DNA from: Pseudisothecium myosuroides
Lineage: Eukaryota > Streptophyta > Bryopsida > Hypnales > Lembophyllaceae
Reading direction: 5' to 3'
DNA: 64,000 bases
Assembly (NCBI GenBank): GCA_951799445.1
Contig: OX637293.1
Span: 22,878,001-22,942,000, forward strand
Below are positions 1 through 64,000 of this stretch, one piece after another. Position 1 is the stretch's first letter. Each line of letters begins with the position of its first letter. The position numbers and the translations under genes were made by a program. Under the pieces are notes generated by a model, which worked only from the letters and a program-made list of their open reading frames with translations, was not told where the DNA came from and made no database searches.

Positions 1-746
1 TTAGCCTTCAAAAATGCCTACAAAGAAATTTAAATTGGTCAAAGGAATTTAACTACCCACACCAAAGTGAGCTTGAAATTTTGGATCGACCATAGTCATC
101 ATATGACTTGAGTTATTTATTTCATGTATTTTGGATAGAAACTAGATGAAACAATCTCTACTTAGTGATGAACTTAGTCATTCAATTAATTCTATAGCCA
201 AGTATGAAACATGTAAAATTTACATGATAATTAGTTTGTTCATCCCAATTTGCATACTTATTTTACAAAGCAACACCATTCCAATATTTTGTAGCAATTT
301 TGTTTCTTCATCCAAAAAGAAAGAAAAAGATATTTCCTAATATTCTTTTGGACTTTTTCTAGAATTTCACATTTGTGTAAATTCCATTTAAAACCATGGT
401 TTAGCAAGTGATTTATAGTTACTTGACATTTAATTTTTTATATGTTTTTAAAGGATAACAGCTAACTATAATTGGCTCAATAATTGGTTTTTAATAAGCA
501 CTTAAATTATGAATTGGGACCTTGCATATCCAAATATTGAAGAAATGAATTGAAGTTCTTTCTATTTTGAAGCGATTCTACAATTTTGTTTCTCCATTTG
601 AATTTGGAAATATCAAATTTTTATATTTTATTTATAAGCTTGTTTTCACATTATCTACTTCGAATAAATGCACTGTGAGTTTGTCTTTCTTCTTTGAGTA
701 AGTAAACGATAAGAACCATGACCTCTTCAGTGTCTTACTATGGATC
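1..746. other. AT-rich intergenic stretch, no gene seen
   Basis: No ORF longer than about 64 codons with protein-like composition, no RNA gene and no clear terminal repeat was seen. The sequence is AT-rich and runs into the first TTAA-flanked element at its right end. Confidence 0.5.
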
Positions 747-1394
747 TTAACCCCTAAATGCCCAAGGACTTTTTTGAGCTTTTAGGAATGTTCTAAATTG
801 AATAAAAAGTCAAAACTTTGATACGTTCATCAATTTATTTTGAATTGTAATTGTACAAATTCAAACTAGACATGTTAGAGATCACATAGGAGAAGGAAAC
901 ACAACAGCATCACTTACCGATTGAAAGATTATAATGTTTGATCATGAAGGTGTTAAAACTATGAAAGTGATTTGAAGTCTTTCAATCTTCTTTTCACATG
1001 TCAAATCTAAAAAGTTGGTCACCAAAAAAATATGAGGGTAAAGGACCTAACATGCATAATTCCAATCAATTTATGGCTTTTCAAAATCTATTCTACAATT
1101 CTTTTAAATGAATTTCTAATGTGATTTTTTCTCCAAGATCTAGTGTATTTGAGGCTCATTTCCTAGAGCCCTCAATACTATGGAAAGTTAAGATTGGAAT
1201 GGACACCCTTGCACAAAATCTTGAATAGAAAAATCATAATCAATCATTTTCAAATTGGATTTTTGATGCTTAAACTAGAGTTCAGATTTAAAATATATAT
1301 AGAAACAATTAAACGTAACAACTTGGTTAGGTTTTATTTTACTTCAAAGTATTGTCAACACCAAAATTTGGAACCTTGGGCATTTAGGGGTTAA
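747..1394. mobile_element. TTAA-flanked MITE, copy E1 (perfect 17-bp TIR)
   Basis: The element lies between TTAA at 747-750 and TTAA at 1391-1394. Inside these, CCCCTAAATGCCCAAGG (751-767) is the exact reverse complement of 1374-1390, giving a perfect 17-bp terminal inverted repeat. The interior is AT-rich and has no transposase. It is related, in inverted orientation, to the copy at 33512-34138, which shares the terminal motif and stretches such as the segment around 925-945. TTAA duplication with CCC...GGG ends is known from the piggyBac superfamily; assignment here is inference. Confidence 0.85.
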
Positions 1395-1579
1395 TCTATT
1401 CATGACACAAGGAAAATGTTTTCCTAGCATTAAAAATTATTACAACATAGATCACTCAATTTTTTTAAAAATGCATATTAATATTGAAAGTAAAGTAGAC
1501 ATGAGACCTATTAAATACTGGCACATTAATTTCCATCAGTAACATTTTTCTAGCAAGCAAACCAAGCACCTGGATGATT

Positions 1580-2513
1580 TTAACCCCTAAAGGACCGAGG
1601 CCTTTTTTCTGCCAAAAAACAATGAAAACTGCCATTTCTATAGCAAAGAGTAAAAAAATTTGAAAAATGTTTTTTTTTCACATCCAACCGTAGGATCTTA
1701 CACCTAACTAGTATAAGAATGTGTGGAATTTTTTTTAGAATTTTTGACCGCACAGATTGCAAGATATTTGCATTTAAAGTGAAAAAAACAAGTTTTTCAG
1801 CACATTGTGGGACTAGATTTTTTGACTTTAAACATTTTTAACTTAAAATTTTTGCACTACAGAGTTTTGAGCTTTTATTTTTTATAGTGGAGAATTGAGT
1901 TGAGAGTCTAGAAAAAAAATAATATTAAAAAAAAACTTAATTATCATTCTTAAAAAAATTGTTAAGTAGATGTAGGTACAAGATAGAAGGAAAATCTAAA
2001 ACATTCATATATTTTAGATGGAATTAAAATGCACTAATCCCAATGGTGAGATTGTTCTAACAAGTAAATCAGACCATTCAAAAAAAAAAAAATTGAAAAA
2101 TTTGAAAAATTGCATTCAGAAATGAATCCTAAAGTTATTTTTTTCAAGAAGATGCTTTAATTGCCCGAAAAACAAGAATGTCCATAACTTTCTCATAACA
2201 TATCCAAATGAAATGAATCAAAGCTTTCCGGAAAGCCAAAAATATAATCTATGAGAAAAAAAATATTAAAAAAAAAATTTTTGTCCATTTTTTTTTGCTG
2301 CCCGAGCTGCCCCGTGTCCCCTGTTTTGAGCTTATATGGTCATAACTTTTTTTCCCGGGCACCGATTGTGAAAAAATTTATATTCTCTTTAAGCTAATCA
2401 GTTTTTCTATCTCCAAAAAAAGTTTCAAAAAATCAGGAGAAATTTTCAGCCCGTAGACACCTGCCCGAAAACACATTTGTCCCCCGTAGGGACAATGGTC
2501 CTTTAGGGGTTAA
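1580..2513. mobile_element. TTAA-flanked MITE, copy E2
   Basis: TTAA occurs at 1580-1583 and 2510-2513. CCCCTAAAGGACC after the left TTAA is the exact inverse of GGTCCTTTAGGGG before the right one (13-bp TIR). The interior is AT-rich with no coding capacity. It is very similar to E3 in the same orientation and to E5 in opposite orientation. An internal motif near the right end, around 2475-2500, has a hairpin-like CCCCCGTAGGGA segment. Confidence 0.88.
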
Positions 2514-2775
2514 GAGATTGGTTAAAAAACAAATTTTATAAGTTATAATGCTCCATAACTTTCACAAACGGAATGAATCAAAGTACTTATATGGACAAAA
2601 ATATATTCAATGAAGGAAAAAAAAATTCAAAGTTTATTTCAAGCATTGTATTTTTCAGCTGCCTGAGCTGAAGCATTTTCAACTTAGAGGTGCGAGCAGG
2701 GGTGTCATTATTTTTGCCTTGTTCATTGATGGAAACAAAAAATTTACTCTCCAAAAGCTAATCTATTTTTCTATC

Positions 2776-3934
2776 TTAACCCCTACAAGACCGAGGCCTT
2801 TTTTCTGCCAAAAAACACTGAAAACTGCCATTTCTATAGCAAAGAGTAAAAAAATTTGAAAAATGTTTTTTTTTCACATCCAACCGTAGGATCTTACACC
2901 TAACTAGTATAAGAATATGTGGAATTTTTTTAGAATTTTTGACCACAGATTGCAAGATATTTACATTTAAAGTGAAAAAAACAAGTTTTTCAGCACATTG
3001 CGGGACTAGATTTTTTGACTTTAAACATTTTTAACTTAAAATTTTTGCACTACAGAGTTTTGAGCTTTTAATTGTTATAGTGGAGAATTGAGTTGAGAGT
3101 CTAGGAAATAAAAAATAAAAAATTTAAACTTAATTATCATTCTTAAAAAAATTGTTAAGTAGATGTAGGTACAAGATAGACGGAAAATCTAAAATATTCA
3201 TATATTTTAGATGGAATTAAAATGCACTAATCCCAATGGTGAGATTGTTTTAGCAAGTAAACTAGACCACGCAAAAAAAAAATTGAAAAATTTGAAAAAT
3301 TGCATTCAGAAATGAATCCTAAAGTTATTTTTTTCAAGAAGATGCTTTAATTGCCCGAAAAACAAAAATGTCCATAACTTTCTCATAATAAATCCAAATG
3401 AAATGAATCAAAGCTTTCCAGATAGCCAAAAATATAACCCTGAAGCGCTTCGACGTCCATATTCTGGACGATGAACAGAGCGCTTCAAGGTACTGTTTAG
3501 CCCAGCTAATTCTCATTCATCCACTGTAATACTTGGATTTAGAAAAGACAACCTTCCTTAATGACCAAATTCCAGAAATTTCAGAAAATGATGTTTCTAT
3601 ACAAAGATATAAGCAAAAATGTGCAAAATTTCGAAAAAGGATTGAGGCGTTAAGGGGATAATCTATAAGAAAAAATATGTTAAAAAAAGAAATTCAAATT
3701 TTTGTCCATTTTTTTTTGCTGCCCGAGTTGCCCCCCGTCCCCTGTTTTGAGCTTATATGGTCATAACTTTTTTTCTTAGGCACCGATTGTGAAAAAAATT
3801 ATATTCCCTTGAAACTAATCAGCATTTCTACCTCCAAAAAAAGTTTCAAAAAATCAGGAGAAAATTTCAGCCCGTAGGTACCTGCCCGAAAATGCATTTG
3901 TCCCCCGTAGGGACAATGGTCCTTTAGGGGTTAA
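2776..3934. mobile_element. TTAA-flanked MITE, copy E3, with a nested element
   Basis: TTAA occurs at 2776-2779 and 3931-3934. The left end reads CCCCTACAAGACC, the right end GGTCCTTTAGGGG. The body is nearly collinear with E2 except for an extra 220 bp (3438-3657), which is a second, shorter element of the same kind. The two tandemly placed copies E2 and E3 are separated by about 260 bp of unrelated AT-rich sequence. Confidence 0.86.
3438..3657. mobile_element. Short CCC...GGG element nested in E3 (ATAA duplication)
   Basis: E2 gives the empty site: a single ATAA followed by TCTATGAG. In E3 this ATAA is doubled (3434-3437 and 3658-3661) around a 220-bp insert starting CCCTGAAGCG and ending GCGTTAAGGGG. 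The insert is the same family as the element inside the phosphoglucomutase copy (18285-19256), in inverted orientation. Its target is ATAA rather than TTAA, so the site preference tolerates one mismatch. Confidence 0.8.
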
Positions 3935-4002
3935 AAAGATTTCTCAAAAAATTGTGCCAAAAACTGAAATTATACAAATTTGGTTGAGCTTTCATTTGTC
4001 CC

Positions 4003-4603
4003 TTAACCCCTATGGGACTGGGGGTGTTTGGGCATAGTCCCTGTTTTCTTGACTAGCTCTTGTGACAAGCATAATTCCTCATTTGTGTGGAATGATTTTG
4101 ATGATCGCCACTGTTGAAATGAAATAAGACTTATTTAGCTTCCCTGTAAAAAAAGATCAACAAAATCGCACAATTTTTGAGAAAATGCCACTGTTGACAA
4201 GATTGATGAAAGATGTTCGGTTAGGGAGTACTTTGTATGTACGCTGAAATCAAGATGTTGAAATCAAAATGCTCAAAACTGCTCCAAAAATTCTGATTTT
4301 TTCCCACATGTGCATATCATCATAATATTGATGTGTAATTTTTTTCAAATCATTTTGAGGTGTAGAAAAAAAGATATGAGAATGTGAAGTAATGGCCTAC
4401 AATGATTTTCCATTCTCAAAAATTTCATCAAAAATTTCACACTCAATCATTTCTCAATCGGATTGCACCAACAAGATTCAACAAAAAAAATCATCTAGGG
4501 TCTCTTTGTTGCTTATGGACTATTAGTGAGGTTCACATATCAATTTTTTTACAAATGTAGTTGTAGAATCCATGTAGTGGCCTTATGGTCCTTTTGGGGT
4601 TAA
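4003..4603. mobile_element. TTAA-flanked MITE, copy E4
   Basis: TTAA occurs at 4003-4006 and 4600-4603. The left end is CCCCTATGGGACTGG and the right end GGTCCTTTTGGGG, an imperfect inverted repeat. The interior is AT-rich and unrelated at a glance to E2/E3, suggesting a separate subfamily sharing only the ends. Confidence 0.75.
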
Positions 4604-5430
4604 CCACAATCTTTTATGGGTGAAATTGGATATATTGAAAAATTTTACTCCCCAAAAAATAATCTATTTTCCTTTCTTAAGAATAGAATTCAAAAAATTG
4701 CACCCAAAATTGAGATAATAAGAATCTTTCTAAGCTATCATTTTCACTTGAATGGACAATAATATTTTAGTGGTCAAAGGGGGATTCATTTTTTTCCCAA
4801 CTTATCTACATTAGGAGTATTTGTTTGTGCTACTTGAATGCCACATCCAATTGCCATATTTCCACTTCATTAAATTATAGCATTGCATGTCATTGTCAAT
4901 GCCAAGTATTTAATCTCCAAAATTTTCTTTCTATTTTGGTTTTAAACTATGTAGTCTTAAAACTCCAAAACTAAAGATTTTGGATTAGTCAAAAACTAAA
5001 AGTTTCACTATTCAAATTGGAGTAGTGGCAATGAAGATTACATCACAAAAACTTTGTGCAAAAATAAACCTTAAAACAAAAAATTTAAAATATAAAATAA
5101 ATGGATAAAATTGGTTAATTTGATCAATGCCCAAGTCCTTAGCATTACTAAAACTTCAGTTCAAACTTTTGAAACATAACTTCCAAAAATTTCAAATTTA
5201 AACTTTTGAAACATTTCAAATTTAGGGGGCTACACAAGTTAGTCATTTTTCCTAAGTGTATAAAACATGACTATATTTCAAACGGATTAAAGAAACTACA
5301 CATTTCAAACTTAGAAGGCTACAAAAGTTACTTATTTTCTACTTGTTCATATATTGCAGGGTTTACATGTGCATTGAAATATACAATTTGAGCACATAAT
5401 TCATGAGACAATAGTTACAGATTCATTTTT
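4604..5430. repeat. Dispersed repeat, inverted partner at about 36420-37760
   Basis: Blocks of this segment recur as reverse complements on the other side of the Em gene. One pair covers text around 4830-5040 and 37300-37540. Another covers about 5200-5250 and 37080-37150. A third covers about 5280-5390 and 36430-36560. The right-hand copy is split by extra sequence at about 36575-37070. No coding capacity was recognised, and the nature of the repeat is unknown. Confidence 0.7.
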
Positions 5431-5897
5431 CTTTCAATTTGAACTCTAATAAAAAACGAATTCTTAACTTTGGTCTCATGTGATATTTTTATTATTCTTA
5501 TTCAAATTCTATCTTTCTTTGGCATGTCAACAACGGTCACATGTATTATCGTTATCCTAACAATCATGAAATGTCATTAAATCTCACCCTCCACTCCGTT
5601 TGTAGTTCATTTCTTATTCTAAATAGCATTTGAATTCTTATTCAATTTTTTATTTTTGTTGCATATCAACAAGGCAAGATTGCATGCAATCTAATTGTAA
5701 AAGAATTGTGCTCTTCCTAAATCAAAGCTTTACATTCCATCACTGCACAACAAGGGCATCATCTATAAATTTGCCTAAGTCACAAATTTTATTTCCATCC
5801 CCTCTTTGTAGCTTTGAGTTGCAATGCCTATTTTTTTTTATTGTTGGGAAGCTCAGTTGTCAAATTTACTCTAACCTCCCTTGCATCTAGAAAGTCC
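5431..5897. other. Intergenic, no gene recognised
   Basis: AT-rich sequence with one 86-codon open frame (5630-5890, plus strand) of low-complexity composition that I do not regard as a gene. Confidence 0.4.
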
Positions 5898-6297
5898 TTA
5901 ATCCAATAACATTGCAATAGATACTAAGTGTCCAATCGATGATAGTGAATCCTTCTATAGTAACATCACAACAGACACTTAGTATCCAATGGTTGATAGA
6001 TAATCCTTCTGTAGTAACATCACTACAAATACTAAATGTCCGATGGATGATAGAGAATCCTTTTGTAGTAACATTGCTACATATACTAAGTGTCCAATGG
6101 ATGATAGAGAATCCTTCTTTGTATGAAGGAACTTTGTATGAGGATAGATGTTCATCCTTGGAATTTTGAGTGAAAAGGAGAGGTCTTGCAGAGTAGATTG
6201 ACCTCCAATGATTGCTCTTGGATTTTTTAAGCAAATGATTCACACGGTACCCAGAAGGATGATTTCCACGGTGACCAGCCCAGTGTTCCAGGGTTAA
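5898..6297. mobile_element. TTAA-flanked element E14, just downstream of the phosphoglucomutase gene
   Basis: TTAA occurs at 5898-5901 and 6294-6297, with ends TCCAATAACA and TGTTCCAGGG (imperfect inverse). It contains a 54-bp tandem array and, near its right end, a module (about 6259-6282) also found in E13 on the other side of the phosphoglucomutase gene. Lack of an empty site makes the boundaries an inference. Confidence 0.6.
5905..6120. repeat. 54-bp tandem repeat, about 3.7 copies
   Basis: Successive GATAG(T/A)... landmarks fall at 5941, 5995, 6049 and 6103, an exact 54-bp period with a few substitutions per unit. Because 54 is a multiple of three, both strands carry open frames through the array (for example 5939-6169 plus, 5887-6309 minus); these look like by-products of the repeat rather than genes. 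Confidence 0.88.
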
Positions 6298-6627
6298 ATA
6301 CGAATACACTTATGTGATGAAGAATTATGTTTATCAGCGATGGTCCCAAGCCCAAAATTGAGTCGATGACAATCAGATTTTGGGAATAAGTAATACCAAA
6401 ATTGAAAAAATAAAATTCTGCACAGTTCGCTAGAACTCTTGCACTGTGCCAGCAATATGCATCCGGTGAACAAAGATAAATTGAGGTCGCAGCTTCACTC
6501 CTACAGTAGTTATGAAGCGTCCATCTAAACTCATCCATGTACAGTACATGTACAGGTGCCCTTCCAATGTGCTCTGTTGCACATGCCTTCTCTGCCTTGC
6601 TTTCAACTGCCTGCCAATAGGTCTCAT
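6298..6627 (-). other. Probable 3' flank/3' UTR of the phosphoglucomutase gene
   Basis: Non-repetitive sequence directly after the phosphoglucomutase stop codon on the minus strand, ending at the TTAA element E14. Open frames here (6227-6538 and 6430-6627, minus) are short and unrecognised. The exact poly(A) site cannot be set from sequence. Confidence 0.4.
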
Positions 6628-12740
<6,113 letters not shown>

Positions 12741-13230
12741 CCTTCAAACTCTACACACAACAACAAAGGACTCCAATCTCAGTCCCTTCCCAAACAAAAC
12801 CTCCTAACTTAGATTCAACACCGCCCACCAAATCCACAAGATCTCGCCAATGCAACTCGTTTTTCCCATCAAAGAACTTCCGATTCGACTCCAACAGACC
12901 ACGAGTCGATGAACTCCATAACCCACTCAAGTCTAGACCCCAAACTGCATCCCCCAATTCGCAAACCACAGATAGCCAGCATAGATCTCCAGAGCCCCAG
13001 ATTGCGAATGTGTGCAGGAATTGCGACCTTGGAGACGATTTGGGGATGCAGGGAGACGATTTGCGAATGTTGCAAGTGATGCAACCAACGCAGGTGTGGC
13101 GATGGTGGATCTAGTGAAGGAAACGAGCAGGTTTGTGATGAAGAGGAAAAGAGGAAGCTCTGTTGGTGAAGCTCTGTTGGTGGGGTCGCAGGGGGACTGG
13201 GCCACAAATCCAGGCTAGGGTTGCGGTTTT
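12741..13230 (-). promoter_or_regulatory. 5' flank/5' UTR of the phosphoglucomutase gene
   Basis: Sequence immediately upstream of the phosphoglucomutase ATG. About 185 bp of it (12741-12925) is also present in the partial gene copy at 19257-19455, so it was part of the duplicated unit. Several overlapping open frames on both strands between 12751 and 13302 are GC-richer than the surroundings but none is recognisable. No confident TATA box was identified. Confidence 0.45.
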
Positions 13231-13450
13231 GCTCCATTGATTTTTTGTGCAATTGCAATCAACATCCAAGGCACAACTGCACCTGCCATGCCGAGCTCCC
13301 ACATTTTATTTTCTCAGTTTTTCCCTTTCTTTCTAATGCTGTACTAGCAAAGGACACTATGTACCACGGTCTCACATTTTGGGGCTTCGAATGGACAACA
13401 ACAATATATGATTTTGGTTTTTGGATGTATAGTTGGTTTGGGTTTTTTTG
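13231..13450. other. Spacer between phosphoglucomutase promoter and element E13
   Basis: No feature recognised; a 77-codon frame (13221-13454, plus strand) is rich in aromatic residues and looks non-coding. Confidence 0.35.
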
Positions 13451-13677
13451 TTAACCTGTAAATGCCACGAAGGATGTTCTCCGGCCCATGAATGACAAAG
13501 AATCTCTCCATATAGGAAAGAAGTGCAACTATTCATCCTCTGAATTTTATAGGAAAAGGGAGATGGTCTACAACACTTTGACTTCCGATGAGCGCTTTTG
13601 TATTATTTTAATCCAAAAATTCATACGGTGACAACATAGATGATTTCCATGGTTACGAGCCCGTCGTTTAAGGATTA
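13451..13677. mobile_element. Short TTAA-flanked element E13
   Basis: TTAA occurs at 13451-13454 and 13674-13677. The left end is CCTGTAAATGCC and the right end GTCGTTTAAGGA. Its right part (about 13635-13665) shares a module with E14 at about 6255-6285, so the phosphoglucomutase gene is bracketed by two related elements. Confidence 0.6.
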
Positions 13678-15190
13678 AAGTAGCAGCATCCATAACCATC
13701 AAATTAAGGTTTTTGAACATGATTATTATTAGTAAACATCCAACAAATTATAGGATCCTATTAGCAAGAGAAAAATGATGCCTCTGCACTTTAGAATGTA
13801 TTATTTAAATACTATAAAGATAAGTTGTGCATTTTTAAATAGCCAATTGCAAATGCACCTAATACCAACACTAGGGTCTGATGTGATTACAAGGATGAAC
13901 CTTGTAAGGATGTGATTACAAGGATGTACTTTCCCTTATTGTAATCACATCTATTCACTTTCCCAGATTTTCCCAGATTTTAGAGGAGATGGTTATAGGT
14001 ACAATAATGGTTATGGGTGTTGCTACCTTTCATGGAGTAAGGAATCTTGAACTTTCTTAAGAATTTGTTGATATAATTTTCTAATGTTTTTCCAATTTGG
14101 TTTTGGGGGTTTGTTACTTGAAGTAAGGAATTTTAAGCATTAGAAGACATTTGAGGCCATTAGAAGATTGTGCGTTCCCAATGCGTTCCCAATGCGTTCC
14201 CAACTTGGAAACTATGCCACATGCGCAGTCTGACGTGGTCGGGAGAGTGCCATGTTAGATTTTATTATTTTTATTTTATTATTTTTTAATTTAAAAAAAT
14301 TCACTTTTGGAAAAAAAAATTGACAGCGTTATTGCTAGTTCTGAATAGGGGAATAGGCAAGGGGAACAACCTTGAAACGGCCCTCCAAAGGCTTCAAATG
14401 TCCCCTAAAGCCTAGTGATTTCTTAAAAATTTGTTGATATACTCAATGTCATCCCAATTTCTATAACTTTTGGATACCCAAATTGCAATTGTAATGGGCA
14501 TCTGGTGCAATTTCTAATGTGAACATATATGCCAATCCAAGCTTCTAAAATAATTTTTTGCTTTACTATTACTTTAAATTTTTAATAAGTACCACAAACT
14601 AGAATTTCTAAGGACTTGCTTGGGTCATTGCATTTCTAATGTAGTTCCCAAATCCTATTAAATTTGTTACAAAAATGACAACTACCATATTTTTGTATTG
14701 TTGAAAATACATCATATTGACATTAGAATTTGGTTCCAAATCCTTTCAAATGTTGTTTTTGCATTCGTATAATCTAGTTAAGACATCAATATATACTTGC
14801 AATTGTTCCAATAATTCTTGTCATTTCAATATTAGTCCAATGCATATTTGAAACCCTATGAATGAGATTTTGGTATTAAATTTTGATGGGCCTTGGAGAA
14901 ACCAACTTCTGAAAATTCTTTGTATGACAAACATTCAAATTTTCACTTTTTGATGTTGAACTTCAAATAATCAAAAAGTGAAAATTATGTACTTCAAGTA
15001 ATCAAATTGACCTTATTCGTGCATTTTTTCCACTGGCATCCCCACTAGTTAACGAAAGAAATTTCAGTTGCCCCTATCAAATCAATAGATTAAGCTTAGA
15101 TTACACATGAAAACCAAAATTGAAGCACAAATCTTTTGAGACCAAACAAGTTCAACAAGCTAAACCATTTGGAATTGTTACATTTTCTCT
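13678..15190. other. AT-rich intergenic sequence with small repeats
   Basis: No gene was seen. A short palindromic block at about 13905-13965 repeats the phrase GTGATTACAAGGATG in direct and inverted orientation. A 12-bp tandem repeat lies at 14171-14203. The rest is AT-rich without recognisable features. Confidence 0.5.
14171..14203. repeat. 12-bp tandem repeat (TGCGTTCCCAA), nearly 3 copies
   Basis: The unit ATGCGTTCCCA recurs three times in direct succession with a 12-bp period. Confidence 0.85.
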
Positions 15191-15449
15191 GAAAATGAAA
15201 CTCCTATGAAGACAAGATATGGAGCCAATAGGAGGCCTTCTTTGTGAAGAAGGTGTGATTCCTCTTTTCACCTTGTGAAGAATGAGAATGGACAAGGCTT
15301 GTTAATCTTTACCATGGTTTCTCAATCTTCACCCCCATTCTTCACCTCCAAAAGAAAAGAAAAAACTTCTCAATCTTCAAAGAATGGGCCGTCTACAATT
15401 CAAAGAGAGTGCCATTATCTGAAGATTGACAATGGAGAGAAGAAAATAG

Positions 15450-15970
15450 AGGTAGTCACACCTTCTCCGAGTCTGGAATTTCTCTGAAGAATGAGAAGTT
15501 GTTGAGAGAAAAGAGGAGCCAATCAGGAGCCTTTCTTGTTGGAGAAGGTGTGACACTCCTTTTGTTGGTGTAGATGATGAGAATGGTACATTTGAGAACA
15601 AGAATTACCAACGCAAAACACGCAAAACTGGAACGCGCACTACTCGGGTTGCAGACCCTGGGATGCATGGACCGCAGGACGCGCATAACACCCTAAACCA
15701 CATGATGAAGGCATTGAACATGCAGAGTACTGGCAGGACTTTGAAAACTTGGGATGTAAATGCAACACACAAGGTGCAAGGAGGAGCGGAGCACCCTAAA
15801 CTTTGCTTGCTAAATCTTCCTCAAGTCCATTATTCACCTCCAGTAGAAAATAATGGACGTAAGGAAGATTTAGCAGAAAAAGTATATTTTGTGAACATGA
15901 AGCCACTGCGGATGCGCCACGTCCCCATTCTTCAGAGAAATCATGTGCAGTGAAGAAGGTGTGACTACCC
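15450..15970. mobile_element. Inverted-repeat-flanked element of unknown class
   Basis: The left end at 15450-15497 (GGTAGTCACACCTTCTCC...) matches the inverse of 15922-15969 (...GAAGAAGGTGTGACTACC) over about 45 bp with several mismatches. Additional partial copies of the same terminal phrase occur at about 15245-15265 and 15545-15560, indicating nested or decayed relatives. It contains a hairpin at 15810-15873. Superfamily is not assignable. Confidence 0.55.
15810..15873. repeat. Imperfect hairpin, 24-bp arms
   Basis: CTAAATCTTCCT... (from 15810) pairs with the inverse of ...AGGAAGATTTAG (to 15873) with two mismatches around a 16-bp loop. It could form a stem in RNA, but nothing shows it is an expressed small-RNA locus. 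Confidence 0.7.
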
Positions 15971-15996
15971 CTAGTATTATAGCCCCTCTGTAGATA

Positions 15997-16357
15997 CAAT
16001 AGAACTTCTCTTACTGCATACTCTCTTTGTGCATAATATGTAGTAAGAGAGGTTCATGGGTGGGACCAATTTCAAGTTTTTAATCTAAAGAGTAGTGTAG
16101 TTAGAAGTCACATTAGCCAAGTGCCATTACTACAACTGTGCAATACAACTACATGAAACCTCTCTTAGTGCATAGTCCCAACCAGCGGGGATTTTTTGGA
16201 GCTGTAGCTCTACAGTAAAGCCCTGCGTGCCCTCCCACCAAAGGTGAATTTTGGGAGGGAGTCAGGCGCAGTGGCTTACAGCACTGACAATCTGGCGATA
16301 AATCGCCAGAAAAAAATCCGCTGGTCCCAACACTATGCACTAAGAGAGGTCCTACTG
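15997..16357. mobile_element. pogo/Emigrant-like MITE with a nested hAT-like MITE
   Basis: Terminal repeats CAATAGAACTTCTCTTACTG and, at the right end, the inverse of CAGTAGGACCTCTCTTAGTG, flanked by TA on both sides (15995-15996 and 16358-16359). CAGT-starting TIRs with TA duplications are typical of the Tc1/mariner pogo group, including Emigrant MITEs of Arabidopsis. It lacks coding capacity and is interrupted at 16183-16323. Confidence 0.8.
16183..16323. mobile_element. hAT-like MITE with 8-bp target duplication
   Basis: The 8-bp sequence GTCCCAAC occurs on both sides (16175-16182 and 16324-16331). The element begins CAGCGGGGATTTTTT and ends with the near-inverse AAAAAAATCCGCTG. An 8-bp duplication with CAG-type ends is the hallmark of hAT elements. 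It sits inside a pogo-like MITE, giving a clear order of insertion. Confidence 0.85.
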
Positions 16358-16359
16358 TA

Positions 16360-17262
16360 TCTCTTTGAGGCGATTTTGTGATTTGTTTGCTTGGTTGCAC
16401 ATGATTGATTTTCCAAAATTGATAATTTGGTTTGTATTTTGAAATTGTGCTCTTCTGAATCCTAAAAACTTTCAGCCTTGTTTTGGAGATCGATTCTTAT
16501 CCCAGCAAGCAGCAACCAGGGTACGGCAGGGTGTCCCTAACTTACACTTCCATGTCCACAAGTCCGTCAAGCTGGCCCATGAGCTTCACATTGAGCACAG
16601 ACTGTGGACAGAGTCTTGACTGATAGCCAACTTGCGGATATTCCTTCAGCCACTTTGGATGGATTTCACTTTGATCTCACTGTTTCTGAGCTGCAGATGA
16701 CAGAGGACTGACAGGGAGGGAGAGATGAGTGAGGAGATGATGGACCGGGACAGCGCGGATTGCAATCAGTTCAGGGGCCTTCACTTCACTCAGCTGCTGC
16801 TTTGCTGGGGTTCACAAGTTTGACATTGGAAAGGGATCAGTGAGGGATGGAAGGTTACAAAACCGACACTTGTTGCTAATGTGCCTAGTTAGTTACTATT
16901 AGACTGGGCAAATTTTCAAAATTTTCTTGGTGGCAAGTGAAAGGAGGTTCCAATGCATCAAAGAATGTGACATTTGGATACCGTATGCAAAAGTTAGGAA
17001 GGGTCAAAGTTGTTTTTGGTAGAGGTTCCAAAATTGTTTCTTCCACATAGTTTGGAGATGTAGATAGAGTGATGATGGCGGGTTTTGAGGGTGCTCACTT
17101 TATATTTCAATTTTCGAGGTAGTGTAAGTTGTAGTTTTTGGTACTTGCATGGTTTGGGATCAACTATGTATAGATGGATTTAAGTTAGCCCCTGAAGTTC
17201 TTTGGGTGTTTTTGAGTAAAATTGCCACAAACCAGTACATGTTGAAAACAAAGTGGAGTGGT
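16360..17262. other. Intergenic, no gene recognised
   Basis: Moderate-complexity sequence without long open frames or obvious repeats. Confidence 0.4.
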
Positions 17263-17486
17263 CACTACAAGAGAAAGGGGTGTTTTAAGTGAGTTTTTAA
17301 GTATAGTCCTAGACACATGATTTTAAGTAATGACCTTTAAGGAGATTTTTAGCAAAATTTTACTTTAAGCACATGTGTTTTAAGTAAAATTTTGCTGAAA
17401 ATCTCTTTAAAGGTCATTACTTAAAATCATGTGTCTAGGACTATATCTTTAAAAACTCACTTAAAACACCCCTTTCTCTTATAGTG
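17263..17486. mobile_element. CACTA-type foldback MITE
   Basis: Begins CACTACAAGAGAAAGG and ends CCTTTCTCTTATAGTG, flanked by the 3-bp duplication GGT (17260-17262 and 17487-17489). The two halves are nearly perfect inverse copies over about 105 bp each, so the whole element can fold into one long hairpin. A 3-bp duplication and CACTA ends are the standard marks of the CACTA (En/Spm) superfamily. Confidence 0.88.
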
Positions 17487-17791
17487 GGTCTGGCAAATTT
17501 GTGATCTTTTTTGCAACTTTTAACCATAGTATCTTTTTAACCTAACTTGAATGTCTGCTTCTCCACCAATTTTCAGAGTCTAATTGTTTAGCCAACCCAA
17601 TCCATTCCAATCCGCAAGTAAAACAATCACACAATCAATTTCACAATCAAGAATCCAATACTTTGTGAAGAAAACACAATTCACAAACTCCACAGTATCA
17701 TTGAACTTGCTCAAATCGGAGTCATAATGCCCAATTTCAAGAGTCAAATAATGGCTAATCTTCTTCATTCAAGCGAACAATACAACATTAA

Positions 17792-18165
17792 GAGCATCCC
17801 CATAGCTGAGACGCCGAAGACAGGTCCTGTTGTGGTTTGGCGTGCCACCATTTCGATTGAAGAGTCACAGCCCCACGGGAAGACTTGCCAATTGGTCAAA
17901 AGGTGCATCATACTTCTTATTTTATTATTTTTAGAAGAATCTCTTTAACTTTTGAAGAGAAGCTTTGAAAAGGTGGGATTCAAAAGACTATTAAATAGCT
18001 TGGCAAGCTGTGTTCAAGACTCTCCGTTTGTCCGTGCCTTCTTCATTTTTTGAAGTGGCCGGGCATATTTTTGCACTTGGCATGCGTGCCATGGGGCAAT
18101 TTCTAAGCCACGGCCCATCCATTGCCCGTGTTGAGTGCCCTTGGCGCCTTGCTCTGGGGTTGCTC
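17792..18165. mobile_element. PIF/Harbinger-like MITE (TAA target duplication)
   Basis: The parental intron has a single TAA; here TAA flanks the insert at 17789-17791 and 18166-18168. Ends are GAGCATCCCC and the near-inverse GGGGTTGCTC. A 3-bp TAA/TTA duplication with GA/GG ends is typical of Tourist/PIF-Harbinger MITEs. Its interior is GC-richer than its surroundings and creates a chimeric open frame (18014-18358, minus strand) that I regard as accidental. Confidence 0.8.
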
Positions 18166-18284
18166 TAATAGAAAACCCATCAAGAGGAACAATACAAGTT
18201 CTCAGTATATGTACCTTCTTACCCAAACCAGAAGTGCCTAGCTTCTGGCCATCGATTGGCTTCGTGGCTTGCTTCACAACCCGC

Positions 18285-19256
18285 TTAATCCCTAAATGCC
18301 TCAATCCTTTTATGGATTTTTGCACATTTTTGTTTATATCTTTGTATAGAAATATCATTTACCATGCCAAAATTTCATGACTGTAGTTGTTAATCCCTAA
18401 ATGACAAACCCATGATCATTGATTTCAAACCTCACTGCCCATCATTCAATTTGCTGCCATTTTGCAACTAGATATTTATGAAATTTTTTATATTTATTTT
18501 TGAGAGATGAATTTACATGTATTTTTTACTTCACAAAAATTTTAGGTTTTTTTGTGGAAAGTTGATTTTTTTTTAGAATTTTTGAAAAAAAAGTGGAGAA
18601 AAATCATATCAAATAGAAAATTATTTCAAAAAATCTGAAAATTTCACTATGTGTGTATATTACAATGACAAACATCATGGTGTAAACTCAATTTCCGTAT
18701 CATTCTATAATTAGAAAATAATAGACATTAAAAATACATCCAAAGTTCAAATTGCAATAAAATATTCAATATTAGGAATTTTTCAAAATTCAAATTGGAG
18801 TAGAAACTAGAGTAATGACCTTCATTTTGTCAGTTGGGCTCAAACTCAAAAAATATCATTTTTGTAGAAAAATTTTAGATTTAGAGAAAGGAGCAACAAC
18901 TTCCCAAAACACTCTAAAATAGCATATTTTGTGATTTTTTTTTTAATAACTTCTCATTTACTTGAAGACAAACATTAGAAAAACTACAAATTCAATTGGA
19001 TACTCTTCATAACCCAACAAGAAAGAGCAACAAGGAAAAAGGGGGATGAAATAATGCTTTTGACATCTTTCCATCTCACAATATTGTCATCGAAATGCCA
19101 CAGAATGGCGCCCGCAACACTCTAGAGTTAAGGAAGGTTGTCTTTTCTAGATTCAAGTATTACATTGGATGAATGTAAAGTTAGTTGGACTACATAGTGC
19201 CTTGAAGCCCTCTGTCATCGTCCTAGAATATAAATGCCGGAGCACTTCAAGGTTAA
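18285..19256. mobile_element. TTAA element inserted in duplicated phosphoglucomutase exon 1
   Basis: The intact gene has one TTAA (inside the codons for Phe-Lys, residues 4-5). In the copy this is replaced by TTAA (18285-18288), an insert, and TTAA (19253-19256). Ends are TCCCTAAATGCCTC and GAGCACTTCAAGG. Three extra bases (CGC) separate the parental left flank from the left TTAA. The family is that of the 3438-3657 insert. A second element occupies 18390-19131. Confidence 0.85.
18390..19131. mobile_element. TTAA element nested inside the preceding one
   Basis: TTAA occurs at 18390-18393 and 19128-19131. Ends are TCCCTAAATGAC and CACTCTAGAG. The related empty site in the 3438-3657 insert has a single TTAA before GGAAGGTTG on the corresponding strand. 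It is an inverted relative of the copy at 30892-31636, sharing the GCCACAGAATGGCGCC block near one end. Confidence 0.82.
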
Positions 19257-19456
19257 AGAGCACCATCCTTCAAATTCTACACACAACAAAGGACTCAATT
19301 CTCAGTCAAATCTCATTGTCCCTTCCCAAACAAAACCTTCTAATTCAATGCCACACATCAAATTCACAAGATTTGGCTACTGTAACTCGTTTTTTACATC
19401 AAAAGCTTCCAATTCGTCTCAAAACAGACTCCACAAGTCGATGAACTCCATAACCG

Positions 19457-20440
19457 GGAATCCATTCAAATTTGGATTTTTAGACAATTCGCATAAAATC
19501 CTAAACTCCAATCCAAAAGTTTGGAGTCATCATTTCAAACCAACTACAAGTCTTGCAATATGAAAAGTTTTGAAATTTGAAATAGATTAAAATATTTAAA
19601 AAATAATATTAAAAAATACTTCCAAAACTTCCATCATCTAAAAATATAACCTATTGATTTTAGTAATCATTTAGTATTGTGATTATGTAAAAATTATTTG
19701 AATGTTAAATCATATTATATCTTTTTATTTTTTCCAAGATTCTACATATATCATGTAGTTCTTTGTATTTTTTTAAAGTTAATGCAAATGTTACAAAATA
19801 AAATTATTCATCCAAAAGTACTAAACTTTCTTCAATTAAACTTGCAATAACTGAAAAATAATTGTTAATGTATACTTTAAAATGTATTCTAACAAAAAAA
19901 TATTTTTTTGCTTCTAAAAAAAATTCATTTTAAATACTGATTTTACATTGGACGTTATTATTGACATAAAAACTTTATTGGACGTCCACTAAAATCCGTC
20001 TCCTAAAATCCGTACTCATCACCTACAATGCGGATTTCTTATAGTGAATTACAACTTGATATTTTTGTGGGTCTTGCTTTTGATCACTAATAAGATTCTA
20101 TATAAAATTGCTCTCAAGTTTTGACAAATGCTTTTGACTATCAAAGCATTTGATAAAATACTAAAAATAGAGTTATTGAAAAAAATTCTTGGAAATAATA
20201 AATCTACTAATATTTGATATCTCTGTAAACCAATGATGTTTCTATGGGATACCCTAAGTATTAGCATTGGTATTGCCTTGCCCCAATGTAGGCAACTACT
20301 TGATCCTAATATAAGCTTCAACATTGCTATACCAAAACATTGGTTGGGCCAAATGGTATAGTGGCTTTGAAAAAATCAAAGCAATTAAATTGAAAAAAAT
20401 TATTCTCTATGGATGTCTTTAAATGTTGACCCATGAAAGG
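19457..20440. other. AT-rich intergenic sequence; possible CACTA terminus
   Basis: No gene seen. The phrase at 20029-20046 (inverse CACTATAAGAAATCCGCA) resembles a CACTA-type terminus, but no matching left end was found, so it may be a lone or truncated end. Confidence 0.35.
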
Positions 20441-20612
20441 TTTTCAAAAAAACTCTTATTATTTTATAATGATAGACATCGAAAGGTTCTTTGAAAATTT
20501 TCCATGATTAGAAGCATATTTAGGAAGCCAACAACCTCCAAAAATGGTGAAATATGAAGGTAATAAAAGATTTATTGAAAGAATTTTATTCAATAATTTT
20601 TTTTAATACTTT
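20440..20612. repeat. Flank shared with 38700-38936
   Basis: About 170 bp directly left of E8 resembles the sequence directly left of E10, including the phrase around ATGGTGAAATATGA. The TTAA element was therefore probably carried along inside a larger repeat. Confidence 0.6.
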
Positions 20613-21696
20613 TTAATCCTTAAAGTCCTCAAGTTTTTTTTTATTAAAAACCACTTAAACTATCATTTCGAATGCAAACATCAAAATGTTTAAACAATTG
20701 GGTTTTTTTGCATATTTAATTGTAAGACCTTGCACTACACTAATAAAACTAGTGAGGAAGAAATTTCTGAAACTTTGATTGACCACGTAGATTGCAAGAT
20801 ATTTGTATTGAAAGTGAAGAAAACAAGTTTTTAAACATTTTACCTCGCATTTTACCTAACTAGATCTTAAGAATAACTTGCATTTTTTTGCAAAATAGTA
20901 ATAAATAGGCAAAAAATAACTTGCATTTTTTTTTGGACTCTAAATCCTAAGAATATTTGCAACTTGCTCCAAATTTTTTTTAAATCATTTATAAAATTGC
21001 ATTAAACAACTAATTTACATCAATCCATTAATTAAAAAATAAATAATAATAAAAATAAAAATGGAGTTGAGAGTTGGGGGAAAAAATCAAAACAAATCAA
21101 TTAATTTTCATGCTTAATAATATATTGTTACGTAGAAGAACACACAAGATAGAAGGAAAAAATAGATTGTTAGTTGAATTGTTAATAGTTCTAAGATGGA
21201 ATTGGAATACACTTATTCCAATGGTGAGATTGTTTTTGCAAGTAAACTAGACTATATGGATTTTTTTTTAAAGATTTGTGAAAATCAAGTTCAAAAATGA
21301 ATCCAATAAGTAATCTTTTGAAGATCATGCTATATAAATTGCCCAATCGACAAATCAAGACTATTTATAACTTTCTCATCACTAATCCAAATGGAATGAA
21401 TCAAAGCTTTTCATAAAGACAAAAGTATTTTCTATGAGATACAAAAAAATTGTTATTATTATTATTATTATTATTATTTTTGTACTCCCTTGCAAATTAC
21501 TTTTTGAGCTTAGACTCGCATTATTTTTGCTTTTTAACATTATTGAAATTTTTTAAAATGGTATTTATGAGAAAATAATGCATTCTCTCATCTTTAAGAA
21601 AGGTTTACAAAATCAAGTCAAGAATAGAAATCATAGGAACTTGCTTTAACCTTCATGTATCCCCAAAGAAAACACTTGGCGGACTTTAGGGATTAA
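20613..21696. mobile_element. TTAA-flanked MITE, copy E8
   Basis: TTAA occurs at 20613-20616 and 21693-21696. The left end is TCCTTAAAGTCC and the right end GGACTTTAGGGA, an 11/12 inverse match. The interior shares blocks with E2/E3, such as the segment about ACACAAGATAGAAGG near 21143, plus a microsatellite at 21452-21477. No transposase. Confidence 0.82.
21452..21477. repeat. (TTA)n microsatellite
   Basis: About eight tandem TTA/ATT triplets within E8. Confidence 0.9.
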
Positions 21697-24600
21697 AGTA
21701 CTCCACTATTGGAAAACAAAATTTAGAATTATTCTTTATTTATCATTTATAATCAATATTCTTCATTGGTGATTGACATTGGGCAAGCTAAAATCACTAG
21801 TGAAGCTAAATCACTAGTAAGATGAACCTTCTTTTTTGGCTCTTCATGCGGTTGTTGAATTTTTTTAAATTATTTTCATCTTCAAAATTGGTATAAATTT
21901 AAAAAATAAATAAATAAAAGACTCCAAGTTATAAACTTTTCAAATGCTTCAAATTTATCATTCAAGAAATAATTTTAGAAATGTATCATTCAAGCAATAA
22001 TATCAGAACAAGGCAACAAAAATTTCATTAAAAACATTTGTAAGAGCAAAAGAAATTCATGGAACTTCATTATATAATAAAATGTAGACAATTTTTTTTT
22101 TAATATTAATATCATTAGTGGACTTATACAAGTATTTGAAACACGCTTTCAATGGCTTTCAAGTTGGTGACTGGGAAGGGTCAAACCAATCTACAAGAAA
22201 TTCAAGAGGATTCTTAGTTATGCTTTGTAGAATTTCATCACTTATACTAAAATTGAGAATTTTTTCTTAAATCTCATTTACATCCTATAACTAAAACTCA
22301 CTTTTTTGACATCTTTTGTACACTCATTTAATAGACACTCTTTTTCACCAATGACCAAAGAAGACAAATTTTTAGTTATATAATGACCAATTAGAATTGT
22401 AGGCTTGTAAAATGTTGATTATACACAACCAACTTCATCATGTAGCATTAAAACAACATTCTAGTCATTTATTTGTATTTCATCATCTTAAAATCCACTG
22501 TAGTTGAAGTATAGTGTTTATTGAACTTTTGCATTTTCTTAGATCTTACTTACTTGTGATTACCAAAGCAATTTACTCATGAATTGCTCTTTATAAGTTT
22601 TCATTTCTCTACAAAAGTGTTGAATTTCAAATAATTTTTTCTTCAAAAATGATCTAAAAATTAAATAATTAAATAATAAAAATTTCCTTGAAAACTTTTC
22701 AACAATAAATTATAGTAGATCACTCAATAATCCACAAAAAATCACATTACAGACAATAATAAAAATCACTAGATGTTTTTTCAAAATAATTTTTCTATAT
22801 TTTATGAGAAACATGATCACTTGATCAGAATTTAGAACTTTTATTTGCTTTCATATATGATTCTGCAATTGAGATACACTTTCAACAACTTTGTGACTCA
22901 AATGGAATAAATCAAGCTAATGTACCAAGCCTTCCTATGTTGCTTCCATTGGTCATCTAACAAATTTAAGGGCCAAGACCAATCCTACATAAAACTTCTC
23001 AACTTAAGAACCTACTTTACAATAATGAAACCAATCCAATTTGGTATCCCTACATCTATCAACTAGACACCATTATTTCTAAATTATTTTTGATGACGGT
23101 CACTTCTAAATTATCCTTGTTTCACTTACAAAAATATCAAAATATCTTCAAATGATTTTGCATTAGGAGTAGGGATTAAAGAAAAAAAATCATTATAAAA
23201 TCTAAAGGCACAAATTTTCATGTTGGCAAGCTATAAGGTATGGTGCAAGAACCCATTATTGAAATTGCCTAAATATTAACACTTAAAATATGAACTCAAA
23301 TGATCAAATAAGTCATGGTAATTTGATTGAAGAGGCCACTCCATTGGAAAAAGTCATGTGTCATTATTTGAATCCAACATTTTTGTATATCCATTGTATT
23401 CCTTTCAACATGGGTTATGTCTTGATTACGGGTGATTCTATGATCCTATGGTTAACATCGATGTTCCTCTAAAATGAATTTTATTTGAAAGTAAATACCA
23501 ATATTTCTGAAGGTCATTGCAAGAACGACTTGAATTTGTTTTTTGTTGTGTAATGAAGTATTCTTCAAGCATAACTTTAAGAATAATATTTCAATGTAGT
23601 TGAAATTCTTAGTGAATATGGATATAAATATAGTAAAATAATGCCTAATTTTTAAATTTATTTTCTGAAATTAAGTTGATAAGAAATATTGAGTTTTGAT
23701 AATATGCCACAAATGCGGATTTGAAAGTTTGAAGTATTATAGAGCACTAGTTCTAAAGAATTTAAAGCTAAAATTTGGAGCAAATGATCTAATAGATTTG
23801 TAGCTTTTGATCAATCAAATTTTGAAAATAATTAATTATATATTGAATGCAAGTCTGCAAAATGAGTTTCTTTTTGCACATATTCTAAAAGGTGGAAAAA
23901 ATTATTATATCAAATGGTTCTTTTTTTGAATGCTTGAATGACCATCTTCATAGAATTGTTTCAAATTGCCATTTTTGGTTTTACTTTTTAAATTATTTTC
24001 CTATTTACTACAAATTAAATTGTCAAACTACCAATTTGAGATTTCACATTGTTTTAGTTCTACCACTTAGAATATTATTTTATGTTTGATTTCTAGTATA
24101 TAATCTTTTTAAAGGTCTATACATTGACAATATTTTTTTTAATTTCTTAAACAAATTTTTTTCTAGCTTTAAAGCAATCCCAAAAAATTCACAAGCACTG
24201 AAGCAAATACAATAAATAATACAAGTGTCTCTTGCAATCACCTTTGATCTAAAATTCTCTTCATCCACTTCAACATGTGTACTTTTTAATTTGCTACAAC
24301 GTAATCATCCAAATTCCAATCACTTTTTGCTTCATTGCAATGAGTGGTAAAAGACAAGCACGGTAGCACACATACTATAGAATAAGAATGTCTACCCCAA
24401 AATTAGAAATAAGCTCCAAAACATGTCCTTGATTGCCTTAAATATCCACTGATGCATAACTAAATTTTGGGTACAGAAGCATAATAATACCTTGCGCACA
24501 TATCCTATCCCATGTCATTTTTTTAGAACAAAAAATTCCGGTTTTTTTTTTCACATTAATTTATCAATTGCAATACCTAACTCTTTCAAGATTGAACTCA

Positions 24601-25584
24601 TGATGTCAATGGTTGTAGAAAATATCACCTTATAGATGACATGGATTAATGAGGCAAAAGCTATGGAATAATGAGGTGTACCTATTTATATTTGTATCAA
24701 TTATGCATGTATTTGTACATCGTACTTTGTATCCATATCCATGCACTGGGACTAGGGACATTGGAGGTGCATGTAATGTTGGGAAGATAGGAAGATAGTG
24801 AGAGTTGCTATTATTTGAGCATATGAGTGTAAGCCCATGAGCCTATAATACTACACAGCTATGTTATAGGTGTATATACTATGAAAACCGTCTATGATTA
24901 TACAATATTTATTTTACAAATACCCATATTCTAAGTGTTTATGATACATATACCTTCTATAGTGTGTGGTATCTATATTATAGGTACCTATATTGTAGAC
25001 TCAATGCTTACAAGCTCACATTTTTGGGCTCACATACTAGTACCGTTGTGTACATTTCAAAATTTGAAATGCCTGATAGCCTCCAATAAGGATATATATT
25101 GGCTATTTATGCCATTCAAAGAGTTTACGTAATTTTTAGTATAGCTAGTATTTTTTAGAATGCATAAGTATCGTTATAATCTTATACAATCTCAATCAAG
25201 TAAACTAGATTTCAATTTCGAAAATCCAAACTCAATTTTTGGTGAATTTTCTAAGTCAATTTTCATGATTTTACATAAGAATTTATTGAAAATAATTGGT
25301 GATGAATTTTCAAATTTTGACTGCAAAGATATGCAGGAAATATCTGTATACTTATCATTTCTTCTCAAAAAATATTAAAAAAACAATTCAAAATTTATAC
25401 CAAAGAAAGTTCAATGTTAGTATGTTTTATGTCCAAATTTTGTAAAATAGATGTCTATTTATTGCAACTATTTCTTGTTTTCAGTGAATTATCATGTAAA
25501 ACCATGAAAATTATTTTAAAAAGAATTCATCCCAAAATGGAGTTTCAAATTTTTTTTTAGAATCTAGGTACAATTACCTTAGTT
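21697..25584. other. AT-rich intergenic sequence, no gene recognised
   Basis: Nearly 3.9 kb of very AT-rich sequence. The longest open frames (for example 23290-23472 and 25160-25378, plus strand) are short with low-complexity composition. A block around 24110-24200 loosely resembles 38700-38790. No terminal repeats or RNA genes were recognised. Confidence 0.5.
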
Positions 25585-26146
25585 TTAAGTCTTAAAGTTC
25601 CAAAGCCATTTTTTCTCAGAAACAACTTAAAATTGCAATTTTTAATGCAATCAACAAAAATTTCAAAGATTTTTTTTCCCTCCAAATGTTGAATCTTGCG
25701 CTAAACTAGTATGAGAATGTGTGGAAGGAATTTCAAAACCTTTGACCATATAAATCACAAGATATAAGCATTTAATGTAAAGAAAATAATTTTTTTCAAG
25801 AATTATTTTACTGCGGGCTTCATAACTTTCACATCACTAATCCGAATGGAATGAATCAAATCTTCCCATATAGACAATAATACAATATACAAAAATTTAA
25901 ATTATTTAAATTATTTCAAATTTTTGTGGAATTTTTTTTTGCCTTGCCTATCATGTATTGAGCTTATTGTAGTATAACTTCTATTTTTGGGTGTTGATTG
26001 AAATAAAAATTACATTCCTCCAAAACTAATCAATTTTCCTATTTTTTTTTTAAAATTCAAAAAATCTTGACAAAAAATCAAACCATAGGTACGCGTCTTA
26101 ATCTTCAAGAGCCCCTAGAGGGGATCCTTGGGACTTTAGGGGTTAA
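25585..26146. mobile_element. TTAA-flanked MITE, copy E9
   Basis: TTAA occurs at 25585-25588 and 26143-26146. The left end is GTCTTAAAGTTCC and the right end GGGACTTTAGGGG. Internal blocks (for example around 25685-25720 and 25830-25860) match those of E2, E3 and E8, showing a diverged family member. Confidence 0.78.
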
Positions 26147-27420
26147 GTTTGCAATAGAAAAAGAGACAAGAAAGAGACAACAACTTGAGGTGACCATAGG
26201 CTTGGCTGCTTGGCATGAAAAGGCTTCTACTTATAAAAAAAACTAGATCTAAATGTATATGAATAAGCAATTGAGCATTGTCACTATTATTAAATTGCCA
26301 AAATTCTTCTTTGATGTTGTTAGGAATCAAAAGAAAGCTCTACATTTTTTGCATTTTTGCATTTTTGCATTTTTTGCATTTTTATAGACACCACATGAGA
26401 ATTTCTAAAGTGCTAAAAATAGGTGTATTTAAAAGTACCTTTGATTCTCATTAATAGAAGTTGCACATTTTAGGCAAGAATTTGTAGGGGTCGATTGTAG
26501 AAAAGGGTTAGAGTTAGCTTGCAATTACCTTACAAACCGCAAGATCAAATTACTTTTGGAGAGTCCATTTTGTGTCAATTATGCCGCTTGGATTCATTTA
26601 GAAGCGCAAGAGTGGAATAATCATGGATTGGAAGCTTCAGAGAATCTTGTGCGTGGTGAAGATAGTGGCGGGAGTGCCAAACATTCCCAAACAATGTTGA
26701 TTTAGAGGCAAAACATGTTGAACCAAGAAGCACAACATAGGGCCAAGTTTTTGCAATCCCTATGATTTCTATCTTTCTAAAGTAGAAACACCCAAAAGCG
26801 TCCCTATTTCTATTCTTATATCCTAGATTACTACTAAATATGTCCCTCGACTTTCATCAATGTGTCCTACAAATGCTTAACTTTTGATTTGTTGATGCAT
26901 TTGAAGGACACATACTTAACTCTCATTCGTTGACTACTCATTTTTGCAGATTTTGGTTCAGGGACCACCTATGTGACAGTTTCAGTGGTCTAGAGAGGCG
27001 GCATTCTAAAAAATCATAGAAATTACATACCACATCCAAAAAATCTAAATTCTTTTTTGAATATTCATGATTTTCATTTGCTAATACTAAAAAAAATATT
27101 ATTTAAAAAAAAAGGTGCCTCCAGAAATGCTGAATTGCTTAATGTCAACGGTTTTGGGTGTTTCTACTGTACAATATATAGAAAAATTTGCATCCTCCAA
27201 ATCATGGGCACAATCACTTATGGGTGGCTCCACCTTACAAATGGGAAGGCTGAAGGCACTCTAAAATGGTCTTCAATTTTATAACTTAGTCAAAAAGTCA
27301 ATTCATTAGAAATCACATTTTCAGGCAAAATCCGTCAAGGGCTCGATTTTAGAGAGGTGTCATAAGTTAATTAGCTGCAGTTACCTTAATACCAGTCACT
27401 AAGTGAGGCAAGAAACGTAT
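26147..27420. other. Intergenic upstream of the Em gene
   Basis: No gene seen. Contains the TTTTTGCA microsatellite at 26344-26383 and otherwise unremarkable AT-rich sequence that becomes GC-richer toward 27400. Confidence 0.45.
26344..26383. repeat. (TTTTTGCA)n short tandem repeat
   Basis: Four to five imperfect units of 8-9 bp, TTTTTTGCA or TTTTTGCA. Confidence 0.85.
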
Positions 27421-27480
27421 CTAAGTGCAGACTGCTCCACTTGTCCTGAGTCGTCAGCCCCCACGCCGCCATAGCCGACG

Positions 27481-27532
27481 CATGCATGTCCCAACGTGTC
27501 GCCGGCCGTCGCCACTTCCCTCCCTACAAAAG
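27481..27532 (+). promoter_or_regulatory. RY box, ABRE and TATA-like element of the Em gene
   Basis: CATGCATG (27481-27488) is a perfect RY/Sph element, the target of B3 factors of the ABI3/VP1 class. Six bases on, ACGTGTC (27494-27500) contains the ABRE core bound by ABI5-type bZIP factors. TACAAAAG at 27525-27532 is TATA-like. They lie 170-220 bp upstream of the Em ATG, in the arrangement expected for abscisic-acid and desiccation control of Em genes; actual regulation is inferred. Confidence 0.7.
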
Positions 27533-27698
27533 CCTCAGTACGCCTCCGCCATCCTCATTCCAGGATTCTTAGCCACCATCTTCTCACATTACGTCTTCAT
27601 TTTCGATTAGCACTTGCTCTCGATAAATTGTTCTGGTACAGTCACTAACTAGGTGCAGATTGTGGGCCATTTCGTTGGATCAGTCACTAAGTTACAGT

Positions 27699-28543
27699 AT
27701 GTCAGGTGAGGGAGGTCTCGATGCTCGCGCCGCCGCCGGTGAAACCGTGGTCCCGGGCGGAACCGGAGGCAAGAGCGTTCAAGCCCAGCAGAACCTCGCT
27801 GACGGTACAGCCTCAATCGATCTCGCTAGTTCGACACTGCATGCTGCGAGTTTGTTGTGAATTATATGAAGTTCTTTAGAATGTCGCTCACTCTGTCTGC
27901 ATGTCCGATCGATGGTCGTATGCCTTCATCAGTACGCGAAGTGTAGAAGCTATGGTGAAGCTATATACAGATGTAGATTTATTTCTGTTTTTGTTGTTTT
28001 AAGTAAGGATTTAGTTTGTTTGAGTGCCTGCATGTATTTGAAATGTTTGTGGACTTGTATCTGTTGTTTTGCTTTCTGGTATTTTAGTTCCTTCGAATGC
28101 CTGCAAGTCGGTGGACAGTCGGTGGTCACGCATTGGTTTGGGATATATAGGAATTATGTGTGTACATAGATTTCCTTCTATTTTTGAGTTTATGGCAAGC
28201 GTAGTTAGTTCGTAACATTGCTTGCATGTACATAGACCGCTGGTGGTCACATATACAGTATAATTAACTTCTTTATTCACAAGTTTTAACGGATCGCACC
28301 CTTGTTGTTTTATTTTTAGTTTAGAACTTTGTTTTAATGTTTGCATTAGAGTTCTGAGGTGTGATTTCCACGCTTGCGTTCGCAGGGCGAAGCCGAGGTG
28401 GGCAGGCGCGATCCGAGCAGCTGGGTCACGACGGCTATGTGGAGATGGGCAAGAAGGGCGGCTCCACCACCAGCGAGATGTCTGGCGGTGATGCTGCCGC
28501 CACAGCCGGCCGCGACATCGACGAGTCCAAGTTCACCAACTAG
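27699..28543 (+). CDS. Em-like group 1 LEA protein (2 exons, 87 aa)
   Basis: A small, highly hydrophilic, Gly-rich protein that protects cells during seed or spore drying and dehydration. Exons are 27699-27804 and 28386-28543, joined across a 581-bp GT..AG intron after a split Gly codon. The total of 264 bp gives 87 residues, within the usual 80-100. The N-terminus [20 protein letters not shown] and the single 20-mer signature beginning [20 protein letters not shown] (about residues 40-59) identify the family. The C-terminus ends DIDESKFTN. An upstream in-frame ATG at 27660 would add 13 residues, but MSGE... fits the family better. RY and ABRE boxes lie upstream. No disruption seen. Confidence 0.95.
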
Positions 28544-29060
28544 CTAGCTACGTTTGTGTCGTAGTTTGGCACACATAGAGTACATGTGTGAAGGCATCGG
28601 ATAAGGGCGATAATCGTCGTCGTCACTCTGTAGTAAGTTTGATGGACTGTATTGTACATGGCTACGTGATGTATATATGACGACGATTTGTGCTTTCTTC
28701 CATGCATTTTCTCTGGAATTAATCTGTCGCACTCTTTGACTTGTGGATTGAGTTGTATATCTTCGTTTTTACAACTTCTTTGCCCGGTTCACGACATATT
28801 GGCAGTACCTATACTGATCGTGGTGGTCTTTTAGATAGAAAATTTTAAAAATTGGCATTTTGAACGTCTGGTTGGCACCGATCTGAAATTATCTTAATCA
28901 CGTCTCTATCACACTGGAGAGATTGATGGACTTGAATATCACAATTTTGAAACATGTAAAACTTACGAATGTGACTTCTTTTCTTATCTACTACATGCTT
29001 TTGTTCACCATGTGCACTTGATTCTTTGGCCATAGGTCTTACTTACAGTGTTATCTTCAC
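28544..29060 (+). other. 3' flank of the Em gene
   Basis: Contains the presumed 3' UTR. No further gene seen before the duplicated repeat at 29.06 kb. Confidence 0.4.
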
Positions 29061-29078
29061 AGGAAGCCTCACAGGAAG

Positions 29079-30850
29079 CCTTTTCTGAATTCCCCGCAGG
29101 CATTGTACTCCAAATCCCCTCCAAAGAAACAAGGAAATGTTACAAATTGTTGTTCACAGGGAATGTCACTCTCACAGGGAAATGTGAGACAGGGAATTTT
29201 AAGGGAGTTTTAAGGGGGAAATTTGTGCATTCTTTAGTGCTATTTGAAGATGTCCCCACCTTAAAATCAACTCTATTTGTAGAATTTAATAATCTAGAAT
29301 GTAGATTTAAGCATCTAAAATCTAATTTTAATGTAGATTTTAGTTTGCATAATCAGTTCAGTTTGTAGATTTTGGAAGTTGAAATCTAACAGATATGTAG
29401 ATTTTGAATTTCCAATCTTATTGATTTGTACATTTCAGAATTTTTAGTCTACACCGTTAGCTAGATTTCAATAGTTCAAAATATTAGTAATATGTAGATT
29501 CATTTGTTTGAACATTTTACAATTTTATGTATTGTAAAATTTCTAAGATTTCTAAAATGTACCAACTGTAGAAACGTTAGATTTCTAAGAATTGAATACA
29601 TTCACATGAAGATTGACTACTTACAAGTCTTATGTGTCCAACCTCATGGTACCCTCAACAATCGATATGGGACAATTTGAATCTTCTAAAATCTACCAAA
29701 TATTAGGTGGAAAAAACAATGAATTGTAATATGTGTCAATGTGTTGCAAAGTCTACCAATTTGAATTGCACACGGGGGATTTGGGGGAATTTATGAAAAT
29801 CCTTGCAAAGAAAACCTACAATTTCCTTTTGCATAGGAACTCTTTGAAAATCCCTCCATGATGACATTAGAACACAGGGAAACATAAAAACTAGGAGAAA
29901 CTTGCATGAAAACCTACAGGAAACTCCAAAATAGTCGCAGGGAATTCTACAAGGGTCCTCTGTGCCTTTTCTGAATTTCCCGCAGGCATTGTACTCCACA
30001 TTCCCTCCAAAGAAACAAGGAAATGTTACAAATTGTTGTTCACAGGGAATGTCACTTTCACAGGGAAATGTGAGACAGGGAATTTTAAGGGAGTTTTAAG
30101 GGGAAATTTGTGCATTTTCTAGTGTTATTTGAAGATGTCCCCACCTTAAAATCAACTCAATCTGTAGAATTCAATAATCTAGAATGTAGATTTAAGCCTC
30201 TAAAATCTAATTTTAATGTAGATTTTTAGTTTGCATAATCAATTCAGTTTGTAGATTTTGGAAGCTGAAATCTAACAGATATGTAGATTTTGAATTTCCA
30301 ATCTTATTGATTTGTACATTTCAGAACTTTTAGTCTAGACCGTTAGCTAGATTTCAATAGTTCAAAATATTAGTAATATGTAGATTTCATTCATTTGAAC
30401 ATTTTACAATTTCATGTATTGTAAAATTTCTGTGATTTCTAAAATGTACCAATTGTAGAAACGCTAGATTTCTAAGAGTTGAATACATTGACTAAAAGAT
30501 TTACAACTTACAAGTCTTATGTGTCCAACCTCATGGTACCCTCGACAATTGATATGGGACAATTTGAATCTTCTAAAATCTACCAAATATTAGATGGAAA
30601 CAACATTGAAATGTAAGATGTGTCAATGTGTTGCAAAGTCTACCAATTTGAATTGCACACGGGGGATTTGGGGAAAATTTATGAAAATCCTTGCAAAGAA
30701 AACCTACAATTTCCTTTTGCATAGAAACTCTTTGAAAATCCCTCCATGATGACATTAGAACACAGGGAAACATAAAAACTAGGAGAAACTTGCATGAAAA
30801 CCTACATAATCTCCAAAGTAGTCACAGGGAATTCCACAAGGGTCCGCTGT
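29079..30850. repeat. 886-bp repeat present as a head-to-tail pair
   Basis: 29079-29964 and 29965-30850 are near-identical direct copies (landmark CCTTTTCTGAATT at 29079 and 29965). The left outer end CACAGGAAGCCTTTTCTG and the inverse of the right outer end GGTCCGCTGTG, followed by a shared GGAATTC-type block, resemble a roughly 25-bp imperfect inverted repeat. This suggests a TIR element dimer. The junction lacks the first bases of the left end, compatible with unequal exchange. No coding capacity. Confidence 0.85.
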
Positions 30851-30891
30851 GCTTGACCTCGTGCCCATAATGCTCAAGCTTTTAAGCCTTC

Positions 30892-31636
30892 TTAACCCAG
30901 TAACGCCGCCGGCGCCATTCTGTGGCGTCGGAATGACAATACTGTGAGCTCAACAGAGTTTTAAAGTATTTTTTCATCCGGACTTTCTTTGTTTGACTTT
31001 TCATGTTGGGTTATGAAGAGTATCCAATTGTGTTTGTAGTCTTGCAAGTGTTTGTCTTCATGTAAATGAGAAGTTAGTGAAAAAAAAGGATCACAAAATA
31101 TGCTATTTTAGTGTATTTTGGAAAGTTGTTGCTCCTTGCTCTAAATCTGAAATTTCTCCACAAAAATGATATTTTTTGAGTTTGAGCCCAACTAACAAAA
31201 TGAGGGTCATCTACTCTAGTTCCTACTCCATTTTGAATTTTGAAAAAATTCCTAATATTGAATATTTTATTGCAATTTGAACTTTGGATGCATTTTCAAT
31301 GTCTAATATTTTCTAATTATAGAATGACACGGAAATTGAGTTTATACCATGATTTTTGTCACCGTAATATACACACATGGTGAAATTTTCTGATTTTTTG
31401 AAATATTTTTCTATTTGATATGATTTTTCTTCACTTTTTCTTCAAAAATTCTCAGAAAAATCAATTTTTCACAAAAAAATCTAAAAATTTTATGAAGCAT
31501 AGAAGACATGTAGTTCCATCTCTGAAAAATAAATATAAAATTTTTCATTCATATCTAGTTGCAAAATGGTAGAAAACTGAGTGATAGGCAGTGAGGCTTG
31601 AAATCAGTGGTCATGGGTCCGTCCTTTAAGGGTTAA
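30892..31636. mobile_element. TTAA-flanked MITE, copy E11
   Basis: TTAA occurs at 30892-30895 and 31633-31636. The left end is CCCAGTAACGCC and the right end CCGTCCTTTAAGGG. It is an inverted relative of the nested element at 18390-19131: both carry the GGCGCCATTCTGTGGC block near one end. The left end has a short GC-rich palindrome. Confidence 0.8.
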
Positions 31637-32386
31637 ATTGAAACGAATGTATTTAATGTCAACACGTACGTTAGAACAGAATTCTATGCCTTGCCTTGAT
31701 CACTGACGATTTAACTTACCTTGAGAATGGTCCGAACTGGTCTGTGGACGATGATTGCACACACAAGCACTGGTTTGTCCCTCTGCATCTTCTATTGAAG
31801 GCATTTGTCAACTTGGATGAGAATTTTAGTTCCTAAGTAGTGGAGTTTGTGCCTTCAATAATTTCACTTGACATTTATTGTAACTTCTTGATTGAGTTGA
31901 ATGCAACTTGCATATCCCGAAGTAGTGTTTTTTCTAATTTCGTGGTTGATTTCTATCAAACCCTGTGAAATGAGTTGCATACCCTTAACTCATCGCTGAA
32001 CTTTGAACGTTACCAGGCAATGTATGTGAGTGGAATCTGGGCTTTGAAGTAGAATATGGAATTGAACATGCAAACTCGTAATTTATGATGAAGTTTTTCC
32101 TAGATCTCTCTCAAATATTGATCAGATTGTAGTCGGGATTGTAGTCTACTTCTAGTGACGAAGTTTCAAGAAAAGTTTCAAGTTTCTACATGTTTGAATG
32201 TTGGGTGTCTGAGCAGTCATTGATCATTCTGCAATAGCTAGCTAGGAATGAAACTCAAGTAATATACAACATCTGTACAACCTCTCAACGGTGTATTACA
32301 ATCTACAACGGAGTAACACACGATCAGTGTGTTACTACAAAACGTGGGATTGTTGGAAACTATGTACAGTACATTGAAGCAAGGTA
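31637..32386. other. Intergenic, no gene recognised
   Basis: Moderately complex sequence without long open frames. An exon of an unknown gene cannot be excluded. Confidence 0.35.
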
Positions 32387-32577
32387 CAGTAGAACCTCTC
32401 TAAGTCGATCGGTCCCGGACCGGTCTGACATGATTAGTTTATAGAGGTTTATTAACTTAGAGAGGGTCATTTTTAGTCACAGCCTTTGTTATCTGGTCCA
32501 ATCCGGGACCGGTCTGACATGATTGATTTAGAGAGGTTTATCGACTTAAAGGGGATCGACTTAGAGAGGTTCTACTG
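32387..32577. mobile_element. pogo/Emigrant-like MITE, perfect 24-bp TIR
   Basis: The first 24 bases, starting CAGTAGAACCTCTCTAAGTC, are exactly inverted at the right end. TA flanks both sides (32385-32386 and 32578-32579). Internally the phrase GGACCGGTCTGACATGATT occurs twice, near each end and in the same orientation. Pogo-group MITEs have exactly this combination of CAGT ends and TA duplication. The perfect TIR suggests recent insertion. Confidence 0.92.
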
Positions 32578-33177
32578 TAGATGATACAAAAACCACTAGG
32601 CGATCGATCGCATCTCCTTTACACACCTCTCATATCAACAACTAGTCTATTTCTTCACGTTCTTGGTTGCATTGGGCTTATTAGTAAGTGTTGTGAGTGT
32701 GCGTTTGCTATGTAATGTGTTTGATGATTGATCTTTGAATAAAAAAGAGATTTGTCAATATGTGCTACAAATTAAAACCTTCCCTTTGAAATTGCATAAG
32801 ATTGAATTTACACAAGGTGACAAAAATTGATTTTTACAAACTAAATTGTGGTTCTCATGTCCAAGGTGATGACTCCACACCTCTATACATGTCCCAAAAT
32901 GCACACTTGTACATATGATAAATAGTGCATAGTCCTTATAGTGTTGCATATGTATAGTATCTACTTTATAGTTGTGTACTATTGAAATTGCAAGTTGCAA
33001 CAAATTTTTAATAGAATATGTTTCCTTAATAGTCAATTGTTTTCTATGCAATTTTCAAAGTTCAATGAACTCATGATTAACTTCAAACCTTTGCAACTCA
33101 TATTCTACACCTCCAATGTTTGAATTAATTTTAAAATGGGACTTGTTTAGGTCCAAATAGTCTAGGATGGAGGGATA
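32578..33177. other. Intergenic, no gene recognised
   Basis: AT-rich. A 98-codon minus-strand frame (32755-33051) has no recognisable domain and is probably fortuitous. Confidence 0.35.
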
Positions 33178-33500
33178 ATGGGCAATTTCGTTAAAATGGC
33201 GGAAATTCCGTAATTTTGGCAATTTTCACAGTTCAGAGCGGCCGCTCTGAAATGTCCAACAGTTCTAGATTTCTGAAATCTACAACTTTCCTAGATGTTT
33301 GAAATCTACAAGAGTCATAGATGTCGATTTCAAAGTTCAAACCATGCAGTCTGAAATCTACAACAGTGCTAGATTTTTGAAATCTACAAAAGACCAAGAT
33401 TTTTGAAATCTATACCTCTTTTAGATGTCTCTTTTGCAGTTCAGAGCGGCCGCTCTAAAAATGGCACATGGAATACCGCCATTTTAACGAAATTGCCCAT
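33178..33500. mobile_element. MITE with ATGGGCAATTTCG ends and internal palindromes
   Basis: ATGGGCAATTTCGTTAAAAT and the following GGCGG at the left end are perfectly inverted at the right end (25 bp). GATA precedes the left end and follows the right end, a candidate 4-bp duplication. Near each terminus there is a GTTCAGAGCGGCCGCTCT motif containing a perfect 14-bp palindrome. The middle holds repeated TAGATTT(T/C)TGAAATCTA units. No coding capacity; superfamily unclear. Confidence 0.85.
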
Positions 33501-33511
33501 GATATATTTTC

Positions 33512-34138
33512 TTAACCCCTAAATACTCAAGGTCCCATATTTAGATGTCAACAAAATTATGAAGTTAAATAAAAAATTATCAAAATATTACTTTTTGTAG
33601 TTTTTTAAAATTGAATATCTTTCAAGCTTTTTTTAAATACCAAAAATCTTATTTCAAAATAAATTATTCATAATTTTCTTGTTGAAGATTTTATGTTAGG
33701 ATGTCCATTACAAATCTTGATTTTTTTTTGTATTAGGTACTCTTGAAGATGAGCCTCTATCAATGCCTTCAAATATTCTTAGTCTCGGGGGGAAGAAATC
33801 ACATTGAAAATTCATTGTGCATGCTTTGTCCTTTAACCTCATATTTTTTCTTGATTTCAATTTTATATTTGACAAATCAAACGAGGATTCAAAGACTTCA
33901 AATAACTTTCACACTTTAGCACCCTCTTGATCAAACATTATAATCTTTCACTCCATAAGTAATATTATTGTATTTTTTTTTCTTATATGATCTTTGATAC
34001 ATCTAATTTGAACTCATATGGGTACAATTTTTTTTAAAATTGATAATGCTTATCAAATTTAGGATTCTTTGTTTAGTTTTGAGTAAAATCTAAAAAAATC
34101 AAAAAGGCCTTCAGCATTTAGGGATTAACTTAGTAATA
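33512..34138. mobile_element. TTAA-flanked MITE, copy E7
   Basis: TTAA occurs at 33512-33515 and 34135-34138. The left end is CCCCTAAATACTCAAGG and the right end CCTTCAGCATTTAGGGA. It is an inverted, diverged relative of E1. Placed only 11 bp right of the preceding MITE. Confidence 0.8.
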
Positions 34139-35006
34139 GGAGGTCAAAGGAAAAATACAACACAAAAACTATGGTTGTTTATAAAAGTTAGTGATCTTAG
34201 ATATTATTTGATTTAATTTGAGATACAAATTTCATATTTTGTTTTCTAATTTTGTTCAATCTTCCTCTTTGGTCATGAAATGGATTACAAAAGACTCCAA
34301 ATTATATCTTATGAAGACTTTAAAACTTGCAATAGTTGCAACTAGTTAGATGGAATATTTTATTTTATTTTATTTTCATGTGTCATTTAAAGTTGGATGA
34401 GTTCATCATCAAATACAAGCTCCTAATTTTTGAACTAATTGAAACATTAAATTTGAAGGTCTTAAATTAGTCTATAATGACGGGATGTATTCCATTGATT
34501 AATTAACAAGCATACTTATAGGATGTCAAAAAAAAAAAAAAAAGTCACAACAATAAAGTTTGAATTCGAGTATATCTCTAATAAAATGAACAAGCCTAGA
34601 AAAGGTCTCTTGAATTCATATAAGCTAATAGAAACCAAATGAATTTCATCTAAAGCTTTTAAATTAAAATATATGTTATTTTTGCATTTTATTCGCCTTT
34701 TTGAAGTCATTCAAAGGATATAAAATTCGCTCTTTCAATTACAATTTTTTTTAAATGAACATAGAAATTATTTTGGTTAATTTTTTTTTCAAGTATTTAC
34801 AATCCATTTTCCAACGTATTGGCTAAAACGTAAAAGTTATGGAACACATATGTTGTATCTTAGATATATATGCTAAAAGACAAAACTTCACCTTTAGAAA
34901 GGTCTTCAAAACTTTAGTTTTTGAAGTTAAGTACATTGACCTTCCAATCTATGTGGGTGCAGTAGGCTATTACTAAAATATTTTTTGGAGGATGAATTTG
35001 AACAAG
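34139..35006. other. AT-rich intergenic sequence
   Basis: No gene or clear repeat boundaries; includes a poly(A) run near 34528-34542. Confidence 0.4.
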
Positions 35007-35210
35007 TTAACCCCTAAAAGACCAAGTAGTATTTTTGGGCAACATAGAGTTTGGGGGCATGCAAGTACTGACTGAGTGAATTTAGAATTTTTGCATCTAA
35101 AATTTTCGTACAATGTGTGAAAGAAGAGTATCTTTCACGAGCACTAAATTTCAGAACTTTAAAGTAAATAAACTGTAAAAAATTTATTTAGTGATTAGTC
35201 ACTTTTACCT
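35007..35210. mobile_element. Left end of a TTAA element (E15), right end not found
   Basis: TTAACCCCTAAAAGACC at 35007-35023 matches the family terminus. The following 180 bp loosely matches the left 200 bp of E6 (44825-45010), for instance the ACTAAATTTCAG phrase. No matching right terminus was identified, so this copy is probably truncated or decayed. Confidence 0.6.
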
Positions 35211-35690
35211 CAACAAGGGCACTTTGAGACACAATCTTGACTATCACAAGGACAAATTTCAATGTTTTTGAGTTTTAAATTTTTTTTGTAAGAGAGGGTA
35301 TGACAAATATAACATTTAGTAGCCTTCAGAGAGGTTGCCTTTTCCTCTCCGGAGTCCTCATCCACCAAATTCATCTATAATACATCATTAATTTAAGGTT
35401 CAACACCGGGATAGTGGCAGTACATTTATGGTGTGATCCATTTTATTTTGCTAATTCTAGGATTGAACATACAATTCAACAAATAATTGTAAAAAAATTG
35501 GTTTCCAAAAAACCCCAAGCTAGAATCCATTGAGTAACTTATTAATGCATCTATCACGTGGCTTTCAATAACTTATTTTTAAATTTCAAGTTAGAAGAGA
35601 AGCTCTTCATATATAGTTGGGGTGGTAGAAGGTAGAACAACCAATGTGGGATATATAAATTAGAATTTGTAGTTTCTTAACCACTCATAG

Positions 35691-36102
35691 TTAAGTCAAA
35701 GTAGAAATTGCGTTTGAAATAGAATCTCAGACCTCATTAAGGCTTAGTAGAATAATTTTTTTCAAAAATCTTTGAACTAATAAAATTTGGGAAAAATTAA
35801 GTTAAGTTAAGTTCATTTCCAAAAATCTATTTGGGATTTCAATCCTTCAATCAAAAGTTATGGACAAATTTCAGAGAGGATGTTTAAAATTGTCAAAGAA
35901 AATGTCCATTCCAACCCCTCTCTAAAGTTTGTCCATAACTTTTGATTGGAGACTTGAAATACCAAACGGATTTTTGGAGATGAAACTTAACTTAATTTAT
36001 CAACTTTTATTAGTTCAAAGATTATTGAAAAAACTTATTCTACTACGCCTAAACGAGGTCTAAAATTCTACTTTAAACAGAATTCCTGCTTTTGACTTGA
36101 GC
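35691..36102. repeat. Long foldback: ~190-bp inverted arms
   Basis: 35691-35881 is an imperfect reverse complement of 35917-36102, separated by about 35 bp. Shared phrases include ATCAAAAGTTATGGACAAA and its inverse, and the outer AAGTAGAA/TTCTACTT motif. It could be a foldback transposon; if transcribed it would give a long double-stranded hairpin. Terminal duplications were not identified. Confidence 0.85.
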
Positions 36103-36248
36103 TCCTACTAATTCTAAAAGCTTCGAAGTTTTGATATTCACTTTGATGAAATTGGAAGTATCCCAACGTTGAACTTGCTAATTGAGCACACCACTGACAA
36201 GTCTCGTGTGGATTGACACTTGTCCTTTAGTTACTGATACAATTCCAA

Positions 36249-36294
36249 ATATACCGCACCATTTCATCCGCTTGGATGAAATGGTGTGGTATAT
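36249..36294. repeat. 46-bp hairpin with near-perfect 21-bp stem
   Basis: ATATACCGCACCATTTCATC pairs with its inverse across a loop of a few bases, with a single mismatch. It is a small-RNA-precursor-like foldback by shape only; no expression evidence. Confidence 0.8.
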
Positions 36295-36419
36295 ATGACA
36301 ACATTCTGTCATGGTGTCAGTGAAACCACTGCCTTGAAGCATAGCATGGCCATTCAATTTTTTAATATAAGCTTTTGATACTAAGATATGGAATTCCCAA
36401 GTCTTTGCTTTGCATAAAT

Positions 36420-37760
36420 TGTCACATGAATTATGTGTGAAAATTGTACCATTTCAATGCACACATAAACCCTACAATACATGAACAAGTAGAAAATAAT
36501 TAACTTTTTTAACCTTCTAAGTTTGAAATGTGTAGTTTCTTCAATCCATTTGAAATGTAGTCAAAAACTGTCTTTTGAGTGGATAGTGAGGAATGCTGTT
36601 GTTTTACTATTTTTTATCATAAAATAAAAAATTTAAATTTTCAAATTTTTCATATACCTTCCCCCTTTAAAAAAATTAAAATTTAAAATTAAAATTTTTT
36701 TCATTACCCCTCCCCCCCGTCTTGTAATTTCAGAAACCAACATACTTGATAAACAATATGGGACAAACCTGTATCCAGTATCCATACCAGTATCCATATC
36801 CCGTACCTGTATTTGAATCCGTATTTGCATTCTATATTCACTATGTATTCATATACAATAGGGTATCCATTTCTAATATTCATTTCATATTCGTATCCGT
36901 ATTCATATTTGGACGGCTCAAATTAAATCTCACAAGATCAACAGCTTGTGATTTTTTGAGAAATCGACGGCGATTTTGAAAGTAAGCATTTAAAAAAAAA
37001 AATCAATGGTGCAAGATTTTTCTCGCCCCGGGGGGGGGCCACAAATCATCACGTCCTGTCTACACAGGAGATAGTCAATCACATTCCATACACTTGGAGA
37101 AAATGACTAACTTGTGTGGCCTTCTAAATTTGAAATGTCTAATTTTGGATGGCCCTTGAAATGTAGTCATGTTTCAAAAACTTGAAACAAAGTTTTGATA
37201 ATGCTTGACGGCATGGGCATGAAATTTACCAATTTCGCCCATTTACTTTATATTTTGATTTTTTTGTTTTAAGGATTACTTTTGCATAAAGTTTCTGTGT
37301 TGTAATCTTCAAGGTCACCACTCTAATTTGTATAGTGAAGCCATTAATTTTTGACTAATCCAAAATCTTTAGTTTTAAGATTTTTAATACTATATAGTTT
37401 AAAACCAGAATAGAAAGAAATCTTGGAAATTAAATATCTGGCATTAACAATGACATGCAATGCTATAATCTAATGAAGTAGAAATATGGCATTTGAAAGC
37501 AACATTCAAATAGCACAAACAAATACTTCCAACGTACATAAGGTGGAAAAAAACAATAGTTGTCAATTCAAGGAAAAATGAAAGCTTCGTGAGGTTTATA
37601 TTATCACAATTTTTGGGTGAATTTTTGTGAAATTGGGAATAAATTTTTTAGCATACATACTTTAACCCATAAAAAAACGTGGTCCCTTTAATAGACAAAT
37701 GAAAATTCAACCAAATTCTTATAACCTCAATTTTTGACACAATTTTTTGAAAAGTTTTTT
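36420..37760. repeat. Inverted copy of the repeat at 4604-5430, interrupted
   Basis: Blocks at about 36430-36560, 37080-37210 and 37300-37560 are reverse complements of 4604-5430. The interval at about 36575-37070 is absent from the other copy. That interval contains C- and G-runs (36709-36717 and 37030-37038) and a degenerate GTATCC(A/G)TA repeat at about 36770-36910. Confidence 0.7.
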
Positions 37761-38219
37761 TAAGATAGAAAAACAGATTAGCTTTTGGGGAGTAAATTTT
37801 TTGTTTCCATCAATGACCAGGAGCAAAAATAATGACACCCTGAGCTCAAAATGCTTGAGTTCAAGCAACCAAAAAATACAAATGCTTGAAATAAATTTTG
37901 AGGTTTTTTTTGCTTCATTGAATGTATTTTTTTTTTGTCTATATTAATACTTTGATTCATTTGTTTTGTGAAAGTTATGGGTCATCATAATTTATAAGAT
38001 TTATATTCTAACTAATTTTTCAAAATCATCCTGGTGCTTATTTTGCTTGGTGGAACAGTCTTACTAATTGGAATTGATGTGTTTAATAGGTCTTAAATCT
38101 AATGCAAGAAAGACTAGTACTGTTTTGCGTCACTTGAAGTGACAGAGTTGTCATGTGCTATAACTTTTGAAGCATGAATGCCATTAACTTGAAATTTTTA
38201 TTGGAGATGTCTTACTTAA
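37761..38219. other. AT-rich sequence, no gene recognised
   Basis: No feature identified between two repeat copies; short open frames on both strands overlap and have low complexity. Confidence 0.35.
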
Positions 38220-38600
38220 TAGTAATTAGATCCCTTATTTTTCAGAAAAATTCAAAAATCATTTTATATTTGAGTTTTAATTTAGCTAATTTGTCACACT
38301 TTGCGGTTTGGGGGGTTTTAGTACTGAGGAGTACCCAAGATTAATGATCTAGAGCTGAAATTTTTGTGGTCTATTTCTATAATAGGAAGTCATGTTTCTA
38401 CCAGAGGGAATTTAAAAATATTTTATTTTATGTCCTCCATGTGCGTGCAAATAGGGCTTCCTTGCGCACACATTTTTGAACATTGAAGATGGTTTTAAGA
38501 TCATTCTTTTGGTGACATTTCTTCATCACAAAGTTATTCCGAATTTTTTTATTTTTCTCAAAAATAGCTTTTCCTATTTTTTTACAAATTAAAATACAAC
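38220..38600. repeat. Dispersed repeat, inverted partner at about 57860-58270
   Basis: Around 380 bp is recognisably the reverse complement of the region right of the COQ4 gene. Shared phrases include TTTGTCACACTTTG, TAATGATCTAGAGCT and GAAGATGGTTTTAAGATCATTC. No coding capacity. Confidence 0.75.
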
Positions 38601-38936
38601 AATGCCTATTTTATTGAGATTTTGCTAGTTTATGAGACTTTTCTAGTTTTCCTACTTAGAATTTTTTTTCTATTCTTTTCATTCTTAGGATAACTTCTTC
38701 TTAAAAGTGTATACATTAAAAATATTTTTCACATTTAAAAAAAATTGTTTTTCTAGTTATACAATACTCCCAAAAGAAAACATGAGTACTATGAAAAACA
38801 CTACAAAAATCGGTCGGTCTTTCTTGCAATCACCCAAGTATATATTTGGGAAGCAACAACCTCTTAAAGTGGTGAAATATGAGGACAATAAAAGATTCAT
38901 TGAAAAAATTTCTTTAAAGATTTTTTTTAATGCTTT

Positions 38937-39760
38937 TTAATTCCTAAAGTCCTAAAGACTTTTTCATCAAAATCCACTCAAAACTACCATTTCTAATGTA
39001 AGGAGAATTTGTTTAAGCAATTGTTACTTTTGCATAATCAATTTTAGAATCTTGCACTAGACTAATAAAAAAAAAGTGTGGAAGAAATTTCAAAAACTTT
39101 AAGTGACCACATAGATTGCAAGATATTTGTATTTAAAGTGAAGAAAACAAGTTTTTTTCACTTTATACAACTAGATTATAAGACTTTGAATCTTCTTAAT
39201 TTGAAATTTTTGCACTAGAAATTTCTAATTCAATCTACTTTTTTATATTGAAAAATTGAGTTAAGAGATAGGGAAAAAATTTTAGAAGAAAAATACTTGA
39301 TTTTAATTCTTAAATAATTGTTACTTAGAAATAGGCACAAGATTGAAGGAAAATTTTTACTGGTTGATAGTTTTGAGATAGATTTGAAATATACTAATTC
39401 CAATGACAAGATTGTTTTAGCAAACAAAGCAAACTATATGAAACTTTTTTTTTTGATAATTAATGTAAATTGAGTTCAAAAATAGATCTTATAACTTATT
39501 TTTTGAAGATCTTGTTATGGTTGCCCAGTAGTCAAAGACTATCCATAATGCATTTGTAATAGTGCCTGGCACTATTATTGGCTTGTGCCCCTCGTGCTTT
39601 ACGCAACGGGAGGGCCTCCCCCCTCAAGCTCCCATCGTGTAAGGATCCCTCAGGCTCGGGCTCCCGCCCTTGCCTTCAGGGCCTTCACACGACAGGAAGC
39701 CTTCGAGGGGAGGCCTCCCACTATATATAACATTCTCATCACTAGTTCATGATTATGTTT
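38937..39760. mobile_element. TTAA element E10, incomplete and interrupted
   Basis: TTAATTCCTAAAGTCC at 38937-38952 is a family terminus. The following 600 bp matches E8 in order. It is interrupted at about 39550-39730 by a GC-rich insert and then diverges; a right terminus was not found. The flank at 38700-38936 is shared with E8. Confidence 0.65.
39550..39728. mobile_element. GC-rich foldback insert in E10 (possible MULE-type)
   Basis: The insert is markedly GC-richer than its AT-rich host. GGGAGGGCCTCCC... near the left end and ...GGGAGGCCTCCC near the right, with surrounding blocks, are imperfect inverses over about 45 bp. Flanking CTATCCATAA and CTATATATAA may be a roughly 10-bp duplication, as seen with Mutator-like elements, but two positions differ. 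Confidence 0.5.
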
Positions 39761-41135
39761 CCAAGCAACCACTTGTCATATTCTATTGTTTATTTGGTAT
39801 ATATATATTGTGCAATTCCAATCAATTTGAAATTTTTTGAGCATGATTCCAACTCATGTAGAAATAAAGATTTGAAGAAGCACAACTCATACAAGTAGTT
39901 CTAAATATGCCTTTTCTCCTTGGAAGTGCAGCTGCTTGGAATTTGGGGTACCTCTAAGAATTCCACAACTTTGATGCTTATGATCTCACAAACTATTATA
40001 ACTTTGGATCTGAATTTTTCTTAAATTAGAAATATGAAAGTCAAATGAAGGATATAACGGTCAACTTTCTGTATATTGCCTTCAAATTTACTATACACCT
40101 CAATTTTAGGGCATGTCATTCACTTAAGATCAATTCCATCACCTAAATTCTCTAAACCTTTTAAAAGAAGTAATTGACAATTGCGGGTTGGATTAATTAA
40201 AGACTAGAACAAGATGAAAATTTTAGCCTTAGTTTGGATGCAAAGTAATTTGAAGCATTTTTAGGCCTCAAATCACCGTAGAACCTAAAGGATTAAGAAG
40301 CATTGGAATTATCCAAGAAAACAATACATTCTATGAGGAAATTAGGTTTTAGGGTGTGTAGAAATTCAAGTGAAAAACAATGTTAACCCTATACTACTTG
40401 CATCTATTTTTGAAATTTTCCACATGTTTGTTTATATCTTTAAACAAATATTTTTGGTAATTTAATTACTTCAATTCATCAAACTAGTTGTGGAGGAAGG
40501 AGTTATCTTTTTAAAAATTTAGACTATATTTTGTATAAATAGAAGTTTTTTGGACGGAACTTAGCTTGGAAGCCCTCTGTTCATCATCCAAATTATGGAA
40601 TTCCGGATTCAAACATCAACAAAAAGAAAACATATAAGGTAGACCAACGCATTTCCATTTGCTGCCTAATATTGTCATCCTACTTTTGATCCCAATACCG
40701 TCCAACACATCATCCAAATTTAGACAATTTTTGAAAAAATCACTATAGTGACTACTTGGCTCAAATAGGACAATGGCAAAAATAATTTTACACTTGTAGA
40801 AGGGTGGTAATAGAGATGGGTGTGTATATAGTATGTTGGAGATACGATCATTTCAGCTTCCTCTTAGCTTGGAATAGCTCATGGCATCTTCAACTTCTAT
40901 AAATGCCATTGGATATGTAGGAGAGTAGTTATGGGTTGTTTATAGGATATTCATCACTCCCGACTCTATGAATGGTTTTGTAATTTTAGTGCAAATCACT
41001 TCAAAAATTCACAGAAATTACAATTTTAATAAGAAAATTATAATTCCACTTGGGTTTGATTCATGAAATAAGCACACACCTTCGAAAAATATGTGCCCTC
41101 TTACAGCCCATGGCCCCAAAATATTCAGATTGCTA
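39761..41135. other. AT-rich intergenic sequence left of the copia element
   Basis: No gene or clear repeat recognised. Confidence 0.4.
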
Positions 41136-41140
41136 GTTTG

Positions 41141-41394
41141 TGTTGAAGTAGTGGCTAACTCAGAACTAGAATAGTAAGTGCTACTTCCAGGTGACAGTAC
41201 TCCAGGTGAACTGTCATTAAATAGAGCGATCTACTAGTTACCTGAAGCTCTCCACCTTATCTACACCCAAGATTAGGTGTTGGCCACCTAATTGGGATAA
41301 TATATACTATCATCTTCCCCGTACCAGAGGAGAGGTATTCTCTTGCTCATTTGTGTTGTTTGATATACTTAGAGCCTGTTCCTTCATCTTAACA
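41141..41394 (+). repeat. 5' LTR of the copia element
   Basis: Starts TGTTGAAGTAG and ends CATCTTAACA (TG...CA). The sequence after it, CGTTATCAGCATGAG, is in the primer-binding position but is not the canonical TGGTATCAGAGC complement to initiator methionine tRNA. Confidence 0.93.
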
Positions 41395-41492
41395 CGTTAT
41401 CAGCATGAGACTCTCTCTGATCTCTCAATTGTTTATTTTAGTTTTAATTCTTCCTTGTCTTTATAGCCTTCTCGCCCTAGTTTTCTCTATCG

Positions 41493-43306
41493 ATGGCGAT
41501 GCCTGTAGCAAAATGTCCCAGGGAAGAAAAAACAAATGTTCAACCGTTGCTTTTTGAGGCGTTGGAAGCTGACAGGAGCAATTACTTGGAGTGGAGCATC
41601 GACGCCAAATCTTATTTGTGTGCGGAGGGATTGGATGGTACCTTGATGAGAACAACGGGCGATTTGCTTGATTTGGAACCATCATCTTTCAAGTGGAAGG
41701 CGCTTCTTGTTCTGAGGCGGCACTTAGACTTCTCCCTTTGACAACAGTACATCCAAGTTGATCATCCAACCGAATTGTGGAAGCAGCTCGAGGCCATATT
41801 TCACCATGAGAAGACAATTTTTCTTCCTCAAGCCCGCAACGATTAGATTCATTTGGGTGTCTTGGATTTTTTTGACCTTTTGGCGTTCAACGCAGAGCTG
41901 CACCGGATCACTGCCCAGTTGCGCTTATGTGGAGAGACAATTCCGATAAGGAACTCATTGATAAGACTCTATCCACCTTCCCTCCTGCTTGACTGCTTTT
42001 GCTCTTTTAGCACAATAGTACCGCAATATGAAGTTTAACCCCTAAAGGCCCATTGTCCCCTCGGGGGACAAATGGGATTTCGGGCAGGTACCTATAGGCT
42101 GAAATTTTCTCCTGATTTTTTGAAACTTTTTTTGAAAATAGAAAAACTGATAAGCTTTGTAAGAATATAATTTTTTCCACAATCGGTGCCCGGGAACAAT
42201 AGTTATGACCAAATAAGCTCAAAACAAGGGACGGCGGGCAGCAGAAAAAAAATGGACAAAAATTTGAATTTTTTTTTTAATATTTTTTTCTGATAGATTA
42301 TATTTTTGCCTATCTGGAAAGCTTTGATTCATTTCATTTGGATATGTTATGAGAAAGTTATGGATATTCTTGTTTTTCGGGCAGTTAGAGCATCTTCCTG
42401 AAAAAAATAACTTGTAGGATTCATTTCTGAAAGCAGTTTTTCAAATTTTTCAATTTTTTTTTTTTATGGTGTAATTTACTTGCTAGAATAATCTCACCAT
42501 TGGGATTAGTGCATTTTAATTCCATCTAAAATATATGAATATTTTAGATTTTCCTTCTATCTTGGACCTACTTCTACTTAACAATTTTTTTAAGAATGAT
42601 AATTAAGTTTTTTTGAATTTTTTTTTTTTCCGTAGACTCTCAACTTAGTTCTCTACAATAAAGATTTAAAGCTCAAAACGCTGTAGTGCAAAAATTTTAA
42701 GTTAAAAATGTTTAAAGCCAAAAAATCTAGCCCCTCAATGTGCTGAAATACTTGTTTTTTTCACTTTAAACGCAGATATCTTGCAATCTGTGCGGTCAAA
42801 AATTCTGAAATTTTTTCCATACATTTTCATACTAGTTAGGTGTAAGATCCTACGGTTAGATGTTAAAAAAAAACATTTTTAATTTTTTTTTATACTTTGA
42901 TATAGAAATGGCAGTTTTCAGTGTTTTTTGGCAGAAAAAAGGCCTTGGGCCTTTAGGGGTTAACACTCACTCTCAGTTGATGTCTTATCTTTTGCTTGCA
43001 GAAAAGCAACAGCAACTTCTCTTGAAGAATGCTGAATCCAAGCCTGCTAAGGAAGTACACACGGTGGAGATACCAACACGTAGGCCACAGAGCATGAAGA
43101 CGCAGCAGCGGTGGAAGCAACAATCTTCCTCAAAACCTAGAGATAAGTCCAAAATCTCTGACAAACCTAATTCAACTGATTCAAAGTCTGATGTTAAGTC
43201 TCATGATACCCGGACATGTTACAAGTGTGGTAGGGTTGGGCACATTGCTAAGGACTGTAGAGTTGCAACAGTTCAAGGTTGGGCAGAGAGGGGCCCATAC
43301 CCTTGA
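41493..43306 (+). pseudogene. copia gag region with zinc knuckle, interrupted
   Basis: The gag-like frame starts at the ATG at 41493 and is stopped at 41739-41741. Further recognisable gag sequence continues in shifted frames to about 42034, then resumes after the TTAA element. A CX2CX4HX4C zinc knuckle (C-Y-K-C...H...C) is encoded at 43217-43258. Stops and frame changes make it non-functional. It packages RNA in active relatives. Confidence 0.88.
42035..42963. mobile_element. TTAA-flanked MITE, copy E5, inside copia gag
   Basis: TTAA occurs at 42035-42038 and 42960-42963. The left end is CCCCTAAAGGCCC and the right end GGGCCTTTAGGGG, a perfect 13-bp inverse. It is an inverted relative of E2. 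Removing the element plus one TTAA leaves codons reading Met-Lys-Phe-Asn-Thr-His in frame, matching the conserved gag motif at that place, which fixes the duplication as TTAA. Confidence 0.93.
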
Positions 43307-44824
43307 TGCCCCCTCGATTGATGAGACAGACTTAGAAAATTATATGGTGAACACGATACAGTCCGTAGATCAACTTGATGTAGCTCTATTGGATAGTGCC
43401 ACCACGCATACGATCTTGTGGGATCAGGAGTATTTTGACTTCTCTAGCCTAGCCGATTCCTGGCAAGTTTGTGGCATTACCACCATTGCAGAAAAACGGG
43501 ACATGATGTTCCGTGAGGGCCAGGCAACTCTGATTTTGCCTAGGGGGACCCCCCCTCAAAATTGCAAAAGCAATGTATGCTCGGTCAGCCCTCCGGAGCC
43601 TGATCAGCTACCGGGACCTACGGGCAAACGGAGTCCACGTTCTCACCGCGGTGAGGATTGGTGAAGAGGTTCTGGAATTCAGGCAAGGGCAAAGATTCCT
43701 TGCCACTGCACATGCAAGAGCCAACGGCCTATATGTAATTCACATCAGCGGTACTACCGGACCAACTTTGATGCATCCAGCTACTGGAATTAAGCAACCC
43801 TCGGGCTCTGCTTTCTCTATCATGTTTCCAGCCAAGACTGGATTATGGCACAGCAGGTTGGGGCACCCTGGAACTACAATGTTCAGGCATATGTTGCCGT
43901 TGCTAGCAGGCCATAACATCTGCCCCAGCGACGCTGACAAGGTGGGGGAGTGCGCTGCTTGTTCCCAAGGAAAGCTAATCAAGCGCCCCTCGAGGTGGAC
44001 ACTACCAACGGAGCTTCCACCAAAGCTACAGCGTTTACAAGGTGATGTTTGCGGACCTATTATCCCTATTTTTGGACCTTTCAGATATTTTAGTCCTCGT
44101 TGATGCATCCGGGACTCATTCTGAGGTATCATTGCTTAGCAACAAAAATATGTTTTTTTCCAAACTGTTAGCTATGCTAATTAAGTACCAGGCTCATTAT
44201 CTGGACTACCCTGTGAAAACTTTGAGGATGGATAATGCCCAAGAGTTTTGGTCACGGCACTTTGAAGATTATTGTGTAGCCTTTGGGATTACCTTGACCT
44301 ATTCGGTTCCATATGAACACTCCCAAAATGGCTTAGCTGAAGCATTCATTAAGGAAATTCAGCTAATTACACGGCCGCTTTTGCTACATGCAAATCTACC
44401 CCCTACGTTCTGGGGACATGCCGTTCTTCATGCTGCTACTCTCCTTAGATTCCGTCCTACTCTCCTTAATGATCATTCCCCTTTAGAGTTACTTTCGGGA
44501 CAGGTTCCTAACGTTTCTCATTTTAGAACTTTCGGATGTAGAGTATGGGTTCCTGTAGCTGAACCACAGAAGAAAACAATTGGTAGCCACCGGCAGGAAG
44601 GAATATACGTAGGATTTGATTCCCCTAGTATCATTCGCTATATCTCCCCTTCCACTTGAACTCTGCATAGAGCCCGGTTCTAAAACTGCCATTTTGAAGA
44701 AACCCATTTTCCTCTGATCTCTAACCCCAAATCCAATTCTGCTTTAGAATTCCGGTCACCCAAAATGTTCACTCTTAATCCAGACCTAGAACTGCCCTAA
44801 TAGACTCTGAAGTACAGAAACTTC
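43307..44824 (+). pseudogene. copia protease and integrase region, defective
   Basis: A protease-like LDSATT motif lies near 43390. Integrase follows: the His-His-Cys-Cys zinc domain (LWHSRLGHPG ... CAACSQGK) at about 43846-43970. Core acidic residues fall in LQGDVCGP (about 44035), RMDNAQEF (about 44228) and NGLAEAF (about 44328). Frames change at about 43600 and 44050, so the polyprotein is broken. It ends at the second TTAA element. Confidence 0.88.
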
Positions 44825-45769
44825 TTAACCCCTAAAGAACCGGCATGTGTTTTTTGGCCGTATAGAAATTTTGGGCAGGTCCGTGTGACTAGAGATTTCC
44901 ATATTTTAAGCTGAAATATTAATAGAAGGTGGGCGCGAGGAATATCTTTCATACGCACTAAATTTCAGCACATTTGGAAATAGGAGTCAAAAGTTATGGC
45001 CAAATATGTTACTTTTTTTCGTAACTGGGCAGTCCGGGCAGCAAGAAAAATTTGGCAAAATTTTGATTTTTTTTTTTTAATATTTTTTTTCTTGTAGATT
45101 ATATTTTTGTATATCTGGAAAGCTTTGATTCATTTCATTTGGATTTGTTATGAAAAAGTTATGGACATTCTTGTTTTTCGGGCAATTAGAGCATCTTCTT
45201 GAAAAAAATAACTTGTAGGATGCATTTCTAAATGCTATTTTTGCAATTTAAATAAATAAAAAAATTCTCATGGTTTAGTTTACTTGCTAGAACAATCTCA
45301 CCATTGGGATTAGTGTATTTTAATTCCATCTAAAGTATATTAATGTTTTAGATTTTCCTTCTATCTCGTACCTACTTCTACTTAATAAATTTTTAAGGAA
45401 TGATAATTAAGTTTTTTTTAATATATTTTTTTTCCCTAGACTCCCAACTCAATTCTCCACTATAAAGTTTTGAAGCACAAAACTCTGTAGTGCAAAAATT
45501 TTAAGTGAAAAATGTTTAAAGTCAAAAAATTTAGTCCCGCAATGTGCTGAAATACTTGTTTTTTCAACTTTAAACGCAGATATCTTGCAATCTGAGCGGT
45601 CAAAAATTCTGAAATTTTTTCCACACATTCTCATACTAGTTAGGTGTAAGATCCTACGGTTAGATGTGGAAAAAAAAAACATTTTTCAATTTTTTTTACT
45701 CCTTGCTATAGAAATGGCAGTTTTGATGGTTTTTTGGCAGAAAAAAAGCCTTGGGCCTTTAGGGGTTAA
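44825..45769. mobile_element. TTAA-flanked MITE, copy E6, inside copia pol
   Basis: TTAA occurs at 44825-44828 and 45766-45769. The left end is CCCCTAAAGAACC and the right end GGGCCTTTAGGGG. Removing it with one TTAA gives codons Leu-Leu-Asn-Leu-Lys-Ser in frame with both sides. The right two thirds match E5; the left about 200 bp instead resembles E15, so it looks mosaic. Confidence 0.92.
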
Positions 45770-47661
45770 CTTGAAATCCCTAGCTGAAAAGCTCCTGGAT
45801 GGTTTCACTAATACTTCAAGGATTACTCGTAATCCACTTCCTGGAGCCAGCCAGCCATCAATTAGTGTTCTTCTCGAGAAGAAGAAACCAGCTCAGTTAG
45901 CATCTTCATCCAAACAGTCAAAACCTGATCCTCTTAGTCTTCATAGTGATCTTTCTCCCGATTCTCACCCGGATCCGTCGTTTTTTTGTACCCCAAGTGA
46001 AACAACCTCTGTGATTACCTTTATCACTCGGATTCTCACCTCAGACTCTGATCCAATCACCTTAGCTGAAGCAAAATCTAGATCTGATTGGCCTCAATGG
46101 TCTGATGCCTTACAAGCTGAGTACTCATCTCTCAGAAAACACAAAGTCTTTGGGCCCCTAGATACAAAACTTCCTACTAAACCTATCGGTTTTAAGCTAA
46201 TCTTCACTAAGAAGAGGAATGCTCAGGGACATGTTATTAGATACAAAGTCCAATTAGTTGCCCAAGGTTTTACCCAACGCCCTGGTCTTGATTATGACTT
46301 TACATATTCTCCTGTTATGGATTCCGCGACATTAGATATTTGCTCGTGATGGCTGTTCAACTTGGATTAGAAACTCATTTGCTAGATATTGTTACAGCCT
46401 ACCTCTATGGTCCCCTAGATGCCACCATCTATATCAGACCACCACTTGATTTTCTTGACAAAACCCCACCGGATGACAATCTGGGATCCTATTTTTGAAA
46501 ATTCAGAAAGCTCTTTACGGCCTTAAACAAGCAGGTAGAATGTGGTACAAACACCTTCGGGACTTCCTACTCCACCACAAGTTCAAAAATGATCCATTCC
46601 TATCTTGCATTTTTACACTAAAGAATAACACAGGCTTTGTAGTGATTGCTGTCTATGTAGATGACCTCAATCTAGTAGGCACCCCATCCACTTGTAATCA
46701 TGCTATGAATCTTCTAACCACTCAGTTTGAGATGAAGTTGTTAGAATAGACTTCTTTCTGCCTTGGCCTTGAGGTGACTCACTTACTAGATGGAAGTATC
46801 TTTCTCCATCAAACTGCCTATATCCAAAGGCTTCTCAAGAAATTTCAGATGGACCAAGCTAGCCCTCTTTCCGCCCCCATGATGGGACGAAGTCGAACTC
46901 TAGATGACCCCTACTGTCCTTGCGAGGAGGAGGAGGAGGAGTTTCTTGACAAAACCCGGTACCTTGCAGCAGTAGGAGCTCTCCTTTACTTGTCCACATA
47001 TACTAGGCTTGACATTTCTTTTGCTACAAGTGTGTTAGCTTGTCATAGCTAGAAACCGGCAGCTCGTCATTGGAACGGTGTCAAACACTTGTTCCGATAC
47101 CTCCAGGGGACAAAAGATTTGGGACTCTGTTATACCAAGGAAGGGACATCAGATATCACAGGTTATGCTGATGCAGGATTCAAATCCGACGAGAGTACTG
47201 GGAAGTCACAAACTGGATATATATTTTTGAAGAATAACTCCCCCATTTCATGGAAGTTAGTGAAGCAGACGGTTATTGCTACTTCCTCGAACCACTCTGA
47301 ACTTATTGCTTTCCATGAGGCAACCCGGGAAGCAGTATGGTTGAGGAACATGAACAAGATCATCATGGAGTAGTGCGAAATTACTCAAGACTTCAAGCCA
47401 ACTATCATCTTTGAGGACAACGGTGCATGTGTAGCTCAAGTGGCATCCGGCTTCATCAAAAATGACCGCACCAAACACATTTCTCCACAGATATTTGGGT
47501 TCACCCAAGATCTCATTCAATTTGGACAAATAGAAGTCAAGAAGATAGAATCGGCGCACAACATTGCAGACATGTTGACCAAAGCTCTTCCGGCCTATAC
47601 TCATAGGAGATTGGTACAAGAGGCCGGCATGCGTTTGTTGCATGAGATAGTTCCTCAGTAG
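45770..47661 (+). pseudogene. copia reverse transcriptase and RNase H region, defective
   Basis: Reverse transcriptase blocks run from about 46060. They include the catalytic Tyr-Val-Asp-Asp box at 46654-46665 and the preceding LYGLKQAGRMWY motif at about 46510. The RNase H part includes GYADAGFKSDE (about 47161) and ends with the ADMLTKALP motif near 47570. Stops or shifts occur near 46350, 46497, 46749, 47052 and 47373. It is a decayed copy of the family that copies retrotransposon RNA into DNA. Confidence 0.9.
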
Positions 47662-47754
47662 AAGTTACACTCTTTTCTGTCTGTGGGATTTTTCCTAACT
47701 TAGGTTTTTATCACAGATTAGTTTTTAATGAGGTAACTATTGATCGAGGAGGAG

Positions 47755-48008
47755 TGTTGAAGTAGTGGCTAACTCAGAATTAGAATAGTAAGTGCTACTT
47801 CCAGGTGACAATACTCCTGGTGAACTGTCATTAAACAGAGCGATCTACTAGTTACCTGAAGCTCTCTACCTTATCCACACCCAAGATTAGGTGTTGGCCA
47901 CCTAATTGGGATAATATATACTATCATCTTCCCCGTACCAGGGGAGAGGTATTCTCTTACTCATTTGTGTTGTTTGATATACTTAGAACCTGTGCCTTCA
48001 TCTTAACA
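47755..48008 (+). repeat. 3' LTR of the copia element
   Basis: Same 254-bp length and TG...CA ends as the 5' LTR, with about ten substitutions. Followed by GTTTG, the target duplication. Confidence 0.93.
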
Positions 48009-48013
48009 GTTTG

Positions 48014-48776
48014 CAAAGCTGGTTTTCATGATAATAGGCTTGTCCACCTTATCACCGTCAGGATCTGGACAAGCATCCGACGGTGGTCCTCCAGCCTCTC
48101 ATCCACTCACAAAAGATTCCCCTTTCAAAATATCCACGCAATTGGCGAGACCCCATTCCAATCCAGATAATAAAGATAATATAAAGGCCCATAAAGTACC
48201 TTTTTTCAACTCCAAGGCTTCAGTTCAGTTTACTACCTGCCGACTCGCACCTACCGACCAGGTCACCCTGAGGAATGTGGGGATCCGTCCCGTCCGACCA
48301 GAGGTCGCCGTCTTCATCGTCTCGGAACCGACGGCAGTTCAGTTCAGTTTACTACCTACCGACCAGGTCCCCTGAGGAATGTGGGGGTCCGTCCCGTCCG
48401 ACCAGCGGTCGCCGTCTTCATCGTCTCGAAACCAAAGCCCTCCCCCACCAACACACATCAGCGTGCTTGCTTCGCTTACTCCGCTTCGCGCAATTTGGGT
48501 AGCGTGTTTCCAAGCGATCCGGGATTCTCCATCAGCCTCGTTAGTCGACTTCGCACGTCGTCGACGTAACCTTTCACTCCCCCCTGGTGGGCTACCACAA
48601 TTCAGTTTCCGCCGTAGCCCACCTTTGAGTTTGCTGGGAGTGCTCGCCAGGCCAGGGCTGGTTGCGGGCGTGTTGCAGACGCAATTTGTACGCGCTCGGA
48701 GGCTTTGGAGGGTTTGGACGAGTTTGGGCGAGTTTGGGATTGAGGTTTCGTAAGGGCGCTGGCCGAGAGACGGGGA
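48014..48776 (+). promoter_or_regulatory. Promoter/5' UTR region with a ~110-bp tandem duplication
   Basis: Upstream region of the four-exon gene. Units starting with TTCAGTTTACTACCT at about 48225 and 48343, and ending around TCATCGTCTCG, are tandem copies of about 100-115 bp containing CCGTCCCGTCCGACCAG. GC content rises sharply here compared with the copia element just upstream, which ends 215 bp before the first unit. Confidence 0.6.
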
Positions 48777-50780
48777 ATGGGAGGCGGAGCCATGTGGAGA
48801 ACCGTCAGCCGCGTCGTGGGCTCGTCCCCGACTACTGCCGCTTCCAATGCCGCCATGTGCAGGATGTGCACCACCACGCCGGCCATGAAGGCGCCCACGT
48901 CTGCGCGCATGGCTTGCAGCTGCGCTTCCTCGGAAATTCACACTCCGGCGAACGGGCAGGGGAGTTCGGGGATGCAGCAGTATTGGGAGGCGGACGACTG
49001 GGTGTTCGCAGGGGATGAGGCGGAGAGCTTGGATTACTTGGTGTTTGGGACGGTTCCAAGTAAACAAGACGTCGAGGAGGCGACCTCGGATCTCCAGCAG
49101 GCCTTGCAGATGTGAGACCATCCAGCTTTTTTTCCACGTTCAGCTATGGCGAAACAGGCGCACCGAATACCAAGATTTGAATTTTGTGAACTGAGTTTTT
49201 TGTAATCTCTTTTGCGTTTTTGTGCATTCTTTTTCACCATCCTGTGTTCGGGGATCTTGAAACCCCTGGAGAATGCCTCTAGCAGCGATATTTACTTGCC
49301 TTGCAGATGTGGACCTCGTATCCTGCTTTTCCCCCACGCTCTTGCGAAACAGGGGCGCCGAATATCCAGACCTGAATTCTGTAAAATGCATTTTTTCTTA
49401 ATTTTGTTTTGCGTTTTGGAGAATGCCTCAAGCCGCGACATTTTGAGCATGGGGTGGAGGTCCTCATGTCTCCCTTAAAACTGGTTTGGCTATTGTATCC
49501 TTGTGTTCTGAAATTAGTGTTTGATTGCTGTTGGCAGTGGACTGCTCATGGGGAAATCAACTACGAGCCCGCTGGAGCCTGAATCCCGTGAAGCGATGGA
49601 TGCGTCCATGGCGAAGGGCGAAAGGGAGGAGGTGGTCTATCATGTCAGCCATCCGGTTGCGGACGGCGATTGGAAAGAGCCGGCACCTTTTGATGTGGCG
49701 TCTTCTTCGAGGGGCAAGGAAGTTGTTGGTGCCGGTGGGTATGGTGCTATGTTGGATGCTTTTCACCAATTTCAGCACAACCCGCAAGTTCAGGTGTGCC
49801 ATAGCATTCTGACCTACTAGTTGTTTTGTCCAGCATTTCTATGGCTCTGCCACAACTCCTGCTTTTGGATACTTTGCAATGGATAATCCTCCAATCTACT
49901 CAAGAACGTTACAATTAGATACTTCGTTCTTGTGTTTGCATGTGATGAATGTTCATATGTTGGATTGAGTATTCTCATGGACCGATGCTTTAGCCTCCGA
50001 AATTGGGTCCTATTTTTTTGTTTACCAGTTGTGAGATGGTTATATGGAGACTTTTTTATTTCAATTGTATTGACCTATTGGCCAACGGATGGAATGTTCG
50101 CCACGGATTCTGGTGTTATAGAATTTGGCTCCATCTGAGTTATGTTTTTCGCAGTATGATCTATTGAATTGGTCACTTTCAAGCCGTGAATCCTTGGTTC
50201 TATTGGGGGTTGAATCCGAAGTTGGTGTGGATTTTTCAAGTTCCTTGTTTGATCTGACTTGGGGTTCGTTCCGGTGTGCAGAAAATGGTGGTCTCTTTGG
50301 CTACCGATAAGAGTGTGTGGGAAGCTGTGCTGGCGAATGATCAAATTAAGGAATTCCGACAGAAGCTTCGTGAATCTACTGGTACATGCTTCATCAGTGT
50401 TTCGACAAGAGAGTTCGATGCTTGGTGTTGTTTTTGATGGTTCAATTTTGGCTATGTCTTACGGTTTGCTATTGAAATTTGGTTTTGCAGGATTGATTGA
50501 AAATGGGAGTGAGTTGACAGTGGACGAGGTCAGTACGGCGCTCAATGAAGACACCAACCTATTTTCGCATGTTTTCTGGCACACCAAGAAAGCGTTCTCG
50601 CAATTTATGACCACCTTACAGGAGCTTATTCGGGGCATCTTCGATGTGACAGAGGAGAAGCTCAAGATTAGTGACGACAACGATGCCTTTTTCGAACGCT
50701 CAGTAAGGTCCACCATGATGCTTTCTGTGTTGGTGTTGTCGCTGGTGGTGTTTAAAAGGTCGGCTGCTCATTTCTCCTGA
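48777..50780 (+). CDS. Unassigned plant protein with C-terminal hydrophobic segment (4 exons, 326 aa)
   Basis: Exons 48777-49111, 49538-49793, 50282-50381 and 50491-50780 join in frame through GT..AG introns, giving 981 bp. I do not recognise a named family. The N-terminal part is Ser/Ala/Met-rich after MWRTVSRVVG, possibly an organelle-targeting region. It is followed by an acidic stretch (WEADDWVFAGDEAESLDY, about 83-100) and then VFGTVPSKQDVEEA. The middle part reads KMVVSLATDKSVWEAVL (about residue 198), then NDQIKEFRQKL. The last exon is acidic/helical and ends with about 18 hydrophobic residues (MMLSVLVLSLVVFKR), which could anchor the protein in a membrane by its tail. The pattern recalls uncharacterised plant-specific proteins, from memory only. 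The stop could be bypassed by a further intron. Confidence 0.75.
49101..49440 (+). repeat. Tandem duplication across the exon 1 splice donor
   Basis: GCCTTGCAGATGTG at 49101, which holds the exon 1 donor, recurs 197 bp downstream at 49298, followed by matching blocks. These include GCGAAACAGG(C/G)GC, GAATTTTGT/GAATTCTGT and GGAGAATGCCTC. The second copy reads GATGTGGACC, a weaker donor than GATGTGAGAC in the first. Confidence 0.75.
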
Positions 50781-51800
50781 TCCCATATATATTCGTCGAC
50801 GAGATTCTAATGGGAATTTTGCAAACATTTGGTCTTCTGATGGTAGCATTCACTAGGCTCATCTACCTTCTTGGTGGATTAGTGAAGGTCAGGTTATCTA
50901 CCACTTGGTTGGTAGAAGGTTAGAGAATTGTTCCGAAGCTCCTGTAGATAACGGAGAGAGCTGGCGTGAACATTGGTACATTGGTCCTTTTGATTTACGG
51001 AAGGACGTTTTCGGTCTCGGAAAACATTTGGAAGCCGTAGGTCGGTCAAGTTGGGTTCTGAGAGTTTGTACAGGCTCCCACCGGAGTGTTATAGGAAAAT
51101 CTGCTAGCTGGCAGATTTTTCTTTGTTAATGTCGGGGACATTCTGCCCTGTGAATGGAAGCTTTTGATTACTTGAAACACAGCTATTGTCTTCGTCAATG
51201 CGTCCGATATTCGAAATGGATTTTGGTTGACACAGCTATCGCCGGCGTGCTTGGGTTTGGGTTTCGGGTTTAGTATCATCTCTGTTTAGTCTTTATCATC
51301 GTTGTATGTGGTTTGGGTTTATGAACCAGGTGTTTTGCACCAACAGAGATCCTGGTATCGCCAGGGGTCCTATGATTGTTCAGTTTGTTATTAATCAAGT
51401 AAGTTTATCCAAGGGTACCGCAGTCATACGATCAGTGGTCCAGGGATTGCGGGTGACACATGTCAGGGGTCAACATGCTCAATCTACTTTCGCCCGTACA
51501 CTGATCTATCTCACTTCTGGGACTCTAGCATCCATGAACAGACGAATGGATGATTCGCTGGAAATTCCGTCAACGAGCCGAAGATCTCTATGACCACTTG
51601 AGTTTTCCGTTCCGTCAACTTAAAGAGTATCTCCAGATTGAAAAGGGCATCTTATCGCCTGTAGCGATATCCATTGGATCGTTCAAATCAAATGTGAAAG
51701 ACGAAGTAAATGAGCGTTCTCGTAAGCTCACTAATTCCAATGTTCTAATGCTCTTTAGAACTAAAAGTGGCTATCACCCAAGTTCCTGTTTCATGTAAAA
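50781..51800 (+). other. Downstream transcribed-looking region, unassigned
   Basis: Contains several 75-95-codon plus-strand frames (50905-51129, 51306-51593, 51550-51798) of protein-like composition but no recognised domain, in changing frames. AATAAA-like motif AAAAATAAAG near 51797. It may be a long 3' UTR, further exons or a decayed gene. Confidence 0.35.
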
Positions 51801-54199
51801 ATAAAGACATTTTTACAGCTTTTAGGGGTTGACGAGGATATCCTCGAATGCATCATTTCACCCCCCTCTCCACGCCATAGCCAGATCAACGCCGGGTCTC
51901 GCCTTAGCATAGGCAACACAGGAGCACAAGCACCACGTCGAACCATCGGAATTTGCAGATCCCCATCAAACAAATATCAATTACAAACTGCAAAAGTTCT
52001 TCTAATTATCGGTGACTGCACATACAGGTTTCCTTGGAGGAATTAGACAGTCACCTTGAATGTGAATTCATACAAAAGACAACCACCAGAAACTTCCAAA
52101 AAAGTTCCTAGACTCAATTCCATATCTCAACTAAGCTTACGCACTTCCATAGCTTGAATATGGAATCTTGGACTCTATTCCTTACACAAGCGGTGAAACT
52201 CCATGGTTGCACAATGGATTTGGGTCTATGGGCTTTTAGGATTTTTCATTTCTCTGGTGAATGTCTTCTCCTTTCTATTACCTAACACGTTGCTTTTGGG
52301 CAAGCGGATGCATGCCAAAGCAATGAGCAAAAGAAGAAAGCTACTGAACAAAAGCCATCGTAGCTGTTGCTAATGGAAATAACTTATCCTTTTCTGAATG
52401 CATGTCTTCAGCTACAGTAGATTCAAGGTCGATTTACTAAATTCTCATACGACAATTGGCTTACATGCCAGTTATGCCACCATAATTAGTTGGGACTTCT
52501 CATCATACCACCATGTGAAGAATTCTTTTACTACTTTTGTCTACAATTAGAAAGGTCCTCCCTCCTGTGAATGAACTCCTTGACCTCACTTGCACTTCCA
52601 CATTCAACCTATTCACAACTTCCAAATCCTTAGACATGCCATTAATAGGTTACACCAACAATCAAGTTTTTGTCATCATTAGTAGAAATTTGGACCGCAT
52701 ATACTAGAAAAATGACTACAAGAAGACCCACTAGTAGTCAAATTTGTCATGTAGCTAGGTATTCTTGTAGGTTATTTTTCTAGTATATGTGGCCTAAGAT
52801 TGTACTAGTACATGTCTAGACTGAGAAGGAGACCTTGAAGTCAAGACCCCCATTGGCAAGGCTATGTCTTGGGACCATTTTGTTCTGAAAAATTAAGAAA
52901 GTTGAATTAAATAACAAATCCTATACCTTATTTTCCTAGGAAGATGCTCAAATTGCCCGCAAAATGAAACCTTCAATAACTTTCACATTACTAGTCCAAA
53001 TAGAATAAATCCAAAATTTTTATATAGAAATAAATATAGTCTATGAGAAAATAAATAAAAATACAAAATATTTTAAATTTTTGCACGTTTTTTTGGTTGA
53101 TTAGACTATGAGAAATAACTTTCTTAGCAATGAGATTATTGGCAATCATATTTCAACAATGAAGATGCACTTTCATGCTAGTGGATATACTTTCAATGGT
53201 TGAATCTTGTTCAATTATGCTCAATCAAAGGTCTAAAAACAAGAAACATCATGTTAAGCCATCTAGCCAAAGTTAACTGTAAAGGTTCAAATTCTAGTAA
53301 TGACCTCAACAAAACAATTTCGTTAAACCAATGCAATTTGGGCACCAAATTTATTTACATTTATCCACAGATCTCTAAAAGTATATACGATTCCATCAAC
53401 GCGCCAACTCTTGAAAAGTGACAGAATCGTGGAATTCTGCCAATTTAACCAAAAGAATTTGACAAAAATGGCACTAAAAGTGAGTCTCTACTATCACTCT
53501 ACCAGGTTCCCTTGTCTATAATCTAATTTCCAAGACCCTTGAAGCAAAAACATAATTAAGAACATCGTTGTGCTTCAACAAGACAAATAAACATTCTCAT
53601 CACTCCGACTCATGTTCACTCATGGAACCGCTTTGCTTCAGAGAACATAATGTGGATATGGCGAGCAACGTTGTGACTATGGCCATCACAAACCCCAGAT
53701 AGCGAAATCGAAAACCAAATCCATTCATTGAGAAAATGGCGTCACTTCTCACAGCACACTGTAGTGACAGGAGGACAAAAGGTAGAGGGATTGCCCACAA
53801 CTAGGGAGCTTGGTCACAAAATCGAAAACTCCCCATACTTAACTGCTTATAAAAAGTCTGTATAATCCAAAATTTCCCACACTTGACGCTGGTGAGAAGA
53901 GAAGCATTTGCTCCCATTGTTCAACATGCTGTCTAGGCCCAGGATCTCCTCATGAGGATACCTTTGGGTACTGTCCTGCCAATGCATCTAGGGTCTCGTT
54001 TATTACAAACAAAAATGGTGCAAAGTGAAAGTTGGTAAGCCGAACGTCGATGTGAAATACGTTATGTAAAACAATGGATCCAATGAAAACAAAATATTGA
54101 AACACAGCAATGTGTAATAAAGGTACGGTAGGGACCAATCTAAAGGATTTGACATCCTCTTGGACTTGAATATTTCTGTGGCATTTCTTCGTACCATTC
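51801..54199. other. Intergenic; two hydrophobic minus-strand frames
   Basis: Mostly AT-rich and featureless. A hairpin lies at 52698-52789. Minus-strand frames at 53600-53800 (66 codons, with a segment like LGFVMAIVTTLLAISTLC) and 53950-54201 (83 codons) are hydrophobic and might be exons of a membrane protein, but no family is recognisable. Confidence 0.35.
52698..52789. repeat. Foldback with ~30-bp arms
   Basis: CATATACTAGAAAAATGACT... pairs with the inverse of ...TTATTTTTCTAGTATATG, with small mismatches, around a 31-bp centre. Confidence 0.75.
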
Positions 54200-54620
54200 A
54201 TGCGTGGATCACGGGGAACGAGCGAGGCATCTCCATACTACAGCGCATCGGCACGGGCCTGGTGCTCACCACCCGCGCCATGATCGAAACCAAGCGCTTG
54301 CAAGTCGTCCACCACCACCTGGAGGACAAGTCCAGACAGCCCGTGCCCATGAGCGCCTTCTACCTCCTCCCTCAGTACAAGATCTTCGGCGTCTCATCGG
54401 CCATCGACAGGAGTTCGTCATCATCGGCCAAACCGAGTTTTTCTACGACCAAGCCCCGCACGACATGCAGAGCATCGGGACGGCCTTGTACACGACCAAC
54501 ACCGGCGTGGCGCACTTCCTGTGCACTGCGATTCAGGAAGTGGTGGTCCGAATCACGAGGACTGGCGGCCGGCAAGGAAGGATTGTGAATAACTTGAACC
54601 GATGCCGGGTTGTTGGTTTG
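54200..54620 (+). pseudogene. NPF/POT (NRT1/PTR-type) transporter fragment, frameshifted
   Basis: Encodes part of the C-terminal half of a proton-coupled nitrate/peptide transporter. In one frame, LQRIGTGLVLTT is followed by a shortened AMIETKRLQVVHHH segment, then VPMSAFYLLPQY (about 54236-54400). Then, after a frame change, TEFFYDQAPHDMQSIGTALY and FLCTAIQEVVVRIT (about 54435-54565). These are hallmark motifs of the family's last transmembrane helices. The upstream helices are absent and the frame is broken near 54400. Relative to the family, a hydrophobic stretch after LTT is shortened. GC-rich composition contrasts with its AT-rich surroundings. A non-functional relic. Confidence 0.85.
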
Positions 54621-54639
54621 TAACGAACCTGGCATCAAC

Positions 54640-55178
54640 GATCCACGACAGTCACATCAGTACCGAAGGTGGAGTCCACCTTAGAATCTGAATGTCAATC
54701 TTGCTCCTGCTCTCGTTGGAGAGTTCTATTAGTGAGGTGATACCATCCTATACAGTCTGGTAGAACATACACGCCAGTACAACATCGTTTTCGCGACACG
54801 CCAAAAGTTGAGGCTTCGATGTGGCATGAGCTTACGTCTACAGTAAACCCTCAAACAAAACCCATGGAATGTCCACGGCAACTGCACATCTCGCAGAGCA
54901 ATATATCATAGCAGTCATCAAGACATAGCTAGACAAGGTAACAGAACTAGGGCAGCCAATTTGTAGCCGCCATGAGGCTCCGTCCAAGTTAGCACCTGAG
55001 TATCAGCAACTTTGGCCTTCTAAATGGTAGTCAAATGTCTTCAACAACTAACCCGGGAATCTAGCTCGGGGAATGAATCTTCAGAACGTCCGGATCCTGC
55101 GGGATTGCCATCACGCTCCAGACCATAATGTGTTGCAGTAGCATTATGCTGAATTAGCATGTATAATTTTGACTTGAC
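54640..55178. other. Intergenic between the NPF relic and COQ4
   Basis: No gene seen. The part near 55178 is presumably the COQ4 3' UTR. Confidence 0.4.
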
Positions 55179-57674
55179 CTACACAACTTTCTTCTTGGGT
55201 CGAGGAGCAGGGATGATGCCCCATTTGCGGCGAACCTCATCCAAATCCTCGTCCAGATGTTTCTCATAATAGATACACATGAGGTCCCTGGACGATTTGC
55301 CAGCCCTCATTGCCCAGGGCCCGTAATGCCCAAACAGCACTGCTCGTTGATCAGGCTTGAGGCGCCAAGATGCTCCAGAGACTGAGAGAAAGCACATTGG
55401 CAAGAGGGTTTGCTGGAATTCGACCATCTTGAGAGCTAACTCACCAACGACAGTTGTTGGGCAGTTGAAAAGAACGTGCCAAAAGTCATGAACCTGCAAA
55501 CATGCAAGTCCTTAAATGTTATGTGTGCTCATTGCAATCAGAAATAGCATCGATGAAGACATGAAGTTTTCGATAGGGAATACAATATCAAATGCATGAC
55601 AAGTTTTGTGGCCAACGACACACAAGTCCCCCCTCCACGTGATTGATAAAGCTTGTGATATTAAGCTAGAAGGCACTAGATTCATTTGGTACTCACTTTG
55701 AGTTAATGGTAAGTTAATGGAAGTACAATAGAAATGCTGTCAACTTAATAATAAGATATTCGTATCCTTCTCTTTAACTTGATAATATAATGGACAACAT
55801 GAAGTAAACATTATCCTAATATTGATCTAATATGCTATAACATTAACATTAATTTAGCATTAGTAACTTTATGAATGTAAGAGGAGATTTTTGAGATGAA
55901 GTACACAAAAATACCTCTCGGGCACGTTGAGCAACGTAGGCCAACTCCTCGCTCTCAAGAAACCGGACTGGAGGCCTGTCATCAGGAGAAAAATTGCGAT
56001 CGCCCATGAACTTGGCATAAGCCCCTCCAAGTGTGTTTTCAGGCATGTCCCACGCATGTTGAACTTGTGATGCAATCACTCGAGGTCTTTCCTTCAATAT
56101 TTGCTGGGAATCGAGAAAGCAAGATAAAGACAATCAGTCCACACGACGAAAAATCTCCGCCACAAGGAAATAGAACACCATACAAAAATCAAAGCCAAAA
56201 TCAATGTAGAAGATCAAGAACACAGAAATTCAAGAACACCATCTACTAACCGGAAGTCAAATAGAAACGTCTCCATCTATACAGTAATCCCTACGCACCA
56301 CAGTAATAGCTAGTTTTTAGTAGTTATTACCGTAGAGGACCCGGAGGAGGAAACCCTACATACTATAGTTTTTTTTACTTTAGAATCAAACCAAAATTTA
56401 CAAAAAAATGCATTCCTTAGGGATAGATCTCATTAAGCTCTAGTTTCTACAAAAACACGAGGATCCTCTATATTACTTCAGATAGGACTTCATCCCCTTC
56501 CATACCGTATAGAAGGCCATGTCTACATGTTGGTTCCCTATACTACTCAATCTCCAATTAAAGCTCGAAATAATGGGGCTTAAATTTGAAGACGAAAGGA
56601 TACAACAAACAGTGGATCGGAATCAAGAATGACACGAAAAAAGAAAGATCTCACAACCATCACACGCATTATAGACTACAGATTGCAAAACCCTTAATGG
56701 TTCCAAAACGAAAGGAGAGCACACACCTGCCCTTCCGGCGAAATCTTCATACGCTCCAACATGAGGCGAAACGCAGGGCCTCCTGTGGTTTCCGAGAGCG
56801 CATGCACAAAATCAGCACGGGCGGGATTGACGAGAGCGCCCACGGCCGAGCCCACCGCCACCGCCACCTGTTCCCAGGGCTTCAAGACAGTGATAGGCTT
56901 GGAGTTGCGGGGAGGGTGTTCGTGAACGGGGATTTCACCCGCCGAGCTTGTCCCAAACCCTGAAAACCAAATCATGAATTCAGAAGAAAAAAGAACAGGA
57001 CAGTGAATCGAGACCAAAATTATCTTTCTCAAATGCGCTCATCACTCATCGCTCAAAACTATCACTCACGCATGCTTTGGTGTACACCGCAATATTCCAC
57101 AAACTCTTGCTCACCATCAGACAATTGCCAAGTAAACGAAGTAAACGTAGACGCTGTACGCACGAATTTCGCACGAATTCTATACCATCGGGCTCGGTAG
57201 AGAGATCCGACACATCCGAATTGAACACTACATCAATAAACACTCGATGCATAGCCTTTTACACCAATTACGAAACCCAAATTCACCGTATGAGAAATTC
57301 CGGAACCCTCATCAGACAATTGCCAAGTAAACGAAGAAAATGTAGACCCTTCAAGCACGAATTTCGCAATTCTATACCATAGGGCTCGCTAGAGAGATTC
57401 GACACATCCGAATTGAACACTAAATCAACAAACACTCAATGCTTAGCCTTTTACACCAATTACAAAACCCTAATTCACCGCCTGAGAAATTCCGGAACCC
57501 CTCCATTACGGATACAGAAAAAAACGATTTGGGAATTGGGTTTTGGATCAAACCTGGCGCAAATTGTGACGAGCTCAAAGGCCTTCCCGACAGAAACAAC
57601 CATTCCCGTGAGCCTTGCAGGAGAGATCGGCTCCAAGGAGAAGACTTGGCGAATCTAAACACCAGAGTCCGCAT
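55179..57674 (-). CDS. COQ4: COQ4, ubiquinone biosynthesis protein (4 exons, 285 aa)
   Basis: Mitochondrial matrix-side membrane protein needed for coenzyme Q synthesis, scaffold of the COQ complex and recently linked to ring C1 oxidative decarboxylation. Exons: 57554-57674, 56727-56959, 55915-56103, 55179-55493, total 858 bp. The N-terminus ([20 protein letters not shown]) is rich in Arg, Ser and Leu without acids, a typical mitochondrial presequence. The Zn-binding HDxxHx11E motif is intact: HDFWH (about 183-187) with Glu about 199. Other family motifs: DRPPVRF and [11 protein letters not shown] before it, and [26 protein letters not shown] near the C-terminus. The ATG at 57672-57674 was chosen because the reading frame upstream lacks an earlier ATG. 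No disruption seen. Confidence 0.95.
57117..57508. repeat. Two ~195-bp tandem copies in COQ4 intron 1
   Basis: CAGACAATTGCCAAGTAAACGA and the following approximately 190 bp, ending at GAGAAATTCCGGAACC, occur twice in direct succession with scattered differences. Entirely intronic, about 50 bp from the exon 1 donor. Confidence 0.88.
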
Positions 57675-57859
57675 AGCTCTGAATCCCTGCAAAATGATTC
57701 TCCACAAACAACCGCAAGCAACTCTCGGTGGCGGATCGAATTAGAAACGATCCATCAAATTAGGGTTTAGGATTGACGATATGGGAGCAGGGGCTTTTTT
57801 TTCTTATTTTCTTTTTTTTTCTTTTCTGGTGCCAGATTGCACAAGAAAAAAATCTCATG

Positions 57860-58270
57860 AACTAGCAATATTGCAGGAAAATAGGTCTTTTCACATTTTT
57901 ATTTGTAAAAAATAGGGAAAGAAATTTTTGAGGAAACTAAAGATTTTCCATTTGGGAAAACTTTATAATGAAGAGATTTCACCAAAAGAATGATCTTAAA
58001 ACCATCTTCAATGTTAAAAAATGCGCGCACAAGGGAGCCCTGTTTGCACGCATGTGGAGGGCATAAAATAATGTTTTTTTAAATTTCGTTTGGTAGTCAC
58101 ATGTGTCTGTAGTATAAGAATAAACCACAAAAATTTGAGCTCTAGATCATTAATTTTGGGTACTCCCCAATACTAAAATCTCCTAAACTACAAAGTGTGA
58201 CAAATTAGCCAAAATTAAAATTAAATATAAAATGATTTTTGAAAATTTCTGAAAAATAAAAAATATAATT
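57860..58270. repeat. Dispersed repeat, inverse of about 38220-38600
   Basis: See the partner copy. It starts about 185 bp upstream of the COQ4 ATG, so it may include or abut the promoter. Confidence 0.72.
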
Positions 58271-61008
58271 ACTTTCATATTATCCATCTTCATTTATGTA
58301 TATGGATTTGTATACACTTTATATTATATGACTTTTTATATAATAAATGATGCATTTATTTTTCTTTGAAGTGCAAAAAATTAAGAGAATCATTGTATGG
58401 CATTTTTAAATATAAATCTGGAAGGTATAATATCTCTTTTTATGCTTGAATCTATAACTTCAATAGCTTCTGTGACCTAGAAGAAAGAACACAATTTATT
58501 GATAGGAACTTGATAACATTTAAGAATGAAGGCATTTGGTATTGTATTTGGTATCTAATCCTTGTATACTTCTTTATGGGCCATTTGTGGTTTTAACATT
58601 ATTTTGCCTCTATTGGATTAGGTGGGGTAGCAATCCTTGTTGGTCAATGGTCATATTCAATTTAACAAGTCTATTGCTTAGTCCTTTTGTGAGGCAGGTG
58701 CAACTCACATACAATCAAGATACTTAGCTATAGAAAGGGTGCCTTATTGAAGTCATTTTTAATTTTCTTTGTATTGTCTTTTTTTCCAGCAATCTAACAA
58801 CATTTTTGAAGGTATAGTAGAACTTTTGGAAAAAAATAGCCCTGCTACCAAGTTTAAGTCTCCAATCTCCCAAATCTCAAAAAAGTTATCCAATATGTAT
58901 GTCTGGGATTAGGCCTAGTGTAGGACCAGAAAATCAATACTCCATCACTTTAGAGAGGTCATTACTTTAAAGAAGTTCACTTTAGAAAAGTTCTACTATT
59001 TTTTCATACCTTAGTCATCGTACACTTTGAGAAAATATGCATTAGATTGCATTAGCATAGTTGCATCAATTTGATATAGCTCTAAATAATCTCTCATTCT
59101 ATGCATACCTTTGAAGATGTAGAAGTTGACTATTATCTCCCCACCTGCATTTATAAAAGAGAGAACATTAAAAAGTTATCTTTCATTTGATATCAATGGA
59201 TGGACTACTCTTATTCCTTTTATAGCAAGCACCTTGCTTCTTTAATTTCTATCTTGTGCTCCACTTTCATCCACATTTCATATTTGATATAAGAAATATA
59301 GTTTTTTTCAAAAATCATGCTAAATTGTCATAGAAACTTTTGACATTTTGTGAACACAAAGCTATAGCTCTTGGCTTGTAATCCTTGTGCAACCCTTATG
59401 CTAAACTTTAGGTTTCTAATCTTAAATAATTTTAACCAACTTTGTTTTAAAAATCCATTTGTAAAAGGATTGGCTAACTTAGACTTGGTCATGGGGAGTT
59501 AAGGGGTGACCCTAAGCTAACATGTTATTTAGGTAATTCTCCTCTATAATATATATTCATTGCCTTTCTCTCTTTCTCCTTTTTTTCTTGCCATTGATAT
59601 GCTCCATTATACTTGTCCACAGGATCTTGTAGAAAGTCATTTACATGTTTGAGCTTATGACAATCTCCTATGGCTAAAATTACTAGTTGAAGAGACTTAT
59701 TTGACCATGTGCTACAAATATCTCACTTTCTTTTTGATTATTTATTTATTTGTTTATTTATTTTGGCAATGGCATAGAACACTATAGTCATTAAAACAAA
59801 AAATTATGAGCAATTTGAGACAAACAATCCATGACATCCACACCAAAAAAGACTTAAAGAAATAAAATAATATATCATTACTTCTTGAATTCAAGTAGAA
59901 TTATGAATCACAAGGCACAACATCCCAAACCTAAATGATGAAAAAATTCACATCCATAGAAAAATTAAAGTATGACAATCAACAAGGATACCTCCAATAA
60001 AAGAGAAACTCCAAAATAGTGCATATAGAAGGAACTGTACCATTTTCCAAAGGTGTTGAGTCAACTCCTCATCAAATGTAAAGGTTATTTTATCTTACAC
60101 TTTGTGAATGGGCACGCTACTTCGAAATCTAATCTTTCTTTGCTGCAATGGATTAAAGTAGTTTGCTTTTAAAGCAACCATTTCAGTCTACCTAACTCAT
60201 CATTGACAGTAATAAATAATTTAAGCAATATGTCACTCATTCCTAGATAGTGGTCGCATTTAGAACACATGCGCTTTTAGAGCAGACTACCTTAGGTATG
60301 AAGGTTGTGGATTGTTCATTATCCCTTCATGTTCAAGAAGATCGGTAGAATTTTCTACTCTCTCTCAAAGATTTTAGGTTGGAAAGGCTGCTTCTAAGGT
60401 GGCGTTGTCACCGGACTCGGACTGTTTCCTCGGTGGATCCATTGGTTATGTCCTCACGTTCAATCTCAGGAGGGCTGCAAATTCATAAACGAGAATACAC
60501 ACATCATCAGGCATATTGCAAACGGCTCATGTCTTCTGTATAATATGATTATAGTTATAGTATGCTCCTCTCCTCTTCCACTCAGTTACACTGAAAAACA
60601 GGAAAGACGTGAAACAAAATTGTTCTAGGTCCCTGGCTCCAATACGATGACAATAACCTAAAGGAGATGCCAACACCTTGAGCCCACTGTAACCGTCAGT
60701 CGAAGGAGGAATCGGTGTATCTAAGACGCTATGGTTCTCTGACATATTACTTTGACACACAGTCTCAGATCTTGAGTTCAAGAATGATAGTGTTGGTGCT
60801 CAGCCAACTATTAACTTAAAAGTATGTGAACTTATTTCCAACCACAGGGCAACTTTAATCCTGGAAGGATGGTGAGGCCCCAAAGTGGCCGATGGATGAC
60901 ATCCGAGATTCCTGAAGACATAAAGAACGCAACTATTGGTTCATCAATCAGATCATTTTTGACAAAGCACCTTGGTGATAGGTCTCATCGTTTTAGGGCT
61001 AAGTGAAA
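58271..61008. other. AT-rich intergenic sequence
   Basis: No gene recognised. At 58815-59000 a degraded pogo-like MITE may be present (TAGTAGAACTTTT... and its inverse). An 84-codon minus frame at 60527-60781 follows the DJ-1-like relic and may be part of its downstream exon region, but has no recognised motif. Confidence 0.45.
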
Positions 61009-61081
61009 TCTACAATGTGGTCAACATTGCTCTAGAATATTGAATACACTCACTAAAATTATTGTTCACACATTTGGGTAC

Positions 61082-62022
61082 CTGTGAAAAAAACAGGGGG
61101 TGGGGGTGGGATTCCGAGCAAATTGTCCATCCGTTCAAATTCTCCAGCCAGTATTTCGCTCTAGAGATGGTATCGGGGGTCGCATGGCCGACAGATCCAG
61201 TGAAAGGGTCGTACTCCATCATCAACTGTACAACTCTTGCAGAGATTTCGTCAGTGATAAGCGCTGCCAGCTTCAAAGCCATATCAATCCCCGCTGTCAT
61301 TCCAGTTGCAGTTATTATCTTGCCTGCAATTCACATTCACAAGTGCACAGGTCTATCCAATTATCCCGGAAAGGACAAAGAAGTCGAAATTGGGTCTCAT
61401 GTTCTGTTAGTAGTTTTGAAAAGTCATATGGAGTCTTTATTTTGTTCAGATTCATTTACTTTATGACAAACACATGCAACATTTTTCACTGATTCGGTTG
61501 GTATTTTCTATTCTGTTATATTTACACAATTTGATCAGTCAATTGGTCAATTTCAAACAGTGAATTATTCGTCTTTAGGGTTTAGAAAACCATGCATACC
61601 CAGCTTCACAGATGATCTCGGTAACGAGCTTGCGTTTACCTTGCGAATCCAATCCAGGAGTGGGGCGTCGGTCAGGAGATTACTAACACCTTCACCTCCC
61701 GGTACAACAATAATGTCAGGGTCGGGTACCTTATCGAAAGTGGCGGTGGCGTGGGATCCGCCATGAACGAGTTCTAAGCATGGCTGACAAACATCACCTT
61801 GACATGGGGAAGCAGATGCATCACTTCAAGGGGTCCCACGAAATCAAGTGCTGTCACATTCTTGAAGATGGGGATGGCCACCTGCAAGAACTCCTCTTCC
61901 TCTTCCTTTCTCAATGGCAGTCTGTGGAGTAGCTTTAGGATTAATCTGAGAGGCAGCCATAAGGTTCCCTTCCGTGTGGCATCCGTCATCTGAGAGGTGG
62001 TCTCCGTGACAATCTCGGCCAT
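61082..62022 (-). pseudogene. DJ-1/PfpI family protein, isonitrile-hydratase-like, decayed
   Basis: Two blocks are visible. Block one (62022 to 61640) starts MAEIV and encodes VAIPIFKNVTALDFVGPLEV, then, after a frame change at about 61785, ATFDKVPDPDIIVVPGGEGV and DAPLLDWIRK before a GTAAAC donor. Block two (61323 to 61082) begins after an AG acceptor with KIITATGMTAGIDMALKLAA and LMMEYDP. This order matches the bacterial-type DJ-1/PfpI subgroup that includes isonitrile hydratase. Missing are about a dozen residues at the frame change and the whole nucleophile-elbow segment (VCTG-type Cys and following helix), which is not found in the 61324-61639 gap. It is probably inactive; an alternative is a window-specific assembly error. 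Confidence 0.78.
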
Positions 62023-63006
62023 TAAGAATTTAGCTTACAGCCGCAAACCTAAAATATTCGACCATGTAAGGAACATGGAACAAAGCGCAGCAGCGAAGAA
62101 GTGTCTTCCGAGCTTGCCATTCTCCTTGAGTTGGCTGGTTTCATCTCTTTCTGGTGAGCTGTGTCAGACTGATCTTCGATGAGCTGCTCCTGAAAAATCG
62201 TAACGTTCAAGTTTTTGAATTAGTAATGCGGCAATGAGCTAATTCTATGACATCGGACTGCATTTGAAATTTATGCGGTTGGAGTCACTCGGCTTTTCAC
62301 AACTATGTGGCTTTCAAAAACTAGAGTCTCATTTGTGAAGAGGCAAAACCTATTAGACACTACCAGCTAGCCTACAAGTCAAAACTCTCCAGATCACGCC
62401 ATAGGCCCAAAAGTCCCCATGGCTAGAGCAGAGCAGTCATTTGAATTCATGCAACTTTTTACGCAGTTTATAAAAACCTTACTTGGATAGAGGCAAAGCT
62501 ATTTTGGAGTCAACAACTCATAGCTCTACAGGTCACACTATGGGGTCCATGAAGCAAGGCAGATAGACATGCTGGACATTAGCTGCATTCAAGTCGGTCT
62601 GCACGTCCAATTTACTCCTATATATTTCATGAAACCGAACACCAAACTGGCACTGATGAGTAAACATGAGTGTTTTACAGAGGTACCCAAAACGATTCTG
62701 AAACTGAGTCTGTAACAGTTCCGCTCAGAATTCATAACAAAAGTGGGAGCTTGCCACATGTAGGTGTCTTTCCGTTGACGAGATGATAAAATTATTGCAC
62801 AGATGTCGGTGAAGCTGGTTGTGATAGTGGGCACATGTGACTCAATCTGACCGGCACACGCCTGCAATGTGTCGAAGGCCATCAAAGCTCTCAAAAAAAG
62901 TCCATATTACTGCACTTCACTTCCACTAATAATCAATTTCACACAATCCAAGAACCCGCATGCGCACCACATGTGCTCTCAGAATTGGTTGGGATTGCTG
63001 ACCTCA
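62023..63006. other. Intergenic between the DJ-1-like relic and the PPR gene
   Basis: No recognised gene. A 101-codon minus-strand frame (62589-62894) is the longest and has no recognisable domain. The region right of it is the 3' flank of the PPR gene. Confidence 0.4.
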
Positions 63007-64000
63007 TCACCAATAATCACCACAGGAACACGCGCCATCTTTGAAGTGATGAAACCGATTTGTGTCCCTCACCACAATCTCTTGCCCAGTCACCTTAGAG
63101 AACAACTTGGTTGTTGCATGGCAATCAGAACACACTCGAAGGTTTTTGTAGACATAAATTGGGTTCCCAGGGCTTGTGTGCATAAGACCATAGGCGATGG
63201 CCAGCTTCTCACTATGAGAGCAAAGAGCAAGATCTTTATCTTCCTCATCAATATTATGCAACACAAGCTGGGTATCAGGGATATAACCTTCCGCCTTTAT
63301 TCGTTCAGTCAAACTGCTCAGTTCAGCATAGATCTCCTTCACTTCGGAGTGAGATGTATCCCCCGCCACAAAGTGATGGATCTTGTTATCAACTTCAATC
63401 CAGCTACGTCCTGGTTCCTTACGTATACCTCTTTCTTCCATGAGAGTGCGCAGCAATGACACCTGGCCCCACTTGCCAGCCGCAGCGTAAATGTTGGAAA
63501 GGAGCACATATGCAGAGGCATCCTTGGGATCCAACTTCATAAGCTGTTTCGCAGCAAGTTCACCCAACTCCACATCACCATAAGTTCTACAACCTCCAAG
63601 CAAGGCTCCCCAAGTTGCTCCATTCGCCTCAACTGGCATGTTATCGATGAAAAGCTTCGCTTCTTCCAAGTGTCCTGCTCGCCCAAGAAGATCCACCATG
63701 CATGTACAGTGCACCACACTCGGTTCGATGCCATGATCTTGCGACATCGCCAGAAAGAGTCTACGCCCTTCATCAACGAGGCCCGCATGACTACATGCCG
63801 ACAAGACTGCCACGAATGACGCCCCGTCCGGCTTCACTCCGCCTGCAAGCATTCTTCGGAAGATTGCCAAGGCTTCAAGCCCACATCCGTGTTGTGCAAG
63901 TCCACCGATCATCACGTTCCATGTGATGACATCGCGTTTCTCCATTCTGTCAAAAACTAGTCCGGCATATTCAATGCTGCCACTCTTGGCATACATGTGC
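63007..64000 (-). CDS. PPR protein, PLS-E-DYW class, C-terminal part (cut by the window end)
   Basis: Organelle RNA-editing factor: PPR repeats read one target and the DYW domain is a cytidine deaminase. The open frame runs from the stop at 63007-63009 to beyond 64000; at least 330 codons are visible. It starts within a repeat (MYAKSGSIEYAGLVFDRM) followed by MEKRDVITWNVMIGGLAQHG, VLSACSHAGLVDEG and further PPR/E motifs. Then come EPGRSWIEV (PG box) and the DYW domain with the zinc motif HSEKLAIAYGL ... CSDCHATTK (HxE, CxxCH), ending CSCGDYW directly before the stop. All catalytic residues are present. No intron in the visible part, as is common for this family. The 5' end and organelle targeting signal lie outside the window. 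Confidence 0.95.
   Translation of the reverse strand, partial: HMYAKSGSIEYAGLVFDRMEKRDVITWNVMIGGLAQHGCGLEALAIFRRMLAGGVKPDGASFVAVLSACSHAGLVDEGRRLFLAMSQDHGIEPSVVHCTCMVDLLGRAGHLEEAKLFIDNMPVEANGATWGALLGGCRTYGDVELGELAAKQLMKLDPKDASAYVLLSNIYAAAGKWGQVSLLRTLMEERGIRKEPGRSWIEVDNKIHHFVAGDTSHSEVKEIYAELSSLTERIKAEGYIPDTQLVLHNIDEEDKDLALCSHSEKLAIAYGLMHTSPGNPIYVYKNLRVCSDCHATTKLFSKVTGQEIVVRDTNRFHHFKDGACSCGDYW

Follow-up and report, generated by a model that had tools for sequence, protein, structure and literature searches.

The closest described systems are piggyBac of T. ni and piggyBat, which resemble the moss elements analysed here in their TTAA target, CCC-type ends, DDE_Tnp_1_7 domain and DDD triad. A coral MITE paper reportedly describes piggyBac-type MITEs and the Daphnia mPok paper a further one; these animal elements are likewise short, non-coding and linked to piggyBac, while the present host is a moss and the likeness is one of description only. 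For plants, a genome paper on the moss Niphotrichum japonicum is said to use the word piggyBac twice. The initial annotation considered the superfamily as not established in land plants, which was only partly right, as several papers name piggyBac in plants: passages of insect and animal papers state its occurrence there in general wording (PMC10140906, PMC10813416), an excerpt of a plant review lists PiggyBac among the plant superfamilies (PMC10794571), part of another paper places it among the angiosperm MITE superfamilies (PMC10004981) and a section of a fern survey gives 1,230 PiggyBac repeats (PMC6890710). The main text of a MITE survey of 207 plant genomes and that of a 2025 plant MITE review contain neither piggyBac nor TTAA (PMC12550479, PMC12595863).

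Kolobok T2-MITEs of Xenopus also have TTAA but differ by their AGGRR termini and another transposase (excerpt of PMC6004289). Plant Tourist and Stowaway MITEs, also short and non-coding with terminal inverted repeats, differ by their TWA or TA targets and by Harbinger or mariner transposases (excerpt of PMC12595863).

TTAA-flanked MITEs and their target duplication

The presence of TTAA-YCCCTAAA-ended MITEs was confirmed in the window, that is, the whole 64,000-nucleotide stretch of DNA that was analysed, and the earlier description of a TTAA-targeting, CCCC...GGGG-ended MITE family proved real once corrected. Exact TTAACCCCTAAA ends were found 12 times, against 0 in 30 simulated sequences. 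TTAA followed by CCCCTAAA occurred 12 times exactly, 20 times with at most one mismatch and 28 times with at most two, while in 30 order-2 Markov sequences the same classes averaged 0, 0.2 and 2.9 and never exceeded 0, 1 and 9. TTAA preceded 12 of the 15 CCCCTAAA octamers in the window and all four occurrences of TCCCTAAA, and four of the 15 elements (747, 1580, 42035 and 44825) carry CCCCTAAA exactly at both ends. Perfect inverted ends of 13-17 bp, as formerly reported, were present in 3/15 copies (17, 13 and 14 bp at 747, 1580 and 42035 respectively).

Most of the element borders first drawn were kept, with 3438-3657 becoming 3434-3661 and the ends at 34138 and 13677 moving to 34128 and 13678. 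After this repair 14 of the 15 elements are flanked by TTAA at either end, a count that alone is no test because the elements were chosen for TTAA; the remaining element is flanked by ATAA on both sides. The estimated occupancy of about 15% compares with 14.4% for the 11 outer elements outside group B and 15.35% with B included. The predicted DNA fold of one MITE was more stable than 20 shuffles (z -4.3), as inverted ends alone would give.

Families A, N and C were set by sequence similarity among the listed elements (Table 1), 4003-4603 being placed near A by its ends only: nothing homologous to it was found in the rest of the list, and one of its two ends exceeded shuffles by a margin of one point. 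The two B elements are weak candidates. A further family A fragment lies at 34741, and the two family A halves at 37662-37979 and 38937-39548 reflect either a local inversion or two remnants. The element at 1580-2513 presents the ATAA empty site for the element nested in 2776-3934.

Table 1. Elements and fragments in the window (TIR, terminal inverted repeat).
Feature	Position	Strand	Observations
MITE family A	747-1394	.	TTAA both sides, 17-bp perfect TIR; 69% to 33512-34128, full length
MITE family A	1580-2513	+	TTAA both sides, 13-bp perfect TIR; motif AAAACTGCCATTT 45 bp from end
MITE family A	2776-3934	+	TTAA both sides; split by nested 3434-3661; motif at 45 bp
MITE family N	3434-3661	-	Nested in 2776-3934; ATAA target duplication, filled/empty versus three paralogues
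MITE near family A by ends only	4003-4603	.	TTAA both sides, 4-bp perfect TIR
Weak candidate B	5898-6297	.	No perfect TIR; right end like transposase-bearing L026
Weak candidate B	13451-13678	.	No perfect TIR
MITE family N	18285-19256	+	TTAA both sides; carries nested 18390-19131
MITE family C	18390-19131	+	Nested in 18285-19256; TTAA duplication via empty site in 3434-3661
MITE family A	20613-21696	+	TTAA both sides
MITE family A	25585-26146	+	TTAA both sides
MITE family C	30892-31636	-	TTAA both sides; 87% to 18390-19131
MITE family A	33512-34128	.	TTAA both sides; earlier end 34138 wrong
Family A fragment, one-ended	35007-35287	+	Begins TTAACCCCTAAA
Family A half element	37662-37979	+	End TTAACCCATAAA
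Family A other half	38937-39548	+	Order inverted versus 37662-37979
Family N fragment	40383-40607	+	
MITE family A	42035-42963	-	TTAA both sides; in gag part of Copia remnant; motif at 45 bp
MITE family A	44825-45769	-	TTAA both sides; between integrase and RT parts of same Copia remnant as 42035; motif at 45 bp
Family A internal fragment	52877-53109	+	

Empty sites revealed a target duplication of 4 bp. The site of 3434-3661 holds a single ATAA in 3/3 paralogues, and that of 18390-19131 a single TTAA in 3434-3661, a relative of 18285-19256. The two insertions in the Copia remnant gave the same picture, as the gag frame interrupted at 42035 is open only if one TTAA is kept, and with one TTAA all 32 homologues cross this junction ungapped. 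The frame at the 44825 junction is also open only with one TTAA, and none of the 32 homologous proteins aligned there; Pfam returned zinc-knuckle models on the joined gag peptide, one over the cut-off, and nothing across the junction. The elements thus show the 4-bp TTAA target duplication of piggyBac, with TTAA once and ATAA once among the empty sites and the gag frame in agreement, and the 5'-CC..GG-3' or CCCT-type termini described for this superfamily (passages in PMC12732532 and PMC10045372).

Transposase-bearing copies in the moss genome

The host had been taken to be a land plant, which was borne out: it is a moss, the COQ4 of the window being 91% to that of Physcomitrium patens. In a Pfam analysis of 20 further window ORFs, Coq4 was the one family over the cut-off, RVT_2 and DUF2198 being weak and below it; neither an Rfam family reaching the gathering score nor a tRNA was found in the window. 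The piggyBac domain was absent from it (best profile E 2.7), the best BLASTP match reached E 0.015 (79 residues, 32%), and a local profile built from 120 insect piggyBac proteins gave no convincing match within it. In viral contigs 32 stretches fitted a piggyBac peptide pattern with no relatives among them, and exact scans of viral and prokaryote contigs for the MITE end returned 0 matches.

The 388-Mb host assembly was then searched with PF13843 (DDE_Tnp_1_7), and 116 of 899 candidates gave scored matches, all 116 over the cut-off, with a best E of 1.7e-83; the same profile matched in 0 of 14 control genomes. Two full-length families, PB1 and PB2 (5.4 and 5.6 kb), comprise 5 copies 0-4 substitutions apart and 6 copies 0-2 substitutions apart respectively, lying on different contigs, and these near-identical copies look recently active. 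Their borders were first taken where the copies cease matching, with the motif unused, and TTAA was found on both sides of all 11, with TTAA-CCCC ends.

The open frames of PB1 and PB2 extend up to 1,056 and 1,091 aa, with the domain in the last 45%, whereas beetle piggyBac elements measure 2,074-3,465 bp and encode about 500-725 aa (excerpt of PMC12732532). They differ from known piggyBac also by the land-plant host and by an upstream frame that is alike in four moss piggyBac families. On the proteins, PF13843 returned E 2.5e-84 for PB1 and 2.6e-76 for PB2. The PB2 protein matched the solved structures of piggyBat (9c0f, E 9.6e-32) and T. ni piggyBac (6x67, E 4.3e-21), and no further solved structure at E 0.01. 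The catalytic DDD, which is D268, D346 and D447 in T. ni piggyBac, was present in 10/10 moss proteins aligned to P0121, locus L016 being omitted as too short. The profile of 120 insect proteins matched 20/20 moss frames at E 3e-23 or better, and cysteine pairs, candidates for the cysteine-rich C-terminal domain of piggyBac, were visible near the C-terminus of the PB1 and PB2 translations.

Shared ends and other possible sources of mobility

Comparison of transposase-bearing copies with the MITE termini showed that two of them, L023 and L024, are homologous to family A at both ends, and that this homology continues well beyond the terminal repeat. Nine family A ends (both of 1580, 2776, 25585 and 42035, and one of 44825) scored 21-41 when compared with the ends of L023 or L024, where shuffled sequences reached at most 12-15. 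Positions 1-150 of the 42035 element matched L023 1528-1677 (E 1.7e-22) and positions 550-929 matched L023 6776-7153 (E 4e-37) in the same order and orientation. The 13-mer AAAACTGCCAYTT lies 45 bp from TTAA in four window MITEs, in L023 and in the duplicate pair L029/L030, counted as one because they match across the whole 8 kb, and 44 bp from TTAA in L024. The distance is not constant: of the 11 motif matches across L009-L031, 45 bp holds for six and 44 bp for two, the other three lying elsewhere or having no distance, and one of the five window matches has no TTAA nearby. Beyond the tip the likeness of L023 and L024 to family A MITEs is no more than 64-73%, which makes them lineage relatives and not exact parents; the L024 copy is probably broken, as its frame begins at the edge of an A-like MITE.

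Of the 30 MITE ends of all families, 18 exceeded each of 60 shuffles; the 12 that did not include both ends of 33512, both of 18390, one of 44825 and three of the four N ends. Of the 23 fetched loci, 15 yielded both ends, 7 just the right end and 1 neither, the ends outside PB1/PB2 having been baited with the MITE consensus, which favours look-alikes. The initial attribution of mobility to a piggyBac-like source therefore stands as a close tie for family A, while B and C are each matched at a single end and no clear partner emerged for N. A piggyBac source has support in the case of family A and is likely for the other families.

It might be argued that piggyBac mobilises family A only, N, C and B being moved by another TTAA-specific transposase, as three of the four N ends fail to exceed shuffles against the 15 autonomous ends, the remaining one (18285 left) does so by two points (13 vs 11) and N was inserted at an ATAA target. 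We consider this unlikely, since TTAA (or ATAA) with CC-rich ends is common to all families, the right ends of C30892 and B5898 match the transposase-bearing L016 (18 vs 12 shuffled) and L026 (21 vs 13 shuffled), and the moss proteins form at least two groups in the tree, sufficient to account for a variety of ends.

Kolobok or Sola3 elements are a highly improbable source. The Sola3 target is TTAA. Kolobok shares this target, but its termini are of the 5'-RR..YY-3' type (passages in PMC9587614) and its T2-MITEs carry the AGGRR termini mentioned above, whereas the moss ends begin with CCCC or TCCC and the partner found encodes PF13843; Kolobok was thus rejected. Contamination of the sample by an animal bearing the piggyBac copies would fit a superfamily recorded chiefly in animals, fungi and protists (excerpt of PMC12732532). 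It is very hard to reconcile with transposase matches on each of contigs C1-C11, with PB1/PB2 flanks carrying the same MITE families found among plant genes in the window, and with a tree in which 12 moss proteins stand apart from 11 insect proteins (support 100/100), insects being the only contrast. Least probable of all are PIF/Harbinger Tourist-like or Tc1/mariner Stowaway-like MITEs: both are among the usual plant MITE classes (portions of PMC12550479) and TTA, TAA and TA are contained in TTAA, but a 4-bp duplication leaves symmetric CCCC..GGGG ends, which become unequal under a 3-bp TWA reading and, at the ATAA element, whose ends match only with 4 bp, also under a 2-bp one, so that both were rejected, the piggyBac partner refuting them for family A.

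Proposed mechanism and significance

On the evidence of the sequences, we consider, with a probability of roughly 0.94, that the elements are non-autonomous piggyBac members (MITEs) in a moss, presumably moved by the DDD transposase that full-length copies elsewhere in the genome encode, family A being a deleted derivative. The transposase would bind the CCCCTAAA ends and the inner motif, excise the element at TTAA, presumably seamlessly, and insert it into another TTAA with duplication of the 4 bp, occasionally using a near-match target such as ATAA. Family A would represent an internally deleted derivative of a lineage including L023, L024, L029/L030 and L031, and families N, B and C may use related piggyBac enzymes.

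A broader picture is proposed tentatively, at somewhat short of even odds: a moss with a diverse, presently mobile piggyBac set that drives abundant MITEs and whose members are larger in build than the known ones, at about 5.5 kb with a transposase of some 1,000 aa and, upstream of it, an additional conserved frame. If true, no earlier land-plant piggyBac system would have been traced all the way from transposase through MITE to target site. As the main text of the plant survey and review cited above omits piggyBac and TTAA, plant elements of this sort may be overlooked or assigned to the wrong class. One land plant here combines a dense TTAA MITE population, a likely transposase source and near-identical full-length copies, and with these together the vertical or horizontal origin of the system, its silencing and its use as a native plant piggyBac tool become directly testable.

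Terminal motif and target site of the window MITEs

The initial annotation listed fifteen entries as TTAA-targeting, piggyBac-like MITEs with a shared terminal motif. This motif is real and far above chance expectation: exact TTAACCCCTAAA ends occurred 12 times in the window and in none of 30 order-2 Markov sequences, and TTAA preceded 16 of the 19 YCCCTAAA octamers. The list itself required revision, as two entries were nested in others, three had borders displaced by 1-10 bases, one of these three carried ATAA instead of TTAA, and the entries at 5898 and 13451 were weak. An all-against-all comparison of the window elements returned three families, named A, N and C. The terminal CCCTAAA is identical to the plant telomere repeat unit, probably by coincidence. 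Further features are collected in the table.

The target duplication was fixed by three comparisons, all of them on MITEs within the window. Element 3434-3661 is nested within the family A copy 2776-3934, and since copies 1580, 42035 and 44825 show a single ATAA at the same place, it duplicated ATAA. Element 18390-19131 lies within 18285-19256, where the relative 3434-3661 has a single TTAA. Finally, element 42035-42963 breaks a Copia gag frame that is open across the site only when one TTAA is retained, and this junction was ungapped in every one of the 32 homologues that the protein search retrieved, a gap farther upstream being due to the hand-chosen frame and not to the junction. The frame at the 44825 site is also open with one TTAA, and the protein search returned no homologues aligning across that junction.

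Coordinates of additional features in the window and at transposase-bearing loci
Feature	Position	Reference	Remarks
COQ4 exons of the query	within 55179-56133	window	
Third COQ4 exon	56697-57038	window	
Inverted repeat outside the initial annotation	17263-17486	window	large; 72-nt arms, 94%
Inverted repeat outside the initial annotation	35698-36092	window	large; 97-nt arms, 84%
Family A element in two halves, inverted order	37662-39548	window	internal breakpoints nearly coincide (317 and 324 on element 42035)
Decayed Copia element	from before 42035 to 47661	window	gag, integrase and RT pieces; interrupted by stops and two family A MITEs
Family A-like MITE	3099-3991	L024, oriented	directly before the transposase frame start (3992); probably interrupts a related transposase-bearing element
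PB2 abutting an A-like MITE	7081 (right flank)	L017, oriented	one TTAA common to both
Transposase-bearing element abutting a family C MITE	6790-6793	L015, oriented	single common TTAA

piggyBac transposases in a moss genome

A 167-aa query built from COQ4 exons of the window had Physcomitrium patens as its closest named match (91% identity over 93%), followed by Sphagnum compactum (82%) and Selaginella moellendorffii (72%), with one further match at 97%. The host, previously described as a land plant, is therefore a moss, and probably one other than Physcomitrium patens. Its assembly comprises 222 contigs totalling 387.9 Mb, with the window at C7:22878001-22942000. A search of this assembly with the piggyBac transposase profile PF13843, as the initial annotation had proposed, gave 116 scored matches among 899 candidates, all above the cut-off; the same profile had zero matches in 14 control genomes. 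Stretches were fetched around 23 of the 116 matches.

The PF13843 domain runs to its end in the longest frames of two full-length families, PB1 (1,056 aa) and PB2 (1,091 aa), and the 1,091-aa frame can be aligned to the piggyBat and T. ni piggyBac chains. All three catalytic aspartates are retained in each of the 10 moss proteins aligned. Among the pairs listed, moss proteins from different lineages are 35-45% alike, and those of the loci L023 and L024, which form one pair, 67%. A tree built on hand-picked proteins, 12 from moss and 11 from insects, with no fungi, protists or algae and so silent on origin, separated the two sets with support of 100/100; the moss set divided in two (91/92 and 97/93), with L023, L024, L029 and L031 clustering together. 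Upstream of the transposase lies a further frame (257 aa at L009 and 281 aa at L017, both loci oriented to the transposase), alike over 66-212 residues among four moss families (PB1, PB2, L015, L025) and with no Pfam match above the cut-off. This frame could represent a 5' exon or, alternatively, a second gene.

Full-length families and their link to the MITEs

The borders of PB1 and PB2 were defined solely by where equal-scoring copies cease to match. PB1 comprises 5 copies of 5,414-5,416 bp including both TTAA, with a perfect 14-bp TIR; PB2 comprises 6 copies of 5,632 bp with a perfect 8-bp TIR and ends TTAACCCCTAAATGTCC and TTAACCCCTAAACGACC. The copies lie on different contigs with differing flanks and TTAA on both sides (11/11), and differ by 0-4 (PB1) or 0-2 (PB2) substitutions, a near-identity that points to very recent movement. 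The longest frame is shortened in two of the five PB1 copies (901 and 895 aa). Across the 23 loci, including PB1 and PB2 and with the MITE consensus as bait for the others, both ends were found in 15, the right end only in seven and neither in one (L031).

The initial annotation had asked for an autonomous copy with matching termini, and family A supplied the strongest case, its end matches with L023 and L024 scoring highest. In all, 18 of 30 MITE ends scored higher with some autonomous end than in any of 60 shuffles each, and 12 did not. L023 begins with TTAACCCCTAAAGGACCAAAGTCCCCTCGGGGGACACTTGGGATTT and MITE 42035 with TTAACCCCTAAAGGCCCATTGTCCCCTCGGGGGACAAATGGGATTT; by BLAST their similarity extends over 150 bp at one end and 380 bp at the opposite end, with order and orientation conserved. 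Four window MITEs carry the 13-bp motif AAAACTGCCAYTT at 45 bp from TTAA, as do L023 and the duplicate pair L029/L030; in L024 the spacing is 44 bp. Of the 11 matches to this motif in L009-L031, six have the 45-bp spacing, two the 44-bp spacing and three lie elsewhere. Such a fixed inner site would be expected of a transposase binding site. Family C and the weak candidates (B) each have one end similar to a transposase-bearing locus, and family N showed no clear partner among the loci compared.

Proposed mechanism and plant context

The piggyBac enzyme excises its element at TTAA and reinserts it at TTAA. The anatomy of the moss elements fits every visible part of this scheme; the moss transposase would excise the element at one TTAA and reinsert it at another, and we infer binding, cutting and seamless repair from that scheme. 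A 4-bp duplication and CC..GG ends are common to piggyBac and IS1380, according to passages of PMC10045372.

The words piggyBac and TTAA are absent from the main text of a 207-genome plant MITE survey and a plant MITE review (PMC12550479, PMC12595863), and likewise from that of a land-plant review. In the passages available, PiggyBac is listed among plant superfamilies (PMC10794571) and angiosperm MITE superfamilies (PMC10004981), two animal papers state in general terms that it occurs in plants (PMC10813416, PMC10140906), and a fern survey counts 1,230 PiggyBac repeats (PMC6890710). The term also appears twice in a moss genome paper (PMC10619864). Titles, abstract openings and passages from a library that leaves out most subscription journals gave no report joining transposase, ends, target and MITEs for any land plant. 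Hence, the superfamily is a known one, but its documentation in this group of hosts is sparse, and the elements are of a larger build. These elements might represent a diverse, presently mobile set of larger-build moss piggyBac transposons that drives MITEs and is the first shown from transposase to target in a land plant, a reading to which we give a probability of about 0.45, rather than 0.5, because several reviews list piggyBac in plants.
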